Shown: positions 1 through 64,000 of the stretch, piece after piece
How positions within the stretch are numbered: position 1 is the stretch's first letter
How the letters are laid out: each line of letters starts with the position of its first letter
From: Knoellia flava TL1
GTDB taxonomy: Bacteria; Actinomycetota; Actinomycetes; Actinomycetales; Dermatophilaceae
DNA: 64,000 nt
Assembly: GCF_000768675.1 (NCBI RefSeq)
Contig: NZ_AVPI01000005.1
Span: forward strand, 1 to 64,000
Direction: 5' to 3'
The notes under the pieces: model-generated
Told to the model about the DNA's origin: nothing
The model's database searches: none
The model's input: the letters and a program-made list of their open reading frames with translations, nothing else
Position numbers and translations under genes: made by a program

Positions 1-2139
1 AGCGCCCGGGACCGTCAGGCCGCTGCCGCCGTGGCCGCCGACGCGCGGCGGCTCGCGGCGGCGTCCCTCAACGAGACCGCCCTCGACCTCGCGCTGCTCC
101 AGGCCGTCGAGGCGGTGCGCACCGAGCCGGGCCCGCAGACCCACGGCGCCCTGCTCACGCTCCTGTCCCGCACCCCTGACCTCATGTCGCTCCGACGCGC
201 GGAGACGCCCTTCCTGCGCGGTGACGCCAGCGCCGACGGGCGGCTCGTCGTCGTGGCGGAGTACGACCCCCGCGTCGTCGCCCTGGACGCCGTCACGGGT
301 GAGGAGCGGTGGACCCGCGGCGTCCCCGAGGACGGTCACGTCTGGAGTGTCGACGGCGGGGCCCGGGGCTTCCTCGTCTCGTCGGCCGACGACAGGGGTG
401 GGTCTCGGGTCCAGCTCTGGGACGAGCGCACGGGCGATGACGTGTGGACCGTGGACGCCTCCGACCTCGCACCTCTCGTGGGCAGTGAGGGGGACGCGCT
501 GCCCGGTGAGGCGGTCTGGGACGCTCGCGGGCGCGCGGTCCTGCTCACCTCGACCCACGTCGTCACCGTCTCTGCCGCGGGACGGCCGCTGCAGGCGAGC
601 CCGCTCGCATCGTCCCCGTCGGGACAGCTCGAGGCCTGGCCCGACGGACGGATCAGCTATGAGGCCGAGCCGGACGTCGGCGTCGTCCTCGACCCCGACC
701 GGCCGGGATCGGCGACGACTCCCGGCTTCGCGATCTTCTCGGTCTCACCCGACGGCTCGCTCGTCGTCACCGCCGACCGCTCGCAGGTGGGCATGGTCCG
801 CGTCCGGCTGCGCGACGCCCGGACGATGCAGCCCGTGGGGGAGGAGATGACCGTCGAGTCCTTCGACGGACCGGTGGACTGGGCGGCCGACAGCCGCACC
901 CTCGTGCTCGCGGCAGGCCAGGCGGTGCAGCAGCGGGACCGTGGCGGGCGCCTGCTGCGCGAGCTGTCCGGGGCGCACTCCGGTCAGGTCATGGCCGTCA
1001 TGGTGGCCGGTGCCGCCCGCGACGTCGTGTGGGCGCCCGGCCGCGACGGGCTGCTCTCGGCCTGGGACCTGTCCGGGAGACGGGGCCTCCTCGCCAGCAG
1101 CCCGCTCGAGCGAGGGCCGCACAACGGGCAGGCCGACGCGTCGGGGACGACCGGTGCGGGGACCCTGTTCGCGTCGGTGACCGAGAACACCGCGGTGCTG
1201 CTCGACGCACGCTCGGGGAAGGCACGTGCGCTCGACCTCCCGGCCGGGTGCCGATGTCAGGTCTCGTCGATGGCGATGAGCCCGGGCGGTGACCTCGCCG
1301 TGGGTTCGGTCATGGGCTTCTCGGCGACCGCAGGCGACGACCTGCGCTCCGGCGCCCTCGTGGTCTGGGAGACGGACGACGGCACTCTCCGTCACGACGT
1401 CACCCTCCCGTGGGACGCGATCTCCGCCGTCGTGACACCCGACGGACGGCAGGCCGTCGTCAACGGGGCGGGCGGTGTCGCGGTGGTCGACCTCGTCTCG
1501 GGACGCGTCGTCGGTCCGGTGCTCGACCTGCCCGACCTCCCGCTGTCGGGCCGGGGACGGACGGTCGCGCTCGGGCCGGACGGACGCAGGGCCGGTGTGC
1601 TGCGTAGCGGTGAGGTGGTCGTCGTCGACACCGAGACCCGCCGGGTGGTGGCGCGGCGGGCCCTCGGCAGCGCGTCCGCGACTGCCGGTGACGGGACTGC
1701 CATCGCGTGGGCGGGTGACGACCTCGTCGTCGCGGGGCTCGACGGGCGCCTGAGCTTCGTCGACGGAGCGTCGCTGGAACCGCTGGCCCCGCCACGGGAG
1801 GCGGCAGCGGGCTTCGTCGTCGACCTCGTGGTCGTCGGGGACACGCTCGCCAGCCTGGGGTCCGACGGCGACCTGCGACTGTGGGACGTCGGCACGTGGG
1901 AGCCCGTCGGGCTGGCCCTGACCAAGGAGAACGCGTGGGGCTTCCTGGCCGCGGGCGACGGTGCGGTCGAGGCCTGGCTCGAAGGACCGACGGAGAACGC
2001 CCCGGGCCGGCTCCGCACGCTGCCGCTGAGCCCGTCGGTGTGGCGGGACCGCGCGTGCGCCCTCGTCTCGCGCGAGCTCAGCGCGGACGAGTGGAGCGTC
2101 ATCCACCCCGGCAGGGAGCGGCGTCCCACGTGCGCGTGA
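1..2139 (+). CDS. C-terminal part of a WD40/beta-propeller protein (nSTAND-type), 5' end outside window
   Basis: The frame is open from the first base, so this is the last 712 residues of a larger protein. It opens with an alanine/arginine-rich helix (around residues 1-45, with the pattern RRLAAASLNETALDLALLQA). That helix typically links an N-terminal P-loop or SARP/STAND module to C-terminal WD40 repeats in actinobacterial regulators. The rest is a run of short beta-strand units of the type VVWETDDGTL and LRLWDVGTW, fitting two beta-propellers. The C-terminus (WRDRACALVSRELSADEW) is typical of these WD40 proteins. Such proteins are thought to act as ATPase switches or scaffolds; the partner is unknown. 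The missing N-terminus would decide whether it carries a kinase, SARP or STAND domain. Confidence 0.8.
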   Translation, partial: SARDRQAAAAVAADARRLAAASLNETALDLALLQAVEAVRTEPGPQTHGALLTLLSRTPDLMSLRRAETPFLRGDASADGRLVVVAEYDPRVVALDAVTGEERWTRGVPEDGHVWSVDGGARGFLVSSADDRGGSRVQLWDERTGDDVWTVDASDLAPLVGSEGDALPGEAVWDARGRAVLLTSTHVVTVSAAGRPLQASPLASSPSGQLEAWPDGRISYEAEPDVGVVLDPDRPGSATTPGFAIFSVSPDGSLVVTADRSQVGMVRVRLRDARTMQPVGEEMTVESFDGPVDWAADSRTLVLAAGQAVQQRDRGGRLLRELSGAHSGQVMAVMVAGAARDVVWAPGRDGLLSAWDLSGRRGLLASSPLERGPHNGQADASGTTGAGTLFASVTENTAVLLDARSGKARALDLPAGCRCQVSSMAMSPGGDLAVGSVMGFSATAGDDLRSGALVVWETDDGTLRHDVTLPWDAISAVVTPDGRQAVVNGAGGVAVVDLVSGRVVGPVLDLPDLPLSGRGRTVALGPDGRRAGVLRSGEVVVVDTETRRVVARRALGSASATAGDGTAIAWAGDDLVVAGLDGRLSFVDGASLEPLAPPREAAAGFVVDLVVVGDTLASLGSDGDLRLWDVGTWEPVGLALTKENAWGFLAAGDGAVEAWLEGPTENAPGRLRTLPLSPSVWRDRACALVSRELSADEWSVIHPGRERRPTCA

Positions 2140-2260
2140 CTCCGTGACCCGACCGTGAGCGGTCCGCGACCGGTGTCCGGGAGCGTCGTGCCACCGGGGG
2201 AGCCCGGGTGGGACCCACAGGTCACGTCGGTGACCGGCCCACGAGCAGAAGGAGCACGAC

Positions 2261-2521
2261 ATGCGCACCACCATCGTCCGCACCGCAGCCGCAGCCCTCG
2301 CCGTCGCCGGTGCCGTCGCCCTGGCCTCGCCCGCGTCGGCGGCGCCGAACGGTCCCTCCGACCACGCGTCGTGTGTCGGTCAGGTCTTCGTGCCCCAGGC
2401 CACCGGCGACCCGCGGGCCATCGCCCTGCGCATCGCCGAGATCAAGCCGTGGAGCGAGGACCCGTGGGGCCAGGTCGTCAGCGACCTGCTCGCCCACTGG
2501 GACGGCTGCAAGGGCGAGTGA
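2261..2521 (+). CDS. Small secreted protein, unknown function
   Basis: This 86-residue protein begins with a classic Sec signal peptide: MRT, a hydrophobic alanine/valine core, then an ASAAP cleavage region near residue 27. The mature part has only about 59 residues with two cysteines (SCVGQV and DGCKGE) that could form a disulfide. A good ribosome site (AAGGAG) sits 8 nt before the ATG. I do not recognise the family. It is preceded by the WD40 gene and followed after about 75 bp by the NagA-like gene, which has its own promoter. Confidence 0.7.
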   Translation: MRTTIVRTAAAALAVAGAVALASPASAAPNGPSDHASCVGQVFVPQATGDPRAIALRIAEIKPWSEDPWGQVVSDLLAHWDGCKGE

Positions 2522-2585
2522 GCCCGAGCGGCCAGATGTCCGGGGCGGGACCCGTGGAGCCGCCTCGGGCACACCGGTCCCGCCC

Positions 2586-2591
2586 TAGGGT
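2586..2591 (+). promoter_or_regulatory. Leaderless -10 box of the NagA-like gene
   Basis: TAGGGT is followed by exactly 6 nt and then the GTG start, so transcription should begin at or next to the start codon. Confidence 0.55.
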
Positions 2592-2597
2592 GGAGGC

Positions 2598-3542
2598 GTG
2601 ACCGACTCCGCCGTCCACCCGCTCGTCGACCTGCACTGCCACGGGGCCCTCGGGCACGAGTTCGGGCGGGACACCGGCGGCTCACGCGAGGCCGCGGCCC
2701 ACCACCGCGCGGCCGGGGTCGGACGCCTCGTCGGCTCGCTCGTCTCGGGCACGCCGGACACCCTCGTCGGCCAGGTGGCCACGCTCGCGTCACTCGTCGC
2801 CTCGGGCGAGCTCGCCGGCATCCACCTCGAGGGGCCGTTCCTCTCCGAGGAGCGCCGCGGCGCCCACGACCCGTCGGTCCTCACCAACCCCGACCTCTCC
2901 CTCGTCGAGTCGCTCGTCGCCACCTGTGCCGAGGCGGGGGCCCCGGACGCCCTGGTCCAGTGGACCTTCGCGCCCGAGCGCCCCGGCTCGGGTGAGCTGG
3001 TCGCGGCACTCGCGCGACACGGCATACTCCCGGCGGTCGGTCACACCGACGCGTCGGCCGACGTGGTCTCGCGAACCCTCGTGGAGATCGCGGACGCGTG
3101 TGGTCGCCCTCCGCTCGTCACCCACCTCTTCAACGGTATGCCGGCCTTCCACCACCGCTCCGGCGGTCCGGTCGCGGCGGCGCTCGCCTCGGCGGCGCGG
3201 GGTGACTGCATCGTCGAGCTCATCGCCGACGGGGTGCATGTCGCGCCCGAGGTCGTGCGGATGGTCTTCGAGACCGTCGGGCCCGAACGGGTCGCGCTCG
3301 TCTCCGACGCCATGGCGGCGACGGGGCTGGGCGACGGCGCCTACACGATCGGCACGCTCGACGTCGAGGTCGCGGGCGGGGTGGCGCGACTCGCTGACGG
3401 CGGTTCGGGCCGCGGCTCGATCGCCGGGTCGACGTCGACGCTGGCCGACTGCGTGCGGTGGGCGGTCGAGGTGGCCGGTGTGCCCGAGGCCGACGTCCTC
3501 ACCGCCGCGACGACCACCCCGGCGTCCGTCCTCTCCCCCTGA
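2598..3542 (+). CDS. nagA: NagA-like N-acetylglucosamine-6-phosphate deacetylase, short form
   Basis: NagA deacetylates GlcNAc-6-phosphate in the cytoplasm during amino-sugar recycling. Visible motifs are the metal-site DLHCHG at residues 11-16, HLEGPF around 76-81, VGHTDA near 150, THLFNGMPAFHHR near 175 and SDAMAATG near 237, all in the amidohydrolase order. The protein is 314 residues, against about 380 for the usual family. It starts almost directly at the first metal motif, so the N-terminal beta-sandwich strands are missing. It stops right after TTTPASVLSP, before the usual C-terminal strands. A large palindrome (3593-3651) begins 50 bp past the stop. It may be a compact variant or one shortened by rearrangement. 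The catalytic barrel looks complete. Confidence 0.75.
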   Translation: MTDSAVHPLVDLHCHGALGHEFGRDTGGSREAAAHHRAAGVGRLVGSLVSGTPDTLVGQVATLASLVASGELAGIHLEGPFLSEERRGAHDPSVLTNPDLSLVESLVATCAEAGAPDALVQWTFAPERPGSGELVAALARHGILPAVGHTDASADVVSRTLVEIADACGRPPLVTHLFNGMPAFHHRSGGPVAAALASAARGDCIVELIADGVHVAPEVVRMVFETVGPERVALVSDAMAATGLGDGAYTIGTLDVEVAGGVARLADGGSGRGSIAGSTSTLADCVRWAVEVAGVPEADVLTAATTTPASVLSP

Positions 3543-3592
3543 ACGTCCAGCGCGCAGCCCGCTCGACCGTCCCGTCCCGGGCGTGCGTCTTC

Positions 3593-3651
3593 TTGCCCCA
3601 TGACCACCGGATCACGCCCGTTTCGACACGGATCTGGTGGTGCTGGGGCAA
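3593..3651. terminator. Convergent palindrome / bidirectional terminator
   Basis: The left arm has TTGCCCCA, then ACCACC and GATC. The right arm mirrors it as GATC, GGTGGT, then TGGGGCAA. It fills the gap between the convergent NagA-like gene and the hydrolase gene and ends against the hydrolase stop codon. The left arm is preceded by CTTC, as in the palindrome at 6421. Confidence 0.6.
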
Positions 3652-4290
3652 TCAGTCTCCGCGCAGGGCGGGGGCGAGGAGGCGGAGCGAGGAGTCGATG
3701 GCGACGTCGTTCCAGCGGTCGGCGCGGCCGAGCATGTAGTGCCCGAGCATCCCCATGTCGATGAGCTCGGCGGAGGCGGCGACGAGCCGTGCCCGTTCGA
3801 CGAAGCGGCGGGTGTGGACGAACGACGTGATCCTGTCGCGGCGACCGTGGGCGGCGACGAGCGAGCGTCCGGCGAGGCGGTCGACCGGGTCCTCGAAGGA
3901 CCACCACGGGGCGAGGCCGACGACGCCGACGACCGACGGGTCGTCCGCGACGCGCACGGCGACTCGTGCGCCCATCGAGTGCCCGAGGAGGACGACGGGC
4001 ACGTCGCCGTGGGCCTCTCGGATCGCGTCGAGGGCCCAGCGGGCGTCGTCGGTGCGGTCGCTCCCGCCGTTCCAGCCGCGCTGGGCGTAGCGGAGCAGCC
4101 ACACGCTGGTCCCGGCGTCGTGCGCCCGGTCCTGGATGGAGCGCGCCATCCACGCGGACCGCTGCCACGAGGCACTGCGGTTGCCGACGAGGTCGCGAGA
4201 GCGGGGCTTGCCGCCGTGGAGCATGAGGATGACGGCACCGGGCGCTCCCGGGGCGTCGAATCGGGTCAAATGGGGTGTCGGGGTCGGCAC
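3652..4290 (-). CDS. Alpha/beta hydrolase
   Basis: This 212-residue single-domain protein has the alpha/beta-hydrolase signatures LMLHGGKPRS (oxyanion region, about residues 23-32) and GHSMGA (nucleophile elbow, serine near residue 100). A probable acid lies in the segment AAHGRRDRI and a late histidine in MLGHYML. There is no signal peptide, so it is probably a cytoplasmic esterase or serine hydrolase of unknown substrate. It is transcribed towards the NagA-like gene. Its start is about 90 bp from the ligase stop, so it may be read after the VOC-ligase pair. Confidence 0.75.
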   Translation of the reverse strand: MPTPTPHLTRFDAPGAPGAVILMLHGGKPRSRDLVGNRSASWQRSAWMARSIQDRAHDAGTSVWLLRYAQRGWNGGSDRTDDARWALDAIREAHGDVPVVLLGHSMGARVAVRVADDPSVVGVVGLAPWWSFEDPVDRLAGRSLVAAHGRRDRITSFVHTRRFVERARLVAASAELIDMGMLGHYMLGRADRWNDVAIDSSLRLLAPALRGD

Positions 4291-4379
4291 GAGGTCTCTT
4301 CGGAGTCGCTGGGGTCGGGGATGGGTTGGGGCCCGTGATCAGGTCGAGGTGGGCGCGGGCGGCGTGAGGGCCGCCCTCC

Positions 4380-5954
4380 TCACCGCAACAACGCGCGGAG
4401 CGATGAAATGGTGTCGGCCTCCGCGGCGGGCTTGGCGTCGTCGCCGACCCGGTAGCGCTTGACCCGGGCGAACCGCAGCGCCACGCCACCGGGGTAGCGA
4501 GAGCTCCGCTGCACGCCGTCGATGGCGATCTCCACGACGACCTCGGGCCGCATCATGAGCGCCCAGCCGTCATCGTCGACGCCGAACTCCGGGAAGGTCT
4601 CGGTCTGCCACCGCAGCAGCTCGTCGGTGAGCCCCTTGAAGGTCTTGCCCACCATGACGAACCCGCCGGCCGGACCGAACTCGCCCTCCGGGTCGCGAGC
4701 GCCGAGGTGGAGGTTCGACAGCCAGCCCTTGCGGCGCCCGGACCCGCGCTCGACCCCGAGGACGACGAGGTCGTAGGTGTGCACCGGCTTGACCTTGACC
4801 CAGTGCTTGCCGCGCCGCCCGGCCGCGTAGGTCGAGTCGACGGCCTTGACCATGACCCCCTCGTGCCCCGCCGCGAGCGCGTCACGCGAGACGCGGTCGG
4901 CGACGGCCGGGTCGGTCGTCACCTCACCCTCGATCCGGTATGCCGGCGCGATCCGTTCGAGGACGTCGAGCCTCTCGCGCAGCGGCCGGTCGATGAGGTC
5001 GTCGCCGTCGAGGTGGAGGACGTCGAAGAACCGTGGGGCGAGCACACGCGCCAGGACCTCGCCGGCGCCGCTCTCGTCGGTGCCGAAGCGGCTCATCGTG
5101 TCCTGGAACGGGCGCGGGGCGCCGTCGTCGTCGAGCATGAGCGTCTCGCCGTCGAGGATGACCGACTCGACGGGCAACGACAGCGCGACGTCGACGATCT
5201 CGGGCACGCGCGACGTGATGTCGGCGAGCGAGCGGGTGTGGACCCTGACCTCGTCGCCGCTGCGGTGCACCTGGATCCGCGCGCCGTCGAGCTTGTGCTC
5301 GACCGACGCCTCGCCGGTGACCTCGAGCGCGGCGGCGACATCGGACGCGGTCGAGGCGAGCATCGGCTGCACGGGGGTGAGGACGGCGAGCCCGACGTCG
5401 GCGACGGCCTCGGGGTCGGTGAGCGCGAGGCGCACCGTCCCGGCGAGCGACCCGCTGAGCATGACCGCGCGCCGCACGTCCGCCAGGGGCAGGTCGACGG
5501 CCTTGGCGAGCCCGTCGGTGAGGACGCCCTCGAGCGCACCGGTGCGCATCTCGCCGGTCATCGCCCGGGCGAGGTGCTCCTGCTCGTCGGCGGTCGCGCG
5601 CTCGAAGAGCCCGGTGAGAGTGTCGTTGCGGGCGCCGACTGACCCGGCGCCGCCGAGCCCGGCGATCTCGTCGAGGACGGCATCGACGTCACCGACGGTG
5701 AGTGAGGACTCGGTCGCGGGCGCTGCCGCCTTCCGCGCGGCGGCCACGGTGCGGTAGCCGAGCCCGATGGAGCCCTGGCGCAGCCGGCCGAGGAGCAGCC
5801 CGACGGCGGCCTCGGCCTCGTCGGGCGCGAGGTCGCGCAGGAGCGCACCGAGGAGCTCGGTCTTGGCCGTGCGCGACCGGGTCGCCGCGAGCGCCGAGGC
5901 GGTCTCGACGAGGCGGGCGAACGGCATACCTCCGCTGGGGGGAGGGGTGCTCAC
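4380..5954 (-). CDS. lig: ATP-dependent DNA ligase
   Basis: The protein has about 524 residues, the size of actinobacterial stand-alone ATP-dependent ligases (LigB type). An N-terminal helical DNA-binding domain is followed by the adenylation motif EHKLDGARIQVHR, whose lysine takes the AMP. Further nucleotidyltransferase motifs are VILDGETLM, EGVMVKAVD and HWVKVKP, and an OB-fold region follows. I placed the start at GTG 5954, which overlaps the upstream VOC stop as GTGA and suggests translational coupling. The alternative ATG at 5927 gives MPFARLV, the usual family N-terminus, but its GGAGG lies only 1 nt away. The role is nick sealing in repair. Confidence 0.85.
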   Translation of the reverse strand: MSTPPPSGGMPFARLVETASALAATRSRTAKTELLGALLRDLAPDEAEAAVGLLLGRLRQGSIGLGYRTVAAARKAAAPATESSLTVGDVDAVLDEIAGLGGAGSVGARNDTLTGLFERATADEQEHLARAMTGEMRTGALEGVLTDGLAKAVDLPLADVRRAVMLSGSLAGTVRLALTDPEAVADVGLAVLTPVQPMLASTASDVAAALEVTGEASVEHKLDGARIQVHRSGDEVRVHTRSLADITSRVPEIVDVALSLPVESVILDGETLMLDDDGAPRPFQDTMSRFGTDESGAGEVLARVLAPRFFDVLHLDGDDLIDRPLRERLDVLERIAPAYRIEGEVTTDPAVADRVSRDALAAGHEGVMVKAVDSTYAAGRRGKHWVKVKPVHTYDLVVLGVERGSGRRKGWLSNLHLGARDPEGEFGPAGGFVMVGKTFKGLTDELLRWQTETFPEFGVDDDGWALMMRPEVVVEIAIDGVQRSSRYPGGVALRFARVKRYRVGDDAKPAAEADTISSLRALLR

Positions 5955-6370
5955 TCGGTGGCGGACTGCTCGCCGGCGATGTTGACCATCCAGCCGATGC
6001 CGAAGCGGTCGGCGCACATGCCGAACTCGTCGCCCCACATCTGCTTCTCGAGTGGCACCTGGACCTGGCCGCCGTCCGACAGCTTGTCCCACCAGCCGCG
6101 CAGCTCGTCGGCGTCGTCGCCGGAGAGGCTGATCGCGATCGAGGAGCCCTCCATGCGTGGCATGCCGGGCGGGGTGTCGGAGGCCATGAGGGTCATGCCA
6201 CCGGCCTCGAGCTGGCCGTGCATGACGCCGTTGGGGTCGGCCTCGCCCGGGTCGCCGAAGTCACCGAAGGTCGAGATGTTGAGGTCGCCGCCGAACACGC
6301 CCTGGTAGAACTCGAGCGCCTCGCGCGCGTTGTCCTTGAACTGGATGTAGGGGTTGAGTGTCGTTGCCAT
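5951..6370 (-). CDS. PhnB-like VOC family protein
   Basis: This 139-residue protein resembles the PhnB/DUF1428-type glyoxalase fold. It has NPYIQFKDNAREALEFYQ at the start and ends in DRFGIGWMVNI, typical of this group. The start is the ATG at 6370, preceded 7 nt earlier by TAGCGT, a likely leaderless -10 box. It is the first gene of a two-gene unit with the DNA ligase (4-bp overlap). The substrate is unknown. Members of this group are often annotated as 3-demethylubiquinone methyltransferase-like without enzymatic proof. Confidence 0.8.
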   Translation of the reverse strand: MATTLNPYIQFKDNAREALEFYQGVFGGDLNISTFGDFGDPGEADPNGVMHGQLEAGGMTLMASDTPPGMPRMEGSSIAISLSGDDADELRGWWDKLSDGGQVQVPLEKQMWGDEFGMCADRFGIGWMVNIAGEQSATE

Positions 6371-6420
6371 GCTTCTGACGCTAGACCCGCGCGCCGACAC
6401 GCGTCACCGGTATTGCGTTG

Positions 6421-6486
6421 CCGACTTCTTGCCCCGTTGCGACACGCTCGCTGGCGCTCGCCTGTCGCAACGGGGCAAGAAGTCGG
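6421..6486. terminator. Perfect 24-bp palindrome, probable terminator after phoX
   Basis: The left arm, 6421-6444, begins CCGACTTCTTGCCCCG. The exact mirror is at 6463-6486, with an 18-nt loop. It lies 17 nt past the phoX stop on the minus strand. No T-run is visible. The size and perfection exceed an ordinary terminator, and the arms share CTTCTTGCCCC with the palindrome at 3593. Confidence 0.6.
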
Positions 6487-6502
6487 GGGTGGGTCGGGGC
6501 GG

Positions 6503-8536
6503 TCAGCGGCCGTGGCGGCGGTAGGCGTGGATCACCGACGGACGGGGCTGGCCGTCGCCGCGGTAGGGGAACTGCGAGACGACGTTGTCGGGGCTCGCGT
6601 TGCCGACCTCGCCCGGGTGCTGCACGGCGACGAGGACCGAGTCCGGGCCGAGGATGACCGGGCCGCACGTCTCGGCACCGACCGGCACCGAGAGGAACTG
6701 CTGCAGCCTCCCCTTCTCCGCACCCTCGAGCGGCATGACGTAGAGCGCGTCGCAGTGGTTGAGCGTCCCCGGCATCCCGTCGGTGGAGATCCACAGGTTG
6801 CCTGCGGCGTCGAAGGCGAGGTTGTCGGGGCAGCTGATCGGGCTGACCTCGCTCTTGTCGTAGCCGTTGAAGTAGGTCTGGGGGTCGCTCGGGTTGCCCG
6901 CGACGAGCACGATCTTCCACGTGAAGGTCAGCGCGCCGTGGTCGCCCCCGGCCTCGGTGAACTCCGTGACGTGGCCGTGCTTGTTGCTCGCGCGGGGGTT
7001 CGCCTCGTCGATCTGCGCCGGCGTGCGCGCGCTGTTGTTCGTCATCGCGGCGTAGATCCGGCCGTTGACCGGGTTGGGCTGGACGTCCTCGGGGCGGTCC
7101 ATCTTCGTCGGGCCGACTCTGTCGGCGGCGAGGCGAGTCCAGATCAGCACCTCCTCGACGCTGTAGCCGGGGACCTTCGAGACGCCGTCGACGACGAGAG
7201 GGATCCACGCGCCGGTGCCGTCGTACTCGCCGTCGGCGGCGCCGTCACCGTCGAGGCGCGCGACGTAGAGGTCGCCCTCGGAGAGCAGGCCCATGTTGTG
7301 CCGCTTGTCGCCCTCGCGGTAGGTCCCCTTCGAGAGGAACTTGTAGATGTAGTCGAACCGCTCGTCGTCACCCATGTATGCCGCGACGCGGCCGTCCGCG
7401 GTCAGCGTCACCGTCGCGCCCTCGTGCTTGAAGCGCCCGAGCGCCGTGTGCTTGACCGGCGTCGACGTCGGGTCCTGCGGGTCGACCTCGACGATCCAGC
7501 CGAAGCGGTTGACCTCGTTGGGCTCCTTCGTCACCGAGAAGCGGTCCTGGATGCGCTCCCAGCCGCGCCCACCGGACGTGATGCCGTAGCGCTTGAGCCT
7601 GCCCTGCGGGTCCGGGGCGCCGGTGGCGTTGAAGTACTGGTTGAAGTTCTCCTCGCCCGAGAGGTAGGTGCCCCACGGCGTCTCGCCACCGGCGCAGTTG
7701 TTGAGCGTGCCGAGGATGCGCTCGCCGCGCGGGTCGTCGGACGTGCGGAGGTGGACCGACCCGGCGGCCGGCCCGTCGACGGCGAACGGGGTGTCGGTGT
7801 GGATGCGCCGGTTGCGCGCGCCGCCCTGGACCCAGCGCCACGGGCTGTTCGCGTTGCGGCGGGCCACCTCGGTGACGGTGATGCCGTGGGCGGCCTGGAC
7901 GATCTCGAGCTGCTCGTCGGTGAGGTCGGCCGAGGAGCCGACGCCGCGGAACATCAGCTCGTCGTTGGTGTACTCGTTGTTGAAGGCGAGGAGGCCCTTG
8001 TGGGCGCCGTTGTCGCCCGGCCCGCCCTGCATGAACTGGACGTAGTCGCAGTTGTAGCCCGCCTGCTCGCGCTGCGCGGCGGGCGTCTGGTTGTCGAAGT
8101 CGAAGGCCGGCGTGCCGGCGAAGAGCGGGTCGCCCCACGAGATGACCGGCGCCCAGGCGAAGCCCTCGGGCACCTTGACGGCGTCGACGTTCGCCGGGGT
8201 CGGCGCGATGCCGGTGAAGCCGAGGGCGCTGCTGCCGGCACGACCGGCGCCTGCCGCACCGGCCCCAGCCCCGGTGGCAGGCGACGAGGGCGCAGCGGCC
8301 GCGGACGGCATACTCCACGCCGTGAGGCCGACGAGCGCGGCGCCCGCGCTCCCGGCGCGCAACGCGGCCCGGCGCGAGACGCCGGCGGCGACGAGGTCGC
8401 CGAAGTAGGCGTTGTCGGAGGTGTTGGGCACGTCCTGGTCACAGGCGTTGCCGCAGCGGTACTGGCACGTCATCGAGCTGCGGCCACCCCCGTGCGAACG
8501 GGTGAACAGCGGGAGCAGGCGGTCGGGAGTCGTCAC
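6503..8536 (-). CDS. phoX: PhoX family alkaline phosphatase (Tat-exported)
   Basis: PhoX is a secreted Fe/Ca-dependent phosphomonoesterase that releases phosphate outside the cell. The 677-residue protein starts at GTG 8536, with GAAGGA about 6 nt upstream. The N-terminus carries the long PhoX leader (MTCQYRCGNACD, then NTSDNAYFGD) followed by a twin-arginine signal, SRRAALR. The iron-ligand region LNNCAGGETPWGTYLSGEEN, typical of PhoX/DUF839, is present, as is NLAFDAAGNLWISTD near the C-terminus. A PHO box and a TAGCGT -10 box precede the gene. It ends near a large palindrome. This is a confident family call. Confidence 0.93.
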   Translation of the reverse strand: MTTPDRLLPLFTRSHGGGRSSMTCQYRCGNACDQDVPNTSDNAYFGDLVAAGVSRRAALRAGSAGAALVGLTAWSMPSAAAAPSSPATGAGAGAAGAGRAGSSALGFTGIAPTPANVDAVKVPEGFAWAPVISWGDPLFAGTPAFDFDNQTPAAQREQAGYNCDYVQFMQGGPGDNGAHKGLLAFNNEYTNDELMFRGVGSSADLTDEQLEIVQAAHGITVTEVARRNANSPWRWVQGGARNRRIHTDTPFAVDGPAAGSVHLRTSDDPRGERILGTLNNCAGGETPWGTYLSGEENFNQYFNATGAPDPQGRLKRYGITSGGRGWERIQDRFSVTKEPNEVNRFGWIVEVDPQDPTSTPVKHTALGRFKHEGATVTLTADGRVAAYMGDDERFDYIYKFLSKGTYREGDKRHNMGLLSEGDLYVARLDGDGAADGEYDGTGAWIPLVVDGVSKVPGYSVEEVLIWTRLAADRVGPTKMDRPEDVQPNPVNGRIYAAMTNNSARTPAQIDEANPRASNKHGHVTEFTEAGGDHGALTFTWKIVLVAGNPSDPQTYFNGYDKSEVSPISCPDNLAFDAAGNLWISTDGMPGTLNHCDALYVMPLEGAEKGRLQQFLSVPVGAETCGPVILGPDSVLVAVQHPGEVGNASPDNVVSQFPYRGDGQPRPSVIHAYRRHGR

Positions 8537-8588
8537 GTCGGATCCTTCGTCAGGGGCGCGGGAGCGGCCGCGAGGGGCAGCCGTGCCG

Positions 8589-8594
8589 ACGCTA
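8589..8594 (-). promoter_or_regulatory. -10 box of phoX
   Basis: On the minus strand this reads TAGCGT. It lies about 32 bp downstream of the PHO box and about 50 nt before the GTG start, which leaves a short leader with a ribosome site. Confidence 0.45.
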
Positions 8595-8625
8595 GGGACG
8601 CCGGGGGCCCTCCCGCCGTCGTCGT

Positions 8626-8643
8626 GGTGAACGTCGGGTGACG
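8626..8643 (-). promoter_or_regulatory. PHO box (PhoP-type direct repeat) upstream of phoX
   Basis: On the minus strand the site reads CGTCACC, 4-nt spacer, GTTCACC. These are two heptamers at an 11-nt period, matching the actinobacterial PhoP direct repeat built on GTTCACC (one perfect, one with a single mismatch). It lies just upstream of the expected -35 region, as expected for activation under phosphate starvation. The divergent DUF5655 gene shares this intergenic region. Confidence 0.7.
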
Positions 8644-8671
8644 GGTCGTCGACGGGTGGGAGGCTGGGGAG

Positions 8672-9040
8672 GTGACACCGGATCCGGACCCGGTCGGCGA
8701 CTTCTTCGACGGCCACCCCGAGGGCGCGGCCGTCGCCGCAGCGGTGGTCGCCGCGGTCGACGAGCTCGGTCCGCACACCGTCCGGGTGACGCGGAGCCAG
8801 GTGGCGTTCCGGCGGCGGGTGGCGTTCGCATGGCTGTGGCGGCCAGCGCAGTACGTGCGCAGCGAGGTGCCCGCCGTGCTGTCGATCGGACTCGCCACGC
8901 GCGACACCTCACCGCGGTGGAAGGAGGTCGTGCAGCCGAGCCCCGGTCGGTGGATGCACCACCTCGAGCTCAGCCGGCCCGAGGAGGTCGACGACGACGT
9001 GCGCGACTGGTTGCTGACGGCATACGACGCCGCGGGATAG
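8672..9040 (+). CDS. DUF5655 domain protein
   Basis: This 122-residue protein has the DUF5655 pattern: VRVTRSQVAFRRRVAFAWLW, then SIGLATRDTSPRWKEVV and PGRWMHHLEL. The domain function is not established; it is often found alone in actinobacteria as a small cytoplasmic protein. The start is GTG 8672, directly after GGGGAG. It diverges from phoX, so the PHO box region at 8626-8643 could affect both genes. Confidence 0.75.
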   Translation: MTPDPDPVGDFFDGHPEGAAVAAAVVAAVDELGPHTVRVTRSQVAFRRRVAFAWLWRPAQYVRSEVPAVLSIGLATRDTSPRWKEVVQPSPGRWMHHLELSRPEEVDDDVRDWLLTAYDAAG

Positions 9041-9077
9041 AACGCCGTGGGCTGGCCGCCGGTGGTAGTCAGGAGGC

Positions 9078-9881
9078 ATGTACCTCGAGAACGTCGTCGT
9101 CGACGCCCGCGACCCGCGGCGCCTCGGCCGCTTCTGGGAGTCGCTGCTCGGGTGCGCAACCCTCACCGACGAGACCGCCTCCTACGAGACCCGGCTCACC
9201 GTGCCCGACGGGCCCCCGCTCGACCTCTGCTTCGAGCTCGTGGACGAGCCGCCGCGCCCGAGCCCGCGGCTGCACCTCGAGGTCTACGGCGGGGAGGTGC
9301 AGGAGCAGGCCGCCGTCGTCGAGCGCGCCCTCTCCCTCGGCGCGACGCACCTCGACATCGGCCAGCGCGACGTGCCGTGGGTGGTCCTCGCCGACCCGGA
9401 GGGCAACCCGTTCTGCGTCATGGAAGCGCGGCCGGAGTATGCCGTGTCGGGGCCGCTGTCGTCGCTGCCACTCGACAGCGCCGACGTCGAGCGTGACCTC
9501 GCCTTCTGGTCCGAGCTCTCCGGCTGGGTGCCGGTCGACAGTGCGATGCCCGGGGCGCTGCGCCACGCCAGCGGTCGCGGCCCGCTGCTCGAGCTGTGTC
9601 CCGAGCCGCGACCCAAGGAGCCCGGCCGCAAGAACCGCGTGCACCTCGACATCCGGCTCGAGCCGGGCGACGACGCGGCTGCGACGGCCCAGCGCGTCGT
9701 CGACCTCGGCGGGGCGCACTTCGAGCACGACTGGGGCGAGCTGCCCTGGCAGGTGATGGCCGACCCGTCGGGCAACGAGCTGTGCCTCCTGCCCGCTCGA
9801 TCGGAGGACGCTCGACCGGAGGACACGGCGAGCTCCGAGGACTCCTCGGACGACTCAGCGGACGGGCCTCAGGACGCCTGA
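9078..9881 (+). CDS. Two-domain VOC/glyoxalase-like protein
   Basis: The protein has 267 residues with two tandem VOC halves. The first is residues 1-115 (MYLENVVVDARDPRRLGRFW to GNPFCVM). The second is about 130-245 (SADVERDLAFWSELSGW to GNELCLLPA). The second half keeps HLDI and GNELC, which in VOC enzymes lie near the metal site. An acidic, serine-rich tail of about 22 residues follows. That tail overlaps the end of the convergent HPrK-like gene by 27 bp. The substrate is unknown. Confidence 0.8.
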   Translation: MYLENVVVDARDPRRLGRFWESLLGCATLTDETASYETRLTVPDGPPLDLCFELVDEPPRPSPRLHLEVYGGEVQEQAAVVERALSLGATHLDIGQRDVPWVVLADPEGNPFCVMEARPEYAVSGPLSSLPLDSADVERDLAFWSELSGWVPVDSAMPGALRHASGRGPLLELCPEPRPKEPGRKNRVHLDIRLEPGDDAAATAQRVVDLGGAHFEHDWGELPWQVMADPSGNELCLLPARSEDARPEDTASSEDSSDDSADGPQDA

Positions 9882-11018
9882 GTCGAGGAGTGCGGCCACG
9901 CCCTCGGCAACGATCGCCGTGGCGTCGGGGTGGGGGCCGAGCGCGTCGATGACCGCCTCGACTGCCTCGGTCCTCGTGAGCGGCTGCTCCGCGCGGTGCC
10001 AGATGGCCTCGCCGACGGGGCCGAGCCGGACGGGCCGGTCGCCGATGAGCAGCAGGGTGCCGTCCTCGCCGTGCACGACGTCGCGCCAGGGCCGGCGCAC
10101 GAGCCGCTCGCCGACGAGGTCGTCGACGCCGTCGGCCGCGACGTCCGCCGCGGGGGCCGGGTCGGGCGGTGGTGTCGTGCTCCACGGTGCTCGTGGTGCC
10201 GCGCTCGTCCATGCGCCGTCGGGGGCGAGGAGGTCGGCGACGAGGTCGACGCAGTCGCCGATCTCGCTGTAGCGCAGCACATACGGCCCGCCCGAGCGGC
10301 TCGCGGCCTCGGCGAGGCGCTGGAGCGGGCGCTCGACCATCGGCAGCGACGAGCTCTCGGGGATGACAGCGACGAGCGCGTCGATGAGCGGGAGGGTGGT
10401 GAGCTCCGGGACCTCGCGTGCCGGGTCGCGTTCCAGGATCACGAGCGCCTCGAGGTATGCCGTGTCGGCCTCGCGCAGACCGAGCTCGGCCGGGCTGAAC
10501 TCGGCCTTGTCCCAGGGGGATCCGTTCGTTGTGACGACCGAGATGGGCTTGCGGTAGGGCGAGACCCGGCGGTCGTCCTCGAGGACGACGGTCTCGTCGG
10601 AGAGGTAGCCGAAGTGGCGGCCGAGCTCGCGCGACGCGGTCGACTTGCCCGTCCCTGACGGGCCGACGAGGGCCACCGCGCGTGGACCGAGGCTGAGCCC
10701 TGCGGCGTGGAGCATGAGGGCCGAGCCACGACGGCGGCCGATAGAGGCGAGCGTGAGGGCGCGCGAGACGGCATACGGGATCGTCGCGGGAGGCTCGCTC
10801 CCGGAGAGGCGGTGGCCTGCCGAGCCGCGTGGGACGTCTCCGACGTGGAAGATCTCGATGTCGGAGGAGCCGTCGGGGTCGACGGTGCGGACGTCGGGGC
10901 CGCGGCTGCGGGCGCCCTGCCACAGCTCGGTGAGGCGCGTGGCCACGTCGGGGTCGGCGCCGTCGAGGCGCAGCGCCCACCGGACGCCGAAGGCGTCGAT
11001 GACGAGGTCGTCGCTCAC
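9855..11018 (-). CDS. HPr-kinase-like P-loop protein with C-terminal PqqD-like domain
   Basis: The protein has 387 residues. The middle holds a P-loop, GPSGTGKST (about residues 119-127), followed by SDETVVLEDD, the layout seen in HPr kinase/phosphorylase-like proteins. The last 85 residues (VRLGPVGEAIWHRAE, then VAEGVAALLDSGVLRP) look like a PqqD-type peptide-binding fold. Similar pairs occur near RiPP clusters, but no precursor peptide or maturase is visible here. The start is GTG 11018, with GAGGA upstream. The 3' end overlaps the VOC gene convergently. The substrate (protein, sugar or peptide) is unknown. Confidence 0.65.
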   Translation of the reverse strand: MSDDLVIDAFGVRWALRLDGADPDVATRLTELWQGARSRGPDVRTVDPDGSSDIEIFHVGDVPRGSAGHRLSGSEPPATIPYAVSRALTLASIGRRRGSALMLHAAGLSLGPRAVALVGPSGTGKSTASRELGRHFGYLSDETVVLEDDRRVSPYRKPISVVTTNGSPWDKAEFSPAELGLREADTAYLEALVILERDPAREVPELTTLPLIDALVAVIPESSSLPMVERPLQRLAEAASRSGGPYVLRYSEIGDCVDLVADLLAPDGAWTSAAPRAPWSTTPPPDPAPAADVAADGVDDLVGERLVRRPWRDVVHGEDGTLLLIGDRPVRLGPVGEAIWHRAEQPLTRTEAVEAVIDALGPHPDATAIVAEGVAALLDSGVLRPVR

Positions 11019-11135
11019 GCCCGCATCCTCGCAGGTGCAGTCGGGGCACGGAGGCGCTCGGGCGATCGTCCGGACCCTGTCGGCAAGGGCGCACGCCGGG
11101 TCATACTGACCCGGGAACGCACGGATGGAGGAACC

Positions 11136-11888
11136 ATGACCGACACGCGCACGGGCACGCACCCGCACGAGGACCTGCTCGCCGAGGTCTCCGGCGTGCT
11201 CTCGTCGGTGGACGAGCTGCACGACTACCTCACGCGGGTCGTCCACGCGGTCCGCCGCCACGTCACGGGCTGCGACGAGGTCGGCGTGACCATGCTCGTC
11301 GACGGTCGTCCGAGCACCGCGGCCTACACGACCGTGACGACGCTCGAGGTCGACGCCGTGCAGTACCAGCTCGACGAGGGGCCCTGCCTCGAGGCGGCGC
11401 GCGAGCGGACGGAGGTCGTCGCGACGATCGGTGCCGGCGGCGACCGGGGCGACGCGACGCTGCGCTGGCCGCACTTCGCCGAGGCCGTGCGGCGCGACGG
11501 GATCCAGTCGCTCATGGCGCTGCCGCTGCTCAGTGGTGCGGAGTGCGTCGGCGCGCTCAACCTCTACAGCCAGACCCCTCACGCGTTCGACGACTTCGAG
11601 GCCTCGGTCGCGCGGGTGGCGGCCGCCCGCGCCGCCGACGCGATCGTCGCGGTCACCGAGCTCGACGGCGCCCGGAGGCTGGCGGGTCAGCTCGAGCAGG
11701 CGATGGCCAGCCGGGCGGTCATCGAGCAGGCCAAGGGCGTCCTCATGGCCCTGCGTGGCATCGACGAGCACGAGGCATTCGACTGGCTGCGCGCGACGTC
11801 CCAGACGCGCAACGTCCGGGTCAAGACGCTCTCGGAGCAGGTCGTCGCGGGGGTCCGCAGCCGCGGCGAGGGGGAGAGCACGGGCTGA
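11136..11888 (+). CDS. GAF and ANTAR domain protein
   Basis: The protein has 250 residues. An N-terminal GAF sensor domain (about residues 15-165, with DEGPCLEAA and SLMALPLL) is followed by a C-terminal ANTAR RNA-binding domain (about 175-240). That part shows the typical ASRAVIEQAKGVLMALRGI and AFDWLRATSQTRNVRV. ANTAR proteins act as antiterminators by binding paired hairpins in leader RNA. The GAF ligand is unknown. The start is ATG 11136, with GGAGGA 3 nt upstream. It stands alone. Confidence 0.9.
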   Translation: MTDTRTGTHPHEDLLAEVSGVLSSVDELHDYLTRVVHAVRRHVTGCDEVGVTMLVDGRPSTAAYTTVTTLEVDAVQYQLDEGPCLEAARERTEVVATIGAGGDRGDATLRWPHFAEAVRRDGIQSLMALPLLSGAECVGALNLYSQTPHAFDDFEASVARVAAARAADAIVAVTELDGARRLAGQLEQAMASRAVIEQAKGVLMALRGIDEHEAFDWLRATSQTRNVRVKTLSEQVVAGVRSRGEGESTG

Positions 11889-11971
11889 GCCGCCGCCGCT
11901 GGTCACCACGCTGGGCGGCCGAGGAGCTGCGGCATCAGGACCGTCGCCACCGCCGGTGTCCGACCGCGCAC

Positions 11972-11977
11972 TAGAGT
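11972..11977 (+). promoter_or_regulatory. Leaderless -10 box of the App1-type gene
   Basis: TAGAGT followed by 6 nt and the ATG at 11984. Confidence 0.55.
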
Positions 11978-11983
11978 CGGTGC

Positions 11984-13102
11984 ATGGCTCGCCCGCACCT
12001 CGCCGCGCTCATGGAGGATGCGTGGAACCGGCGCAAGAGCGACACCCTGCGCGGGCGCGGCTGGGGGACCAAGATCGTGCCGCACACCGGCTACGGCAGC
12101 TTCGGCTTCGTCCGGGTCCTCGCGCGCGTGCTCATGTCGCGCGACCCGATGCGCCCGGTCTCCGGTGATGCCGCCGGCAGCGTGCAGTCGCTGAGGTCGG
12201 CCGACGAGGAGACGCGTGGCTGGCGGGCGTTCGTCACCTCACCGGCCATCGACGTGCCCGTGACGATCCGGATCGGCGACCGGGTCATCGACGGCCGCAC
12301 CGACCGCTCGGGCCTCGTCGACATCGTCGTCCACGGTCACGGGCTCGGGCCGGGCTGGCACCAGGTCGAGATCGAGTCGCCGCTCGCGCGCCCGCGCACC
12401 GCCTCGGTGCTCATCATCGGCACCCGCCAGACGTTCGGGCTCGTCAGCGACATCGACGACACGGTCCTCTCGACCTCGCTGCCCCGGCCCGTCATCGCCG
12501 CGTGGAACACGTTCGTCAAGGCCGAGGGCACCCGAAGCCCCGTGCCCGGCATGGCGACGTTCTATCGGGAGCTCATGGCCTCCCACCCGGGCATGCCCGT
12601 CATCTACCTCTCGACCGGGGCGTGGAACACCGCCCCCTCGCTGACCCGCTTCCTCCGGCGCAACGGCTACCCACCGGGCCCGATGCTGCTCACCGACTGG
12701 GGCCCGACGCACACCGGCTGGTTCCGGTCGGGCCAGGACCACAAGCGGTCCGCCCTCGCACGCCTCGCTCGCGAGCTGCCGCACGTGCAGTGGCTGCTCG
12801 TCGGTGACGACGGCCAGAACGACCCCAAGATCTACACCGAGTTCGCCGCGCGGCGCCCTGAGTCGGTGCGCGCCATCGCGATCCGCCAGCTGAGCGTGGG
12901 CGAACAGGTTCTCTCGCACGGCATCCCGGTCGCCAACGACGACCTCGCGCCGGCACCCACCGAGGACCTCGCGGCGCCCGTCGTGCGGGCCCCCGACGGC
13001 TATGCGCTGTCGCGGCTCGTCGCACCCATCGTCGACGGCGACGTCGTCGATCCCGAGGCCGGGGCGCGAGCGCTCGAGGCCTCCGACATGTGGGGAGTGT
13101 GA
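11984..13102 (+). CDS. App1-type phosphatidate phosphatase (DUF2183)
   Basis: The protein has 372 residues. The HAD-type catalytic motif SDIDDTVL lies at residues 155-162. It is followed by PGMATFYREL, the motif-II-like YLSTGAWN and the late motif LLVGDDGQNDPKIY, all hallmarks of the App1/DUF2183 family that dephosphorylates phosphatidic acid. The N-terminal 140 residues form the family's beta-rich domain. No signal peptide is visible. The stop is 4 nt before the Fpg/Nei start, so the two are probably co-transcribed. Confidence 0.85.
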   Translation: MARPHLAALMEDAWNRRKSDTLRGRGWGTKIVPHTGYGSFGFVRVLARVLMSRDPMRPVSGDAAGSVQSLRSADEETRGWRAFVTSPAIDVPVTIRIGDRVIDGRTDRSGLVDIVVHGHGLGPGWHQVEIESPLARPRTASVLIIGTRQTFGLVSDIDDTVLSTSLPRPVIAAWNTFVKAEGTRSPVPGMATFYRELMASHPGMPVIYLSTGAWNTAPSLTRFLRRNGYPPGPMLLTDWGPTHTGWFRSGQDHKRSALARLARELPHVQWLLVGDDGQNDPKIYTEFAARRPESVRAIAIRQLSVGEQVLSHGIPVANDDLAPAPTEDLAAPVVRAPDGYALSRLVAPIVDGDVVDPEAGARALEASDMWGV

Positions 13103-13106
13103 AGCC

Positions 13107-13967
13107 ATGCCCGAGCTGCCCGAGGTCCAGGCCCTCGTCGACTTCCTCGCGTCGCGCACGGCCGACCTGGCCGTGACCGGCGTCGAGCTGGGGTCGATCT
13201 CCGTGCTCAAGACGTTCAACCCGCCGCCGGAGGCGCTCGTCGGCGCGCCGGTCGACTCCGTGTCGCGGCATGGCAAGTTCCTCGACCTCGACTGCGGTGG
13301 GACGCACCTCGTCTTCCACCTCGCCCGTGCCGGCTGGCTGCGCTGGTCCGACGCGCTCTCCGCGACCCGGCTGCGGCCGGGCAAGTCGCCGATCGCCCTG
13401 CGGGTCCGGCTCTCCGACGGGTCCGGCTTCGACCTCACCGAGGCCGGAACGAAGAAGTCGCTCGCGGCATACATCGTCTCCTCGCCGGAGGAGGTGCCCG
13501 GCATCGCGGCGCTCGGCCCCGATCCCCTCGCGGAGTCGTTCTCGCTCAGCGACTTCCGCGCGATCCTCGGCAGCCGCAACGCCCAGGTCAAGGGCGTCCT
13601 GCGCGACCAGCACATCCTCGCCGGCGTCGGCAACGCCTACTCCGACGAGATCCTCCACGTCGCCAAGCTCTCGCCCTTCGCCATCGCGTCCAAGCTCGAC
13701 GACGACCAGACCGAACGACTGTATGCCGCGTTGCGCGAGACGCTGTCGGCTGCGGTCCTCGCGGCGTCGGGCAAGCCGGCGGCCGAGCTCAAGGACGCCA
13801 AGCGCGCCGGGATGAGGGTGCACGGAAGGACGGGCGAGGTGTGCCCCGAGTGCGGCGACACCGTGCGCGAGGTGTCGTTCGCGGACTCGTCCCTGCAGTA
13901 CTGCGCGACCTGCCAGACCGGTGGCAAGCCGCTCGCCGACCGCCGCACGAGCAAGTTCCTCAAGTAG
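13107..13967 (+). CDS. Fpg/Nei family DNA glycosylase
   Basis: This 286-residue protein starts MPELPEVQ, which supplies the catalytic Pro1/Glu2 and fixes the start. The helix-two-turn-helix segment includes DQHILAGVGNAYSDEIL. The C-terminal zinc finger has CPECG and CATCQ with the expected spacing, followed by RRTSKFLK. It removes oxidised bases during base-excision repair and cleaves the strand by beta/delta elimination. It is placed 4 nt after the App1-type gene. Which subfamily (Fpg, Nei1 or Nei2) cannot be settled by eye. Confidence 0.88.
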   Translation: MPELPEVQALVDFLASRTADLAVTGVELGSISVLKTFNPPPEALVGAPVDSVSRHGKFLDLDCGGTHLVFHLARAGWLRWSDALSATRLRPGKSPIALRVRLSDGSGFDLTEAGTKKSLAAYIVSSPEEVPGIAALGPDPLAESFSLSDFRAILGSRNAQVKGVLRDQHILAGVGNAYSDEILHVAKLSPFAIASKLDDDQTERLYAALRETLSAAVLAASGKPAAELKDAKRAGMRVHGRTGEVCPECGDTVREVSFADSSLQYCATCQTGGKPLADRRTSKFLK

Positions 13968-14135
13968 CCGAGGCTGGCTCGCAGCTGCGCGAGGAGATTT
14001 GGCGTTGCGGTTGCGAAGTTCCCGGGTTTCTCAGAGTGCCTGCGAGCGCGGTCGCATCGACCCAGTCTGGCCCGGACCACAGTGCGGAACCTTGGCTGAA
14101 ACCACCGGCAGGACCGCGGAACCGAGGGGAGCACC

Positions 14136-15101
14136 ATGACCAACGCCGCGCCCGGCTGGTATCCAGTCGAGGGAGACAGCCGTCGCAGGTACTGGAATGG
14201 ACAGGCCTGGACCGACCACTACGAAGAGCCGCCGGCCGTACTGACGCGAGCCACTCACGTGCCGGAGGCGGCTGGCCGTCCCGTCAAAGAGGGTTTGTCT
14301 CTGAAGGCGAAGGCCGCGCTGGCGGGCGGCGCTGCGGCAGTTCTCTTCATCGGACTCATCGGAGCTGTTGCTGGGAAGGATTCTCCGGATAAGGCCGAGG
14401 CATCATCGAGCTCCACGAGCAGCACCAAGCCCACGGCCAAGGCGAAGACCAGCGCACCGGCACCCGCACCGACTCCGACCGCCATCAGTGCATCCTCCGC
14501 GCTCTCCGTTCTCGCTTCGGCGCCCCAGCCGAAGAATGTGTGCGCGCCGACGCCAGCCGAAACTCAAGCACTCATGGGTGGGCTCGCCACTCACGAAGAA
14601 CCCAAGTTCGCCACCATTCACGTTCAGACGTACCTGGGTGCGGAGTGCGATACCGCCAAGAAGAAGGCCGCAGAGGCCAAGGCGGCCGCCGCTGTGGCGG
14701 CCGCCCAGGCGAAGGCTCGAGCCGCCCTTGTCAACCCCAAGACCTACAAGGCCATCGACAAGCGAGCTCTCGCCAAGGTCGTGCGCAACCCGGAGTCGTA
14801 TGTCGGGCAGAAGTACGTCCTCTATGCCGAGGTCACCCAATTCGACTCCATCACCGGGGGTGAGCGTTTCCGGGCTGACGTCGCGCATAAGGACATCCGG
14901 TCCTACGGTTTCTGGACCGGCGGCGAAAACTCGATGGTCGATGCCGGCGCAGCCAACTTGAGCGAGGTCGTGAACGGCGACATCGTGAAGATGCACGTGG
15001 TCGTCTCGGGCGTCGAGTCCTACGAGACGACCATGGGCGCCACACTCACCGTCCCCGTCTTCGAGGTAAACATCATCAAGGTCATCGGCTCTGCTGACTG
15101 A
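14136..15101 (+). CDS. DUF2510 single-pass membrane protein
   Basis: The protein has 321 residues. An N-terminal DUF2510 motif (PGWYPVEGDSRRRYWNGQAWT) is followed by a transmembrane helix near residues 55-75. A Ser/Thr/Ala/Pro-rich linker and a helical alanine/lysine stretch (KKKAAEAKAAAAVAAA) follow, then an outer domain with VGQKYVLYAEVTQFD. Codon choice has clearly more A/T at third positions than the neighbours, which suggests later acquisition. The 168 bp before it contain no gene or clear promoter. The function is unknown; DUF2510 often marks actinobacterial envelope proteins. Confidence 0.75.
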   Translation: MTNAAPGWYPVEGDSRRRYWNGQAWTDHYEEPPAVLTRATHVPEAAGRPVKEGLSLKAKAALAGGAAAVLFIGLIGAVAGKDSPDKAEASSSSTSSTKPTAKAKTSAPAPAPTPTAISASSALSVLASAPQPKNVCAPTPAETQALMGGLATHEEPKFATIHVQTYLGAECDTAKKKAAEAKAAAAVAAAQAKARAALVNPKTYKAIDKRALAKVVRNPESYVGQKYVLYAEVTQFDSITGGERFRADVAHKDIRSYGFWTGGENSMVDAGAANLSEVVNGDIVKMHVVVSGVESYETTMGATLTVPVFEVNIIKVIGSAD

Positions 15102-15148
15102 CGGCTCATCTCCTCGGATCTTCCTTCCTGACCGGCTGCTGACGCACG

Positions 15149-15166
15149 GTTCACCCCGCGGACTCC
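15149..15166 (+). promoter_or_regulatory. Possible PHO box upstream of phoD
   Basis: One perfect GTTCACC heptamer (15149-15155) is followed, after 4 nt, by a weak half (GGACTCC). It lies 45-62 bp before the PhoD start. The period fits PhoP binding, but only one half is good. Confidence 0.4.
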
Positions 15167-15210
15167 TGCGCGCCGTCCGCCGGTCGTGCTGTGCCGCAAG
15201 GGTTGCGGCC

Positions 15211-16884
15211 ATGGGGAACCCAACGCAGACCAGCCGCCGCACCGCCCTCCGCACCGGCCTCGCCGTCGGCTCGGCCGCTCTCGTCACGGGCGCGACGGCC
15301 GCCGGGGCCGCTCCGCGTGCCGACGCCCGTCCCACGGCAGCCGCCGTGATCCCGCGCTCCGACCCGTTCACCCTCGGTGTCGCGAGCGGCGACCCGGAGC
15401 CCGACGGCTTCGTCATCTGGACCCGCCTCGCCGTCGAACCGCTCGCCGCCGACGGTCGCGGAGGTATGCCGTCCTCGACCTTCCGCGTCAACTGGCAGGT
15501 CGCGACCGACGAGCGGTTCGAGGACGTCGTCCGGGCCGGGTCGACCGCGGCCGACCCCGCGTGGGCGCACTCGGTGCACGTCGAGGTCGCCGGGCTCCAG
15601 CCGGGCCGCGAGTACTTCTACCGCTTCCGCCTCGGCCCGCACCTGTCGCGTTCGGGGCGCGCACTCACGACGCCGGCGCCGGGCTCCTCGCCGTCGTCGC
15701 TGCACATGGCCTTCGCGTCGTGCTCGAACTACCCCGCGGGTCTCTTCACGGCATACGCCGCCCTGGCCGCGGAGCGGCCCGACGTCGTCCTCCACCTCGG
15801 CGACTACCAGTACGAAGGGGCGGGCCCCGGCGTCGGCCGCACGCACGCGGGACCGGAGACGACGACGCTCGCTGGCTACCGGCAGCGGCACGCGCAGTAC
15901 AAGACCGACGTCGACCTCCAGGCCGCGCACGCCGCCGCACCGTGGCTCGTCGTGTGGGACGACCACGAGGTCGACAACAACTACGCCGACGACATCGCCG
16001 ACCGTGCGGTGGAGCGTCCGGGCTTCCTCGACCGGCGGGCCGCGGCCTACCGCGCCTACTACGAGAACATGCCGCTGCGACGGCGGTCGGTGCCCGCCGG
16101 ACCCGACCTCGACCTCTACCGCCGCAGCACGTGGGGCGACCTCGCGACGCTGCACATGCTCGACACGCGCCAGTACCGCAGCGACCAGGCGTGCAACGAC
16201 GGCTACAAGGACTGCCCCGCCGCCGACGACCCGTCGCGTTCGCTGCCCGGGCTCGACCAGGAGCGGTGGCTGCTCGACGGGTTCCGCGACTCGCGGCAGC
16301 GGTGGGACATCCTCGGCCAGCAGGTCTTCTTCGGCCGTCGCGACAACGACCCGAGCGCTGCGACGACAGTCTCCATGGACTCATGGGACGGCTACCGCCC
16401 GTCACGGCAGCGGGTCACCCAGGGCTGGGTCGACGCCGGCGTGCGCAACCCGGTCGTGCTCACCGGCGACGTCCACGCCCACTGGGCCGGCGACCTCTAC
16501 CTCGACTACGACGCGGTCGGCAGCACGAAGCCGGTCGGCTCCGAGCTCGTCACGTCCTCGATCACGTCCGGCGGCAACGGCTACGACGAGGCCGATGGCA
16601 CCCACCCCTGGGCTGCGTGGAACCCCAACCTCCGCTTCTGGACCAACCTGCGCGGCTACGTCTCGACGACGATCACGCCGACCGAGCTGACCGCACGTTT
16701 CCGGTGCGTGCCGTTCGTGACGACGCCGGGCGCGGAGGCGTTCACCCGCGCGACATTCGTCATCGAGGACGGCGTGCGCGGCCTTCAGCAGGAGCAGGCG
16801 GCGCCGCAGCGCGAGCTGCGATCCAGCCGCACGGACGCGCAGAAGATCGCCGACACCATCGCGGCCGAGACCCACGCCGGCTGA
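15211..16884 (+). CDS. phoD: PhoD family alkaline phosphatase (Tat-exported)
   Basis: PhoD is a secreted metallophosphatase/phosphodiesterase of phosphate scavenging. The 557-residue protein has a twin-arginine signal (SRRTALRTG), a fibronectin-like N-terminal domain (FTLGVASGDPEPDGFVIWTR), then the metallophosphoesterase motifs FASCSNY, LHLGDYQYE, VVWDDHEVDNNYADD and LTGDVHAHWAGDL. The ATG at 15211 sits just before the twin-arginine signal. The gene is followed by two tandem palindromic repeats. PhoX and PhoD lie within 7 kb, so phosphate acquisition is well represented. Confidence 0.93.
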   Translation: MGNPTQTSRRTALRTGLAVGSAALVTGATAAGAAPRADARPTAAAVIPRSDPFTLGVASGDPEPDGFVIWTRLAVEPLAADGRGGMPSSTFRVNWQVATDERFEDVVRAGSTAADPAWAHSVHVEVAGLQPGREYFYRFRLGPHLSRSGRALTTPAPGSSPSSLHMAFASCSNYPAGLFTAYAALAAERPDVVLHLGDYQYEGAGPGVGRTHAGPETTTLAGYRQRHAQYKTDVDLQAAHAAAPWLVVWDDHEVDNNYADDIADRAVERPGFLDRRAAAYRAYYENMPLRRRSVPAGPDLDLYRRSTWGDLATLHMLDTRQYRSDQACNDGYKDCPAADDPSRSLPGLDQERWLLDGFRDSRQRWDILGQQVFFGRRDNDPSAATTVSMDSWDGYRPSRQRVTQGWVDAGVRNPVVLTGDVHAHWAGDLYLDYDAVGSTKPVGSELVTSSITSGGNGYDEADGTHPWAAWNPNLRFWTNLRGYVSTTITPTELTARFRCVPFVTTPGAEAFTRATFVIEDGVRGLQQEQAAPQRELRSSRTDAQKIADTIAAETHAG

Positions 16885-16894
16885 GCTCACCCTT

Positions 16895-17005
16895 CTTGCG
16901 TCCGGCACTGTGGTGGGTATGCCGTCAGGTTGCCGGACGCAAGCGGGCACTGCTCCCTTGTGTCCGGCACTGTGGTGGGTATGCCGTCAGGTTGCCGGAC
17001 GTAAG
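16895..17005. repeat. Two tandem copies of the 62-bp palindromic repeat
   Basis: Copy 1 is at 16895-16943 and copy 2 at 16957-17005. Each 49-bp copy has arms CTTGCGTCCGGCA and TGCCGGACGCAAG (copy 2 with small changes). The shared core, TGTGGTGGGTATGCCG, includes the GTATGCCG 8-mer. A 13-nt spacer gives a period of exactly 62 bp. They follow phoD and precede the rhodanese promoter. Confidence 0.85.
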
Positions 17006-17023
17006 CGGGTGCGCCTCATCGCG

Positions 17024-17029
17024 TAGCGT
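17024..17029 (+). promoter_or_regulatory. Leaderless -10 box of the rhodanese gene
   Basis: TAGCGT with 7 nt to the ATG at 17037. Confidence 0.5.
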
Positions 17030-17036
17030 CGAGGTC

Positions 17037-17375
17037 ATGAGCCAGTTCCCCCAGGTGCAGCCGACCGACCTCGCCGACGACGCCGTCGTCCTCGACATCC
17101 GCGAGCAGGACGAGTGGGACCGGGGGCACGCCCCGGGCGCCGTGCACATCCCGATGAGTGAGCTGCCCGCCCGCGTCGACGAGCTCGCCCCCTTCCTCGA
17201 GCGCGACGAGACCGTCGTCGTCACCTGCCGCAGTGGCGGCCGGGTGGCGCGAACGCTGCCATGGCTCGAGCAGCAGGGCTACGAGGTCGCAAACCTCGAG
17301 GGTGGCATGCGCGGGTGGCATGCGGCGGGCAAGCCGATGGTGACTGCCGACGGCAGCGAGCCGCAGGTCCCCTGA
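17037..17375 (+). CDS. Rhodanese-like sulfurtransferase
   Basis: This 112-residue single rhodanese domain has LDIREQDEWDRGHAPGAVHIP near the N-terminus, the active-site loop CRSGGR with its catalytic cysteine near residue 64, and GGMRGWHAAGKP at the end. It probably transfers sulfane sulfur in the cytoplasm (no signal peptide). It is read from its own promoter just after the tandem repeats. Confidence 0.88.
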   Translation: MSQFPQVQPTDLADDAVVLDIREQDEWDRGHAPGAVHIPMSELPARVDELAPFLERDETVVVTCRSGGRVARTLPWLEQQGYEVANLEGGMRGWHAAGKPMVTADGSEPQVP

Positions 17376-17399
17376 CCTCCCCGGACCTCTCTGCGGAGC

Positions 17400-18341
17400 T
17401 CAGCCGGGAAGCGGCGCGAAAGCGCTCGTCATCCGCACGTCCCGCTCGCGCAGCCACGGGCGGACCGTGTCGAGGATGCGCTCGCGCGTCGCGGCGTCGA
17501 GGACCATGACGTGCACGTCGAGCCGACCCTGCACGGAGTCGCCGGCGCTGCCGAGCAGGCCTGGCACCTCTGCCGACAGGGCCTCCTGTGCGGCGCGCAC
17601 GTCGGCCTCGGTGGCCAGGTCACGCTGCTCGACGCACAGCCCTCCCGGCCACACCGACCGCAGCTCGTCGCGGGCCGCGACGGCGTCGCCGGTGACGAGC
17701 ACGTTGAACAGCGACGACCCGTCCGACACCCACGAGCCGACGTACCCGTCGAGCGCCGCCATCCGCTCACTCACGAGCGCGAGCTGCTCGGGTGAGCCGG
17801 CACCGCGACGGCCGCCGCCGGCATACGGGTCGTCGCACAGCTGCGGGAAGGCGAGCGGCTCGGGCGACGGGACGGTCACGCCCTCGGGCGGGGTGAGCGC
17901 GATCGGGCGGGTCAGCGTGACGCTGCCGCTGTCGCCGCCGGGTGCATAGCGGCCGACGACCCACACCTCGCCCTCGGTCCAGGTCACGCCGCTCGCCCGC
18001 TGCGGCCGGAGCGGCTCCCAGTCGACGTCGCCGACGATCCGAGGGCCTCCGCACTGGGGTGGGTAGGACTCCGCGACGCCCCCGAGGCACAGCTCGACCG
18101 GGCTCGCGGGGGAGTCCTGCATGAGGAGTCCGTGGGCGACCAGCTCACCGGCCGGGTCGACGACGGCGCCGGTCGTCGACGACGCGGGAGGTGATGCCAC
18201 GTGCGGGGGTGCTCCGCCCTTCGAGCCGGCCGTCGATGACCCGCACGCGGTGACGAGGGCGAGGACGGCGACGGCAGCGAGCGCGCCCGTCACTCCCGGT
18301 GACGGCGCCCGTGTCCTCACACCTGTTCGCGGTCGTCCCAT
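17400..18341 (-). CDS. Putative lipoprotein, unknown function
   Basis: This 313-residue protein has an N-terminal hydrophobic signal and a lipobox, LVTACGSS, with the lipidated cysteine near residue 33. A Gly/Ser/Pro linker follows, then a domain of unknown function with several cysteines (VELCLGG, PQCGGP, PQLCDDP, GLCVEQ). It should be attached to the outer face of the membrane. It diverges from the membrane-protein gene at 18607. I do not recognise the domain. Confidence 0.7.
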   Translation of the reverse strand: MGRPRTGVRTRAPSPGVTGALAAVAVLALVTACGSSTAGSKGGAPPHVASPPASSTTGAVVDPAGELVAHGLLMQDSPASPVELCLGGVAESYPPQCGGPRIVGDVDWEPLRPQRASGVTWTEGEVWVVGRYAPGGDSGSVTLTRPIALTPPEGVTVPSPEPLAFPQLCDDPYAGGGRRGAGSPEQLALVSERMAALDGYVGSWVSDGSSLFNVLVTGDAVAARDELRSVWPGGLCVEQRDLATEADVRAAQEALSAEVPGLLGSAGDSVQGRLDVHVMVLDAATRERILDTVRPWLRERDVRMTSAFAPLPG

Positions 18342-18479
18342 GCGCCTTCGACGTGCTCGTGCGCCGCGCGGTTCCCGGGCACAGGCCCTGACCGGGAATC
18401 ACACGGCTCCCGTGGGCGGCACCGTCCGCAGCGGTTTCGCAGTGGTTTCGCAGCGCTGCCCGGATGCTCGGGGCTGCAG

Positions 18480-18517
18480 GGTGGGGTGCCGCGTGCCTGG
18501 GGGCGCGGCACCCCACC
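18480..18517. repeat. Strong hairpin in a divergent promoter region
   Basis: There is a perfect 14-bp inverted repeat with left arm GGTGGGGTGCCGCG and a 10-nt loop. It lies between the divergent lipoprotein and membrane-protein genes, where a terminator is not expected. Just upstream, GTTTCGCAG is repeated twice (about 18434-18452). It may be regulatory or a repeat element. Confidence 0.5.
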
Positions 18518-18594
18518 CGCGGCACGTCGCAGGGAGACGGTCACGAGTTGGCATCGCAGCGGCGGACCTGTCCGCGAACGGTGGAGGTGCTCCC

Positions 18595-18600
18595 TAGGGT
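18595..18600 (+). promoter_or_regulatory. Leaderless -10 box of the membrane-protein gene
   Basis: TAGGGT followed by 6 nt and the GTG at 18607. Confidence 0.55.
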
Positions 18601-18606
18601 GCGTGC

Positions 18607-20079
18607 GTGATTCCGCTCGACATCGTCTTCCTGCTCCTCGGCATGCTCGCGCTCGGCGCCGTGGTCGGGGTGGCCCTGGCCGCCAATGGGGAGCGCTCGG
18701 CCGCGCGTGGCGTCGCCCGGGCGCGAGCCGGCCGGCCGGTTCTCGTGCCCGTCCTCGTGGGGTCCGGCGAGGGCCAGCACCGGGGCCGCGCGTTCGTCGA
18801 CGGTGACGACGTCGTCGTCGTCGGACCGGGCACCCACCTGCGGGTGTCCCGGTCCGCGTTCCGCAGCACCGGCCAGCGGCGCATCGGCGTCAACGACGAG
18901 CTGTTCGAGTTCGCGGAGCAGCGGGGGTTCGTCGACGCAGCGGGTGGACGCCACCTCGTCGGAGCAGTGGACGAGTGGAGCCCCGCCCTCGACGCCCAGC
19001 TCGAGGGTCACCCCAGACCGGCCGGGCGCTGGCAGAGGATCCGCGCGGCGGTCCCGACGACCCCCCTCGTGATCGTCGTGCTCGCTCTCCTGGCGTTCAC
19101 GGGCTTCCAGACCCTCTGGGCGATGGGTGACGACGTCGAGGCGACCGTCGTTCGCCTCGTCGACCACCCCGAGGACGGCTACACCGACTGCGCCGTCCGA
19201 TGGCCAGCGGCCGGCGGGCCTGACGCCGAGCCGAACTACGCCGAGATCGACTGCTACGAGCCCTATCCCGCCGTCGGCGACACGGTCCGGATCAAGGCCC
19301 TGGCGAGTCCGCTCGAGGGTGCGGCCCTCGACCAGGAGGGCACCTACGAGGGGCTGACGCTCCTGACCGGTGGCGCGACCCTGCTTGCCGGAACCGTCGT
19401 TCTCGTCGCCGCAGCGACCCGGCTGCGGCGACCGGCCGTGCGCCTCGCACCGATCGCTGCCGCGGAGGTCACCGTCGCCCCTCCCGTCGACGTGGCGCGG
19501 GACGCCGACCTCCCCGAGCTCCTCGATGCGCTGGCCGTCCGTGAGGGGTGGCAGTCGTCCGGCACGGGCACGGCCCCGGTGCAACCGGCGCACGCCCCTC
19601 TCCTCATGGCGTTGGGGAGCGCCCGCTGGTGGCCGGTGGCGGTCCTGGCGGGGGCGGCGTGGCTCGTCGACGGTCTTCCGGGCGCGCTCCGGGCCGGGTT
19701 GGGCGCGGGTGCGGTGGCAGCCCTCGCCTGGGCGGTCTGGCGCGCACTCACGACCTTGCTCGCCGTACGTCGAGCCGCTGTCGGTCCGGTGACGTCCGAG
19801 TGGGACTACCGCCTCATTCGGGACATCGGCGACGAGTGGTACGCGTTGCTCCTCCTCGGCCGCACTCCTCACTGGATGGTCCTGCTCGACGAGCCGGGTC
19901 ACCCGCCCACGAGGGGGCGCTGCGGCGTGCGCGGAGACCTTCGGGAGGGAGGCGCGGTCCACCTCCGCATCGACGGGACGTTCTGGCCGACGTTGAGTCC
20001 GGTCGTGCGCGTCGACGACGACATGATGCGTGAGATGCGGCGTGACGTCCTCGACCGCCTGAGCGGCGCGGACGGCTGA
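18607..20079 (+). CDS. Multi-pass membrane protein, unknown function
   Basis: The protein has 490 residues. Hydrophobic segments are visible at residues 4-25 (LDIVFLLLGMLALGAVVGVA), about 157-175, about 255-275 and about 338-385 (two). A soluble extracellular loop between the second and third contains paired cysteines (YTDCAVRW, EIDCYEPY). The C-terminal 110 residues are soluble. The overall shape resembles DUF3592-like actinobacterial membrane proteins, but I cannot name a family with certainty. It starts from a leaderless GTG and is followed by an inverted pair of GTATGCCG motifs. Confidence 0.6.
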   Translation: MIPLDIVFLLLGMLALGAVVGVALAANGERSAARGVARARAGRPVLVPVLVGSGEGQHRGRAFVDGDDVVVVGPGTHLRVSRSAFRSTGQRRIGVNDELFEFAEQRGFVDAAGGRHLVGAVDEWSPALDAQLEGHPRPAGRWQRIRAAVPTTPLVIVVLALLAFTGFQTLWAMGDDVEATVVRLVDHPEDGYTDCAVRWPAAGGPDAEPNYAEIDCYEPYPAVGDTVRIKALASPLEGAALDQEGTYEGLTLLTGGATLLAGTVVLVAAATRLRRPAVRLAPIAAAEVTVAPPVDVARDADLPELLDALAVREGWQSSGTGTAPVQPAHAPLLMALGSARWWPVAVLAGAAWLVDGLPGALRAGLGAGAVAALAWAVWRALTTLLAVRRAAVGPVTSEWDYRLIRDIGDEWYALLLLGRTPHWMVLLDEPGHPPTRGRCGVRGDLREGGAVHLRIDGTFWPTLSPVVRVDDDMMREMRRDVLDRLSGADG

Positions 20080-20099
20080 GCAGCGCAGGCCGGTGCGAC

Positions 20100-20131
20100 A
20101 CGGCATACGGCGTTATTCGGATGTATGCCGT
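20100..20131. terminator. Inverted pair of the GTATGCCG motif, possible terminator
   Basis: ACGGCATAC (20100-20108) and GTATGCCGT (20123-20131) form a 9-bp stem with a 14-nt loop, 20 bp after the membrane-protein stop. Paired uptake sequences in Neisseria serve as terminators in the same way. Confidence 0.5.
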
Positions 20132-20149
20132 CCGCCCTAGACATGCGGA

Positions 20150-20155
20150 TACGGT
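20150..20155 (+). promoter_or_regulatory. Leaderless -10 box of the AAA ATPase gene
   Basis: TACGGT with 6 nt to the GTG at 20162. Confidence 0.55.
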
Positions 20156-20161
20156 GCCATC

Positions 20162-21379
20162 GTGGACCCGATCCGTAACCCCTACGCCCCGGGCGCGGGC
20201 CAGCGCCCGCCCGAGCTCGCCGGTCGCGACGAGCAGCTCGACGCCTTCGAGGTCGTGCTCGAGCGCGTGCGCCGGGGGCGGCCAGAGCGCTCGATCGTGC
20301 TCACCGGGCTCCGCGGCGTGGGCAAGACGGTGCTGCTCAACGCGCTGCGGTCGGCGGCTGTTCGCGCCAAGTGGGGCACGGGCAAGCTCGAGGCACGACC
20401 CGACCAGTCACTGCGGCGGCCGCTGTCGTCGGCCCTGCACCAGGCGGTCCGCGAGCTCGGACACCCCAGCGACGAGGAGGTGCAGCACGTCCTCGGCGTC
20501 ATCAAGGCCTTCGCCCAGCGCGACGCGCCCTCGGGGACCAAGCTGCGCGAGAAGTGGAACCCCGGGATCGACGCACCCGCGGCGTCCGGACGCGCCGACT
20601 CGGGCGACATCGAGATCGACCTCGTCGAGCTGCTCACCGACGTCGGCGGGCTCGCCTCCGACACCGGTCGCGGGATCGCGGTCTTCATCGACGAGATGCA
20701 GGACCTCGGCCCTGACGACGTCTCGGCGCTCTGCGCCGCCTGCCACGAGATCTCGCAGTCGGGCCTGCCGGTCATTGTCGTCGGTGCCGGCCTGCCGCAC
20801 CTGCCGGCGGTCCTGTCGGCGTCGAAGTCATACTCCGAGAGGCTGTTTCGCTACTCACGCATCGACCGGCTCCCGCGCGCGGCGGCCGACGCGGCGCTCG
20901 TCGTGCCGGCGGAGGAGGAGGGAGCGGCCTACGAATCCGCAGCCCTCGACGCGATGTATGCCGCGACGGGCGGCTATCCCTACTTCATCCAGGCCTATGG
21001 CAAGGCTGCGTGGGACCGGGCGCCGCAGTCGCCGGTGACGGCCGATGACGTGCGGGTGGCGGCCCCGGAGGCCGAGGCCGAGCTCGCCGTCGGCTTCTTC
21101 GGGTCGCGCTTCGAGCGGGCGACGCCGGGTGAGCGCGAGTACCTCCGGGCGATGGCCGACGTCGCGGTCGCGATCGCCGAGGGCGGGGTCGAGGAGCTCG
21201 ACGACATCGAGTCGGTGCCGACAGCGGACGTCGCCTCGCACCTCGGCCGCAGGCCTCAGTCGCTCTCGCCCGCGCGCGACGCCCTGCTCAAGAAGGGCCT
21301 CATCTACTCGGGCGAGCGCGGGCGGATCGCGTTCACCGTGCCGCACTTCGGCCGCTACCTCCGGGAGCAGACCGCCTGA
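20162..21379 (+). CDS. AAA+ ATPase with C-terminal winged helix (Orc1/Cdc6-like fold)
   Basis: The protein has 405 residues. The Walker A motif is TGLRGVGKTVLL (about residues 49-60), Walker B is VFIDEMQDL (about 178-186), and sensor-like VVGAGLPHL follows. The C-terminal 90 residues (YLRAMADVA, then SLSPARDALLKKGLIYSGERGRIAF) form a winged-helix domain. The layout matches stand-alone bacterial AAA proteins of the AAA_16/Orc-like class, with probable DNA contact. The partner is unknown. It is monocistronic. Confidence 0.8.
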   Translation: MDPIRNPYAPGAGQRPPELAGRDEQLDAFEVVLERVRRGRPERSIVLTGLRGVGKTVLLNALRSAAVRAKWGTGKLEARPDQSLRRPLSSALHQAVRELGHPSDEEVQHVLGVIKAFAQRDAPSGTKLREKWNPGIDAPAASGRADSGDIEIDLVELLTDVGGLASDTGRGIAVFIDEMQDLGPDDVSALCAACHEISQSGLPVIVVGAGLPHLPAVLSASKSYSERLFRYSRIDRLPRAAADAALVVPAEEEGAAYESAALDAMYAATGGYPYFIQAYGKAAWDRAPQSPVTADDVRVAAPEAEAELAVGFFGSRFERATPGEREYLRAMADVAVAIAEGGVEELDDIESVPTADVASHLGRRPQSLSPARDALLKKGLIYSGERGRIAFTVPHFGRYLREQTA

Positions 21380-21433
21380 GCACAGGCACGGCCTCTGCTC
21401 GGCCCCTGCCCGGCACTGTGCGTGCCGGGCAGG

Positions 21434-21933
21434 TCAGGCGTTGCCGTCAGGCTCGTGTATGCCGTGCAGCCGGGCGTGGAGTGCCCTCACCTCGGCCTCG
21501 AGCTCGGGTGCCGGGCCGTCGACCCGCACACCGGGAGCGACCTGCTCGACCGACAGGGGGAGGACGGGCGACGGCCCGACGCGCCACTCGCGGAGCCAGC
21601 CGACGAGTTGGTCGGTGGAGACGGCATACGCGATGCGTCCGAGACCGACCAGGCGTGGGCGGCCGAGCACATCGCGCAGTGCTCGCCCGAGGTGTAGACC
21701 GTGCAGCCGGACCGGTCCGCCGGGTCGGTGTGGGTCGCGGCCCACCGCGCGAGCTCGAACTCCGGGTGGCGCGTCTGGTCGCCGTCCTTGGTGCGGTTGC
21801 GGTCCTCGCGCAGCACCCGCCCCTCGCCGTCGACGAGCACCGAGCCGAACGGCTCGTCCCCGTCGTCGAGGGCCTCGCGGGCGAGCTCGACGCAGCGGCG
21901 CAGGTGGCTGAGGTCCGTTGCATCGAGGGCCAT
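21434..21933 (-). pseudogene. Nucleoside/cytidine deaminase family gene, frameshifted
   Basis: The first frame from ATG 21933 gives a deaminase start with the zinc motifs HPEFE (the HxE site) and EHCAMCSAAHAW (the PCxxC-like site). It then derails. The continuation, VGLGRIAYAVSTDQLVGWL to the stop at 21434, is in another frame. Adding one G in the TGGTCGG run near 21648-21652 joins them into a 166-residue protein of normal length. The gene is therefore either recently broken or misread at a G run. An active product would deaminate a nucleoside or base in the cytoplasm. Confidence 0.8.
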
Positions 21934-21946
21934 GTGGGAGATCGTG

Positions 21947-22236
21947 TCAGAGCCGGGCCCGCGGGCGGCGGCGAGTGAGCAGGACGCCGACGATGGCGAG
22001 CACGCCGCCGACGAAGGTCAGGGGCGGAGGCACCTCGGACAGCAGCGCCCACGCGATGAGCGTGGCGATGAACGGGACGAGGAACGTCACCAGCGGCAGC
22101 AACACCGACCACAGCGCGGGACTCGGTGCCCTCCAGCCGCGGCTCAAGGGACACCAGGGCAACTGCGACGAACACTGCGACGGCGGCGAGCTCTCCCAAC
22201 CCCAGGCTGAGGTAGCGCCGACGAAGGATGCCACGC
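21947..22236 (-). pseudogene. C-terminal remnant of an EamA/DMT-type transporter
   Basis: Only about 95 codons remain, split between two frames. One frame gives a hydrophobic helix, LAAVAVFVAVALVSLEP. The other gives the final two helices, VLLPLVTFLVPFIATLIAWALLSE and LTFVGGVLAIVGVLLT, typical of EamA drug/metabolite exporters. The roughly 200 upstream residues are absent, and the Imm5-Arr gene ends where they should be. This is a real truncation in addition to a frame change. Confidence 0.65.
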
Positions 22237-22239
22237 CGG

Positions 22240-23193
22240 TCAGTCGTCCATCGCCTCGACGCCGAGCTCGCGCAGCTCGGCCATCCGCGCCCGCATGTGC
22301 CGCACGGTCTCGTCCGGCGGGAAGGTCAGGCCGGTGACCTCCTCGACGACGCGAAGCGGCTCCTTGGTGCGGTAGGAGCGGGTCGGGTTGCCGGGGAAGC
22401 GCTTGTCGGTGACGTTGGGGTCGTCCTCGATCGTCCCGACCGGCTCGACCCGGTAGACCCGCGGCGGACCGTCGCCGAGTGCCAGGGCCGCGGCGAGCGG
22501 GGCGCCGTCCTGTGACGCCGTGAGGTAGATGTTGCGCGAGGCCTTGCCCGAGCCGTAGTTCGTGCCCCAGCCGGGCGTGAGCAGGTCGCCGGGACGCAGG
22601 TCCGCCCGGGTGCCGTGGAAGAACGGGCCGGGGTCGTCGACGGTCCTCGGCGTCGGCGGTGGGTCGCGCAGCAGGCTGTCGAGCCGTCGCATGAGGACGG
22701 CCACGCGGCCGCGTCCCTCCGGTGCCCGGGGGTAGCGCGAGAGGATCTCGACGAGCTCGGGTGTGGCCCGCTTCTGCGACGCGACGAGGAGGTACTCGCC
22801 GACCACCGCGTCGTCGCCGCGTGCGACCTCGCCTGCCCGGGCCGCGTGCGCGGCCGCGCCGAGGATGTGGCGCACCTGCGTGGCCTTCGCCAGGGGATGG
22901 AGGTATGCCGCGGCGCACGCGTCGCCCGCAGCCGTCGCCGCGTGCCCCGCGGCCTCGTCTCGCGTCTCCTTCGCGGCGCGGTGGGCTGCTGTGGCGGCTG
23001 TGCGCTGGAGCCTCGACCGTGGAGCGCCGTCGACGAAGAGCCGGGCCGTGTCGAGCGCGGCGGAGGGACGCGGGTCGTCGGGGCGATCGCGCTCGAAGAG
23101 GAAGAGGGCCGGCTCGGCGCACGCGACGGCATACGCGACGACGGTCCGGAGCTCCTCGGTGGTGAGCTCGAAGTCCGCGGACGCGGTTCGCAT
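22240..23193 (-). CDS. Imm5-like immunity domain fused to a rifampin ADP-ribosyltransferase (Arr) domain
   Basis: The protein has 317 residues in two parts. Residues about 5-155 match the Imm5-type putative immunity protein (PRPSAALDTARLFVDGAPRS, AYLHPLAKATQVRHILGAA). Residues about 188-285 are an Arr domain: FFHGTRADLRPGDLL, NIYLTA, then EDDPNVTDKRFPGNPTRSYR. The Arr catalytic positions (His193 in FHGT, Tyr223 in IYLTA, Asp in EDDPN) are kept. Arr transfers ADP-ribose from NAD+ to rifamycins; Imm5 is predicted to neutralise polymorphic toxins. Arr is usually a stand-alone protein of about 140 residues. The ATG at 23193 fits the Imm5 N-terminus. Confidence 0.8.
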   Translation of the reverse strand: MRTASADFELTTEELRTVVAYAVACAEPALFLFERDRPDDPRPSAALDTARLFVDGAPRSRLQRTAATAAHRAAKETRDEAAGHAATAAGDACAAAYLHPLAKATQVRHILGAAAHAARAGEVARGDDAVVGEYLLVASQKRATPELVEILSRYPRAPEGRGRVAVLMRRLDSLLRDPPPTPRTVDDPGPFFHGTRADLRPGDLLTPGWGTNYGSGKASRNIYLTASQDGAPLAAALALGDGPPRVYRVEPVGTIEDDPNVTDKRFPGNPTRSYRTKEPLRVVEEVTGLTFPPDETVRHMRARMAELRELGVEAMDD

Positions 23194-23306
23194 CCCATCG
23201 AGTCTCGCACCTCCCGCGCGCGGGCGTGACTCGGGCGAAACCGCCTCCGGCGCAGCGGCACCGGTCCTATCCTCGAGTCCGGGGCCGAGTCCCACGCGAG
23301 GTGCAC

Positions 23307-23680
23307 ATGGCAAACCCCAACGAGGCAGTCATCGAGCGGCTCATCGCCTGCATCAACGACCGGAAGGTCGAGGTGATGGACGAGCTCTTCCACGACGACG
23401 CGACGATGGACTGGCCGCAGTCGCGCGAGCGCGTGAGGGGCGCGGAGAACCGTCGGGCGATCTATGGCGCGTTCCCGCAGCTGCCGACGATCACCCGCGC
23501 CGGCTCACGAGCTCCGGCGACCTCGTCGTCGCCGAGGCCTCACTCGACTACGGCGGACCCGTCTACGAGACGGTCTTCGTCTTCGAGCTCGATGACGGGC
23601 GAATCCGCAAGGAGACGGCCTATTGGAGCGAGCCCTTCGAGCCGCCGGAGTGGCGGGCGCAGTGGGTCGAGAGGTTCTAG
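23307..23680 (+). pseudogene. SnoaL/NTF2-like gene, frameshifted
   Basis: The first part (MANPNEAVIERLIACINDRK, then RAIYGAFPQLPTITR) is in one frame. The second part (SSGDLVVAEASLDYGG to EPPEWRAQWVERF) is in another. Adding one C to the CCC run near 23493-23496 restores a 124-residue nuclear-transport-factor-2-like protein of normal size and order. Such proteins bind or isomerise small ligands. It may be a sequencing or assembly error in a C run, or a young pseudogene. It diverges from the Imm5-Arr gene. Confidence 0.75.
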
Positions 23681-23778
23681 CCGCCGACTGCGCGGATCTT
23701 CGCGCGCCCGCCTGCGCGCCCGCCCTCAGCCCACGTGATCACCCGCCGGCGCTCGCGGTCCGGGTCCAGACTGGGTCG

Positions 23779-24267
23779 ATGGCACGCATCACGCACTTCG
23801 ACCATGTCGGCCTCACCGTGTCGGACCTCGACGTCGCGCTCGACTTCTTCGTCAGCCTCGGGTTCGAGCTCGAGGGGCGCATGTTCATGGAGGGCGAGTT
23901 CGTGGACGTCGTCATCGGCATCCCCGGGTCGCGCTCCGAGATCGCGACACTCTTCCTCCCCGAGGGCGGTGCGGCGGGCCGAGACGGTGGCCGCACCAAG
24001 CTCGAGCTGTCGAGCTTCGTCCACCCGGACCACGAGCCGGGATCCCCGCACAACATGTCGACCGAGGTCGGGCTGCGCAACATCGCCTTCCAGGTCGACG
24101 ACCTCCACGCCGTCGTCGACCGGCTCGCTGACGCGGGCTACGGGCTCGTCGGCGGGATCGGCGAGTGGGAGGACGTCTGGCGGATGACCTACGTGCGCGG
24201 TCCCGACGGCATCATCGTCGCGTTGGCGCAGCGGCTCGACGAGGCGGGGGAGACGTCCGAGGGCTGA
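23779..24267 (+). CDS. VOC family protein
   Basis: This 162-residue single VOC unit pair begins MARITHFDHVGLTVSDLDVA and carries a second conserved block, GLRNIAFQVDDLHAVVDRL, then RMTYVRGPDGIIVALAQRL. The metal-site candidates are the His in FDHVG and the late Glu/Asp positions. This type is close to lactoylglutathione lyase or bleomycin-resistance-like proteins; the substrate is unknown. The start is ATG 23779. Confidence 0.85.
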   Translation: MARITHFDHVGLTVSDLDVALDFFVSLGFELEGRMFMEGEFVDVVIGIPGSRSEIATLFLPEGGAAGRDGGRTKLELSSFVHPDHEPGSPHNMSTEVGLRNIAFQVDDLHAVVDRLADAGYGLVGGIGEWEDVWRMTYVRGPDGIIVALAQRLDEAGETSEG

Positions 24268-24292
24268 TCGTCGGCGCTCCGCACGACAGCCG

Positions 24293-25495
24293 TCAGAAGT
24301 CGATGCACCCGACGTCGCACCCGTCGAGCACGTCCCCGTCGGGCACGAGGTCGCCGATGCTGCCGGCGAACGACGACAGCGCCGACCCCAGTCCCTCGAA
24401 CCCCTCCACGAGTGTCGAGAAGGCGTCGTCCGGCGAGACGTCCCCGAGGTCCGAGACGTCCCCGAGGCCGGAGACGTCCGCCAGGTCGAACGCGCCGCCG
24501 AGGTCGACGAGACCCGAGACGAGGTGGAAGACACCGGGGTCGAGCGCGGCGTCGACGGCCAGGGCCAGTGCGTTCTCGGCGCCCTCGGCCAACCGTGCCG
24601 CCCGCAGGGCCTCACCGAGGACGGAGGCGACGTGCGGTGCGACGCCGAAGGCGACGGCATACGGAAGCATCGAGCGCACCTCACCGGCGAGCTCCTCGCG
24701 GCGCAGCTGGTTGGCCTCGGCGGTGGCGAGGTACTTCTCGTAGCCGAGGGCCTGGATCCGCGCAGCCGAACCCGCGGCGGTGCGCGGTGTGCGGCCGCGG
24801 CCGAGCCGCATGAGAAGGGCCCCACCCAGGCCGAGTCCGGCGCCGAGGGGCACCCAGCGCCAGTGGTCGTCGGCGACGCCCGACGCGATCCCGGCGACAA
24901 CCGCGCCGAGGACGAGCAGGAGGCCGAGTGCGGCGAGCCACCCGTTGCGGGAGCGTGGGTGCTTCGCGTACCAGCCGCGGTCGACGACGGCGCGATAGAC
25001 CGCGATCTCGGCCTCGCGCCAGCGCTGCGCGACCTCGGCGCGGCGCAGCTCGCCGAGCCGGACCGAGGAGGCCCCACCGAGGACAGCGGAGAGCATGGCG
25101 CGCTCGTGCGCCGCGAGCTCCACGGCCGTGTCGGTGCGGGTGACGCGCCAGTCGTCACCCTCCTGCCGCAGGTCGACGACGCCGCGCAGGGCGAGGTCGA
25201 CGAGGGTGGCGGTGAGGTCGCGCCCGTGGACGACTCCGTCGACGACTGCACCTGAGAGAGCCGGCGTCGATGCGTCGGGGGCGTGGAACCTCGGTGCGAC
25301 CGAGCCGGCCCATTCGACGCCGGGCCGGACGCGTGCCGTCGCGTCGCCGGAGCCCAGGGCAGGGACCTCGCCCGGCGTCACCTGGGTGTAGACCTCGTCG
25401 CGGCGATGCCAGCGGAAGTGGGCGAGCGTGAGGACTGCGACGAGGAGCGGGATGAGGCCGCCGAGGACCTCGAGGACGGTGAGGTCAGCGAGCAC
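24293..25495 (-). CDS. DUF2207-like membrane protein, short form
   Basis: The protein has 400 residues, with an N-terminal transmembrane helix (about residues 5-22, VLEVLGGLIPLLVAVLTLA). The DUF2207-type block follows: PALSGAVVDGVVHGRDLTATLVDLALRG, then ERAMLSAVLG and REAEIAVYRAVVDRGW. Two more helices lie at about 215-255. The C-terminus ends DGCDVGCIDF with two cysteines. The usual N-terminal DUF2207 beta domain is missing, so this is a shortened member. The GTG start at 25495 lacks a strong ribosome site. It diverges from the SOS-controlled HNH gene. Confidence 0.7.
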   Translation of the reverse strand: MLADLTVLEVLGGLIPLLVAVLTLAHFRWHRRDEVYTQVTPGEVPALGSGDATARVRPGVEWAGSVAPRFHAPDASTPALSGAVVDGVVHGRDLTATLVDLALRGVVDLRQEGDDWRVTRTDTAVELAAHERAMLSAVLGGASSVRLGELRRAEVAQRWREAEIAVYRAVVDRGWYAKHPRSRNGWLAALGLLLVLGAVVAGIASGVADDHWRWVPLGAGLGLGGALLMRLGRGRTPRTAAGSAARIQALGYEKYLATAEANQLRREELAGEVRSMLPYAVAFGVAPHVASVLGEALRAARLAEGAENALALAVDAALDPGVFHLVSGLVDLGGAFDLADVSGLGDVSDLGDVSPDDAFSTLVEGFEGLGSALSSFAGSIGDLVPDGDVLDGCDVGCIDF

Positions 25496-25587
25496 GCCGC
25501 CACGGTAGTTGACGTCTGGCGCTCTGAGACGGCGGTCGGTGAGTTGACCTGTGCCGCAGGGAAATTCGTTGTGGACAACTCTCCATA

Positions 25588-25603
25588 TCGAACGCGTGTT
25601 CGA
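25588..25603 (+). promoter_or_regulatory. LexA (SOS) box
   Basis: TCGAAC, GCGT, GTTCGA: a perfect match to the actinobacterial LexA consensus TCGAAC-N4-GTTCGA. It ends 13 nt before the HNH start codon and should repress that gene until DNA damage. The divergent DUF2207-like start at 25495 lies 93 bp away. Confidence 0.85.
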
Positions 25604-25616
25604 GTATGATGGACGC

Positions 25617-27307
25617 ATGACGACGAGTAGCGCGGTGAGCGGGCAGGACCGGTATGCCGGCCTGCTCGCGGCCGCTGCCTCCCTCACCTCCGAGGAGCTC
25701 CTCGATGTCGTCGAGGACGCCCAGCGTGAGATCGACGCCGCCCACGCGCGGCAGGCGGTGGCGCTGGCGCACCTGTCGGCGACCGAGCCGGTGCGGCAGG
25801 AGGACGGCACGACCGTCGAGGTCCACCGCGGGCTGGGGCATCAGCGGCTCGACGCGCCCGAGCTCGCGGCGTCGCGTCTGGGGGTGTCGGTGCACGTCGC
25901 CACGACCCGCGTCGAGGACGCGGTGCGTCAGCTGACCCGCACGCCGGCGCTGGTCGACGCGATGGCCGCGGGGGTGCTCGACCTGCGCCGGGCGGCCGTC
26001 GTCACCGACGAGACCGAGTTCCTCGACGCCGGCGACGCCGCCGCGGTGGTCGACGCGTTGGCGCCACACTGGGCCGGGGTCACCGTCGGCCCGCTGCGAC
26101 GGCTCGCCGCGCGCACCGTGGCCCGGTTCTTCCCCGGGAGCGTCGCCGCCGAGGCCGACCGGGTCCGGGCACGCCGGGCCCTGACCCGCGTCACCGGCGA
26201 GCACGGCGTCGACACCTGGCGCGGCGACGTCCTCGTCGAGCAGTCCCGGCCCGCATGGGCAGCGGTCACCGAGCTCGCCCGCCGGCTCGTGCGCGAAGGC
26301 GTCGCCGACTCCCTCGCCCAGGCCCGCTCCGACGCGATGATGCGGCTCATCCTCGAGCACAGCGACGTCAGGGTCGTCGTCCACACCACCCGCGCCGCCG
26401 ACACCGCAGACGCCCAACCCGAGCAGGCGGCGGGTCTCCGCGGGAACCCGGCTGCTCGCCCACGCGCAGCCAACGAGGACTGGGTGGAGGTCGGCGGGTT
26501 CGGAGCCCCGGGCACGGCCTTCGTCCCGGCGGACGCGGTCGGCCCGGCCAATGGCCCGGCGGACGGACGGATTCGTCCTCATGCACGTTCGGGGCTGGTG
26601 TGTGACCGCGGGACCGGGGCACTGGTCGGCGGGCATGTCCCCGCCGGACTGGCCCCCGGCCGCGACCTCACCCGCACCGCCCCCATCGCCTTGACCGACG
26701 ACAGCGGCGCCCCAGCGTGCACGACCTACCGCATCCCCGCAGCCATGGTCAGGTTCGTCCGGCTTCGGGACGGGTCCTGCCGGTTCCCCGGATGCTCCAC
26801 CCCAGCCCGCCAGTGCGACCTCGACCACGTCAGACCCTGGCCGACCGGACCCACCTCCACCACCAACCTCATCTGCTTGTGCCGACGCCACCACCGCATC
26901 AAGCAACGCGACGGCTGGACCCTGCGCCTGCACCCCGACGCCACCATCACCTGGACCGACCCCACCGGCCGCACCTCCAACACCACCCGGTCGACCACCT
27001 CCACCTCGCAGCCACCACCCCTGCACACACGGCGGCGTCCGAGCACTTCGGCACGCATCAGGGTTCGTCCGTGCCGCGACGGCACATCGACCTCAGCCTC
27101 CTCGACGAGGACCTCGCCGAGCTCCTCGCCGACCACCACACCCGAGAGGCCCGACACCGGCGCCACCGACCAGGCCCCAGCCGGCACCTCACCTTCGACG
27201 CACACGAGCCCAGCACGACACCGTTAGACCCGGACTGGGTCTGGCCGCAACGCGCCTACGAACCGCCACCACCACCGGCACCCCGCCCCGACGTCATCCC
27301 CTTCTGA
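25617..27307 (+). pseudogene. DUF222 / 13E12-type HNH endonuclease gene, frameshifted near the 3' end
   Basis: The first 455 residues show the DUF222 domain (ELLDVVEDAQREIDAAHARQ, RTPALVDAMAAGVLDLRRA). The HNH zinc core follows: CRFPGCSTPARQCDLDHVRPW, then NLICLCRRHHRIKQ. After about residue 455 the frame drifts into low-complexity sequence. The true continuation (PVDHLHLAATTPAHTAA to PRPDVIPF) is in another frame, ending at 27307. One extra C in the CCC at 26986-26988 restores 563 residues. The HNH core is intact in either case. A perfect LexA box lies upstream, matching the known SOS control of 13E12 family genes in mycobacteria. Confidence 0.8.
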
Positions 27308-27382
27308 GTCCGTCCCTGTAGGACCGTCGCGCTGCCGCACCGCCGCCCGCCGCACCCAAGGCCGCCTACGCGCCAGCGTCGC

Positions 27383-27966
27383 TCAGGTGCCCGACTGCGG
27401 GCGCCAACCCGGCGGCGGGTCCTCGCCGACGCGACCGTCGACCGCTTCGCGCAGCAGGTCGGCATGCCCGGTGTGGCGGCCGTACTCCTCGGCGTGGTCA
27501 AGCACGAGCCGTCGCAGGCTCACCTGCTCTCCGTCGGGACCCGTGCGGGCGATCGGCTGGTCGAGCCCGCCCTGCGCGACGAGCCGGTCGAGCGTGGCGC
27601 GCGAGCGTTCGACCGCAGCGTCGTAGCGCCGGTAGAGCGACTCGACCGTGTCATCTGGCGTGAGCGTGAGGTCCCAGTTCTCGTCCTCGTCCCACCGGTT
27701 GTCGTCCCAGTCCGGCGGCATCTCCCTCCCCGCGAGCTTGACGAAGAACGCAAGTCTTCCTGGACGGCGAGGTGCTTGAGCAGCGCGCCGAGCGAGAGCG
27801 TCGACGGGCCGAGCGTGGCCGCGAGCCCGGCGGCGTCGAGCCCGTCCGCTTTCCACCGGAAGGTCCACCGCAGCCGGTCGAGCGCCCCGAGCACGTGCTC
27901 GGCCTCGCTCCCGCTCAGCGGCGGCTCCCACGGTGTCTCCTCGCTGCCCGGAACCGGGTCGGTCAT
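27383..27966 (-). pseudogene. DinB / mycothiol-transferase family gene, frameshifted
   Basis: The first frame from ATG 27966 gives MTDPVPGSEETPWEPPLSGS to LGALLKHLAVQED. The second gives FFVKLAGREMPPDWDDNRW to the stop at 27383, with HAEEYGRHTGHADLLRE. Together they make the four-helix DinB/DUF664 fold with its metal histidines (KHL, EYGRHTGHADL). Adding one G at the GCAAG site near 27751 joins them into 194 residues. The ATG overlaps the stop of the upstream pentapeptide/DinB gene as ATGA, so the reading unit was designed to be coupled. Confidence 0.75.
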
Positions 27967-28943
27967 GACCTCTCCTCGCCACCGGGAGACGCGCCCGTAT
28001 GCCGGCCGCCCCCGTCCTCGGCGGTCGTCGCGCCAGCGCCCGCCGCGACGCGCGACTCGAGGACCGCGAGGTCGCGTTCGGCGAACTGGCGGTGCCACCA
28101 CTCCTCGTTGAGGAGCGTGTCGAGGCACTCCCGAACGGGGAAGCTCTCACCGGCCGGCGGCCAGCCGACTCCGTCGACCGGGTCCGTCATCGCGGCGAGC
28201 CGCTCGTCGGTGAGGTCGGCGAGGTACGCCCGGACCCTCTCGAACCGGTCGCGCCGCAGCTCGAGGACCTCGTCGAGCGTCGGCCGGGCGGCGCGGTCCT
28301 GCGGCACTCCGGGTGTCGGCCGCATCTCGTCCCACGGCAGCTCGAGCGGGTGCCACGGCGAGGGGTCGCCCAGGATGGCGCGGCTCAGCCACGAGCTCGT
28401 CGCGAAGGGCAGGTGCCGCAGCGTCTGGACGAAGGACCACTCGCCCTCGACGCTCTCGTGCAGGAGCTCGGGGTCGGACTCGGCCAGCCGGCGGGCACGC
28501 TCGACCGTCCCGACCCACAGGCCGTCCAGGGTCTCCCACGCGGCGCGGTAGCCGTCGGGGTCGACCGGGTGAAGCGCCGCGCGCTCTGGGTGGAGACGGT
28601 CGAGCTCGGCCTCGACGAGCGGTCCGACGTCGACGCCGTTGACGGTGAGCCCCTCGACCTCGCCCCAGATCTCGACGCCGGTGAGGTAGGCCCCGCGAAC
28701 CCGGACCTGCTCGAGCGCGACGTTGCGCAGGTCGACCTTGCTGAGGTCGACCGACCGCATCGTCGAGCCGGTGAGGTCGACGCGGTTCCACGACGACCCG
28801 CTGAGGTCGACGTGGTCGAGGACCGCGCCGAGCAGCTGCTCGTCGCGGAACTCGCGCACGCCGTCCACACCGACCGGGCCCGCTTCCGAGCCGACCCCCG
28901 AGACTGCCGGGACGTCGGCGGAAGCAGGGTCCCCTGTGTTCAC
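27963..28943 (-). CDS. Pentapeptide-repeat and DinB-fold fusion protein
   Basis: The protein has 326 residues. The N-terminal part (about 40-85) is a short pentapeptide-repeat run (LLGAVLDHVDLSGSSWNRV, then TGSTMRSVDLSKVDLRNV). The rest is a DinB-type helical bundle (SVEGEWSFVQTLRHLPFATS, VRECLDTLLNEEWWHRQFAERDL) with metal-type histidines. The start GTG 28943 overlaps the dienelactone-hydrolase stop (GTGA), and its own stop overlaps the next DinB gene (ATGA). It probably acts in thiol or small-molecule transfer; the substrate is unknown. Confidence 0.75.
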   Translation of the reverse strand: MNTGDPASADVPAVSGVGSEAGPVGVDGVREFRDEQLLGAVLDHVDLSGSSWNRVDLTGSTMRSVDLSKVDLRNVALEQVRVRGAYLTGVEIWGEVEGLTVNGVDVGPLVEAELDRLHPERAALHPVDPDGYRAAWETLDGLWVGTVERARRLAESDPELLHESVEGEWSFVQTLRHLPFATSSWLSRAILGDPSPWHPLELPWDEMRPTPGVPQDRAARPTLDEVLELRRDRFERVRAYLADLTDERLAAMTDPVDGVGWPPAGESFPVRECLDTLLNEEWWHRQFAERDLAVLESRVAAGAGATTAEDGGGRHTGASPGGEERS

Positions 28944-29512
28944 AGCGTCCTCAGGAACTCGATCGACCGCTCCAGCACGAGCCGGGTCGCGCCCTCGTCG
29001 TAGCCGTCGAGCGAGCTGTCGGCGAAGAGGTGGCCGTCGCCCGGGTAGAGGAACATCTGGGCGCCGGGCGTGGACCCGACGAACGGCCGCGCCACGTCGA
29101 TGTCGCCCTCGTCGACGAAGAACGGGTCCTTGTCCATCGCGTGGATCTGCACCGGCACCCCCGAGGGCCACGTCCCGAACTCCGCCGGGTCCGCGAACCC
29201 GTGGTAGAACAGCCCGCCCAGCGCCCCCGGCCGGGTCTCGAGCAGCTGCTGGGCCGGCATGACGCCGAGGGAGAAACCGGCATACACGACCGCGGTCGGG
29301 AGATCGGCGACGGAGCGCACCCCGCGCGCCCGCACCTCACCGAAGCCCACGCTGCCGCAGTACTCCGCGCCCTCGTCGATCGACCCGAAGGTCCGCCCCT
29401 CGAAGAGGTCGGGCGTGTGGACGGTGTGGCCGACCCCGCGCAGCGCGTCGGCGAAGGCGACGACGCCGGGGGTGAGGCCCTGGATGTGGTGGAAGAGAAC
29501 GATGTCGGTCAT
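28940..29512 (-). CDS. Dienelactone hydrolase family protein with serine nucleophile
   Basis: This 190-residue alpha/beta hydrolase of the DLH type has MTDIVLFHHIQGLTPGV at the start, GFSLGVMPAQ at the nucleophile elbow, FFVDEGDID for the acid and PGDGHLF for the catalytic histidine. Classical DLH has Cys at the elbow; here it is Ser. It is the first gene of a three-gene overlapping operon. A leaderless -10 box (TACGTT on the minus strand, 29519-29524) lies 6 nt before the ATG. It diverges from the WYL regulator gene. Confidence 0.85.
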   Translation of the reverse strand: MTDIVLFHHIQGLTPGVVAFADALRGVGHTVHTPDLFEGRTFGSIDEGAEYCGSVGFGEVRARGVRSVADLPTAVVYAGFSLGVMPAQQLLETRPGALGGLFYHGFADPAEFGTWPSGVPVQIHAMDKDPFFVDEGDIDVARPFVGSTPGAQMFLYPGDGHLFADSSLDGYDEGATRLVLERSIEFLRTL

Positions 29513-29531
29513 GGCGCCAACGTAGGACGGA

Positions 29532-29554
29532 TTGCGGACGGAAGGCTTCCGCAA
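29532..29554. promoter_or_regulatory. Inverted repeat in the DLH-WYL divergent region, candidate operator
   Basis: TTGCGGA (29532-29538), 9-nt spacer, TCCGCAA (29548-29554). It lies upstream of the DLH operon promoter and before the WYL start at 29583, in the position expected for autoregulation by the divergent WYL protein. Confidence 0.5.
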
Positions 29555-29582
29555 CGGACGCGGATGCGAAAAACTTCGCCGT

Positions 29583-30560
29583 ATGCCGTCCACGACCTTC
29601 GACGCCGACCTCGTCGACGCGAGCCCGACCGCTCGTGCACTGCGGGCACTCGAGCTCATCCAGGGCCAGCCGGGCATCACCGCCGACCGGCTGGGCGACC
29701 GCCTCGGGGTCACGCCCCGGGCTGCCCGGCGCTACGTCGCGACGCTGCGCGAGGCCGGCATACCCATCTCGTCGGTGAGCGGTCCAGCGGGTGGCTACCG
29801 GCCGGGGCGCGGACTGCGGCCGTCTCCGGTCGTCTTCACCTCGGCCGAGGCTCTCGGCCTCGTCATGGCCGTCCTCGACGGGCACCACGACCCCGACGAC
29901 ACCGACGACCCCGTGGGCAGCGGCATCGCCAAGATCCTGCGCACGCTGCCCGAATCCGTTGCGGCACAGGCCGACACGGTGCGCCGCGTCGCCGCGCCCG
30001 TCCCCGACCGCGCCGACGCGCGGCCGGCCCCGGGCCCGACGGCGACCCTCGTCCGGGCCTGCGCGGACGGGCGCGAGGTCCGCGTCGACTACCGCACCGA
30101 GACCGGGCGCGAGCTCGTCCTCGACGTGCAGCCGTGGGCGGTGGTCGTGCGGCACAGCCGGTGGTACCTCCTCTGCCACTCGCTCACGTCGGACGCCACC
30201 CGCGCCTACCGGATCGACCGCGTGAGCCGGGTGGTCCTCCTCGACGGGACCTTCACCCCGCCACCGGACCTCGACCCCGTCGACGCCCTCGTGCGCCACC
30301 TCGGCGAGGGCTGGGACCACCCCGTCGAGGTCGCCGTCGACGCACCCGCCGACCTCGTCGAGCGGTGCATCCCCACGACGATGGGCCGCGTCGACCCGGT
30401 GACCGAGACGACGTGCCGCCTCGTCGGCAGCACGAGCAACCCCACCTCGTATGCCGCGGACCTCGCCTCCCTGCCCGGCGCCTTTCGCGTCGAGCGGGGA
30501 GACGAGGTCCGTGCGGCGGTGCGTGCCCTGGGGGAGCGGATGATCGCCGCCTCCGGCTGA
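29583..30560 (+). CDS. YafY-like transcriptional regulator (HTH plus WYL domain)
   Basis: The protein has 325 residues. The N-terminal winged HTH has ADRLGDRLGVTPRAARRYVATLREAGIPI, then SGPAGGYRPG. The central WYL domain has WAVVVRHSRWYLLCHS and RAYRIDRVSRV, followed by a WCX-like C-terminus. WYL proteins bind nucleic acids or small ligands and usually control adjacent genes. It diverges from the DLH/pentapeptide/DinB operon with a palindromic site between them. Its ATG lies within a GTATGCCG motif. I infer that it regulates this operon. Confidence 0.87.
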   Translation: MPSTTFDADLVDASPTARALRALELIQGQPGITADRLGDRLGVTPRAARRYVATLREAGIPISSVSGPAGGYRPGRGLRPSPVVFTSAEALGLVMAVLDGHHDPDDTDDPVGSGIAKILRTLPESVAAQADTVRRVAAPVPDRADARPAPGPTATLVRACADGREVRVDYRTETGRELVLDVQPWAVVVRHSRWYLLCHSLTSDATRAYRIDRVSRVVLLDGTFTPPPDLDPVDALVRHLGEGWDHPVEVAVDAPADLVERCIPTTMGRVDPVTETTCRLVGSTSNPTSYAADLASLPGAFRVERGDEVRAAVRALGERMIAASG

Positions 30561-30649
30561 GGAAGTCGAAGGTCGTCAGCCGGCGAGCCGGGTCAGGCCT
30601 CGGGCAGCCGCCGTCCGGGTGCCCTTCCGGCTGCCCGTCCGTGTGCCCG

Positions 30650-32230
<1,581 letters not shown>

Positions 32231-32306
32231 CTCGTCAATCCTTCCGATGGGGTGGACGCGACGACCCTGACAGCCGGTCGATGGTCGCAGGAAGGGTTGC
32301 GAGGGG

Positions 32307-32319
32307 GTTAACAGTTAAC
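32307..32319. promoter_or_regulatory. Double GTTAAC site upstream of the subtilase gene
   Basis: GTTAAC, one A, GTTAAC: an AT-rich symmetric site in a GC-rich stretch, about 77 bp before the subtilase start. It overlaps the stop codon of the XRE regulator gene upstream. It is a candidate operator for that regulator or another one. Confidence 0.4.
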
Positions 32320-33232
32320 TCGGGCCGAGCGACGGCTGTGCCGAGCCGGTGGACACGGGCGCCTCGTCCGGCCAGGACCAGCGCAGCCCGGTCGTGCCGG
32401 GGGTGTTGTCGGCGTGCACCACCGTCGCCCGGTGCTCGAGGTCGAGACCGACGAGTGCCTCCCGCTCGTGCGTGAACGCCGTCACGGACTCGGGGCGCGC
32501 GTCGCGGTGGAACTCCACCTCGAGCAGGAGCTCTCGCAACGGGGTGCGCAGCCTGCGGGTGTACTCGACCTCGTAGGGGCCGACGCCGCCCCAGTCGAGC
32601 TCGTACTCGACGATGACGGTCTCACCGCGCCGCAGCGGCTGGCAGAAGTGCAGCTCGGCGCCGACGACGCCGCCCTCGGGCGCGACCTCGAGCCGGCCGA
32701 GGCGAGCGCCGCGGACGACCGTGAGGCGGGGCAGGGGCACGGTCGGGTCGTCCTGCTGGTGCAGGAGCACGCGCCGGTCCGGCCCGTCGCAGCGGGCGCG
32801 CATCGCCTGGCGGACGGTGAGGCTCGTCGTCCGCCGGTCGGCGCCCACGAGCAAGCGGTCGTGCAGCATGACCCGGTCGAGCTCGGTGTCCCACTGGGTG
32901 TCGAGCAGGGCAAGGACCGCGGTGGCGCAGTCCTGCTCCCACAGGGTGTCGAGCCCGGGGACCCGGGTCCGCCGGCTGCGCTCACGAGCGCGCGGGAGCA
33001 CCCCGACGAGCTCTCCGCGCCGGAGCTCGAGGACCTCCTCGAGGTGGGCGAGCGTGGTGAGCGAGGAGCGCCGACCCGGCTCGCTGCGGCCGGACTTCCA
33101 GTAGCTCAGGGTGGCGACGCTCACCGCTGCCCCGCGCTCGTCGAGGCGCGCCTGGATCCGGTCGAGGCTGAGCCCACGCTGCTCGATGGCGCGCCGCAGC
33201 GTGTCCGCGAAGGTTCCGGCCGGGTCGGACAT
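32315..33232 (-). CDS. XRE-type helix-turn-helix regulator
   Basis: The protein has 305 residues. The N-terminal HTH (FADTLRRAIEQRGLSLDRIQ, VSVATLSYWKSGRSEPGRRSSL) occupies about residues 10-60. The remaining 240 residues lack a known signature but are beta-rich (VIVEYELDWGGVGPYEVEY), perhaps a ligand or protein-binding domain. The start is taken at ATG 33232 (MSDPAG). It lies upstream of and in line with the subtilase gene, so it may control it, but the role is not shown by the sequence. Confidence 0.7.
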   Translation of the reverse strand: MSDPAGTFADTLRRAIEQRGLSLDRIQARLDERGAAVSVATLSYWKSGRSEPGRRSSLTTLAHLEEVLELRRGELVGVLPRARERSRRTRVPGLDTLWEQDCATAVLALLDTQWDTELDRVMLHDRLLVGADRRTTSLTVRQAMRARCDGPDRRVLLHQQDDPTVPLPRLTVVRGARLGRLEVAPEGGVVGAELHFCQPLRRGETVIVEYELDWGGVGPYEVEYTRRLRTPLRELLLEVEFHRDARPESVTAFTHEREALVGLDLEHRATVVHADNTPGTTGLRWSWPDEAPVSTGSAQPSLGPS

Positions 33233-33324
33233 CCGAACCACTCAACCATCTCCGCGGTCGGCGCGCTCGTCGAGGAGGCCCCGGCCCTCTTGCCTCTGCG
33301 GGCCATCGAGGGTGAGGTGGGGGC

Positions 33325-33753
33325 ATGGGCAAGCATCCGGCATACGTGCACACCGTCCTCGACACGAAGCGTCCGCGAGAGCTCGCCGAGTTCTATCGCC
33401 AGCTGCTCGGGCTCGTCTACCGCGCCGGTGACGAGCCGCCGACCGACGGCAGCCCCGACGACGCCGACTGGCTCGTCCTCACGCAGCCCGACGGCACCCG
33501 GCAGCTCGCCATCCAGGAGGAGCCCGAGCACCGCGCCACGACGTGGCCCGACCACGACGTGCCGCAGCAGCTGCACATCGACTACCTCGTCGAGTCCGTC
33601 GAGGAGCTCGAGCGACACAAGGACGAGGCATTGCGGCTGGGCGCTGAGCTGCGGCTCGACCGCAGCGACGACGAGGAGGAGCCGCTCTACGTCCTGGCCG
33701 ACCCGGCCGGCCACACGTTCTGCCTCTTCGTCGGCACTCACGGGGGGTTCTGA
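33325..33753 (+). CDS. VOC family protein
   Basis: This 142-residue glyoxalase-fold protein has HTVLDTKRPRELAEFYRQLLGL at the N-terminus and YVLADPAGHTFCLFVG at the C-terminus, typical of the VOC_like (Glyoxalase_6) group. An acidic run (DRSDDEEEP) precedes the last strand. The start is ATG 33325, diverging from the XRE regulator. The function is unknown. Confidence 0.82.
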   Translation: MGKHPAYVHTVLDTKRPRELAEFYRQLLGLVYRAGDEPPTDGSPDDADWLVLTQPDGTRQLAIQEEPEHRATTWPDHDVPQQLHIDYLVESVEELERHKDEALRLGAELRLDRSDDEEEPLYVLADPAGHTFCLFVGTHGGF

Positions 33754-33810
33754 GCCAGCGGACGCCCCCCGCCAGACCGCCGGGGTGGCCCGTGCCGTCA
33801 GACTGACCTG

Positions 33811-34404
33811 ATGCTGGACTCGGTCAACGCGTTCCTCGAGACGCACGCGAGTGCCGGCTGGCTCCTGCCCGCGCTCTTCGTCTACTTCGCCGTCGACGGC
33901 ATCGTCCCGCCGCTGCCGAGCGAGGGCGTGCTCGTCGCGCTGGCCGCCATCGGTGCCTCGACCGGCGCTCCGCACTGGCTGCCGCTGCTGCTCGTCGCGT
34001 GGGCCGGAGCGTGGGTCGGTGACAACCTCGCCTACCTCCTCGGCGACCGGACCGGCGTCGACCGGCTCGTCCGGCGCACCGACCGCGGCACGCGGGCGAT
34101 GGACTGGGCGCGACGAGGGTTCGACACGCGGGGCGCCCTCATCGTCGTCGTCGGACGGTGGATCCCCGTCGGGCGGGCGGCGGTCAACCTCATGGCCGGC
34201 GCGACCGGCTACTCACACCCTCGCTTCGCCTCGTATGCCGTCCTCGCAACCGGTCTGTGGTCGGCGTGGTCGGTGGGCCTCGGCATCCTCGCGGGGCGGT
34301 GGGTCGAGGACAACGCGCTGCTCGCAGGGGCGCTCGGGGCGGGGCTGGCGCTCGTCGTCGCCTTCGTCGTCGAGCGGGTCTCCCGGCGGTTCGCACCCGC
34401 CTGA
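33811..34404 (+). CDS. DedA family membrane protein
   Basis: This 197-residue protein has the DedA/VTT pattern: an N-terminal re-entrant region (LPALFVYFAVDGIVPPLPSEG), GAWVGDNLAYLLGDRTG, and VVGRWIPVGRAAVNLMAGATGYSHPRF with the conserved arginine and the G-x-x-x-M segment. Several transmembrane helices follow (SYAVLATGLWSAWSVGLGILAG, ALLAGALGAGLALVVAFVV). DedA proteins are proposed lipid scramblases or undecaprenyl-phosphate flippases. It is probably inner membrane. Confidence 0.87.
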   Translation: MLDSVNAFLETHASAGWLLPALFVYFAVDGIVPPLPSEGVLVALAAIGASTGAPHWLPLLLVAWAGAWVGDNLAYLLGDRTGVDRLVRRTDRGTRAMDWARRGFDTRGALIVVVGRWIPVGRAAVNLMAGATGYSHPRFASYAVLATGLWSAWSVGLGILAGRWVEDNALLAGALGAGLALVVAFVVERVSRRFAPA

Positions 34405-34439
34405 CGTCGTCGTCCGCGGCCGCCCGGCGCAATCCCGCC

Positions 34440-34445
34440 TAAAGT
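34440..34445 (+). promoter_or_regulatory. Leaderless -10 box of the DksA-like gene
   Basis: TAAAGT followed by 6 nt and the ATG at 34452. Confidence 0.55.
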
Positions 34446-34451
34446 CGGTCG

Positions 34452-34775
34452 ATGGACACCTCCACGGCAGCCGATGTGCTGCGTGCCAAGGAGCAGTCGC
34501 TGCTCGACGAGCTCGCCACCGTGACCCGGCCGCTCGGCGAGTCCGGCTCGATCTCCTTCGGCAAGCGCATCGGCGAGGGCACGTCGATCGCGGTCGACCG
34601 GCTGACCTCGGTCTCGGTGCAGGAGCGGCTGCTCGCCACCCTCGCCCAGGTGAGGACGGCGCTGGCGCGGATCGACGACGGCACCTATGGCACGTGCGAG
34701 GTCTGCGGCCGGCCGATCGGGGACGAGCGCCTCGAGGCGCGACCCTGGGCGGTTCGCTGCGTCGCCGACAGCTGA
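34452..34775 (+). CDS. TraR/DksA C4-type zinc finger protein
   Basis: The protein has 107 residues. An N-terminal coiled-coil region is followed by the zinc-finger region ARIDDGTYGTCEVCGRPIGDERLEARPWAVRCVAD. Three cysteines (CEVC and RCVAD) are present; the fourth usual Cys is Asp, so metal binding may be altered. DksA-like proteins enter the RNA polymerase secondary channel or act as small regulators. It has a leaderless promoter. Confidence 0.85.
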   Translation: MDTSTAADVLRAKEQSLLDELATVTRPLGESGSISFGKRIGEGTSIAVDRLTSVSVQERLLATLAQVRTALARIDDGTYGTCEVCGRPIGDERLEARPWAVRCVADS

Positions 34776-34787
34776 GTGCTCCGGTGC

Positions 34788-34811
34788 CAGCCACCGCCAC
34801 GCCCGTGGCTG
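34788..34811 (+). terminator. Hairpin after the DksA-like gene
   Basis: CAGCCAC (34788-34794) and GTGGCTG (34805-34811) with a 10-nt loop, 12 bp after the stop. It is immediately followed by a GTATGCCG motif in reverse. No U-run is visible. Confidence 0.4.
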
Positions 34812-35006
34812 ACGGCATACGGGTGGTGTGGATGGCGCTGCCGCCTGAGGGTTGTCGGTGGTCGAGGTGAAGAACTGGTGGAGATCGGCGCCGGTGGCGG
34901 GTCTCGGCGCGACCGCTCGCAGGACCTGATGACAGAGTGACGGGGTCGCCGTGACCGGCATCCGGGCCGCGGCGGGACCGTGTTCGGATCGACGAGGGGT
35001 TGTGCA

Positions 35007-36980
35007 GTGCGCTCGCGTGGGTGGGGAGTCAAGGTCGGGATCGTTGTCGTGGTGCTCGCGCTCGTCGCGGCCGCGGCCGGTGGGATCGTCTGGTGGCGCG
35101 ACCGTGAGGGCAGCGCAGCTCGCGCCGCCGCCGAGCTCGTGGCCGAGGGCCTGTCGCGCGGTGGGTTCGGCGACTCGGGCGCGATGCGGGACGGCGAGGG
35201 TGGCACGCCCGAGCTCGAGCCGATCGTCCGTGGGATGCGCGGGGCCACCCACGAGGTGAACGTCCGCTCGGTCACCGACCCCGAGGACGGCTCCGCGCGG
35301 GCGACGCTCGCCCACACGTGGACCCTGCCGGGCGCCGACGAGACGTGGACCTACGAGACGCCCCTGGAGCTCGCCAAGGCCGACGGGGAGTGGGCCGGTG
35401 TGTGGGACCCCGCCGTCGTCGCCCCGGACCTCGCCGAGGGCGAGACGCTTCGCACGACCCGCACCCAGCCCGAGCGCGCCCAGGTGCTCGGCGCCGGTGG
35501 CGCGCCGATCGTCGAGGCACGCGACGTCGTGCGCATCGGGGTCGACAAGACCAAGGCCACCCCCGCCGAGGCGGTGACGTCGGCGCGGGTGCTCGCCCAG
35601 GCCGTCGGCGTCGACGTCGACACCTTCGCCGCCTCGGTGCAGAAGGCCGGCCCGCAGGCGTTCGTCGAGGCGCTCACCGCCCGGGTCGGCAGCTCGGAGG
35701 AGCAGGCGGCGCGTGAGGTCGACGCCCCCGGCACGTTCCTCGTGGCCGCAAGGATCCCCCTCGCCCCGACGTCGACGTTCGCCCGTCCGATCCTCGGGGT
35801 CGTCGGCGATGCGACCGCCGAGATCGTCGAGAAGTCGGAGGGCCGCATCGTCGCCGGTGACCGCGTCGGCATCGGCGGCGTGCAGGCGGCCTACGACCGC
35901 CAGCTCTCCGGAACTCCCGGCTTCAGCGTCGTCACCTCCGGCGGCGCCGAGAGGCGCACGCTCTTCTCGACCGAGCCCGAGGCCGGCTCGCCGGTCACCC
36001 TCACCCTCGACATCGCCACCCAGAACGCGGCCGAGCAGGTGCTCGCCAAGGTCGGGCCCGCGTCCGCCGTCGTCGCCATCCGCCCCTCGACAGGTCATGT
36101 CCTCGCAGCCGCGAGCGGCCCGGGCAGCAAGGGCGTCTCGACCGCGACGCAGGGCCGCTACGCGCCGGGGTCGACCTTCAAGGCCGTGTCGACGCTCGCC
36201 CTCCTTCGCTCCGGGGTGACGCCCACGACCACGGTGCAGTGCCCACCGACGACCACGGTCGACGGGCGGACCTTCAAGAACGTCGACGGCTTCCCGACCT
36301 CGGCCCTGGGCGCGGTTCCCTTCGCCACCGCCTTCGCGAACTCGTGCAACACCGCCTTCATCGGGCTCGGCGAGGAGCTCGAGCCGGCCGACCTGCCCAC
36401 CGCCGCCGCCGGCCTCGGGCTCACCGCCGAGCCGGCGCTCGGCCTCCCGGCCTTCCTCGGGTCGGTGCCCGAGCCCGAGCCCGGCACCGACGAGGCCGCC
36501 TCGATGATCGGCCAGTCCAAGGTGCTCGCCTCTCCGCTCGGCATGGCAACCGTCGCCGCCTCCATCGCGGCCGGCAAGCCGGTGGCGCCCGTGCTCGTCG
36601 AGACCGGGGCGGGTGGTTCGGGTGACGAGGGCGGGGCGTCCCCGTCCACGTCGGCGTCGGGGTCCGGCAGCCCGGCGGCGACGACAGCCCCCAAGGCACC
36701 GGCCGCGCCGGTGACGGCGGCCGAGGCCGAGCAGCTGCGCACGCTCATGCGTGGCGTCGTCGAGTCCGGCAGCGGCCGGTTCCTCGCCGACGTGCCCGGC
36801 GCTCCCGTGCTCGCGAAGTCCGGCACCGCCGAGTTCGGCGAGGCCGGTGCCCTCAAGGAGCACGCGTGGATGATCGGGATCCAGGGCGACCTCGCCGTGG
36901 CGGTCCTCGTGGCCGAGGGTGAGGGCGGCGCGACGACGGCCGGCCCACTGCTCGAGGCGTTCCTGCGCGCTGTCGCCTGA
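35007..36980 (+). CDS. Penicillin-binding transpeptidase with NTF2-like (MecA-type) N-terminal domain
   Basis: The protein has 657 residues. A membrane anchor lies near residues 8-27. An NTF2-like MecA_N domain covers about 35-145 (AELVAEGLSRGGFG to WDPAVVAPDL), followed by a PBP dimer domain and the transpeptidase. The active-site motifs are STFK near 389-392 (nucleophile serine), SCN (NSCNTAF) and KSGT (LAKSGTAEF). It crosslinks peptidoglycan outside the membrane. MecA-type N-domains occur in many actinobacterial PBPs without implying beta-lactam resistance. GTG 35007 is preceded by GAGGGG at good spacing. A Ser/Ala/Pro linker lies near 560-585. Confidence 0.88.
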   Translation: MRSRGWGVKVGIVVVVLALVAAAAGGIVWWRDREGSAARAAAELVAEGLSRGGFGDSGAMRDGEGGTPELEPIVRGMRGATHEVNVRSVTDPEDGSARATLAHTWTLPGADETWTYETPLELAKADGEWAGVWDPAVVAPDLAEGETLRTTRTQPERAQVLGAGGAPIVEARDVVRIGVDKTKATPAEAVTSARVLAQAVGVDVDTFAASVQKAGPQAFVEALTARVGSSEEQAAREVDAPGTFLVAARIPLAPTSTFARPILGVVGDATAEIVEKSEGRIVAGDRVGIGGVQAAYDRQLSGTPGFSVVTSGGAERRTLFSTEPEAGSPVTLTLDIATQNAAEQVLAKVGPASAVVAIRPSTGHVLAAASGPGSKGVSTATQGRYAPGSTFKAVSTLALLRSGVTPTTTVQCPPTTTVDGRTFKNVDGFPTSALGAVPFATAFANSCNTAFIGLGEELEPADLPTAAAGLGLTAEPALGLPAFLGSVPEPEPGTDEAASMIGQSKVLASPLGMATVAASIAAGKPVAPVLVETGAGGSGDEGGASPSTSASGSGSPAATTAPKAPAAPVTAAEAEQLRTLMRGVVESGSGRFLADVPGAPVLAKSGTAEFGEAGALKEHAWMIGIQGDLAVAVLVAEGEGGATTAGPLLEAFLRAVA

Positions 36981-37091
36981 CGACGTCCCGACGTAGCCGC
37001 CGCAACACCTCCCGTATGCCGTGTGGCCGGGCCGGTGCCCGCGGCCGGGTTCGGCGCGCCAAAGTCGGGTGACGGTGTCGGGGCGGACCTC

Positions 37092-37097
37092 TAGCGT
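37092..37097 (+). promoter_or_regulatory. Leaderless -10 box of the MFS gene
   Basis: TAGCGT with 6 nt to the ATG at 37104. Confidence 0.55.
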
Positions 37098-37103
37098 GGG
37101 CGC

Positions 37104-38606
37104 ATGACCGACCTGCCCGACGACGGCGGCATGCCCCGCGGTGGCACCGACGCGGCGGAGCCGTCGGGCGGCAGCGAGCCCGAGGCGGACGCACCCGACC
37201 TGCCCGGTGCGCCCCAGGCCGAGGCGCACCTCCTGCCCGGCGTCGAGCGCGGTCCCGAGACGGTGCGCGCGTTCCGGCTGCTGCTCGCCAACGCCCTCGT
37301 CGCCAACGTCACGACGAGCTACCTCTGGTTCGCGCTGACGTTCTGGGCCTACCTCGAGACGAAGTCGGTCCTTGCGTCGTCAATCATCGGCGGCTCCTAC
37401 ATGCTGCTCGTCGCCGCCTTCGGCATGGTCTTCGGCACCGTCGTCGACCGGCACCTCAAGAAGCACGTGATGATCGCGTCGGGACTCATCCCGCTGGCGA
37501 TGTTCGCCGTCGCCGGCGGGCTCTACCTCGCCTTCGAGACGCAGCGGCTCGTCGACTGGAACGGCCCGGTCTTCTGGGTCTTCGTCGCCGTCATCCTCAT
37601 CGGCGGGGTCGTCGAGAGCATGCGCAACATCGCCCTCTCGACCACCGTCACGCTCCTCGTGCCCTCGGACGACCGCGACAAGGCCAACGGTCTCGTCGGC
37701 ACCGTCCAGGGGCTCGCCTTCATGGTGACGAGCGTCTTCAGCGGCCTGTCGATCGGCCTGCTCGGCATGGGCTGGACCCTCGCCATCTCGATCGCGCTCA
37801 CGGCGGCGGCGCTCGCGCACCTGCTCACGGTCCCGGTCCCCGAGCGGCGACCGGAGCCCGAGGAGGGGCAGCGCACACCCGTCATGGACGTCAAGGGTGC
37901 GCTCGCGGCGATCCGCACCGTGCCCGGGCTCGTCGCCCTCATCGTCTTCACGACCTTCAACAACCTCGTCGGCGGCGTCTTCATGGCGCTCATGGACCCC
38001 TACGGCCTCACCCTCTTCTCGGTCGAGTCGTGGGGCGTCGTCCTCGGCATCACGAGCATCGGCTTCATGATCGGCGGCGGGCTCGTCGCGAGGTTCGGCC
38101 TCGGCCCGCGCCCGCTGCGCACGCTCCTGCTCGCCAACGTCGGCGTCGCGGTGCTCGGGATGCTCTTCACGATCCGTGAGGCCTCGTGGGTCTATGCCCT
38201 CGGCATCCTCGTCTTCATGTGCATCATCCCCGTCGCCGAGGCTGCCGAGCAGACGATCCTCCAGCGGGTCATCCCGTTCCGCGTCCAGGGGCGGGTCTTC
38301 GGCTTCGCGCAGAGCGTCGAGGCCGCGGCGAGCCCGGTGTCGGCCTTCCTCATCGGCCCGATCGCGCAGTTCTGGCTCATCCCCTACATGGAGACCGACG
38401 CCGGACGCGACCGGTTCGGCTGGCTCCTCGGCGACGGTGACGCCCGGGGCATCGCCCTCGTCTTCGTCCTCGCCAGCCTCATCATGCTCGTGGCCGTCCT
38501 CGTCGCCTTCGCCTCGCGCCCCTACCGGCAGCTCGGTGACGCCTACGCCGCCGCCAAGGACCCGCTCACCACGTCGGGGTCGAAGGCTGCCGCCGAACCC
38601 GCCTAG
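37104..38606 (+). CDS. MFS transporter
   Basis: The protein has 500 residues. A hydrophilic, acidic N-terminus of about 50 residues is followed by alternating hydrophobic helices consistent with 12 membrane spans. Motifs include the loop FGTVVDRHLKKHVM after helix 2 and GLVGTVQGLAFMVTSVFSGLSIGLLGMGW. Its closest general type is macrolide/drug-exporter-like MFS or MDR-type permeases. The substrate is unknown. It ends 30 bp from the convergent photolyase stop. Confidence 0.85.
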   Translation: MTDLPDDGGMPRGGTDAAEPSGGSEPEADAPDLPGAPQAEAHLLPGVERGPETVRAFRLLLANALVANVTTSYLWFALTFWAYLETKSVLASSIIGGSYMLLVAAFGMVFGTVVDRHLKKHVMIASGLIPLAMFAVAGGLYLAFETQRLVDWNGPVFWVFVAVILIGGVVESMRNIALSTTVTLLVPSDDRDKANGLVGTVQGLAFMVTSVFSGLSIGLLGMGWTLAISIALTAAALAHLLTVPVPERRPEPEEGQRTPVMDVKGALAAIRTVPGLVALIVFTTFNNLVGGVFMALMDPYGLTLFSVESWGVVLGITSIGFMIGGGLVARFGLGPRPLRTLLLANVGVAVLGMLFTIREASWVYALGILVFMCIIPVAEAAEQTILQRVIPFRVQGRVFGFAQSVEAAASPVSAFLIGPIAQFWLIPYMETDAGRDRFGWLLGDGDARGIALVFVLASLIMLVAVLVAFASRPYRQLGDAYAAAKDPLTTSGSKAAAEPA

Positions 38607-38635
38607 CGGAGTGTGCCCTCGGGCGCAGGAGCCGA

Positions 38636-40000
38636 CTAGCCCTTCGTCGCCTCGAGCCGCCGCAGCGCCTCGCGCCGCTCCTCGGCGTGGTCGACGATGC
38701 GCTCGGGGTAGCCCTGCTCGTAGCCGTCGTCGTGCTCCCACGGCTGGTGTGCCGCCTTGCCCTTGAGGTGAGCGAGCTCGGGCACCCACCGACGCACGTA
38801 GTCGCCGTCGGGGTCGAACTTCTCGCCCTGCGTCACCGGGTTGAAGACCCGGAAGTAGGGCGAGGCGTCGGTCCCCGTCCCCGCCACCCACTGCCACCCG
38901 TGGTTGTTGGAGGCGATGTCGCCGTCGACGAGGTGGTCGAGGAAGTGCCGCGCCCCGACCGGCCACCACACGTGCAGGTCCTTGGTGAGGAAGCTCGCCG
39001 TGATCATCCGGACCCGGTTGTGCATCCATCCCTCGGCGAGCAGCTGGCGCATCCCCGCGTCGACGATCGGGTAGCCGGTCCGCCCCTCGCGCCACGCGTC
39101 CACGGCGTCGGACTCGTCGTCGTAGGCCATGCCGCCGAGCGCGTCGCGCAGGTCCTTCCACGCGCTGGACGGGTTGTGCCACAGCACATCCGCATAGAAC
39201 TCACGCCACGCGAGCTCGTCGACATAGGTCTCCTTGCCCGCCCCGCGCCGGCTCGCGAGGTCGGCGAGCAGCGTGCGCGGGTGCACCACTCCCAGCTTGA
39301 GGTAGGGCGACATCCGCGACGTCCCGTCGGTGCCCGGCCGGTCCCGGTCGGTCCTGTATGCCGGCAGCGCGTCGTCGATGAACCCGCGCCAGCGCGCGGC
39401 TGCGGCCTTCTCGCCCGCTCCCGGCATCTCGGGAAGGTCGGGTGCGGCGAGAGCCTCGCGCAGCGCCTCGGTCGCCTTCGAGTCGTTGCGCGCCTTCCTC
39501 AGGGGCAGGCTGCTCGGCCGCGGGGCCGGCTCGGGCCAGCCGTGGGAGCGCCAGGCCTTGGCGAAGGGGGTGAAGACCTTGTAGGCAGCGCCGCTGCCGT
39601 TGGTCACGAGACCGGGCCCGACGGCATACGGGGTGCCGGTCTCGACCCACTCGACACCGGCGGCCGAGAGCGCGTCGGCAACGGCCGTGTCGCGGCGGTG
39701 GCCGAAGGGCGTCGTCTCACGGGTGACGTGGACCGACGACGCCCCGACCCGCGCGGCGAGCTCGGGGACGACCGTCACCGGGTCGCCCCAGAGCAGCGTC
39801 AGGGCGTCGTCGTAGTCCTCGTTGGTGGCCTCGAGCGTCGCGGCGAGCCACGCCTTGCGGACCGGTCCGCCGGACTCCCAGAGGGCGGGGTCGACGACGA
39901 ACGCGACGACGAGGTCGCCGTCGGCGGCGTCGCGGGCCGCGAGCAGGGCGGGGTGGTCGCTCCGTCGCAGGTCACGGCGCAGCCAGAGGATCGAGGTCAT
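38636..40000 (-). CDS. phr: Deoxyribodipyrimidine photolyase / cryptochrome family
   Basis: The 454-residue protein has a photolyase N-terminal domain (ILWLRRDLRRSDHPALLAA) and the FAD-binding domain with RMSPYLKLGVVHPR, ELAWREFYADVLWHNP, GRTGYPIVDAGMRQLLAEGWMHNRVRM and ASFLTKDLHVWWPVGARHF, then DIASNNHGWQWVAGTGTDASPYFRVFNPV. These fit class I CPD photolyases, which repair pyrimidine dimers with light. The surface motif WQWVAG and the asparagine at NNHGW support repair activity. Confidence 0.92.
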   Translation of the reverse strand: MTSILWLRRDLRRSDHPALLAARDAADGDLVVAFVVDPALWESGGPVRKAWLAATLEATNEDYDDALTLLWGDPVTVVPELAARVGASSVHVTRETTPFGHRRDTAVADALSAAGVEWVETGTPYAVGPGLVTNGSGAAYKVFTPFAKAWRSHGWPEPAPRPSSLPLRKARNDSKATEALREALAAPDLPEMPGAGEKAAAARWRGFIDDALPAYRTDRDRPGTDGTSRMSPYLKLGVVHPRTLLADLASRRGAGKETYVDELAWREFYADVLWHNPSSAWKDLRDALGGMAYDDESDAVDAWREGRTGYPIVDAGMRQLLAEGWMHNRVRMITASFLTKDLHVWWPVGARHFLDHLVDGDIASNNHGWQWVAGTGTDASPYFRVFNPVTQGEKFDPDGDYVRRWVPELAHLKGKAAHQPWEHDDGYEQGYPERIVDHAEERREALRRLEATKG

Positions 40001-40017
40001 GCCCCGATCGTGTCACC

Positions 40018-40440
40018 TCAGACCGGCACCGAGCTGGTCGTGTAGCGCTGCACATAGGCGCGGGAGATGTAGACGCTGCCGCTGAGCTTGTTGGCGGCCG
40101 GGCCCATCCACGAGCCGTAGTTGCTCGGGGTCCGCCAGGACTTCGTGCAGCGCGTGACGAGCAGCGAGCTGTTGCTGAAGGTCGCGGTCGTCGCGAACGC
40201 CGTGGGCTGGAGGTTGGCCGTGCCGGTCCCGCGACCGACCACGCAGTAGCGGTAGGTGACCCCCGGTTGGGGCTTGAAGTCCAGACCGAAGTGGGTGAAC
40301 GAGCTCGTCGAGAGGTACTTGCCGACGGTGGCGGACTTGATCGTGTAGAAGCCGGCCGCCTGGGCCGGCGCGGCAGAGGCGATGCCGACCCCCGCGGTGA
40401 GGGCGGCAGCGGCGGCGGCGCCGAGCAATCGAGTGCGCAT
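40018..40440 (-). CDS. Small secreted protein, unknown function
   Basis: The 140-residue protein has a signal peptide MRTRLLGAAAAAALTAGV with cleavage near AQAAG (about residue 28). The mature part (FYTIKSATVGKYLSTSSFTH to YISRAYVQRY) has two cysteines (RYCVV, TRCTKS) and is rich in Ser/Thr/Tyr, like a small beta domain. The start is ATG 40440. I do not recognise the family. It follows the photolyase gene convergently in order but shares its strand. Confidence 0.68.
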   Translation of the reverse strand: MRTRLLGAAAAAALTAGVGIASAAPAQAAGFYTIKSATVGKYLSTSSFTHFGLDFKPQPGVTYRYCVVGRGTGTANLQPTAFATTATFSNSSLLVTRCTKSWRTPSNYGSWMGPAANKLSGSVYISRAYVQRYTTSSVPV

Positions 40441-40560
40441 GAAGGTTCTCCCCGTGGTCGAGACCGGCCCCGGCGGCCGGTGCTCCACGAGCGTGCCTGC
40501 CGGCGGTGGTGTCGGAAACCCCACGAAATCGCGGAATCGCGGAATCGCCGCGACGGTCGG

Positions 40561-40944
40561 TCAGGCGCCGCCGGCCTCGACGAGCACGGACTCGAGGACG
40601 TCGGCCTCGTGGTGCAGGTCCGCCGCGCGGTCCGGTCGCCCTGCCGCCTCGACCTCGGCAGCGGCCTCGCGCCGCTCGCTGACCTCGGCGCGGACGAGGG
40701 CGTGCTCGTCCGTTGCGGTGAGCTCACGCCGCGCGGCCTCCGTCGCGCCGAGCCCGACGGCCGCGCCGGCGATCGGGGAGTCCCCATCGAGCGGCACGTC
40801 CTCCGTGGTGGGAACGGCCCCGGCGTTGTCCAGCGCGGCGAGTCCCGAGCGCAGGGCGGACGCGGCGACCCGGTCACGCGACCGGATCGCGGTGGTGAGG
40901 GCGGAGCGCAGGGCCGTTCGCAGGGCGGAGCTCATGGCGCTCAT
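40561..40944 (-). CDS. GatB/YqeY-like protein
   Basis: This 127-residue helical protein has LRTALRSALTTAIRSRDRVAASALRSGLAALDN, which resembles the start of YqeY/GatB tail-domain proteins. The C-terminal half also follows the helical pattern (RREAAAEVEAAGRPDRAADLHHEADVL). YqeY proteins are tRNA-amidotransferase-like adaptors of unclear role. The usual length is about 150, so this is slightly short. It diverges from the SRPBCC gene at 41025. Confidence 0.6.
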   Translation of the reverse strand: MSAMSSALRTALRSALTTAIRSRDRVAASALRSGLAALDNAGAVPTTEDVPLDGDSPIAGAAVGLGATEAARRELTATDEHALVRAEVSERREAAAEVEAAGRPDRAADLHHEADVLESVLVEAGGA

Positions 40945-41024
40945 CGTGTCAGGGCGTCGTGGGCCCGGCCACCGGGATCATTCGGCGCAGGCGCCACACG
41001 GAGGGGGCGTGGTTCGATGGCCCG

Positions 41025-41477
41025 ATGGAGACCGAGAACCGCGTCGTCAGCGCCACGAGGGACATCGCCGCCCCCGCCGCCACCGTCTTCGAGCTCATCG
41101 CCGACCCGCGCCGCCAGCCCGAGTGGGACGGCAACGACAACCTCGTCGAGGTCATCGCCGGCGACCGCATCAGCGCCGCCGGAGAGGTCTTCGCGATGCG
41201 CACGACCAAGGGCAACCACCGCGACAACCTCGTCACCGACTTCGAGGAGGGCCGACGCATCGCCTGGCGCACCGGCGACGCCGGTGGGCCGCCGGCCGGT
41301 CACGAGTGGCGGTGGGAGGTCGAGCCGATCGACGATCGCACCTCCCGCGTGACGCACACCTACGACTGGACCGAGCTCGCCGACGAGCGGCGTGTGCCGC
41401 GTGCCCGCGCGACGGGGGAGCCGCAGCTCCGCGCGTCGCTCGACCGCCTCGCCACCCTTGCCGAGTCCCTCGCCTGA
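41025..41477 (+). CDS. SRPBCC family protein
   Basis: This 150-residue helix-grip protein begins METENRVVSATRDIAAPAATVFELIADPRRQPEWDG, the typical polyketide-cyclase/dehydrase lipid-transport start. It ends ASLDRLATLAESLA, a C-terminal helix. It probably binds a hydrophobic ligand. The start ATG 41025 lies 6 nt after a TTCGAT element, possibly a leaderless promoter. Confidence 0.82.
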   Translation: METENRVVSATRDIAAPAATVFELIADPRRQPEWDGNDNLVEVIAGDRISAAGEVFAMRTTKGNHRDNLVTDFEEGRRIAWRTGDAGGPPAGHEWRWEVEPIDDRTSRVTHTYDWTELADERRVPRARATGEPQLRASLDRLATLAESLA

Positions 41478-41511
41478 CGCGGTCGGCGTCGCAACCGGCC
41501 GATGGTGACGC

Positions 41512-41559
41512 GGAAATCTCGGTCGTGCCCGGCTGCAACCGGGCACAACCGGGATTCCC
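41512..41559. terminator. Palindrome between convergent SRPBCC and copA genes
   Basis: Two 21-bp arms (41512-41532 and 41539-41559) match at 18 of 21 positions around a 6-nt loop. The core is GTGCCCGG paired with CCGGGCAC. It is placed as a bidirectional terminator and followed by a GTATGCCG motif at about 41581. The arms differ from the TTGCGTCCGG family. Confidence 0.6.
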
Positions 41560-41594
41560 CCGCCACGACCAAGGCTCTCGGGTATGCCGTGTGG

Positions 41595-43847
41595 TCAGGT
41601 CTCGGCGCGGAATCCCCTGAGCCGCAGGCTGTTCGTCACGACGAACACCGACGACAGTGCCATGGCGCCGCCGGCGAGCATGGGGTTGAGCAGCCCGGCT
41701 GCGGCGAGCGGGATCGCCGCGACGTTGTAGCCGAACGCCCAGAAGAGGTTGCTCTTGATCGTCGACAGCGTGCGCCGGGCGAGCCGGATGGCGTCGGGGG
41801 CGACGCGCAGGTCCCCGCGGACGAGCGTGAGGTCGCTCGCCTCGATGGCGACGTCGGTGCCGGTGCCCATCGCGAGGCCGAGGTCGGCGGTCGCGAGGGC
41901 GGCGGCGTCGTTGACGCCGTCACCCACCATGGCGACGACGGCGCCCTCGTCCTGGAGTCGGCGGACGACGTCGACCTTGTCGGCAGGCAGGACGTCGGCG
42001 ACGACGTGGTCGGCGTCGATGCCCACCTCGGCCGCCACGGCCCGTGCCGCCTCGGCGTTGTCACCGGTGAGCAGCCACGGCGTGAGGCCGAGTTCGCGCA
42101 ACCGTGAGATCGCCTGGGCCGACGTGGGCTTGACGGTGTCGGCGACGGTGAGGACGCCACGCGCCCGGCCGTCCCAGCCGATCGCGACCGGCGTCGCACC
42201 GGTGGCCAGTGCCCCGCGGAGGGCCTCCTCGAGCTCGGGGCCGAGGTCGAGGGACCAGTCGGCGAGCAGCCGGGGACGCCCGACGACGACGGCACGGCCC
42301 TCGACGACGCCCTGCACGCCGAGTCCGTCCACGCTCGCGAAGTCCTCGACCGGGGCGGCGGCGATGCCGGCGTCACGGCCGGCGGCGACGATGGCGCGTG
42401 CGACTGGGTGGTCCGAGCCGTCCTCGAGGAGGGTGGCGATCCGGAGCACCTCGTCGGCGTCCTCGCCCGGAGTGGGGACGACCTCGCGCAGCGACATCCG
42501 ACCGGTCGTGACGGTGCCCGTCTTGTCGAGCACGACCGTGTCGACGCGCCTGGTGGACTCGAGCACCTCGGGGCCCTTGATGAGGATGCCGAGCTGCGCC
42601 CCGCGGCCCGTGCCGACCATGAGCGCGGTCGGCGTCGCGAGCCCGAGCGCGCAGGGGCAGGCGATGATGAGGACCGAGATCGCCGCGGTGAGGGCGGCCG
42701 TCCAGCCGCCTCCGCTGCCGAGCCAGTAGCCGAGCGTGGCGACGGCCAGCGCGATGACGACAGGGACGAAGATCCCCGAGATCCGGTCCGCGAGGCGCTG
42801 GACCTCGGCCTTGCCGTTCTGGGCGTCCTCGACGAGCCGGGCCATCTGCGCGAGCTGGGTGTCGCCGCCCACCCGGGTGGCGCGCACGACGATGCGCCCT
42901 CCCGAGTTGACGGTGGCGCCGACGACGGCGTCGTCGACCCCGACCTCGACGGGGACCGACTCGCCGGTGAGCATGGATGCGTCGATCGCCGACGAGCCCG
43001 ACGTCACGACGCCGTCGGTGGCGACCTTCTCGCCGGGCCTCACGACGAACTCGTCGCCGACGGCGAGGTCGGCCACGGGGATGCGGTGCTCGGTCCGCTG
43101 ACCATCGGGGCCGTCGCGCAGCACGGCGACGTCCTTGGCGCCCATCTGGAGGAGGGCGCGCAGGGCGGCGCCGGAGCGACGCTTGGCCCGCGCCTCGGCG
43201 TAGCGACCGGCGAGGAGGAAGGTGGTCACCCCGGCGGCGGCCTCGAGATAGATGTTGCCGCTCCCGTCGGTCCTCTCGATGGTGAGCTCGAAGGGGTGGG
43301 TCATCCCGGTCGTGCCGGCGGTCCCGAGGAAGAGGGCGTAGAGCGACCAGCCGAAGGCCGCGAGCGTGCCGACCGACACGAGCGTGTCCATCGTCGTGGC
43401 GCCGTGGCGCAGGTTGACCCAGGCCGCGCGGTGGAACGGCCAGCCGCCCCAGACGACGACGGGTGCGGCGAGGACGAGCGAGAGCCACTGCCAGTAGGTG
43501 AACTGCCAGGCCGGCACCATCGCCAGCGCCACGACCGGGACCGAGAGGACGGTCGACACGAGGAGCCGGTCCCGCAGGGGTCGGGTCGGGTCCGCGTCGC
43601 TCTCGTCTCCTGCCACGGCGGACGGCGACTCGGGAGCGGGAGGCAGGCTGGCGGCATACCCGGCCTGTGAGACGGTCTCGAGCAGCTGCTCGGGTGAGAC
43701 GGTCTCGGGGAACTCGACGCGCGCCTTCTCGGTCGCGTAGTTGACCGTGGCCGTGACCCCGTCGAGCTTGTTGAGCTTGCGCTCGATGCGGTTGGCGCAC
43801 GAGGCGCAGGTCATGCCGGTGATGTCGAGGTCGACGCTGTTCGTCAC
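41595..43847 (-). CDS. copA: Copper-translocating P-type ATPase
   Basis: CopA exports Cu(I) across the inner membrane using ATP. The protein has 750 residues. The N-terminal heavy-metal domain has GMTCASC (Cys14 and Cys17). The membrane metal motif is CPCALG, the phosphorylation motif DKTGTVT, the ATP-binding HP motif SDHPVARA, and the hinge [10 protein letters not shown]. The late [23 protein letters not shown] matches Cu-ATPases. The GTG start at 43847 overlaps the stop of the secreted His-rich gene (GTGA), and the gene is the last of the csoR operon. Confidence 0.93.
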
Positions 43848-44788
43848 TGGAGCGGGTCCTCCTTCCAGGGTTCGAGGGGCTCGCCCGCGGTCACCGTGAA
43901 GGCCGCCGTGCGGACGACGCCGGCGTGCTTGAAGTCGAGGAAGAGGCGGTACGTGCCGCTCGTGGGCACGGCCGCCCCGAAGCCGATCTCGGGTCCGGGC
44001 GTCGACGAGCCGTCGCCCGGGCTGCCCTCGGGGTGGACGTGCAGGTAGGCGAGGTCGCCGGTGCGCAGCGCGACGAGGTGGCCGTAGGCGCCGAGGTAGG
44101 GGTCGAGGTCGGTGACCGGTCGGCCCTCGCGGCTCACGGAGAGGGTGAGGTCGGAGTCGGTGCCCGGTGCGAGGTTCCCGGCGAGGGTCACGGTGTAGCC
44201 GTCGACCGTGGACGTGCGGATGTCCTCGCGGGGGGACAGGGCGGCGACGTAGCTGCCGGGGACGAACACGTCGGCGCCGAGGGTCATCGCCTCGTGACCG
44301 CGAGGGGCGAAGTCGGCGAGGACCCGCCATGCACCGGGGGTCAGCTCGAGCGGCACGCTCCACGTGCCGTCGGCGGCGCGGTTCGGGTGGACGTGCTGGA
44401 ACCCGGAGAAGTCCCGACGCACGACGATGAGGTGCAGCTCCTTCTCGTGCTCGACGTCGTAGGAGGTGACCGGCTTGCCGTCGGGGCCCTCGATGAGGAA
44501 GCGGAGGTCGGTGCGCGGACCGGCGGCGACCTGGTCGGGGTCGATGCGCAGCGAGTAACCGTCCTGCGACACCTGGAGGCCGCCGGGGAGCTCCGCCTCG
44601 TGGCCGGCGGAGCCAGTGTCGGTGCCGTGGCCCTCCGACCCGTCGGCGCCGTGACCACCGGCCGCCTCGGCGGGAGCCGCGCCCCCGACCGGACCCACGG
44701 GACCGACGAGCCGACCGGCGGTGAGGCTGACGGCGAGCACGGCCACGAGGGCGACGACGAACCCGACGACCCGCACGGGCGTGCTCAT
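43844..44788 (-). CDS. Secreted/anchored His-rich protein in the copper operon
   Basis: The 314-residue protein has an N-terminal membrane segment ([19 protein letters not shown]) and then a His-rich stretch (about residues 45-67, with [12 protein letters not shown] and AGHE). Two similar beta-sandwich halves follow, with [17 protein letters not shown] and [13 protein letters not shown]. The HVHP motifs and the His-rich tail suggest copper binding outside the membrane. It lies between copZ and copA, with 4-bp overlaps on both sides. I infer it is a periplasmic-side copper chaperone or sensor; no family name is certain. Confidence 0.72.
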
Positions 44789-44988
44789 GCCAGCTGGTAG
44801 CCGGCTTCCTCGACGGCGGCGCGCACGGCGTCGTCCTCGAGCGGCGTGGTGCTCTCGATGGTGACGGACCCGGTGGCGAGGTCGACGTCGACGTTCTGCA
44901 CGCCCTCGAGCTCGCTCACCTCCTCGGTGACGGAGGCGACGCAGTGGCCGCAGGTCATGCCGGTGACGGTGAAGGTCTGGGTGCTCAT
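44785..44988 (-). CDS. copZ: Copper chaperone, heavy-metal-associated domain
   Basis: This 67-residue HMA domain has [15 protein letters not shown] with the GMTCxxC metal site and the typical ending [15 protein letters not shown]. CopZ binds Cu(I) in the cytoplasm and passes it to CopA. The stop overlaps the start of the next gene (ATGA). It lies 64 bp after csoR, in the same operon direction. Confidence 0.92.
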
Positions 44989-45052
44989 GGGGTGCTCCTT
45001 CTCGGGGGCTGCGGCAGTGGCCGCGTGGAGGGGGTGGGGTCGGGACTCCGTG

Positions 45053-45364
45053 TCACGACTTGACGAGACGGGCGATCGCGTCGCTCGCCTCCTTGAGCTT
45101 GGCGTCGGCCTCGGGGCCGCCCTTGCGCGCGGCGTCGGCGACGCAGTGGCTCATGTGCTGGTCGAGCAGGCCGAGGGCGACCGACTGGAGCGCCTTCGTC
45201 ATCGCGGAGACCTGCGTGAGGATGTCGATGCAGTACTTCTCCTCCTCGACCATCCGCTGGAGGCCGCGCGCCTGACCCTCGATCCGGCGGAGGCGCTTGA
45301 GGTAGTCCTCCTTGTGGCCGGACTCGATGTAGGCGTGCTGGTGGTGGTCCACGTGCTCGGTCAT
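45053..45364 (-). CDS. csoR: Copper-sensing repressor CsoR
   Basis: This 103-residue protein of the CsoR/RcnR family has YLKRLRRIEGQARGLQRMVEE and the three metal ligands Cys45, His70 and Cys74, spaced as in CsoR (C-x24-H-x3-C). The N-terminus has additional histidines (EHVDHHQHAY). Cu(I) binding releases it from DNA. It is the first gene of the csoR-copZ-His-rich-copA operon. The start codon lies directly after the promoter and operator at 45371-45393, so the gene is autoregulated and probably leaderless. Confidence 0.93.
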   Translation of the reverse strand: MTEHVDHHQHAYIESGHKEDYLKRLRRIEGQARGLQRMVEEEKYCIDILTQVSAMTKALQSVALGLLDQHMSHCVADAARKGGPEADAKLKEASDAIARLVKS

Positions 45365-45370
45365 GGCTCG

Positions 45371-45376
45371 ATACTA
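45371..45376 (-). promoter_or_regulatory. Leaderless -10 box of csoR
   Basis: On the minus strand it reads TAGTAT, followed by 6 nt and the ATG. No ribosome site is seen before the ATG, which also fits leaderless translation. Confidence 0.6.
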
Positions 45377-45392
45377 TACCCCCCTTGGGTAT
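45376..45392. promoter_or_regulatory. CsoR operator
   Basis: ATACCC, 5-nt spacer (CCCTT), GGGTAT: a C/G-tract palindrome of the CsoR-box type (TACCC...GGGTA). It abuts the -10 box, so bound CsoR would block RNA polymerase directly. It is the only such site seen upstream of the copper genes. Confidence 0.75.
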
Positions 45393-45416
45393 CTGTCACA
45401 CACCCCCGGTTGGGCA

Positions 45417-45462
45417 GCGTCCGGCAACCTGACGACCTGGCCACCAGAGCTGCGGACGCAAG
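45417..45462. repeat. Single palindromic repeat (TTGCGTCCGG family), reverse orientation
   Basis: Arms GCGTCCGGCAACC and TGCGGACGCAAG flank a divergent core with CTGACGACCTGGCCACC. It lies between csoR and the pirin gene, next to the pirin stop. The right arm lacks one base of the inner GGC. Confidence 0.7.
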
Positions 45463-45465
45463 GGT

Positions 45466-46401
45466 TTAGCCGCGACCGTGCCGGGTGCGGCTGCGCAGGC
45501 GGCCGCCCGGGAGCTCGGGCGCGGGCAGCCAGGTGAGCCGGCCGGCATACCCGTCGACCTCGCCGAAGCGCTCGGCGCGCGCCTGCCACGCGTCGCGGAA
45601 GGCGACGATCTCGTCGTGGTCGCGACCGATGAAGTTCCACCACATGACGATCGACTCGTCGTAGGGCGTGCCGCCGAGCAGGACCACGCGGCTCGGCTCG
45701 AGCGCCTCGAGGGTGAGCTCGGCCGGCCCGGCGTCGACGACGCCGAGGTCGCCGCGCTCCAGCGTCGTCCCGTCGAACGTCACCCTGCCCGTGTCGACGA
45801 GGACCCCGTGCTCGTATGCCGTCTCGACCGGGACCGTCCACGTCGTGCCTGCCGCGAGGGTCACCTCTGCGCCGAGGAGCGGAGTACGGGTGCGGATCGG
45901 CGAGGTCTGGCCGGAGAGCGAGCCGACGAAGATCCGGCCCTCGACCCCGTCGGCGAGCGGGACGACGGGCGCTGCGTGGTGCTGGAACTCGCGCCCGAGG
46001 TCGCGGTCGGCCTCGGGCAGGACGACCCAGAGCTGCACGCCGTGGAGCGTGCTCGTCGCCGGCGTCGACACCTCCGAGTGGGCGATGCCGTGTCCGCTCG
46101 TCATGAGGTTGACCTCGCCCGGGCGGACCATCGCGTGGACGCCGTCGCTGTCGCGGTGCTCGACCTCGCCCTCGAAGAGCCAGCTCACCGTCTGCAGGCC
46201 GGTGTGCGGGTGCGGCGGGACGTCCATGCCACCGGTGGCGTCGACGGCATCGGGGCCGTAGTGGTCGACGAAGCACCACGCGCCGATGAAGGACCGGTCA
46301 CGGTGGGGGAGCGTGCGGCGGACGGTCATGGCGCGAGGGCCGCCGAGGGGCACCTCACGCGGCGCGAGGACCTGGACCTGGGACGTGCTGGTGTCGGACA
46401 C
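45466..46401 (-). CDS. Pirin family protein
   Basis: This 311-residue bicupin has FVDHYGPDAVDATGGMDVPPHPHTGLQTV, whose histidines and the later HGIAHSE give the pirin Fe-binding site. It ends in the second cupin (YDESIVMWWNFIGRDHDEIV). Pirins are cytoplasmic redox or quercetinase-like proteins; the exact role here is unknown. The start is GTG 46401, with GAGGAG at good spacing. Confidence 0.88.
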   Translation of the reverse strand: MSDTSTSQVQVLAPREVPLGGPRAMTVRRTLPHRDRSFIGAWCFVDHYGPDAVDATGGMDVPPHPHTGLQTVSWLFEGEVEHRDSDGVHAMVRPGEVNLMTSGHGIAHSEVSTPATSTLHGVQLWVVLPEADRDLGREFQHHAAPVVPLADGVEGRIFVGSLSGQTSPIRTRTPLLGAEVTLAAGTTWTVPVETAYEHGVLVDTGRVTFDGTTLERGDLGVVDAGPAELTLEALEPSRVVLLGGTPYDESIVMWWNFIGRDHDEIVAFRDAWQARAERFGEVDGYAGRLTWLPAPELPGGRLRSRTRHGRG

Positions 46402-46440
46402 TGCGGGCTCCTCGCCGGGTGGTGTGGTGTCATGACCAGC

Positions 46441-46755
46441 ATGGCTGATGACGTCGTCGTGACGAACAACGAGTCGGAGAAGCGCTACGAGGCTCGCCTC
46501 GGGGGCGAGCTGGCGGGCTTCGCGGAGTACCAGCTCACCGACGAGCTCGTCGTCTTCACGCACACCGAGGTGGACCCGGCGTTCGAGGGCAAGGGCGTCG
46601 GCTCCGCGCTCGCCCGCTTCGCCCTCGACGACGTGCGCGAGGCCGGCACCCGCAAGGTGTTGCCGCTGTGTCCCTTCATCAAGGGCTGGATCGAGCGGCA
46701 CCGCGACTACGTGCCGCTCGTCTACGGCGTCCGGCCGAGCACCGCGACCGACTGA
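46441..46755 (+). CDS. Small GNAT-type acetyltransferase (YidJ/GCN5-related)
   Basis: This 104-residue single GNAT fold has YEARLGGELAGFAEYQL, then HTEVDPAFEGKGVGSALARFAL with the acetyl-CoA-binding G-x-G-x-G/A pattern, and CPFIKGWIERHRDY. Members of this group are stand-alone acetyltransferases of unknown substrate. An alternative start at 46432 (MTSMADD) is possible. It diverges from the pirin gene. Confidence 0.85.
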   Translation: MADDVVVTNNESEKRYEARLGGELAGFAEYQLTDELVVFTHTEVDPAFEGKGVGSALARFALDDVREAGTRKVLPLCPFIKGWIERHRDYVPLVYGVRPSTATD

Positions 46756-46802
46756 CACGGGCCCACCCGCTCCGGCCTTCGCCGGCCTGCAAGGGCTCGC
46801 GG

Positions 46803-47345
46803 TCACCCGGCGGCGCGAGGGCCGTCCGGCGGGCCGTCGTCGCCGAGCGGCTTCTGGAACCACGCGACGTCCCGCCACGCCCCGTCCTTCCACCCGATCC
46901 GGCGGTAGGTGCCGACCGGCTCGAAGCCGAGCGCTCGGTGCAGGGCCACGCTCGCGTCGTTGGGCAGGGTGACGCCTCCGCACGCCATGCGCAGGCCGAG
47001 CGCCTCAAGCCGAGCGAGCAGGACGGCATACAGGGTCCTGCCGACGCCGGACCCGCGGGCCGTGTCGGCGACGTAGACGCTCACCTCGCACGACCACCGG
47101 TAGGCCGCGCGGGCCTTGAACGGCGCGCCGTAGGCGTAGCCGACGACCACCCCGTCACGCTCCGCCACGAGCCATGCGTGGCGCTCCTGGGCCGCCGCGA
47201 TCCGGGCGGTGACCTCGTCGACGCCGGGTGGGACGTCCTCGAACGTCACGGTCGTGTGCTCGACGTAGTGGGCATAGATCGCGGCGCAGGGCGCGGCATC
47301 GGCCGGGGTCGCGTCCCGGATGGTCACGTCGGTCACGCCCGCCAT
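46803..47345 (-). CDS. GNAT N-acetyltransferase (phosphinothricin acetyltransferase-like)
   Basis: The 180-residue protein has IRDATPADAAPCAAIYAHYVEHTTVTFEDVPP, then VSVYVADTARGSGVGRTLYAVL and FEPVGTYRRIGWKDGAWRDVAWFQKPL. This is the signature order of the phosphinothricin/methionine-sulfone acetyltransferase group. The natural substrate is probably an amino-acid analogue. GTG 47336 is an equally plausible start. Confidence 0.88.
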   Translation of the reverse strand: MAGVTDVTIRDATPADAAPCAAIYAHYVEHTTVTFEDVPPGVDEVTARIAAAQERHAWLVAERDGVVVGYAYGAPFKARAAYRWSCEVSVYVADTARGSGVGRTLYAVLLARLEALGLRMACGGVTLPNDASVALHRALGFEPVGTYRRIGWKDGAWRDVAWFQKPLGDDGPPDGPRAAG

Positions 47346-47524
47346 TGTCCGCGTGATGGCCGATCCGGCACGCCGGGCACGAGGTCTTGACCGTCTTTGC
47401 GTCGTCTTGACCAAGCGCTGGGGCAATGCGGGGCGGGATCTGACCGGGCGCGTGGGCGCGGCTTCCTAGCGTCGAAAGGGTCGGCGGAAACACCGTCCGG
47501 CGTCCCACGACAGGAGATCCACGC

Positions 47525-48733
47525 ATGTCTCGCAGACGTCTCACCGTCCTCGCCGGGGGCCTCTCGGCCGCGGCGGCAGCCACCGCCCTCTGCGTCGCGC
47601 CCGCGTCCGCCGCCACCTCCGCGGCGGGCGGTCCGGAGCCGAGCACCGGCCCTCTCGCCACCGACTCGGGCGCGTCCGTCGCCGAGATGTCGGCCCGGTG
47701 GCTCGCCAAGGAGCACGACCTGAGCATCGAGACCGCTCGTGAGCGGATCGCGTCCCAGGAGGACAAGAGTCGCAAGGCCGAGGCTCTCGAACGGTCGCTC
47801 GGCGCGCGAGCCGTGGGCTCGTTCATCGACCAGACCGGCGGCGTGCTCGTCGTCAACGTCACCGACGCCGACGCCGCTGCCCGCGTGCAGAAGGCGGGCG
47901 CGACCGCCCGCGTCGTCACCGAGGACAAGGCGGAGCTCGGCGCGTCGCAGGCGAGGGCGGTCAAGGCGCTCGGCGCCACGGTCATCGACAGCTCCGTCGA
48001 CCCGGTGACCAACAAGGTCGTCGTCACCGTGCCCACCGCCGACGTCGCCGCCGCGCGGGCGCGCACGAGCGACCCGTCGGTGACGATCCAGGGCACCGAC
48101 GCGACGGTGTCGACGCAGGCCAACGTCTATGGCGGGCAGCAGATCGAGTTCAGCGGCTACGTCTGCTCGCTGGGCTTCAACGCGACGAAGTCCGGCACCC
48201 CGGTCTTCATCACCGCCGGCCACTGCGCCGAGGGGAACCAGACCTTCACGCGCAACGGCACGACCCTCGGCACGACCCGCGGCTGGTCCTTCCCGGGCAA
48301 CGACTACGCCTACTCGAGCCTCACCTCGAGCTGGACCGGCATCGGCGCCGTCGACCTGTGGAACGGCACGAGCGCGCGCTCCGTCACGGGCTCGAGCAAC
48401 GCCGCCGTCGGCACCGCGATCTGCAAGTCGGGCCGCACGACCGGCTGGACCTGTGGCTCGGTCCAGACCAAGAACGTCACCGTCAACTACAACAACGGCG
48501 ACGGCACCTACTCGACCGTGAGCGGCCTGACGAAGTCCAACACCTGCACCGAGGGTGGCGACTCCGGCGGCTCGTGGATGGCGGGCAACCTCGCCCAGGG
48601 CGTGACGAGCGGCGGCGCCGGCTACGGCTCCAACGGCGTCTGCGGCCAGAAGGTCGGCCAGCCCAACATCGCCTACTTCCAGCCGATCGGCGAGATCCTC
48701 TCCGTCTACGGCCTCACCCTCAAGACCGCCTGA
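47525..48733 (+). CDS. Secreted S1 family serine protease (streptogrisin/alpha-lytic type)
   Basis: The 402-residue protein has a signal peptide (residues 1-29), a pro-region with an alpha-lytic-protease-like fold (about 45-195), and the mature chymotrypsin-fold domain. The triad is His233 (FITAGHC), Asp260 (PGNDYAY) and Ser347 (TEGGDSGGS). Disulfide cysteines are at 214/234, 300/310 and 341 with a later partner. The pro-region would act as an intramolecular chaperone. It is exported and followed by a strong hairpin terminator. Repeated GTCTTGACC elements lie upstream (47384 and 47404). Confidence 0.92.
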   Translation: MSRRRLTVLAGGLSAAAAATALCVAPASAATSAAGGPEPSTGPLATDSGASVAEMSARWLAKEHDLSIETARERIASQEDKSRKAEALERSLGARAVGSFIDQTGGVLVVNVTDADAAARVQKAGATARVVTEDKAELGASQARAVKALGATVIDSSVDPVTNKVVVTVPTADVAAARARTSDPSVTIQGTDATVSTQANVYGGQQIEFSGYVCSLGFNATKSGTPVFITAGHCAEGNQTFTRNGTTLGTTRGWSFPGNDYAYSSLTSSWTGIGAVDLWNGTSARSVTGSSNAAVGTAICKSGRTTGWTCGSVQTKNVTVNYNNGDGTYSTVSGLTKSNTCTEGGDSGGSWMAGNLAQGVTSGGAGYGSNGVCGQKVGQPNIAYFQPIGEILSVYGLTLKTA

Positions 48734-48736
48734 CCC

Positions 48737-48760
48737 CGCGCGCCCTTCGCGGGGCGCGCG
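48737..48760 (+). terminator. Terminator after the S1 protease gene
   Basis: CGCGCGCCC (48737-48745) pairs with GGGCGCGCG (48752-48760) around a 6-nt loop, 4 nt past the stop. Confidence 0.6.
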
Positions 48761-48831
48761 AGACGCAAGCCCGCGTATGCCGTGTGGTCCGACCCCTTCC
48801 GGACCGCACGGCACGCGTGCTCGGGGGCAGA

Positions 48832-48837
48832 TACGGT
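48832..48837 (+). promoter_or_regulatory. Leaderless -10 box of the VOC gene
   Basis: TACGGT with 6 nt to the ATG at 48844. Confidence 0.55.
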
Positions 48838-48843
48838 CGGGCC

Positions 48844-49644
48844 ATGGCGACGCACGACGGACGGTGGCCGGCCGGCTCACCCTGCTGGGTGGAGATCACG
48901 GTGGGCGACCTGGAGCGCAGCCAGGCCTTCTATGCGGCGGTGCTGGGGTGGGCGTTCGAGGACAGCGGCCCCGACTACGGGCACTACCGGAACGCGCTCG
49001 TCGCGGGACGCCGCGTCGCTGGCATGTCGCCCCCGCTCGAGGGCGTCGAGGACTGGCCGAAGGTGTGGACGACCTACCTCGCCACCGACGACGTCGAGGT
49101 GACCGCGGAGCGTGCCTCGGCAGCGGGGGCGCAGGTCGTCATGGAGCCGATGGACATCGCCGCGTTCGGTCGGGTGGGGCTCTGGGTCGACCCGGGCGGC
49201 GCGGCGTTCGGCGGTTGGGAGGCGTTGGAGCACAACGGTTTCGGCATCCACGACGAGCACGGGGCCGTGTCGTGGGTCGACCTCGTCACTCCCGACCTGC
49301 GTGCGGCGAAGACGTTCTACCGAAGCGTGTTCGGGCTGTCGTTCGAGGACCTGTCGGTGCCGGGGATCGGCTACGCGACGTTCACACCAGCGGGTGCTGC
49401 GTGGCCCGCGGGAGGGGTTGGCGACCAGGTCGACGGTGACGTCGCCGGTCCGCGGTGGTGCGTGACCTTCGCCGTCGACGACGTCGACGCTGCCGTGCAG
49501 CGGGTGCTGGACGCAGGCGGGTCCGCGCCGAACGATCCCGTCGACACCGAGTCCGGCCGGATCGCCACGGTCGCCGGGCCCGACGGCGAGGAGTTCTCCC
49601 TCATGACGCCGAGTGGCGGCGCCGACCTCAGCGAACCCGGCTGA
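48844..49644 (+). CDS. Two-domain VOC family protein
   Basis: This 266-residue protein has tandem glyoxalase halves: PCWVEITVGDLERSQAFYAAVLGW in the first and VSWVDLVTPDLRAAKTFYRSVFG in the second. Each ends in a WVDPGGAAFG- or VAGPDGEEFSL-like strand. This type (CPPB-like hydroxylase-related) is common in actinobacteria, with unknown substrates. It overlaps the convergent ABC-F gene by 17 bp. Confidence 0.82.
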   Translation: MATHDGRWPAGSPCWVEITVGDLERSQAFYAAVLGWAFEDSGPDYGHYRNALVAGRRVAGMSPPLEGVEDWPKVWTTYLATDDVEVTAERASAAGAQVVMEPMDIAAFGRVGLWVDPGGAAFGGWEALEHNGFGIHDEHGAVSWVDLVTPDLRAAKTFYRSVFGLSFEDLSVPGIGYATFTPAGAAWPAGGVGDQVDGDVAGPRWCVTFAVDDVDAAVQRVLDAGGSAPNDPVDTESGRIATVAGPDGEEFSLMTPSGGADLSEPG

Positions 49645-51340
49645 CGCGGGCCTCGTCCCACACCGGCTCCGGCGTCTCGACGACGCGTCCGTCGCTGCCG
49701 AAGACGAGGAACCGGTCGAAGCCACGGGCAAACCAGCGGTCGTGCGTCACCGCGAGCACCGTCCCCTCGAAGGCCGTGAGCGCCTGCTCGAGGGCCTCGG
49801 CCGAGTGCAGGTCGAGGTTGTCGGTCGGCTCGTCGAGGAGCAGCAGCGTCGCACCCGACAGCTCGAGCAGCAGGATCTGGAAGCGCGCCTGCTGCCCGCC
49901 CGAGAGCGAGTCGAAGGTCTGCTCGCCCTGCCGCGCCAGCTCGTAGCGGTCGAGGACCCGGCTGGCCTCCTCGCGCCCGCGGCCCGCACGGTGCGCGTCG
50001 CCGCGGTGCAGGATCTCGAGGAGCGTGCGTCCACGCAGCGCCGGCGAGTCGTGGGTCTGGGCGAACCATCCGGGACGAACCCGCGACCCGAGACGCGCAG
50101 AACCGCTGTGCCGCACCGGTTCCGGCGCGATGTCGCCCACCGGCTGGTGCTCGACGTCAGGGTCGCTGCCACCCGCGGCGAGGAGCCGGAGGAAGTGCGA
50201 CTTGCCCGACCCGTTGGAGCCGAGGACGGCGACGCGCTCGCCGAACCAGACCTCGAGGTCGAACGGCCGCATGAGGTCGTCGGCTCCGGAGTCGGGGTCC
50301 GGGGCGAGGAGCTCGAGTCCCGTGCACACCACCGCACGCTTGGCGGTGCGACCTCCGGTGAGGCGCATCCGCACGTTCTGCGGGATCGCGACCTTCTCGG
50401 GCGGCCCGGCCTTCTCGAACCGGTCGAGCTTCGTCACGGCTGCCTGGAGGCGCGAGGCCATGTCGGAGTTGTAGGCAGCCTTCTGGCGGTACATGACGAC
50501 GAGCGCCTTGAGCTTGGCGTGCTCCTCGTCCCAGCGGCGGCGCATCTCCTCGAGCCGGTCGTTGCGGTCGACCCGCGCCTGGTGCCACGTCGCGAACGAG
50601 CCCGGGTGCGTCCACGCCGTGGCACCGTTGGCGCCGGGCTCGAGCGTGACGACGGCCGTCGCGACGCGCGAGAGCAGCTCGCGGTCGTGGCTGATGAAGA
50701 GCACCGTCTTGTCGCTCGCGAGCAGCCGCTCCTCGAGCCACCGCTTCGCCGGCACGTCGAGGTAGTTGTCCGGCTCGTCGAGCAGCAGGAGGTCCGCCGG
50801 GCCGCTGAGCAGCGCCTCGAGGACGACCCGCTTCTGCTCGCCTCCCGAGAGGGAGGTGACGGCGCGCCACTGCGCCCGCTCGAACGGCATACCCAGGGCC
50901 TGTGTCGTCACCGTGTCCCACACGGTCGTCTCGAACTCGTAGCCGCCGGCGTCGCCCCAGTCGGCGAGGGCCTGGGCGTAGGCCATCTGCGCCGCCTCGT
51001 CGTCGACCTCCATGATCCGCAGCTCGGCGGCGTCGACGGCGAGGGCAGCCTTGCGGATGCGTTCTGGCGCAACGGAGATGAGCAGGTCGCGCACGGTGGA
51101 CTCGTCGCGGACCTTGCCGACGAACTGGTTCATCACGGCGAGCGTGCCGGAGAGCGTGACGGCGCCCTCGTGCGCCGCGAGGTCGCCGGAGATGATCCGG
51201 GTCAGCGTCGTCTTGCCGGTGCCGTTGGGCCCGATGAGCGCCACGCGCTGCCCGTCGCCGACGCGGAACTGGACGGCGTCGAGCAGCGGACGTCCGTCGG
51301 GGAGCGTGAACCCGACCTGGTTGACCTCGAGATGTGCCAC
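49628..51340 (-). CDS. ABC-F family ATP-binding protein
   Basis: The 570-residue protein has two ABC ATPase domains and no membrane part. Domain 1 has GPNGTGKTTL, LSGGEQKR and LLDEPDNYLD. The charged inter-domain linker lies at about 235-320. Domain 2 has GSNGSGKS, LSGGQQARF and LLDEPTDNLDL. ABC-F proteins act on ribosomes and include translation factors and antibiotic-resistance factors. The linker length alone does not decide which. The start is GTG 51340 (protein begins MAHLEVNQVGF). Confidence 0.9.
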   Translation of the reverse strand: MAHLEVNQVGFTLPDGRPLLDAVQFRVGDGQRVALIGPNGTGKTTLTRIISGDLAAHEGAVTLSGTLAVMNQFVGKVRDESTVRDLLISVAPERIRKAALAVDAAELRIMEVDDEAAQMAYAQALADWGDAGGYEFETTVWDTVTTQALGMPFERAQWRAVTSLSGGEQKRVVLEALLSGPADLLLLDEPDNYLDVPAKRWLEERLLASDKTVLFISHDRELLSRVATAVVTLEPGANGATAWTHPGSFATWHQARVDRNDRLEEMRRRWDEEHAKLKALVVMYRQKAAYNSDMASRLQAAVTKLDRFEKAGPPEKVAIPQNVRMRLTGGRTAKRAVVCTGLELLAPDPDSGADDLMRPFDLEVWFGERVAVLGSNGSGKSHFLRLLAAGGSDPDVEHQPVGDIAPEPVRHSGSARLGSRVRPGWFAQTHDSPALRGRTLLEILHRGDAHRAGRGREEASRVLDRYELARQGEQTFDSLSGGQQARFQILLLELSGATLLLLDEPTDNLDLHSAEALEQALTAFEGTVLAVTHDRWFARGFDRFLVFGSDGRVVETPEPVWDEARVSRVR

Positions 51341-51460
51341 GGGACCCGATTGTCCAAGCCCGTATGCCGTCCCGTCACCTGAGATTCCGAGGGCGCCGGC
51401 CGCCTTGACCGTCGGGGACAATGAGACGAACACCGACCGCAGCCTCGACAAGGAGTAGCC

Positions 51461-52405
51461 GTGCCCGAGGGAACCGTCCGATGGTTCGACACCGACCGGG
51501 GGTTCGGCTTCATCGCCCTGGGTCAGGACGCAGAGGACCTCTACGTCCATGCGTCCGAGATCGTCAGCGACGACGCGATGAAGCAGCTCCGCGAGGGTCA
51601 GGTGGTCGAGTTCGAGATCGGCGAGGGGGACCGCGGCCCGCAGGCACGCCGGGTCCGGGTCACGGCCGACCGGGCCGCCGATGCGCCGCTGGGCGTGCTC
51701 GGCACCGTCTCCTGGTACGAACCCGCCAAGGGGTACGGCTTCATCACGCCCGACGGTGGTGGAGCCGAGATCTTCGTGCACAGCTCGGCCATCGTGGGTG
51801 GCGGTGTCCTCTCGGACGGGCAGCGGGTGGCGTTCCTCGTCGTCGACGGGGAGAAGGGGCCGCAGGCGGACCATCTTCTGCCCCTGGGACCCGAGGCCGC
51901 TCAGCAGCGTGCGACATCCGACGGGGCGGACGGGACGGTGTCCTGGTACGACACGGACAAGGGCTTCGGCTTCATCGCGCCCGACTCGGGCGGCGCCGAC
52001 GTCTTCGTCCACGTCCGGGAGCTGGCCGACGGGGTTCCCGACCTGGGAGAGGGTGACCGCGTGTCCTACGACGTCGTCATGAGCGAGAAGGGCCCGCAGG
52101 CTCGCGACGTGCGCCTCGCGCGCGGCTCGGCAACGCGGGGCGCACCCTCGACGTCGTCGGCCCGGGTTCGGCCAGGACGGGCGGGGACCCCTGACGTCCC
52201 GGTGCGCGGCGGCGAGGGAGTAGTCGCGCGGTACGACGCGGAGCGAGGCTTCGGCTTCATCACTCCGGACGCGGGGGGCGCTGACCTGTTCGTGCACGCG
52301 TCGGTTCTCAGGAACGGTGAGGCGCTGCAGTTCGGCGATCGGGTCCGGTACCAGATCCGACAGAGTGATCGAGGACCCCAGGCAGACCGCGTCGAACGGG
52401 TCTGA
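51461..52405 (+). CDS. Protein with four cold-shock domains
   Basis: This 314-residue protein contains four CSD units: residues 1-68 (VRWFDTDRGFGFIALG, LYVHASEI), 78-142 (GTVSWYEPAKGYGFITPD, IFVHSSAI), 154-218 (GTVSWYDTDKGFGFIAPD, VFVHVREL) and 250-314 (GVVARYDAERGFGFITPD, LFVHASVL). Each keeps the RNP1 (K/R-G-F/Y-G-F-I) and RNP2 (FVH) RNA-binding motifs. Most bacterial CSD proteins have a single domain of about 67 residues. A proline/serine linker precedes the fourth. It probably binds single-stranded RNA or DNA cooperatively. The GTG start has AAGGAG upstream. Confidence 0.88.
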   Translation: MPEGTVRWFDTDRGFGFIALGQDAEDLYVHASEIVSDDAMKQLREGQVVEFEIGEGDRGPQARRVRVTADRAADAPLGVLGTVSWYEPAKGYGFITPDGGGAEIFVHSSAIVGGGVLSDGQRVAFLVVDGEKGPQADHLLPLGPEAAQQRATSDGADGTVSWYDTDKGFGFIAPDSGGADVFVHVRELADGVPDLGEGDRVSYDVVMSEKGPQARDVRLARGSATRGAPSTSSARVRPGRAGTPDVPVRGGEGVVARYDAERGFGFITPDAGGADLFVHASVLRNGEALQFGDRVRYQIRQSDRGPQADRVERV

Positions 52406-52512
52406 GCCGGCGGTGCGGCCATGAGCCGTCCTGAAGGTGCGCGTCCCGGAAAAGAGCGACCAGTCAGGCGCCAAGTCTGTCGCCACACGCCTTGGTGGGG
52501 AGACACTGGGGC

Positions 52513-52716
52513 ATGGACACGAGCAGGGGGCTCAGGTGCAGGGTCGGGTGGCATCGCTGGCACGTCGTGACAGAGGAGCACATGGAGGTGCGAGTCTGCG
52601 ACGACTGCGGTCGGCGCCGCTTCAACGGGCCGCTGCCCGGCGGTGACAAGGTGCCGCCCGCCAGCTGGGGGATGAACTACACCGGGGGAGGCGGGTTCGG
52701 GGGCGACGGGGGCTGA
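52513..52716 (+). CDS. Small Cys-rich protein, unknown function
   Basis: This 67-residue protein has RVCDDCGRRRF (CxxC pair) and a separate RGLRCRVGWHRWHVV, which could give a one-metal site. The C-terminus is glycine-rich. The start is ATG 52513, preceded by GGGGAG. It has no recognised family but reads as coding (coherent codon use and a stop near the next gene's promoter). Confidence 0.5.
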   Translation: MDTSRGLRCRVGWHRWHVVTEEHMEVRVCDDCGRRRFNGPLPGGDKVPPASWGMNYTGGGGFGGDGG

Positions 52717-52771
52717 CGACCGGCGGCGAACGCCGTGGGTGACGACCCCGACCGCCGTGGACGCGCGCGGG

Positions 52772-52777
52772 TAGGTT
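52772..52777 (+). promoter_or_regulatory. Leaderless -10 box of the acyl-CoA dehydrogenase gene
   Basis: TAGGTT with 7 nt to the ATG at 52785. Confidence 0.45.
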
Positions 52778-52784
52778 GGCGGTC

Positions 52785-53969
52785 ATGGCCGCTGCTCAGC
52801 ACCCACTGGACCTCTTCGGGATCGACGGGCTGATCTCGGCCGACGACCGCGACATGCGTGACACCGTCCGCGCCTTCCTCGACGCCGAGGTCCGACCGCA
52901 CGTGGGCGGCTGGTTCGAGGCCGGCTCCGTGCCCGTCAAGGAGATCGCTCCGACGTTCGGCGAGCTCGGCCTGCTCGGCATGCACCTCGAGGGCTACGGC
53001 TGCGCTGGGACGAGCGCGACGGCATACGGGCTGGCCTGTGCCGAGCTGGAGGCGGTCGACTCGGGCATCCGGAGTCTCGTGAGCGTCCAGGGGTCGCTCG
53101 CGATGTTCGCGATCCACCGCTTCGGGAGCGAGGAGCAGAAGCACGAGTGGCTCCCGCGGATGGCGGCGGGACAGGCCATCGGGTGCTTCGGCCTCACCGA
53201 GCCCGACTTCGGTTCCAACCCCGCCGGGATGCGGACCCGGGCCAGGCGCGACGGTGACGACTGGGTCCTCGATGGCAGCAAGATGTGGATCACCAACGGG
53301 TCGGTCGCCGACGTCGCCGTCGTCTGGGCGCGCACCGACGACAGCGACGGCTCGACCGTTCGCGGCTTCGTCGTGCCGACGGACACCCCGGGCTTCTCGG
53401 CACCAGAGATCAAGGGCAAGCTCTCGCTGCGCGCGTCGATCACCTCCGAGCTCGTCCTCGAGGGCCTTCGGCTTCCGGCCTCGGCGATGCTGCCCGAGGC
53501 GCGTGGTCTGTCCGGGCCGCTGTCGTGCCTCTCGGAGGCGCGGTTCGGCATCGTCTTCGGCGCGCTGGGCGCCGCCCGCGACTGCCTCGAGGTGGCGATC
53601 GCCTACGCGCAGGAGCGCGAGATCTTCGACAAGCCGCTCGCGGGCTACCAGATCACCCAGACCAAGCTCGCCGACATGACCCTCGAGCTCGGCAAGGGGA
53701 TGCTGCTCGCGCTCCACCTCGGGGCGCTCAAGGATGCGGGCAACCTGCGCCCCGAGCAGGTCAGCCTCGGCAAGCTCAACTCCTGCCGCGAGGCGATCGC
53801 CATCGCCCGCGAGTGCCGGACGATCCTCGGCGCCAACGGGATCGCGCTCGAGTACTCGCCGATGCGCCACGCCAACAACCTCGAGTCCGTCCTCACCTAC
53901 GAGGGCACGTCCGAGGTCCACCAGCTCGTGATCGGCCAGGCCCTGACGGGGCACCCGGCGTTCCGGTGA
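52785..53969 (+). CDS. Acyl-CoA dehydrogenase, glutaryl-CoA dehydrogenase-like
   Basis: The 394-residue protein has the acyl-CoA dehydrogenase N- and middle domains (CFGLTEPDFGSNPAGM, WVLDGSKMWITNGSVADV) and a C-terminal helical domain with LTYEGTSEVHQLVIGQALTG. It carries the catalytic glutamate in YEGT and, in LEYSPMRHANNLE, an arginine typical of glutaryl-CoA-type enzymes. It oxidises acyl-CoA with FAD and an electron-transfer flavoprotein. The exact substrate is inferred only from these motifs. Confidence 0.87.
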   Translation: MAAAQHPLDLFGIDGLISADDRDMRDTVRAFLDAEVRPHVGGWFEAGSVPVKEIAPTFGELGLLGMHLEGYGCAGTSATAYGLACAELEAVDSGIRSLVSVQGSLAMFAIHRFGSEEQKHEWLPRMAAGQAIGCFGLTEPDFGSNPAGMRTRARRDGDDWVLDGSKMWITNGSVADVAVVWARTDDSDGSTVRGFVVPTDTPGFSAPEIKGKLSLRASITSELVLEGLRLPASAMLPEARGLSGPLSCLSEARFGIVFGALGAARDCLEVAIAYAQEREIFDKPLAGYQITQTKLADMTLELGKGMLLALHLGALKDAGNLRPEQVSLGKLNSCREAIAIARECRTILGANGIALEYSPMRHANNLESVLTYEGTSEVHQLVIGQALTGHPAFR

Positions 53970-54008
53970 GGCTGCCGGCCCACCGAGAGTTCGATCGGGC
54001 CGGATAGG

Positions 54009-54037
54009 AGTGTCTAGGTCTGCTGCTAGAAGACACT
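54009..54037. promoter_or_regulatory. Inverted repeat upstream of the TPR gene, candidate operator
   Basis: AGTGTCT (54009-54015), 15-nt spacer, AGACACT (54031-54037), ending 25 nt before the TPR ATG. CTAG occurs three times within it. It is a symmetric site of the right size for a dimeric repressor. Confidence 0.5.
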
Positions 54038-54062
54038 AGCGGCAGGCATCGAGGAGGGAACG

Positions 54063-54431
54063 ATGACCGACAACACCTTCGCCACCGACTACGAGCGCGC
54101 CCGCGAGAAGTTCGAGCTGGGGGAGTACAAGGAGGCGGCGGTCATCTTCGCCGAGCTCGTCGACCGCTCGGCCCTGGAGCCGCCGCTGCACGGGACGACC
54201 GAGCTGCGGCTCTACCTCGCGCGTTCCTACTACCACTCGGCCCAGCTCGCCCGGGCCGAGGAGATCCTGCGCGCCATGCTCGTCGACCACCGCGACGACC
54301 ACTACGCGCTGCTCCTCCTCGGCCGCACGCTCCAGCGCCAGAGCCGCCACGAGGAGGCCAGGCCCCACCTCGCCATGGCCAAGCTGCTCGGCGGCTACGA
54401 CATCGACGGGCCCGACCTCCCGGAGGACTGA
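54063..54431 (+). CDS. Small TPR protein
   Basis: This 122-residue protein has two to three tetratricopeptide-like helical pairs: YERAREKFELGEYKEAAVIFAELV and ELRLYLARSYYHSAQLARAEEILRAML, then HYALLLLGRTLQRQSRHEEARPHLAMAKLL. It is a protein-interaction module without a partner nearby. GAGGAGGGAACG precedes the ATG. An operator-like inverted repeat lies upstream. Confidence 0.8.
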   Translation: MTDNTFATDYERAREKFELGEYKEAAVIFAELVDRSALEPPLHGTTELRLYLARSYYHSAQLARAEEILRAMLVDHRDDHYALLLLGRTLQRQSRHEEARPHLAMAKLLGGYDIDGPDLPED

Positions 54432-54453
54432 GGCCCCCGCGACCGCTCGTCGT

Positions 54454-54486
54454 AAACCTTGTACAAACCCTTGACAAACCTTCCAC
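54454..54486 (+). promoter_or_regulatory. Three tandem 11-bp direct repeats overlapping a -35 box
   Basis: AAACCTTGTAC, AAACCCTTGAC and AAACCTTCCAC follow each other without a gap. TTGACA (54471-54476) is a perfect -35 that spans the second repeat and the first base of the third. An 11-bp period places copies on one face of the helix, as for OmpR/PhoB-type response regulators. Confidence 0.6.
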
Positions 54487-54550
54487 AGGGGAGTTGTCTG
54501 GTCACCGAGGCCCTCCCCCTCAGGGCCCACATCCCCTACAGGAGGACGTC

Positions 54551-54859
54551 ATGAAGAAGCTCGTCGCCACTGCCGCCGCCGGAGCCGCCGCCCTCGCGGT
54601 CACCGTCGCCACCGCCCCCGCCGCCAGCGCCAAGCCGGACACCGACTGCCAGCGCGCCGGCATGAACTTCCTCAAGGACAATGGCCTCTTCTCGGCCGTC
54701 GCCGAAGGTGGCCTGCCCATCGCGACCGCGGTGAGCGTTGGCGTCGCTCCGCGCAAGGGCACCGACGTCGCCTCGCTGCCGGACCCGCTGCCGCTCAGCG
54801 TGGTGCTCGCCGACCACCGCGCCGGAGCGAACAGCCTCTTCGACTACCCCTGGTGCTGA
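54551..54859 (+). CDS. Small secreted protein, unknown function
   Basis: This 102-residue protein has a signal peptide (MKKLVATAAAGAAALAVTVATAPAASAKP, cleavage near residue 27). The mature part of about 75 residues has DTDCQRAGMNFLKDNGLFS and ends FDYPWC, suggesting one disulfide between the two cysteines. An AGGAGG ribosome site lies 5 nt before the ATG. The leader carries the three 11-bp repeats at 54454-54486, and the gene ends at a strong terminator, so it looks like a regulated exported peptide-like protein. Confidence 0.75.
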   Translation: MKKLVATAAAGAAALAVTVATAPAASAKPDTDCQRAGMNFLKDNGLFSAVAEGGLPIATAVSVGVAPRKGTDVASLPDPLPLSVVLADHRAGANSLFDYPWC

Positions 54860-54893
54860 GCGGGTCGCCCCTTCCCGCACGCGCAGGGCTGCC

Positions 54894-54935
54894 GACGCCG
54901 CCCCTCACTCAAGCAGCCGGGTGAGGGGCGGCGTC
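54894..54935 (+). terminator. Strong hairpin terminator after the secreted-protein gene
   Basis: A 15-bp perfect stem (54894-54908 with 54921-54935, arm GACGCCGCCCCTCAC) with a 12-nt loop, 34 bp past the stop. Confidence 0.7.
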
Positions 54936-55012
54936 CTGCCGTCACGCCTCGGTTCACGAGCGGTGCTGTCGTGCCTGGGACGTGGCCAGGGCTTGCGTTA
55001 CCCGGCGGCGCG

Positions 55013-55945
55013 CTAGCTCGAGACGGGCATTCCCTCGAGCGAGGAGCGCAGCGCCTCGACCCCGTCCGCGAGGTCGTGGCCGAGGAGAAGTGCCCCGCGG
55101 GTCTCGTCCTGGTGGCGTCCGCCGACGGCGACGACGGCCTGGGGGGCCTCGACCCGGAGCCGGTCGATGACCGCCTGCGCACCGGCGACGTCGGCCTGGC
55201 GCGGGACCGACAGCACCGCCGCACCCGCATGGCGCCCGGCGACCGCCGTCACCCAGTCCTGGGCGGGCAGGTCGGCGCCGAGGTAGGCGGTCCGCAGACC
55301 GGCCCGCCGGGCTCCGACGGCGAAGGCGAGGAGCCCGAGCTCGTGACGGGCGCCGGCCGGCAGTGCCAGGACGACGAGCGGACCGTCGGTCGTCTTCGGC
55401 GCTGCGTCATAGAGCGCGGAGAGGCGTCGCTGGACGGCGTTGCTCACGAGGTGCTCCCCTGCCGGCGTGATCCGACCGTCCGCCCATGCCCCGCCGACCG
55501 CGAAGAGGACCGGCAGCAGCCACTCGTGGGCCACCCGGCTGAAGTCGGCGAGCCGGCCACCCCCGTCTCCGAGGACGCCTTCGAGCCCTCGGTCGAGCGC
55601 GCGCCCCAGTCGCTGGGCGTCGAGGTCGTGTGCCGCGGCGAGGACCTCGTCGAGGCCCTCGGGCTGGTTCGCCTCGGAGTCGACGAGTGACGGGTCGGCC
55701 ACGGGCCGCTGCACGCCGTCCGACCCCACGACCCGGCGCTTGGTCTCGGCGGCGGCCTCACTGGCCGTCCACCCGTCCGCGACGAGCGCTGCCATGATCG
55801 ACAGCGCCCGCACGTCGGAGTCGGAGTAGAGCCGGTAGTGGCCTTCGGAGCGAACCGGTGAGACCACGCCGTAGCGGCGCTCCCAGGCGCGCAGCGTCGG
55901 CACCCCGATGCCGGTGAGCTCCGCCGCGCGCTTGATCGTGTACAT
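55013..55945 (-). CDS. MerR family regulator with B12-binding domain, CarH/LitR-like
   Basis: The 310-residue protein has an N-terminal MerR HTH (MYTIKRAAELTGIGVPTLRAWERRYGVV), a helical bundle with W154-x9-E164-H165 (GAWADGRITPAGEH), and a cobalamin-binding Rossmann domain. The lower-ligand histidine, His201, lies in GARHELG (in the place of DxHxxG). The W-x9-EH signature is the one that caps adenosylcobalamin in CarH photoreceptors. I infer a light-sensing repressor. No carotenoid genes are adjacent; the photolyase is at 38.6 kb. ATG 55945. Confidence 0.8.
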   Translation of the reverse strand: MYTIKRAAELTGIGVPTLRAWERRYGVVSPVRSEGHYRLYSDSDVRALSIMAALVADGWTASEAAAETKRRVVGSDGVQRPVADPSLVDSEANQPEGLDEVLAAAHDLDAQRLGRALDRGLEGVLGDGGGRLADFSRVAHEWLLPVLFAVGGAWADGRITPAGEHLVSNAVQRRLSALYDAAPKTTDGPLVVLALPAGARHELGLLAFAVGARRAGLRTAYLGADLPAQDWVTAVAGRHAGAAVLSVPRQADVAGAQAVIDRLRVEAPQAVVAVGGRHQDETRGALLLGHDLADGVEALRSSLEGMPVSS

Positions 55946-56051
55946 GGTTTGTCCAGAGTACGCCCGCAAGGCCGAACGGGCCATCACTCGTGGAGTGCCG
56001 GCCGCTGTGCACCGGGGTCGCTGCGCCCCACGGGCGTGCGGCGTGCCGATC

Positions 56052-56645
56052 TCACCCCTGCGAGACCCGCGCCTCCAGCGAGAGGAGGAACTCTTTGGCA
56101 GCCGGCCCACCGGCATACCCACCGACGCGACCACCCACGGAACCGCCGGCCGGGAGCACCCGGTGGCACGGCACGAAGACGCAGACCGGGTTGGCGCCGA
56201 GCGCGGTCCCCACGGCTCGTGACGCACGCGGCCGCGAGATCGCACCGGCGAGCTCGCCGTAGGTCGTCGACGCCCCGTAGCCCACCCGCGACGCGAGTCC
56301 GGTGAGCACCGAACGCTGGAAGTCGCTCGCGAGGACGAGGTCGACCGGCACCGAGAAACCGGTCGCCTTCCCGGACAGGTATGCCGTGAGCTCGCGTCGC
56401 ACGGTGTCGAGCGGCTTCGCGTGGCGCAGGACTCGCGGCGAGACGAGGTCGGCGAGGCGCTGGAGCCACGCGGACTCGTCCTCGTCGCCGGGGACGTAGG
56501 CGGACGTGACGAGCCGGCCGTCCTCGCGCACCGCGAGGAGGAGCCGACCCACGGGGGTGTCCTCGACGGCATACGAGACATCGGTCTCCGGCAGGACCGG
56601 CCGACGCACGGTGGGCGCGAAGCCCTCGAAGGGGTGGGCGGTCAT
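56052..56645 (-). CDS. ogt: Methylated-DNA-protein cysteine methyltransferase
   Basis: The 197-residue protein repairs O6-alkylguanine by transferring the alkyl group to its own Cys160 (VFVPCHRV). It also carries VGYGASTTYGELAGAISRPRASRAVGTALGANP, the DNA-binding HTH. The N-terminal part follows the Ogt/AdaB length. Its ATG overlaps the sigma-factor stop (ATGA), so the two genes form a unit. Confidence 0.92.
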   Translation of the reverse strand: MTAHPFEGFAPTVRRPVLPETDVSYAVEDTPVGRLLLAVREDGRLVTSAYVPGDEDESAWLQRLADLVSPRVLRHAKPLDTVRRELTAYLSGKATGFSVPVDLVLASDFQRSVLTGLASRVGYGASTTYGELAGAISRPRASRAVGTALGANPVCVFVPCHRVLPAGGSVGGRVGGYAGGPAAKEFLLSLEARVSQG

Positions 56646-57121
56646 CGCAGGTCCTCCAGGTCGAGTCGCAGGGTGGCGAGGGCATCGGACACGAGCCGGC
56701 GGCTCATCGCGGGCGACGTGCCGAGGGCGGCGGCGACGGCGCGGTGGTCGAGGTCGGCGACGTACTTGAGGACGACCGCCTCGCGCTGTCGCTCGGGCAG
56801 CGCGCCGACGCGGCCCCAGAGCCCGTCGTCGGGTGCGGCCGGCCCGTCGACGACCGGCGCGGCGGCGAGGGAGGCGGGATCGTCGTGCGGCGTCGTGCGG
56901 CGGGCGGCGCGGTGGGCGTCCATCGCGCAGCGGTGTGTGATGGTGAGCAACCAGCCGCGCAGGTTGCGGGTCGACGTCAGCCGCGGGTAGGCCGCGAGCG
57001 CCTGCACCCAGGCCTGCTGCGCGACGTCGTCGCCGAGGGTCGGTCCGGCGAGGGCATGGGCGAGCCGGCCGACGTCGCGCCAGTGGGCGTCGACGAGGCT
57101 CTGGAACGGCGGCAGGCTCAC
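56642..57121 (-). CDS. Sigma-70 family (ECF-like) RNA polymerase sigma factor
   Basis: The 159-residue protein has region 2 (QSLVDAHWRDVGRLAHALAG, QQAWVQALAAYPRL, NLRGWLLTITHRCAMD) and region 4 (LPERQREAVVLKYVADLDHRAVAAALGTSPAMSRRLVSDALATLR). It lacks obvious regions 1 and 3, as in ECF factors. It starts at GTG 57121. Translation is coupled to the ogt gene, so it may control DNA-alkylation repair. No anti-sigma gene is adjacent. Confidence 0.85.
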   Translation of the reverse strand: MSLPPFQSLVDAHWRDVGRLAHALAGPTLGDDVAQQAWVQALAAYPRLTSTRNLRGWLLTITHRCAMDAHRAARRTTPHDDPASLAAAPVVDGPAAPDDGLWGRVGALPERQREAVVLKYVADLDHRAVAAALGTSPAMSRRLVSDALATLRLDLEDLR

Positions 57122-57197
57122 GATGGTTGAACGGTATGCCGTGCCGTCCTGTGAGTCGCTGCCCCCGCGGAGGTGCGCGCGCTGCCACGATGGGGCC

Positions 57198-58028
57198 ATG
57201 GAGGCGCGTGCGGCTGGGCCCCCACCGGGGGACCGCGGGCGACCTCGCGTCGTCGCCCACCGCGGGGCGAGCGCCGAGGAGCCCGAGCACACGCTCGCGG
57301 CCTACACCCGGGCCTACTCGCACGGTGTCGACGGCATCGAGTGCGACGTCCGGCTCACCGCCGACCACCACCTCGTCTGCGTCCACGACCGCCGGGTCGA
57401 CCGCACGAGCAACGGCAACGGCGTCATCTCGACGCTCGAGCTCGCGCGGCTCGAGGAGCTCGACTGGGCGAGCTGGAAGGAGCTCGACGACGGCTCGTCG
57501 AAGGAGGACGCCGACGTCGACCCCGAGCGGGGGCGCCTGCTCACCCTGCGCCGCCTCCTCGACTCGCTCGTGGCGCAGCACGAGCCGCTGCTCACCCTCA
57601 TCGAGACCAAGCACCCGACGCGCTACGGCGGGCTCGTCGAGCGCCAGCTGGTCACGGTCCTGCGCGACCTGGGCCTGACGAGCGGCGACCTGCCGCAGCT
57701 GCCCCACGTGCGCGTCATGTCGTTCTCGATCCTCGCGCTCATGCGGATGCGGGGGCTCGCACCGCAGGTGCCGCTCGTCTACCTCGTCGAGGCGTCGGCG
57801 CCGCGGTTCTCGTGGGACGGGTCCCTGCCGCGGGGCGTCAACATCATCGGACTCGACGTCCGGATCGTGCGCCGCACGCCGTCGGTCGTGCGCGCGCACC
57901 AGCGGCGGGGTCACGAGGTCTATGTCTGGACGGTCAACGAGCCCGATGACGTGCGCAGGTGTGCCGACCTCGGAGTCGACGTCATCATCAGCGATCGGCC
58001 CGGGGACGTGCTGGGTCTGCTGGGTTAG
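57198..58028 (+). CDS. Glycerophosphodiester phosphodiesterase
   Basis: This 276-residue TIM-barrel enzyme has VVAHRGASAEEPEHTLAA (catalytic His), then DGIECDVRLTADHHLVCVHDRRVDRTS with metal-binding Glu/Asp and the second His. It ends VYVWTVNEPDDVRRCADLGVDVIISDRPGDVL. It hydrolyses glycerophosphodiesters to glycerol-3-phosphate and an alcohol. There is no signal peptide, so it is cytoplasmic. It diverges from the sigma factor gene. Confidence 0.92.
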   Translation: MEARAAGPPPGDRGRPRVVAHRGASAEEPEHTLAAYTRAYSHGVDGIECDVRLTADHHLVCVHDRRVDRTSNGNGVISTLELARLEELDWASWKELDDGSSKEDADVDPERGRLLTLRRLLDSLVAQHEPLLTLIETKHPTRYGGLVERQLVTVLRDLGLTSGDLPQLPHVRVMSFSILALMRMRGLAPQVPLVYLVEASAPRFSWDGSLPRGVNIIGLDVRIVRRTPSVVRAHQRRGHEVYVWTVNEPDDVRRCADLGVDVIISDRPGDVLGLLG

Positions 58029-58031
58029 AGT
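58026..58031 (+). promoter_or_regulatory. Leaderless -10 box of the HATPase gene
   Basis: TAGAGT followed by 6 nt and the GTG at 58038. It overlaps the GDPD stop region. Confidence 0.5.
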
Positions 58032-58037
58032 CCCCGC

Positions 58038-58499
58038 GTGACCTCAAAGAACGAGCCCGAGCTCGACGAGTTCGGCGGAACCATCGGCCAGGGACAGGTG
58101 CGCACCATCCGCGCGCCCTGGGGGCCCTCGACCGTGACGCGCGTCCGCAAGGCCGTCGTCGCCGACCTGCGCGCCCGCGACCTCGCGGAGCAGACGATCG
58201 ACGAGTCCGAGATCGTCGTCTCCGAGCTCATGACCAACGCCATCCGCCACGCCCGCCCGCTCCAGGACGGTTGCCTGCGGGTCCGCTGGAAGGTCCGCGG
58301 CGAGGTCGTCGAGATCGAGGTCACCGACGGCGGTGGCGAGAGCACGCCGCTCCCCGCGCCCGCGGCCGTGTGGCTGACGAGTGGCCGCGGGCTGCGCATC
58401 GTCCGCTCGCTCGCCCACGAGTGGGGGGTCGGCGAGGACAAGGGCGGCCAGGTCGTCTGGGCGGCCATGGGCGGCCCGAGCCGCCGCCGCGCCACCTGA
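58038..58499 (+). CDS. Anti-sigma/serine-kinase-like HATPase protein
   Basis: This 153-residue protein of the HATPase_c_2 (RsbW/SpoIIAB-like) class has IVVSELMTNAIRHARPL (N-box), then VVEIEVTDGGGES (G1) and GRGLRIVRSLAHEWGV (G2). Such proteins act as anti-sigma kinases in actinobacteria, but no sigma or anti-anti-sigma gene is adjacent. It reads from a leaderless GTG. Confidence 0.82.
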   Translation: MTSKNEPELDEFGGTIGQGQVRTIRAPWGPSTVTRVRKAVVADLRARDLAEQTIDESEIVVSELMTNAIRHARPLQDGCLRVRWKVRGEVVEIEVTDGGGESTPLPAPAAVWLTSGRGLRIVRSLAHEWGVGEDKGGQVVWAAMGGPSRRRAT

Positions 58500-58524
58500 C
58501 GTTCCCGAACACGAAGGTGTGCTG

Positions 58525-58697
58525 GCAACGTCCGGCGAGATGCCGGCGTACCTACCACAGGTGCGGACGCAACGGCAGGCGAGGTGTTTGCGTCCGGCGA
58601 GTTGACGGCATACCCACCACAGGTGCGGACGCAAGCAGCAGTGCGGTGGCAACGTCCGGCGAGATGCCGGCATACCCACCACAGTCGCGGACGCAAG
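58525..58697. repeat. Three tandem copies of the 62-bp palindromic repeat, reverse orientation
   Basis: Copies are at 58525-58573, 58587-58635 and 58649-58697, each 49 bp, separated by 13-nt spacers (exact 62-bp period). They are the reverse form of the 16895 repeats. Copies 2 and 3 contain CGGCATACCCACCACA. They fill most of the 298-bp gap between the HATPase and DUF5926 genes. A further GTATGCCG follows at about 58705. Confidence 0.85.
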
Positions 58698-58784
58698 CAA
58701 CTTGGTATGCCGGCCGAGGTCGGCGTGCGTGCGCCTTGCGTGCCGTTGTGGTGACGCCTGCGAGGGGTGGGTCGCCGCCACCAT

Positions 58785-58790
58785 TACGCT
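58785..58790 (+). promoter_or_regulatory. Leaderless -10 box of the DUF5926 gene
   Basis: TACGCT with 7 nt to the ATG at 58798. Confidence 0.45.
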
Positions 58791-58797
58791 GACGCCC

Positions 58798-59694
58798 ATG
58801 GGCAAGGCTTCGCGACGACGCAGGACCACCGACGACCAGGGCGCTCCCTCGAGGAGGCAGCGCACGGCGGCCGTCCCCTACGTGAACCGTCCCTTCGAGG
58901 GGCTTCCGCAGGAGACCGAGTGGGTGGCGATCCGCGAGATCCTGCCCGCGGCCACGGTGGCTGTCCGCTTCGCCGAGGGCAAGGCACCCGAGGGTGTCGA
59001 GGGCGCGACCGTCGCGACCGTGCTGCCGATGGCGTGGCCGGCGCTGCACCGGGCCGACGGCACCGTGCTCATCGGCACGCAGTCGGGGTCCTCGACCGGC
59101 GACCCGAGTCGTGACCTCGCGGCGCAGCTGCTCGCCGGTGCCGCCGTCGAGCCGGGCAGCGCCGTGCAGCACGTCCCCGCCGCGACCGCCGAGACGCCGC
59201 GCCTGCAGGACCTGCTCGACACGAGCGAGCCGCTGGAGTTCGTCGTGCACGAGGGCTTCGACTTCTGGGTCGAGGGCCAGGAGCTCGACGAGGAGGGGCA
59301 GGCCTCGCTCGACCGCGCCAACGAGTCGGTCGTCCCGACCCGCCGCATGTCGGCGCTGCCGTCGGCCTACTGGGTGCGCATCGGCGAGCGCACCTACATC
59401 CGTCTCGTCCTGCCGGACGACGAGGACACGGCGACCGACGCCCTCGCGCGACTGCACGCCGCGGCCGAGTCGGGCCTCGGTGAGGGCACGCGGCTGCTGG
59501 GTGCCTTCCGGGCGTGCGGGCTGCTCGTGCCCGTCTTCGAGGTGCCGGCCGACAGCGACCCCGCCGACCACGAGGAGGCGCTCGGGGCGTTCGGCACCCG
59601 CTACGCCACCGCGCTCGCGTCCAAGGAGGCGCTCACCGCCGAGGAGCGCCGGGCCCGGTCCGGCCTGCTCAGCCGCCAGGTGACCCTGCGCTGA
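58798..59694 (+). CDS. DUF5926 family protein
   Basis: This 298-residue protein has the DUF5926 pattern: MGKASRRRRTTDDQ at the basic start, PYVNRPFEGLPQETEWVAIREILPAATV, then the central FDFWVEGQELDEEGQASLDRAN and the late YWVRIGERTYIRLVLPDDED. The family is actinobacterial and uncharacterised, with a basic N-terminus. It is monocistronic, after the tandem repeats. Confidence 0.82.
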   Translation: MGKASRRRRTTDDQGAPSRRQRTAAVPYVNRPFEGLPQETEWVAIREILPAATVAVRFAEGKAPEGVEGATVATVLPMAWPALHRADGTVLIGTQSGSSTGDPSRDLAAQLLAGAAVEPGSAVQHVPAATAETPRLQDLLDTSEPLEFVVHEGFDFWVEGQELDEEGQASLDRANESVVPTRRMSALPSAYWVRIGERTYIRLVLPDDEDTATDALARLHAAAESGLGEGTRLLGAFRACGLLVPVFEVPADSDPADHEEALGAFGTRYATALASKEALTAEERRARSGLLSRQVTLR

Positions 59695-59836
59695 TGACGC
59701 CGGGGCTCCGCTGCTCGTCACACCTTTTCCGCCCGGAGTGCCTTGGGGTCACTGTGGGCGGGGACAGTCGCGGTGCCCAGTGCACGGAACCCACTTCGGG
59801 CGGCGGGTCCCACGGTCTGCGTGGGCAGGTCGTGAC

Positions 59837-60628
59837 GTGGCGGCGGTGACGAGCAGCCGGGCCGTGGCGGCCATCGTCCCGTGCAAGGACGAGGCCGACC
59901 GCATCGCCGCCACCGTCGCGGCCGTCCTCTCTCTCGAGGGTGTCGACCGGGTCGTCGTCGTCGACGACGGCAGCTCCGACGACACCGCCGCCGTCGCGCA
60001 CGCCGCCGGGGCCGGCGTCGTCGTCCACGCCCGCAACGCCGGCAAGGCCGCGGCGCTCGAGACCGGCGTGCGCCACCTGCGCGAGCTCGAGGCCGCCGAG
60101 GGCGCGATCCCCGACACCGACCCGCGCACCCCGCGCCACCTCCTCTTCGTCGACGGCGACCTCGAGGCCTCCGCCGCCAACCTCGGCGTCCTCGTCCCGC
60201 CGGTCCTCGAGGGCCGCGCCGACATGACGATCGCCACCCTCCCGCCGCAGAAGGTCGCCGGCGGCGGCCACGGGTTCGTCGTCCGCCTCGCCCGCGACGG
60301 CATCGAGCGCCTCACCGGCTGGACCGCCGTGCAGCCCCTCTCGGGCATGCGCTGCCTCACCGCGGAGGCGTTCGAGGCCGCGGCCCCGCTCGCGCCCGGC
60401 TGGGGCGTCGAGGTCGGCCTGACCGTCGACGTCCTGTCGGCAGGCCTGCGTGTCGAGGAGGTCCCCTGCGAGCTCCACCACCGTGTCTCCGGACGCGACT
60501 GGCGCGGTCAGGTGCACCGGGCCAAGCAGTACCGCGACGTCTGGCGCGCCCTCACCCGACGACGCCTCCGACGCCGGCTCCACCGAGTCCTCCCCGAGCG
60601 TGCCCGCGGTGTCGCACACCGCGGCTGA
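59837..60628 (+). CDS. Glycosyltransferase family 2
   Basis: The 263-residue protein has AIVPCKDEADRIAATVAAVL, VVVVDDGSSDDTAAVA, then HLLFVDGDLEASAANL (DxD), and the acceptor-side GMRCLTAEAFEAAA. These are typical of GT-A-fold polyprenol-phosphate sugar transferases; it is probably cytoplasmic or membrane-associated. GTG 59846 is an alternative start. The 3' end overlaps the downstream mannosyltransferase reading by about 20 bp, so the two are coupled. Confidence 0.82.
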   Translation: MAAVTSSRAVAAIVPCKDEADRIAATVAAVLSLEGVDRVVVVDDGSSDDTAAVAHAAGAGVVVHARNAGKAAALETGVRHLRELEAAEGAIPDTDPRTPRHLLFVDGDLEASAANLGVLVPPVLEGRADMTIATLPPQKVAGGGHGFVVRLARDGIERLTGWTAVQPLSGMRCLTAEAFEAAAPLAPGWGVEVGLTVDVLSAGLRVEEVPCELHHRVSGRDWRGQVHRAKQYRDVWRALTRRRLRRRLHRVLPERARGVAHRG

Positions 60629-62171
60629 CGCCAGCGAGGCCGGACCCGACGGCCGCCTCGCCCTCGGCCCGGCCGCGACCGCTCGCGCCGAGCGCGCCCG
60701 CGCGGTCCTGCTTGTCGCATCGTTCGCGCTGCTCCTGCTCGTCGGCCTCGCCCTGCCGCACGCCGCCGCGCCCGACCTCGGCCCGCGTGGCTGGGCCCCG
60801 GGCACCCTCCTCCCGGTCACGCTGGGACCGGCGGCCGTCACGGCGGCGATGTGGACGGCATACGTGCTCGGTGGTCTGGGGGTGCTCCTCGGCGTGCTCG
60901 GGCGCGGGGCGGAGCTGCCCCGTCCGGTCGTCGCGGTCCTCGCCGTCGGCGCGGCGCTCACGGCGCCGTTCGGGTCCGGTGACCACCTCAGCTACGCCGC
61001 CTACGGCCGGATCCTCGCGCTCGGCGACAACCCGTGGCTCGAGTCGCCGGTCGGCTGGCGCGGCGGCACCGACCCGGTCGTCTCCGCCGTCGAGCCGCCG
61101 TGGACCGAGGAGCCCAGCGTCTACGGACCGTTCGCGACGATCGTCCAGGGGCTCACCTCGCTCGGCGGTGGTGACAACCTGCGCGAGACGGTCTGGCTGT
61201 GGCAGCTCGTCACCGTCGCGTCCTGGCTCGCCATCCGCTGGTGCCTGCGCCGCGTGCTGCCCGGCCGCGAGGCGCGCATCGACGCGCTGTGGACCGCCAA
61301 CCCCCTCGTCTTCTCGGTCGGCGTCCTCGGCTCCCACGTCGACCTCCTCGCCACGGCGCTCGCCGTCGCCGCGGTCTGGGCCGCCCACCGGTATGCCGGC
61401 CTCGGTGGTGCCGCGCTCGCCGGCGCCCTCGCGGCGCTCGCCCTCTCGTCGAAGTTCACGTATGCCGTCGTGCTCCTCGCGCTCGTCGTCGCCTTCTCGT
61501 CGCGCCGGGTCGCCCGCTCCGCCGTCCTGATCGCGGTGGCGGGCGTCGTCGCCGGCGGGCTGCACCTGTGGGCCGGGCCGAACGTCTACGACCAGATCGG
61601 CCGGTCGGCGCGGGCGGTCTCGCTCGCCACGCCGTGGCGCACGGTCTTCGAGTGGCTGGGCCGTGACGTCGAGGCCAGGAGCGCCGTGTCGATGCTCGCG
61701 GCGGTCACGGCGGTCGTCTTCGCGCTCTGCCTGCTGCGCCTCGTGCGCTCCGCCCCGCACGCTGCCCTTGCGTCCGGCAATGTGGTGCCCAGATCGACCA
61801 CTTTGCCGGACGCAAGCGAGGGAGGACGCGCACTCACGGCGGTCGCGGTGCTCACCGGCGCCTACGCGCTCGCCGCGCCCTACTCGCTGCCGTGGTACGA
61901 CGTCGTCGTCTGGGCGGCCCTCCCGGCGGCACTGCCCGGCGTCGCCGACCTCGTCCTGCTCGCCCGACTGTGGGTGATGTCGATGGCCTACACCCCGGGC
62001 CGGGTGCTCGGCATGACCCCCGGCGTCGAGGACGTGACGATGACGGCCCGCACGACGGTCGCGCCGGTCCTGATCCTCGCGACGTGGCTGTGGCTCGTCA
62101 CGAGCGCCGTGCGCGCCGGGTCCCGGCGACGGCCCGCAGGTCCTCCTCGAGGTTCCGCACCACGACGCTGA
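60609..62171 (+). CDS. GT-C polyprenol-phosphate mannosyltransferase, MptB-like
   Basis: This roughly 520-residue multi-pass protein has about ten or more hydrophobic segments. FGSGDHLSYAAYGRILALGDNPWLES fits the GT-C catalytic loop of MptB-type mannosyltransferases, which use polyprenol-phospho-mannose in lipomannan-type envelope glycans. LGSHVDLLATALAVAAV is the matching second motif. A 50-bp palindromic repeat (61767-61816) is inserted in frame between two helices, adding about 17 residues without breaking the frame. The start is a GTG near 60600-60609, coupled to the GT2 gene. The 3' end overlaps the convergent next gene by 74 bp. Confidence 0.82.
   Translation: MSHTAADASEAGPDGRLALGPAATARAERARAVLLVASFALLLLVGLALPHAAAPDLGPRGWAPGTLLPVTLGPAAVTAAMWTAYVLGGLGVLLGVLGRGAELPRPVVAVLAVGAALTAPFGSGDHLSYAAYGRILALGDNPWLESPVGWRGGTDPVVSAVEPPWTEEPSVYGPFATIVQGLTSLGGGDNLRETVWLWQLVTVASWLAIRWCLRRVLPGREARIDALWTANPLVFSVGVLGSHVDLLATALAVAAVWAAHRYAGLGGAALAGALAALALSSKFTYAVVLLALVVAFSSRRVARSAVLIAVAGVVAGGLHLWAGPNVYDQIGRSARAVSLATPWRTVFEWLGRDVEARSAVSMLAAVTAVVFALCLLRLVRSAPHAALASGNVVPRSTTLPDASEGGRALTAVAVLTGAYALAAPYSLPWYDVVVWAALPAALPGVADLVLLARLWVMSMAYTPGRVLGMTPGVEDVTMTARTTVAPVLILATWLWLVTSAVRAGSRRRPAGPPRGSAPRR
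61767..61816. repeat. Palindromic repeat inserted in frame inside the mannosyltransferase gene
   Basis: CTTGCGTCCGGCAA (61767-61780) pairs perfectly with TTGCCGGACGCAAG (61803-61816). Inner GTGGT and ACCAC extend the stem. It is translated as LASGNVVPRSTTLPDASE within the mannosyltransferase, in a hydrophilic loop. Confidence 0.85.
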
Positions 62172-64000
62172 CGATGAGCGGCACCGCGACGGTCGCGCCT
62201 ACCGCGGGGATGGCGGTGCCGGAGTCGTTGATGAGGAAGCCGATCGTCAGGGTGATGACGAGGGCGATGAGACCGGCGCGCAGGGTCGGCGCCTTGTCGA
62301 AGGACTTGCCGAGACCCTTCGAGCCCCACGACGTGGGTCGCGCGAGGACATAGATGACGAAGAGCAGCGCGGCCGGCACGAGCAGGGTGAGGGGGGCGTT
62401 GCCGAGGAGGATGCTCCAGTTCTGCTCGGCCTTGCGGACGACGATGTCGAGGGCGTTGCCGTCGATGATGGCCTGGATGAAGCGGCCGAGGTGGCTGCGG
62501 TCGTCGGGCTCGCGCAGCCAGTCGAGGAACGCGACCCCGAAGAAGAGCGCGGCCGAGCCCAGACCGATGAGCAGGACCCGCTTCCACGTCATCCGCAGTC
62601 CGAGGATCGAGAGGACGAGGTAGGCGATGCCCGGGATGAAGGCGGGCGGGCCGCCACCATCGGCGCCCCAGAAGGGCGCTCCGTCAACGATGACCGTGAA
62701 GACGCCGATGCACAGGACGACGATCGCCGCGATCCGCTCGCGGTGGTGGGCGACGAGGTAGCTCGACACCGCCGTCGCGAGGAGGATCGCCGAGGTGGCG
62801 AAGAGCGCGAAGGTCACGTTGCCCATGCCGTAGAACCGCCCGGCGACGACGGGCTGGAGGCCCATGAGCGAGGACTGCTGGAGTCGTGACCCGGTCATGA
62901 CGTCGCCGGCGAGCACCGCCATCGTCACCGCGGCGACGAAGGCGAGCGGCCCGAGGGCCGAGCGTCCCCACGGACCGCGCAGGCCGGCATACGCGATGAG
63001 GGCGACGAAGAGGCCCACGGCGGCGACGATCGAGATCATCGGGACGGGGAAGCGCCACCACGGCAGGAGGTTGGCGAGGAAGGTCGACGCGGGCACCGAC
63101 GCCGCGGCGACGGCGATGACGCGGACGATGCCGAGCACCTTGCGGCGGGTGTCGGGGCCGCCGATCTTGCCCTTCCACACGAGGAGGACGAGGAGGTAGA
63201 TGACGAGCTGCCCGTAGGCGAAGGTGTTGAAGAACGGTGGGACGAGGCTGTGCACCTCGTGGCTCGCGAGGTCGTAGTCGACGAGCCCCTGGAGGCGGTC
63301 GGCAGCGCGGCGCTCGGAGTTGTCGGGTGCCTGCTCGCTCGTCATCGTCGTGCCGCCGAGGCCGCCCGGGGCGGTGATCCCGGTGAGCGACATGACCGTC
63401 ACGGGGATGTCCTGGGCCTGGACGAGGCCCGGCTGACGGGTCGACGGGGCGTTGAGCCGTCCCGGTCCATAGTGCGGACCCCGGGCGACGGCGAGGCGGA
63501 GGCGCTCGGTGACGCCGGCGTCGGAGAGGCTCGCGACGATGAAGTCGGCACCCCCGGGGGCGGCGTCGATGACCTGTCCGATCCGCTCGTCGACCGCCTT
63601 GACCTGCTCCTCGCGGGAGCCGCCGGCCGGCTCCTCGCCCTCGGCAATGTCGTCGGGGTCGCGCACGCTGCCGACGTCGACGATCGTCAGCGGGCACGTG
63701 TTCATGTCGACGAGGAGCGTGTCGGGCGACCACGGGGAGTAGCGGTCGGCGGTGCCCTCGGGCATCGCGGCGGCGATGGCGGCGCCGGGACCGACCGGCT
63801 TGATGCAGACGTCGGACTTCGCGGCGGCCTCGCCGAGCAGACCGAGCCTGCTGTCGAACTTGCGCGACGCGGCAGCCTGCTCGAACGTCGACCAGCCCGG
63901 CACGACACCGCCGCTGGGCTCCTCGATGGGGGCGCAGGGACGCAGCTGGGCGCGGCCCTCGCCGTCGCGCGGGGCGGCGGCGCGGTTGGCGGCGGAGAGC
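62098..64000 (-). CDS. Large membrane protein, alkaline-phosphatase-superfamily-like N-terminal part, 5' end outside window
   Basis: The gene is open to the end of the window, so it is a C-terminal portion of at least 634 residues. The N-terminal half is soluble (GPHYGPGRLNAPSTRQPGLVQAQDIPVTVMSL), with a pattern like secreted phosphodiesterase or sulfatase-type proteins, but no full metal site is visible. The C-terminal half has about 11 hydrophobic segments, with no motif naming a transporter. Similar large actinobacterial proteins are hypothetical. It ends convergently, overlapping the mannosyltransferase by 74 bp. Confidence 0.6.
   Translation of the reverse strand, partial: LSAANRAAAPRDGEGRAQLRPCAPIEEPSGGVVPGWSTFEQAAASRKFDSRLGLLGEAAAKSDVCIKPVGPGAAIAAAMPEGTADRYSPWSPDTLLVDMNTCPLTIVDVGSVRDPDDIAEGEEPAGGSREEQVKAVDERIGQVIDAAPGGADFIVASLSDAGVTERLRLAVARGPHYGPGRLNAPSTRQPGLVQAQDIPVTVMSLTGITAPGGLGGTTMTSEQAPDNSERRAADRLQGLVDYDLASHEVHSLVPPFFNTFAYGQLVIYLLVLLVWKGKIGGPDTRRKVLGIVRVIAVAAASVPASTFLANLLPWWRFPVPMISIVAAVGLFVALIAYAGLRGPWGRSALGPLAFVAAVTMAVLAGDVMTGSRLQQSSLMGLQPVVAGRFYGMGNVTFALFATSAILLATAVSSYLVAHHRERIAAIVVLCIGVFTVIVDGAPFWGADGGGPPAFIPGIAYLVLSILGLRMTWKRVLLIGLGSAALFFGVAFLDWLREPDDRSHLGRFIQAIIDGNALDIVVRKAEQNWSILLGNAPLTLLVPAALLFVIYVLARPTSWGSKGLGKSFDKAPTLRAGLIALVITLTIGFLINDSGTAIPAVGATVAVPLIVSVVVRNLEEDLRAVAGTRRARRS

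Follow-up and report, generated by a model that had tools for sequence, protein, structure and literature searches.

Self-DNA tags for uptake are known from a few Gram-negative families; for Neisseriaceae and Pasteurellaceae there is good documentation of uptake sequences and their dialects, and in the known case the sequence-specific receptor of the DNA uptake sequence (DUS) is a type IV minor pilin (ComP). To our knowledge, no self-recognition code of the kind proposed below has been described in monoderm bacteria. In the accessible part of one report, Neisseriaceae DUS comprise dialects that differ by one base, two of which occur together in one genome (PMC3630211), while for Haemophilus influenzae the consulted portion of another describes uptake as unaffected by the orientation of the uptake signal sequence (USS) (PMC1939737). 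Here, the octamer GTATGCCG is considered as what is rather probably a strand-polar signal by which Knoellia and relatives take up self-DNA in transformation.

Abundance and exactness of the octamer

The window, that is, the whole stretch of 64,000 nt that was analysed (GC 72.8%), contains 30 copies of GTATGCCG on the plus strand and 28 on the minus strand, the latter reading CGGCATAC on the plus strand, in total 58 against an order-3 Markov expectation of 3.25. A sequence-only reading of the same DNA had arrived at about 30 and about 28 copies, with quoted positions that were either right or one to two bases off (10770 is 10769, 61458 is 61460). The copies and the inverted pairs that they form are located as follows.

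3136..3143, +, exact GTATGCCG copy
4938..4945, +, exact GTATGCCG copy
7376..7383, +, exact GTATGCCG copy
9437..9444, +, exact GTATGCCG copy
10455..10462, +, exact GTATGCCG copy
13721..13728, +, exact GTATGCCG copy
15464..15471, +, exact GTATGCCG copy
16917..16924, +, exact GTATGCCG copy
16979..16986, +, exact GTATGCCG copy
20123..20130, +, exact GTATGCCG copy
20956..20963, +, exact GTATGCCG copy
21457..21464, +, exact GTATGCCG copy
22903..22910, +, exact GTATGCCG copy
25652..25659, +, exact GTATGCCG copy
27997..28004, +, exact GTATGCCG copy
29581..29588, +, exact GTATGCCG copy
30449..30456, +, exact GTATGCCG copy
31733..31740, +, exact GTATGCCG copy
34233..34240, +, exact GTATGCCG copy
37014..37021, +, exact GTATGCCG copy
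39356..39363, +, exact GTATGCCG copy
41582..41589, +, exact GTATGCCG copy
45814..45821, +, exact GTATGCCG copy
48775..48782, +, exact GTATGCCG copy
51362..51369, +, exact GTATGCCG copy
56379..56386, +, exact GTATGCCG copy
57134..57141, +, exact GTATGCCG copy
58705..58712, +, exact GTATGCCG copy
61391..61398, +, exact GTATGCCG copy
61460..61467, +, exact GTATGCCG copy
3020..3027, -, exact GTATGCCG copy
5922..5929, -, exact GTATGCCG copy
8306..8313, -, exact GTATGCCG copy
9018..9025, -, exact GTATGCCG copy
10769..10776, -, exact GTATGCCG copy
13465..13472, -, exact GTATGCCG copy
15749..15756, -, exact GTATGCCG copy
17819..17826, -, exact GTATGCCG copy
20101..20108, -, exact GTATGCCG copy
21622..21629, -, exact GTATGCCG copy
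23127..23134, -, exact GTATGCCG copy
24655..24662, -, exact GTATGCCG copy
29278..29285, -, exact GTATGCCG copy
29756..29763, -, exact GTATGCCG copy
33338..33345, -, exact GTATGCCG copy
34813..34820, -, exact GTATGCCG copy
39622..39629, -, exact GTATGCCG copy
43652..43659, -, exact GTATGCCG copy
45543..45550, -, exact GTATGCCG copy
47024..47031, -, exact GTATGCCG copy
50885..50892, -, exact GTATGCCG copy
53020..53027, -, exact GTATGCCG copy
56111..56118, -, exact GTATGCCG copy
56567..56574, -, exact GTATGCCG copy
58606..58613, -, exact GTATGCCG copy
58668..58675, -, exact GTATGCCG copy
60856..60863, -, exact GTATGCCG copy
62985..62992, -, exact GTATGCCG copy
20101..20130, no strand, inverted GTATGCCG pair between predicted genes, motif-built hairpin stem (-22.8 kcal/mol)
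58668..58712, no strand, inverted GTATGCCG pair between predicted genes

Among the window 8-mers, GTATGCCG ranks second by z-score (28.3); both the first-ranked word, TATGCCGT (z 31.5), and the top window 9-mer, GTATGCCGT (36 vs 0.5), overlap GTATGCCG. The Knoellia genome (Micrococcales, 3.56 Mb) harbours 2,541 copies, which divide by strand into 1268 and 1273 and so bear out the near-equal orientations seen in the window, compared with 94 (44 and 50) for the reversed word as a control. The genome-wide counts thus do not refute a functional signal in the way that the sequence-only reading had named, by agreement with a third-order Markov expectation. The density of 0.71 per kb lies within the DUS/USS range, as had been claimed, and hundreds to thousands of dispersed non-palindromic copies far above expectation are equally a property of DUS/USS; in 654 kb of the own genome, 518 copies compare with 5.6 expected, 92-fold above an order-4 model.

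The 24 one-mismatch words of GTATGCCG occur at chance (369 observed vs 374 expected) and the flanks show weak preferences only; GTATGCCG is a rigid, exact octamer. A one-mismatch excess over chance is usual, though not defining, for DUS/USS, and its lack counts against uptake, as turnover predicts decaying copies.

Conservation, dialects and genomic placement

As looked for in the sequence-only reading, the enrichment is common to relatives, with GTATGCCG dense in 51 of 89 sampled genomes of the family. The other 38 genomes include 8 with GTACGCCG and 4 with GGATGCCG, both one-base dialects of GTATGCCG, while 2 of the 51 also carry GGATGCCG and thus two dialects, and 26 of the 89 are without any of the three words. 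GGATGCCG is equally used in a second family, probably Microbacteriaceae. In the ComEC tree, the clade adjoining Knoellia contains dual-dialect, GGATGCCG and motif-free rows, and as with DUS/USS, the word or a near variant is common to related taxa. Between species at 78-80% DNA identity, 31 of 39 copies are intact at pairwise aligned sites, with own sites reused across comparisons, vs 19-23% of all aligned octamers, and GTATGCCG sites outlast their flanks.

Outside predicted genes, 150 of the 518 copies in the 654 kb are found, compared with 73 expected (P 2e-18), and 18 of 24 copy pairs less than 60 bp apart are inverted (P 0.02), a combination that is usual, though not defining, for DUS/USS. 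The inverted pair that had been noticed at 20101/20123 exists and forms a hairpin of -22.8 kcal/mol, compared with -15.95 (sd 3.2) for shuffles (z -2.1). Terminators formed by USS are described with the same non-genic placement and inverted pairs in the accessible text of one source (PMC5217627). The sole foreign island observed, of 27.5 kb with low GC and an IS-type integrase, is nearly devoid of GTATGCCG, with one copy.

The supposition that the motif forces rare codons holds for TAT and ATA, of which 173/335 and 27/38, respectively, lie inside the motif in the predicted genes of the 654 kb, and in small part only for GCA (122/1249). Genic copies are mostly in the frames xxG TAT GCC G and xCG GCA TAC, which are synonymous with the GTACGCCG dialect and would as such suit a by-product of mutation or codon usage, or a mobile repeat that has dispersed. 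Such an origin is nevertheless scarcely credible and is refuted by codon, frame, flank, conservation and order-4 controls: half of the TAT and most ATA codons fall within the motif, copies occur in all six reading frames and intergenically, flank preferences are weak with sites persisting beyond them, and the excess over the order-4 model is as large as given above.

Strand-specific spacing and the putative reader of the signal

Both strands are used equally and without bias around the chromosome, as in DUS/USS, and the suggested strand-symmetry check, made on 9 stretches spread over a complete Knoellia chromosome, revealed no bias to either strand or replichore that was consistent; the largest 20-kb strand departures in these stretches and the own contigs are 2 to 6 and 10 to 5. 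A KOPS-type replication or segregation signal, or a nucleoid-protein site, would equally be abundant and dispersed, but KOPS needs a replichore skew, none of the sampled 20-kb stretches being strongly skewed, and known nucleoid anchors would hardly number about 2,500 non-palindromic sites, which makes either role most unlikely.

In Knoellia and some relatives, copies on the same strand unexpectedly repel each other over distances of up to about 1 kb, whereas opposite-strand copies do not, so that orientations alternate; the copy series of the two strands are nearly independent of each other. The repulsion is weak or absent in the genomes G067 (GTATGCCG), G047 (GTACGCCG) and G124 (GGATGCCG). 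Because the tags of each Knoellia strand form a separate, spaced-out set, they are probably recognised or processed in a strand-polar manner, but the repulsion would not be expected of a duplex-binding receptor and counts against the uptake reading.

A Chi-like signal, with a helicase-nuclease coming from a double-strand break that reads GTATGCCG on one strand and turns from degradation to recombination, is a minor possibility. As such reading is polar, the two strands would need separate series of sites, and a further site close by would be redundant, which predicts both the same-strand repulsion and the near-independence of the strands. Eight bases are the size of Chi, and PDDEXK_1 proteins are present in 145/147 genomes, many among the matches listed being in open frames about 1,050-1,100 aa long, the length to be expected of AdnAB-type nucleases, so that the long proteins may be AdnAB-like. 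However, these long proteins are also present in motif-free genera, and the three GGATGCCG-rich genomes by which the second family was represented have weaker best PDDEXK_1 matches (2e-18 to 2e-32). Neither the own genome nor any of G001-G008 has a RecC match, so that RecBCD-Chi does not apply there, and RecC is found in 13/63 motif-bearing vs 18/26 motif-free family genomes, uncorrected for kinship. In E. coli, Chi is several-fold less dense than GTATGCCG and usually co-oriented with replication, a skew absent from the 9 chromosomal stretches.

A highly iterated motif of the HIP1 kind, which would serve chromosome maintenance, methylation or strand discrimination in mismatch repair and not uptake, appears improbable. 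Very high density, an exact octamer and strong conservation are in line with HIP1 as the accessible part of its description presents it (PMC4390886), and two independent strand lattices would likewise be explained by a site that is nicked or methylated on a specific strand. HIP1 is, however, a palindrome with internal methylase sites, while the octamer and its dialects are non-palindromic and the three dialects are without a common internal palindrome of at least 4 bases; furthermore, the loss and one-base switching that are frequent between close genera are odd for a maintenance site.

A DNA uptake machine, as expected for DUS/USS hosts, is encoded in the own genome by ComEA (SLBB + HhH), ComEC, CpaF and TadE/G-like genes with a Flp/Tad pilus locus. 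The competence genes asked for in the sequence-only reading are thus present; equally, with motif-free genomes included, ComEC is found in 139/147, TadE in 144/147 and CpaF-type ATPases above cut-off in 33/34 genomes tried, so that possession of the machine is no predictor of the motif, and three motif-bearing fragmented drafts (G036, G040, G041) gave no ComEC match. With crude gene calls, no gene tracking motif or dialect was found, nor did any protein cluster of the Tad locus follow the dialects. PilM has no match in G000-G008, which include Knoellia, and a ComP relative would therefore have no known place in Knoellia; among the papers listed for Knoellia and competence, none looks relevant by title.

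Of uptake and recombination, which had been proposed together, the uptake type is partly supported, with competence and Tad genes that fail to discriminate motif-bearing from motif-free relatives and no receptor found as points against it, and RecBCD-Chi is weakened. Density, strand parity, non-genic excess, inverted pairs, near-absence from the island and conserved copies at orthologous sites are consistent with an uptake signal, and most of all so are the one-base dialects among relatives. We infer cell competence, the uptake role of the tag, a receptor, the polarity model and maintenance by biased uptake. In a machine of the Micrococcus luteus type, the Flp/Tad pilus would capture DNA, ComEA would hold it and ComEC would let one of its strands enter the cell. 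Some protein of the pathway would require exact GTATGCCG, or in other genera exact GTACGCCG or GGATGCCG, which would favour same-dialect DNA, and as tagged DNA is taken up and recombined again and again, the tags would be spread, kept and repaired. More tentatively, the two families might share a strand-polar self-recognition code, G-N-A-Y-G-C-C-G, which a factor unrelated to ComP-type pilins would read on one strand without tolerance for mismatches, perhaps on the single strand as it enters, and which would divide relatives into dialect groups that preferentially exchange genes.

If true, this code would, as far as known, be the first of its kind in monoderms and the first whose spacing shows separate marking of each strand, and its independent occurrence in monoderm soil bacteria of high GC would mean that such mate recognition evolves more widely. 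With an uptake role, natural transformation would be expected of many genera in which none is known, and DNA tagged with the right word would serve as a genetic tool for them. Strand-specific spacing offers a new way to test the reading of such motifs, and since there are close relatives with the same word, another or none, dialect loss and switching can be tested directly.

Comparison with known systems

GTATGCCG has ATGCCGTC in common with the Neisseria DUS, a 12-base word. Knoellia hosts differ from Neisseriaceae in being monoderm actinobacteria without a PilM-type pilus match, and the motif differs from DUS as an exact octamer with one-mismatch words at chance, with no matching chance-corrected figure found for DUS, in its same-strand repulsion and in an uptake role that is proposed from sequence. 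Like the Chi of RecBCD/AddAB, it is an over-represented 8-base word, and polarity would fit the strand-specific spacing; unlike Chi, it occurs in Knoellia without a RecC match or replication-strand bias, and with dialects and losses between sister genera. With cyanobacterial HIP1 (GCGATCGC), in the accessible account an exact octamer iterated throughout a lineage and rare in exceptional members (PMC4390886), it contrasts as a non-palindrome, HIP1 being a palindrome tied to orphan methylases. Flp/Tad-pilus competence of M. luteus is resembled by ComEA, ComEC and the Tad locus, a likeness known from genes, with no uptake sequence mentioned in the accessible text on M. luteus (PMC6370729). Pasteurellaceae USS are of similar density (about 1,300 copies in Haemophilus), with an unrelated word and host and, in the part of the source consulted, uptake indifferent to orientation (PMC1939737), whereas GTATGCCG is spaced strand-specifically. 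With Neisseriaceae DUS, as the accessible report portrays them, GTATGCCG shares thousands of short non-palindromic copies, strand parity, one-base dialects and two-dialect genomes.

Abundance and dialects of the octamer

Exact counting in the window (GC 72.8% over 64,000 bases), for which the sequence-only reading had claimed about 30 and about 28 copies, gives 30 for GTATGCCG and 28 for the same word on the other strand, CGGCATAC; all quoted copy positions are right to within 2 bases. The enrichment over a third-order Markov model, proposed there as a check, is evident, with 58 copies versus 3.25 expected on both strands of the window. Throughout the own genome, a 3.56-Mb draft in 94 contigs (Knoellia, Micrococcales; NCBI family Intrasporangiaceae), GTATGCCG amounts to 1,268 + 1,273 copies and the reversed control, the word read backwards, to 44 + 50. 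The detailed reading of this genome covers a 654-kb sample, with 518 exact copies versus 5.6 expected by an order-4 model with the word masked. Summed over the same 654 kb, the 24 one-mismatch words show no excess (369 observed versus 374 expected), so that GTATGCCG behaves as all-or-nothing with an undetectable halo of decayed copies. Flank preferences are weak, with T at position 9 in 59% of copies, C or G at position 10, and A disfavoured immediately before and after the word. A literature search on the octamer found nothing related by title among the matches listed.

A second dispersed repeat family, comprising GCGGACGCAAG and the partly palindromic TTGCGTCCGCAA, is also seen in the window.

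45452-45462, strand not given: second dispersed repeat
58625-58635, strand not given: second dispersed repeat
58687-58697, strand not given: second dispersed repeat

The 12-mers of this family occur 14-16 times versus 0.01-0.06 expected in 442 kb, and the copy at 58687 sits between two GTATGCCG copies.

Enrichment in related genomes, equally proposed as a check, is found in family f1, which comprises 89 genomes (G000-G088; family names inferred), including Knoellia remsis (G002), Janibacter melonis (G044), Dermacoccus abyssi (G017), Intrasporangium flavum (G035), Flexivirga endophytica (G076) and Phycicoccus elongatus (G074). GTATGCCG is dense in 51 of the 89, with 939-4,724 copies per genome versus 7-293 in the other 38. 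Among these 38, the one-base dialect GTACGCCG reaches 1,125-3,903 copies in eight (G030, G031, G047, G055, G061, G075, G083, G087), the weakest being G061 with 0.31 per kb, where high-GC genomes of family f5 reach about 0.3 per kb, and the dialect GGATGCCG reaches 1,336-3,949 copies in four (G009, G024, G033, G071). Two genomes, G051 and G085, are dual-dialect (GTATGCCG 1,217 and 1,189; GGATGCCG 2,195 and 2,099), and dialects differ even within one genus (GTATGCCG in G032, GTACGCCG in G075). None of the three words is dense in 26 family genomes, including G026, a borderline case with 752 GTACGCCG copies classed as motif-free. When 20 GTATGCCG-poor genomes were scanned for alternative words (17 usable 20-kb stretches, three short contigs), the top octamer was GTACGCCG in G047 and G055, GGATGCCG in G033 and no dialect elsewhere among the 17 stretches; G030, G031, G075 and G009, dialect-bearing by whole-genome counts, were thereby missed. 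The first 20 kb of the G030 stretch, L078, are dominated by repeated octamers unrelated to the motif, for example TCGAACTG (28 versus 1.2), probably a repetitive gene.

Mapped onto a 64-row ComEC tree, which may depart from the species tree, the six dialect states require 16 changes versus 28 when shuffled; labels from 20-kb loci are rough (two identical rows got different labels). A clade adjoining Knoellia on this tree includes Tetrasphaera with two dialects, Nostocoides with GGATGCCG and Phycicoccus jejuensis without the motif, and Knoellia koreensis is placed outside the main Knoellia clade.

Beyond f1, family f19 (G108, G124, G139), probably Microbacteriaceae judged by its nearest named loci, is rich in GGATGCCG. 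In a class-wide draw of 246 genomes, GGATGCCG occurs in 10 of 11 f19 genomes at 0.41-1.3 per kb and in no genome of families besides f1 and f19 above about 0.24 per kb. Among 80 named loci scanned for octamers, GGATGCCG ranks top in Pseudolysinimonas kribbensis, a Microbacteriaceae MAG, an unnamed Micrococcales and a Tetrasphaera MAG, and GTACGCCG in one Frankiaceae MAG. Candidate further dialects, in small numbers, are GAATGCCG (13 versus 0.66, locus L151) and GTATGCGG (7 versus 0.22, locus L163); other possible dialects or related words are GGACGCCG in Propioniciclava and CGACGTAC, GTACGTCG and GTACGACG in Kribbella (among loci L203, L204 and L217).

Strand arrangement and placement in genes

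Strong strand skew is absent from every sampled 20-kb stretch of the own contigs C1 and C2 and from nine stretches across the complete chromosome of G003, with largest departures of 10 to 5 and 2 to 6; this argues against a KOPS-type signal, which we consider very unlikely on these grounds. In the 51 genomes rich in GTATGCCG, the forward and reverse totals lie closer together than a binomial would give (chi-square 28.8 on 51, lower-tail P 0.005), a tightness not seen with the reversed control in the same genomes (chi-square 57.0).

Adjacent copies are on opposite strands in 359 cases versus 150 on the same strand (first sample 351 to 147; window 40 versus 17). The resulting same-strand neighbour fraction of 0.29 compares with a mean of 0.52 (sd 0.04) over 264 octamers of like abundance, the next-lowest octamer without overlap to GTATGCCG having 0.43. 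Pair correlation shows same-strand pairs at 100-1,000 bp reduced to 0.2-0.5 of expected and opposite-strand pairs in the same distance bins scattered about expectation (0.6-1.5); it is thus the depletion of same-strand copies that makes orientations alternate. Pairs 60-1,000 bp apart inside a single gene are same-strand in 14 and opposite-strand in 85 cases, versus 66 and 133 elsewhere. Same versus opposite counts are 68 to 112 in other Knoellia loci and 87 to 161 when 18 loci from other genera bearing GTATGCCG are pooled. The repulsion is not universal, being strong in Knoellia, G015 and G033 and unclear in G067, G047 and G124. For Knoellia at least, our reading is that GTATGCCG is a signal acting on a single strand at a time. 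Same-strand repulsion would follow from a polar reader, which might be a Chi-like enzyme or else a transformation step that works from one side or engages the single strand as it enters.

Placement was analysed in 599 crude codon-model gene predictions (86% coding, 654 kb). Sense genic copies take the frame xxG TAT GCC G in 173 of 200 cases, and the 158 antisense genic copies read xCG GCA TAC in 122 and xxC GGC ATA C in 27. The proposal that the motif forces the rare codons TAT, GCA and ATA stands for TAT and ATA: among the sampled predicted genes, 173 of 335 TAT and 27 of 38 ATA codons fall inside motif copies, a concentration arising because genic copies favour few frames. Outside predicted genes lie 150 of the 518 copies versus 73 expected, and another 10 at gene edges. 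Pairs less than 60 bp apart are inverted in 18 of 24 cases, 13 of these 18 being intergenic; the inverted pair noted at 20100-20131 is present at window 20101-20130 and folds at -22.8 kcal/mol.

Putative uptake machinery, recombination enzymes and conservation

The competence and pilus genes that the sequence-only reading advised looking for are found in the own genome as ComEA (SLBB + HhH domains), ComEC, a CpaF-type ATPase and TadE/G-like proteins. ComEA, ComEC, the CpaF-type ATPase and Tad pilus proteins are parts of the Micrococcus luteus competence system, according to the available part of its description (PMC6370729). A search for PilM found no match in the own genome, and with PilM in just 4 of 89 family genomes, none of them Knoellia, a T4a-pilus receptor was rejected. 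Equally rejected were the Tad pilus as a predictor of the motif (TadE in 144 of 147 genomes, CpaF over the cut-off in 33 of 34 tried) and ComEA as a discriminator, a standard protein in motif-bearing and motif-lacking species alike. In a comparison of 20 genomes with crude gene calls, proteins in the neighbourhood of the main Tad locus formed no cluster that parts motif-bearing from motif-free. ComEC had no match in three fragmented motif-bearing drafts. As ComEA/ComEC/Tad-type genes occur in motif-free relatives too, either specificity or competence was lost there otherwise or the motif is unlinked to uptake.

That GTATGCCG is a Chi-like signal, as a polar reading enzyme would allow, seems improbable to us. 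Knoellia has no RecC match, which speaks against RecBCD-Chi there, and RecC is present in 13 of 63 motif-bearing versus 18 of 26 motif-free family genomes (Fisher P 2e-5, kinship ignored), the opposite of the RecBCD-Chi expectation; tag loss and RecBCD presence may go together. PDDEXK_1 nucleases, many of AdnAB size, occur in 145 of 147 genomes, and AdnAB as an explanation does not separate motif-bearing from motif-free genomes.

Conservation was assessed for the own ComEC and Tad loci in five pairwise comparisons with other Knoellia at 78-80% identity. Aligned copies are intact in 31 of 39 cases (own sites recur across comparisons) versus 19-23% of all aligned octamers, and motif copies stand as conserved islands between diverged flanks. 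The longest motif-poor stretch in the sample, C1:30272-57738 of the own genome (L032/L033), carries one copy in 27.5 kb, has a GC of 65-67% and encodes an IS-type integrase and an OmpA-domain gene. A 5.2-kb motif-free gap within the own Tad locus holds the following feature.

L093:11109-12598 (own contig C45): two predicted genes with signal-like N-termini, with matches in 0 of 19 other Tad loci compared

Comparison with known dispersed words

The consensus GTATGCCGTC has ATGCCGTC in common with the 12-base Neisseria DUS, by either coincidence or convergence. Hyper-abundant short words are divided into three classes, Chi, uptake sequences and HIP1, in the part of PMC4390886 available, and among these we lean towards GTATGCCG being a candidate strand-polar uptake signal, judged from genome sequence. 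No uptake sequence system in actinobacteria or Gram-positives was reported by title or abstract start in the literature searched, with subscription journals and preprints mostly outside its scope. The likeness to Neisseriaceae uptake sequences, as far as the available part of their description goes (PMC3630211), extends to density, parity, inverted pairs, conservation, dialects with dual-dialect genomes and near-absence from foreign DNA, the last resting on the single island seen and not on a survey. Mismatched copies not above chance and same-strand repulsion, on the other hand, differ from uptake sequences or are without known counterpart there.
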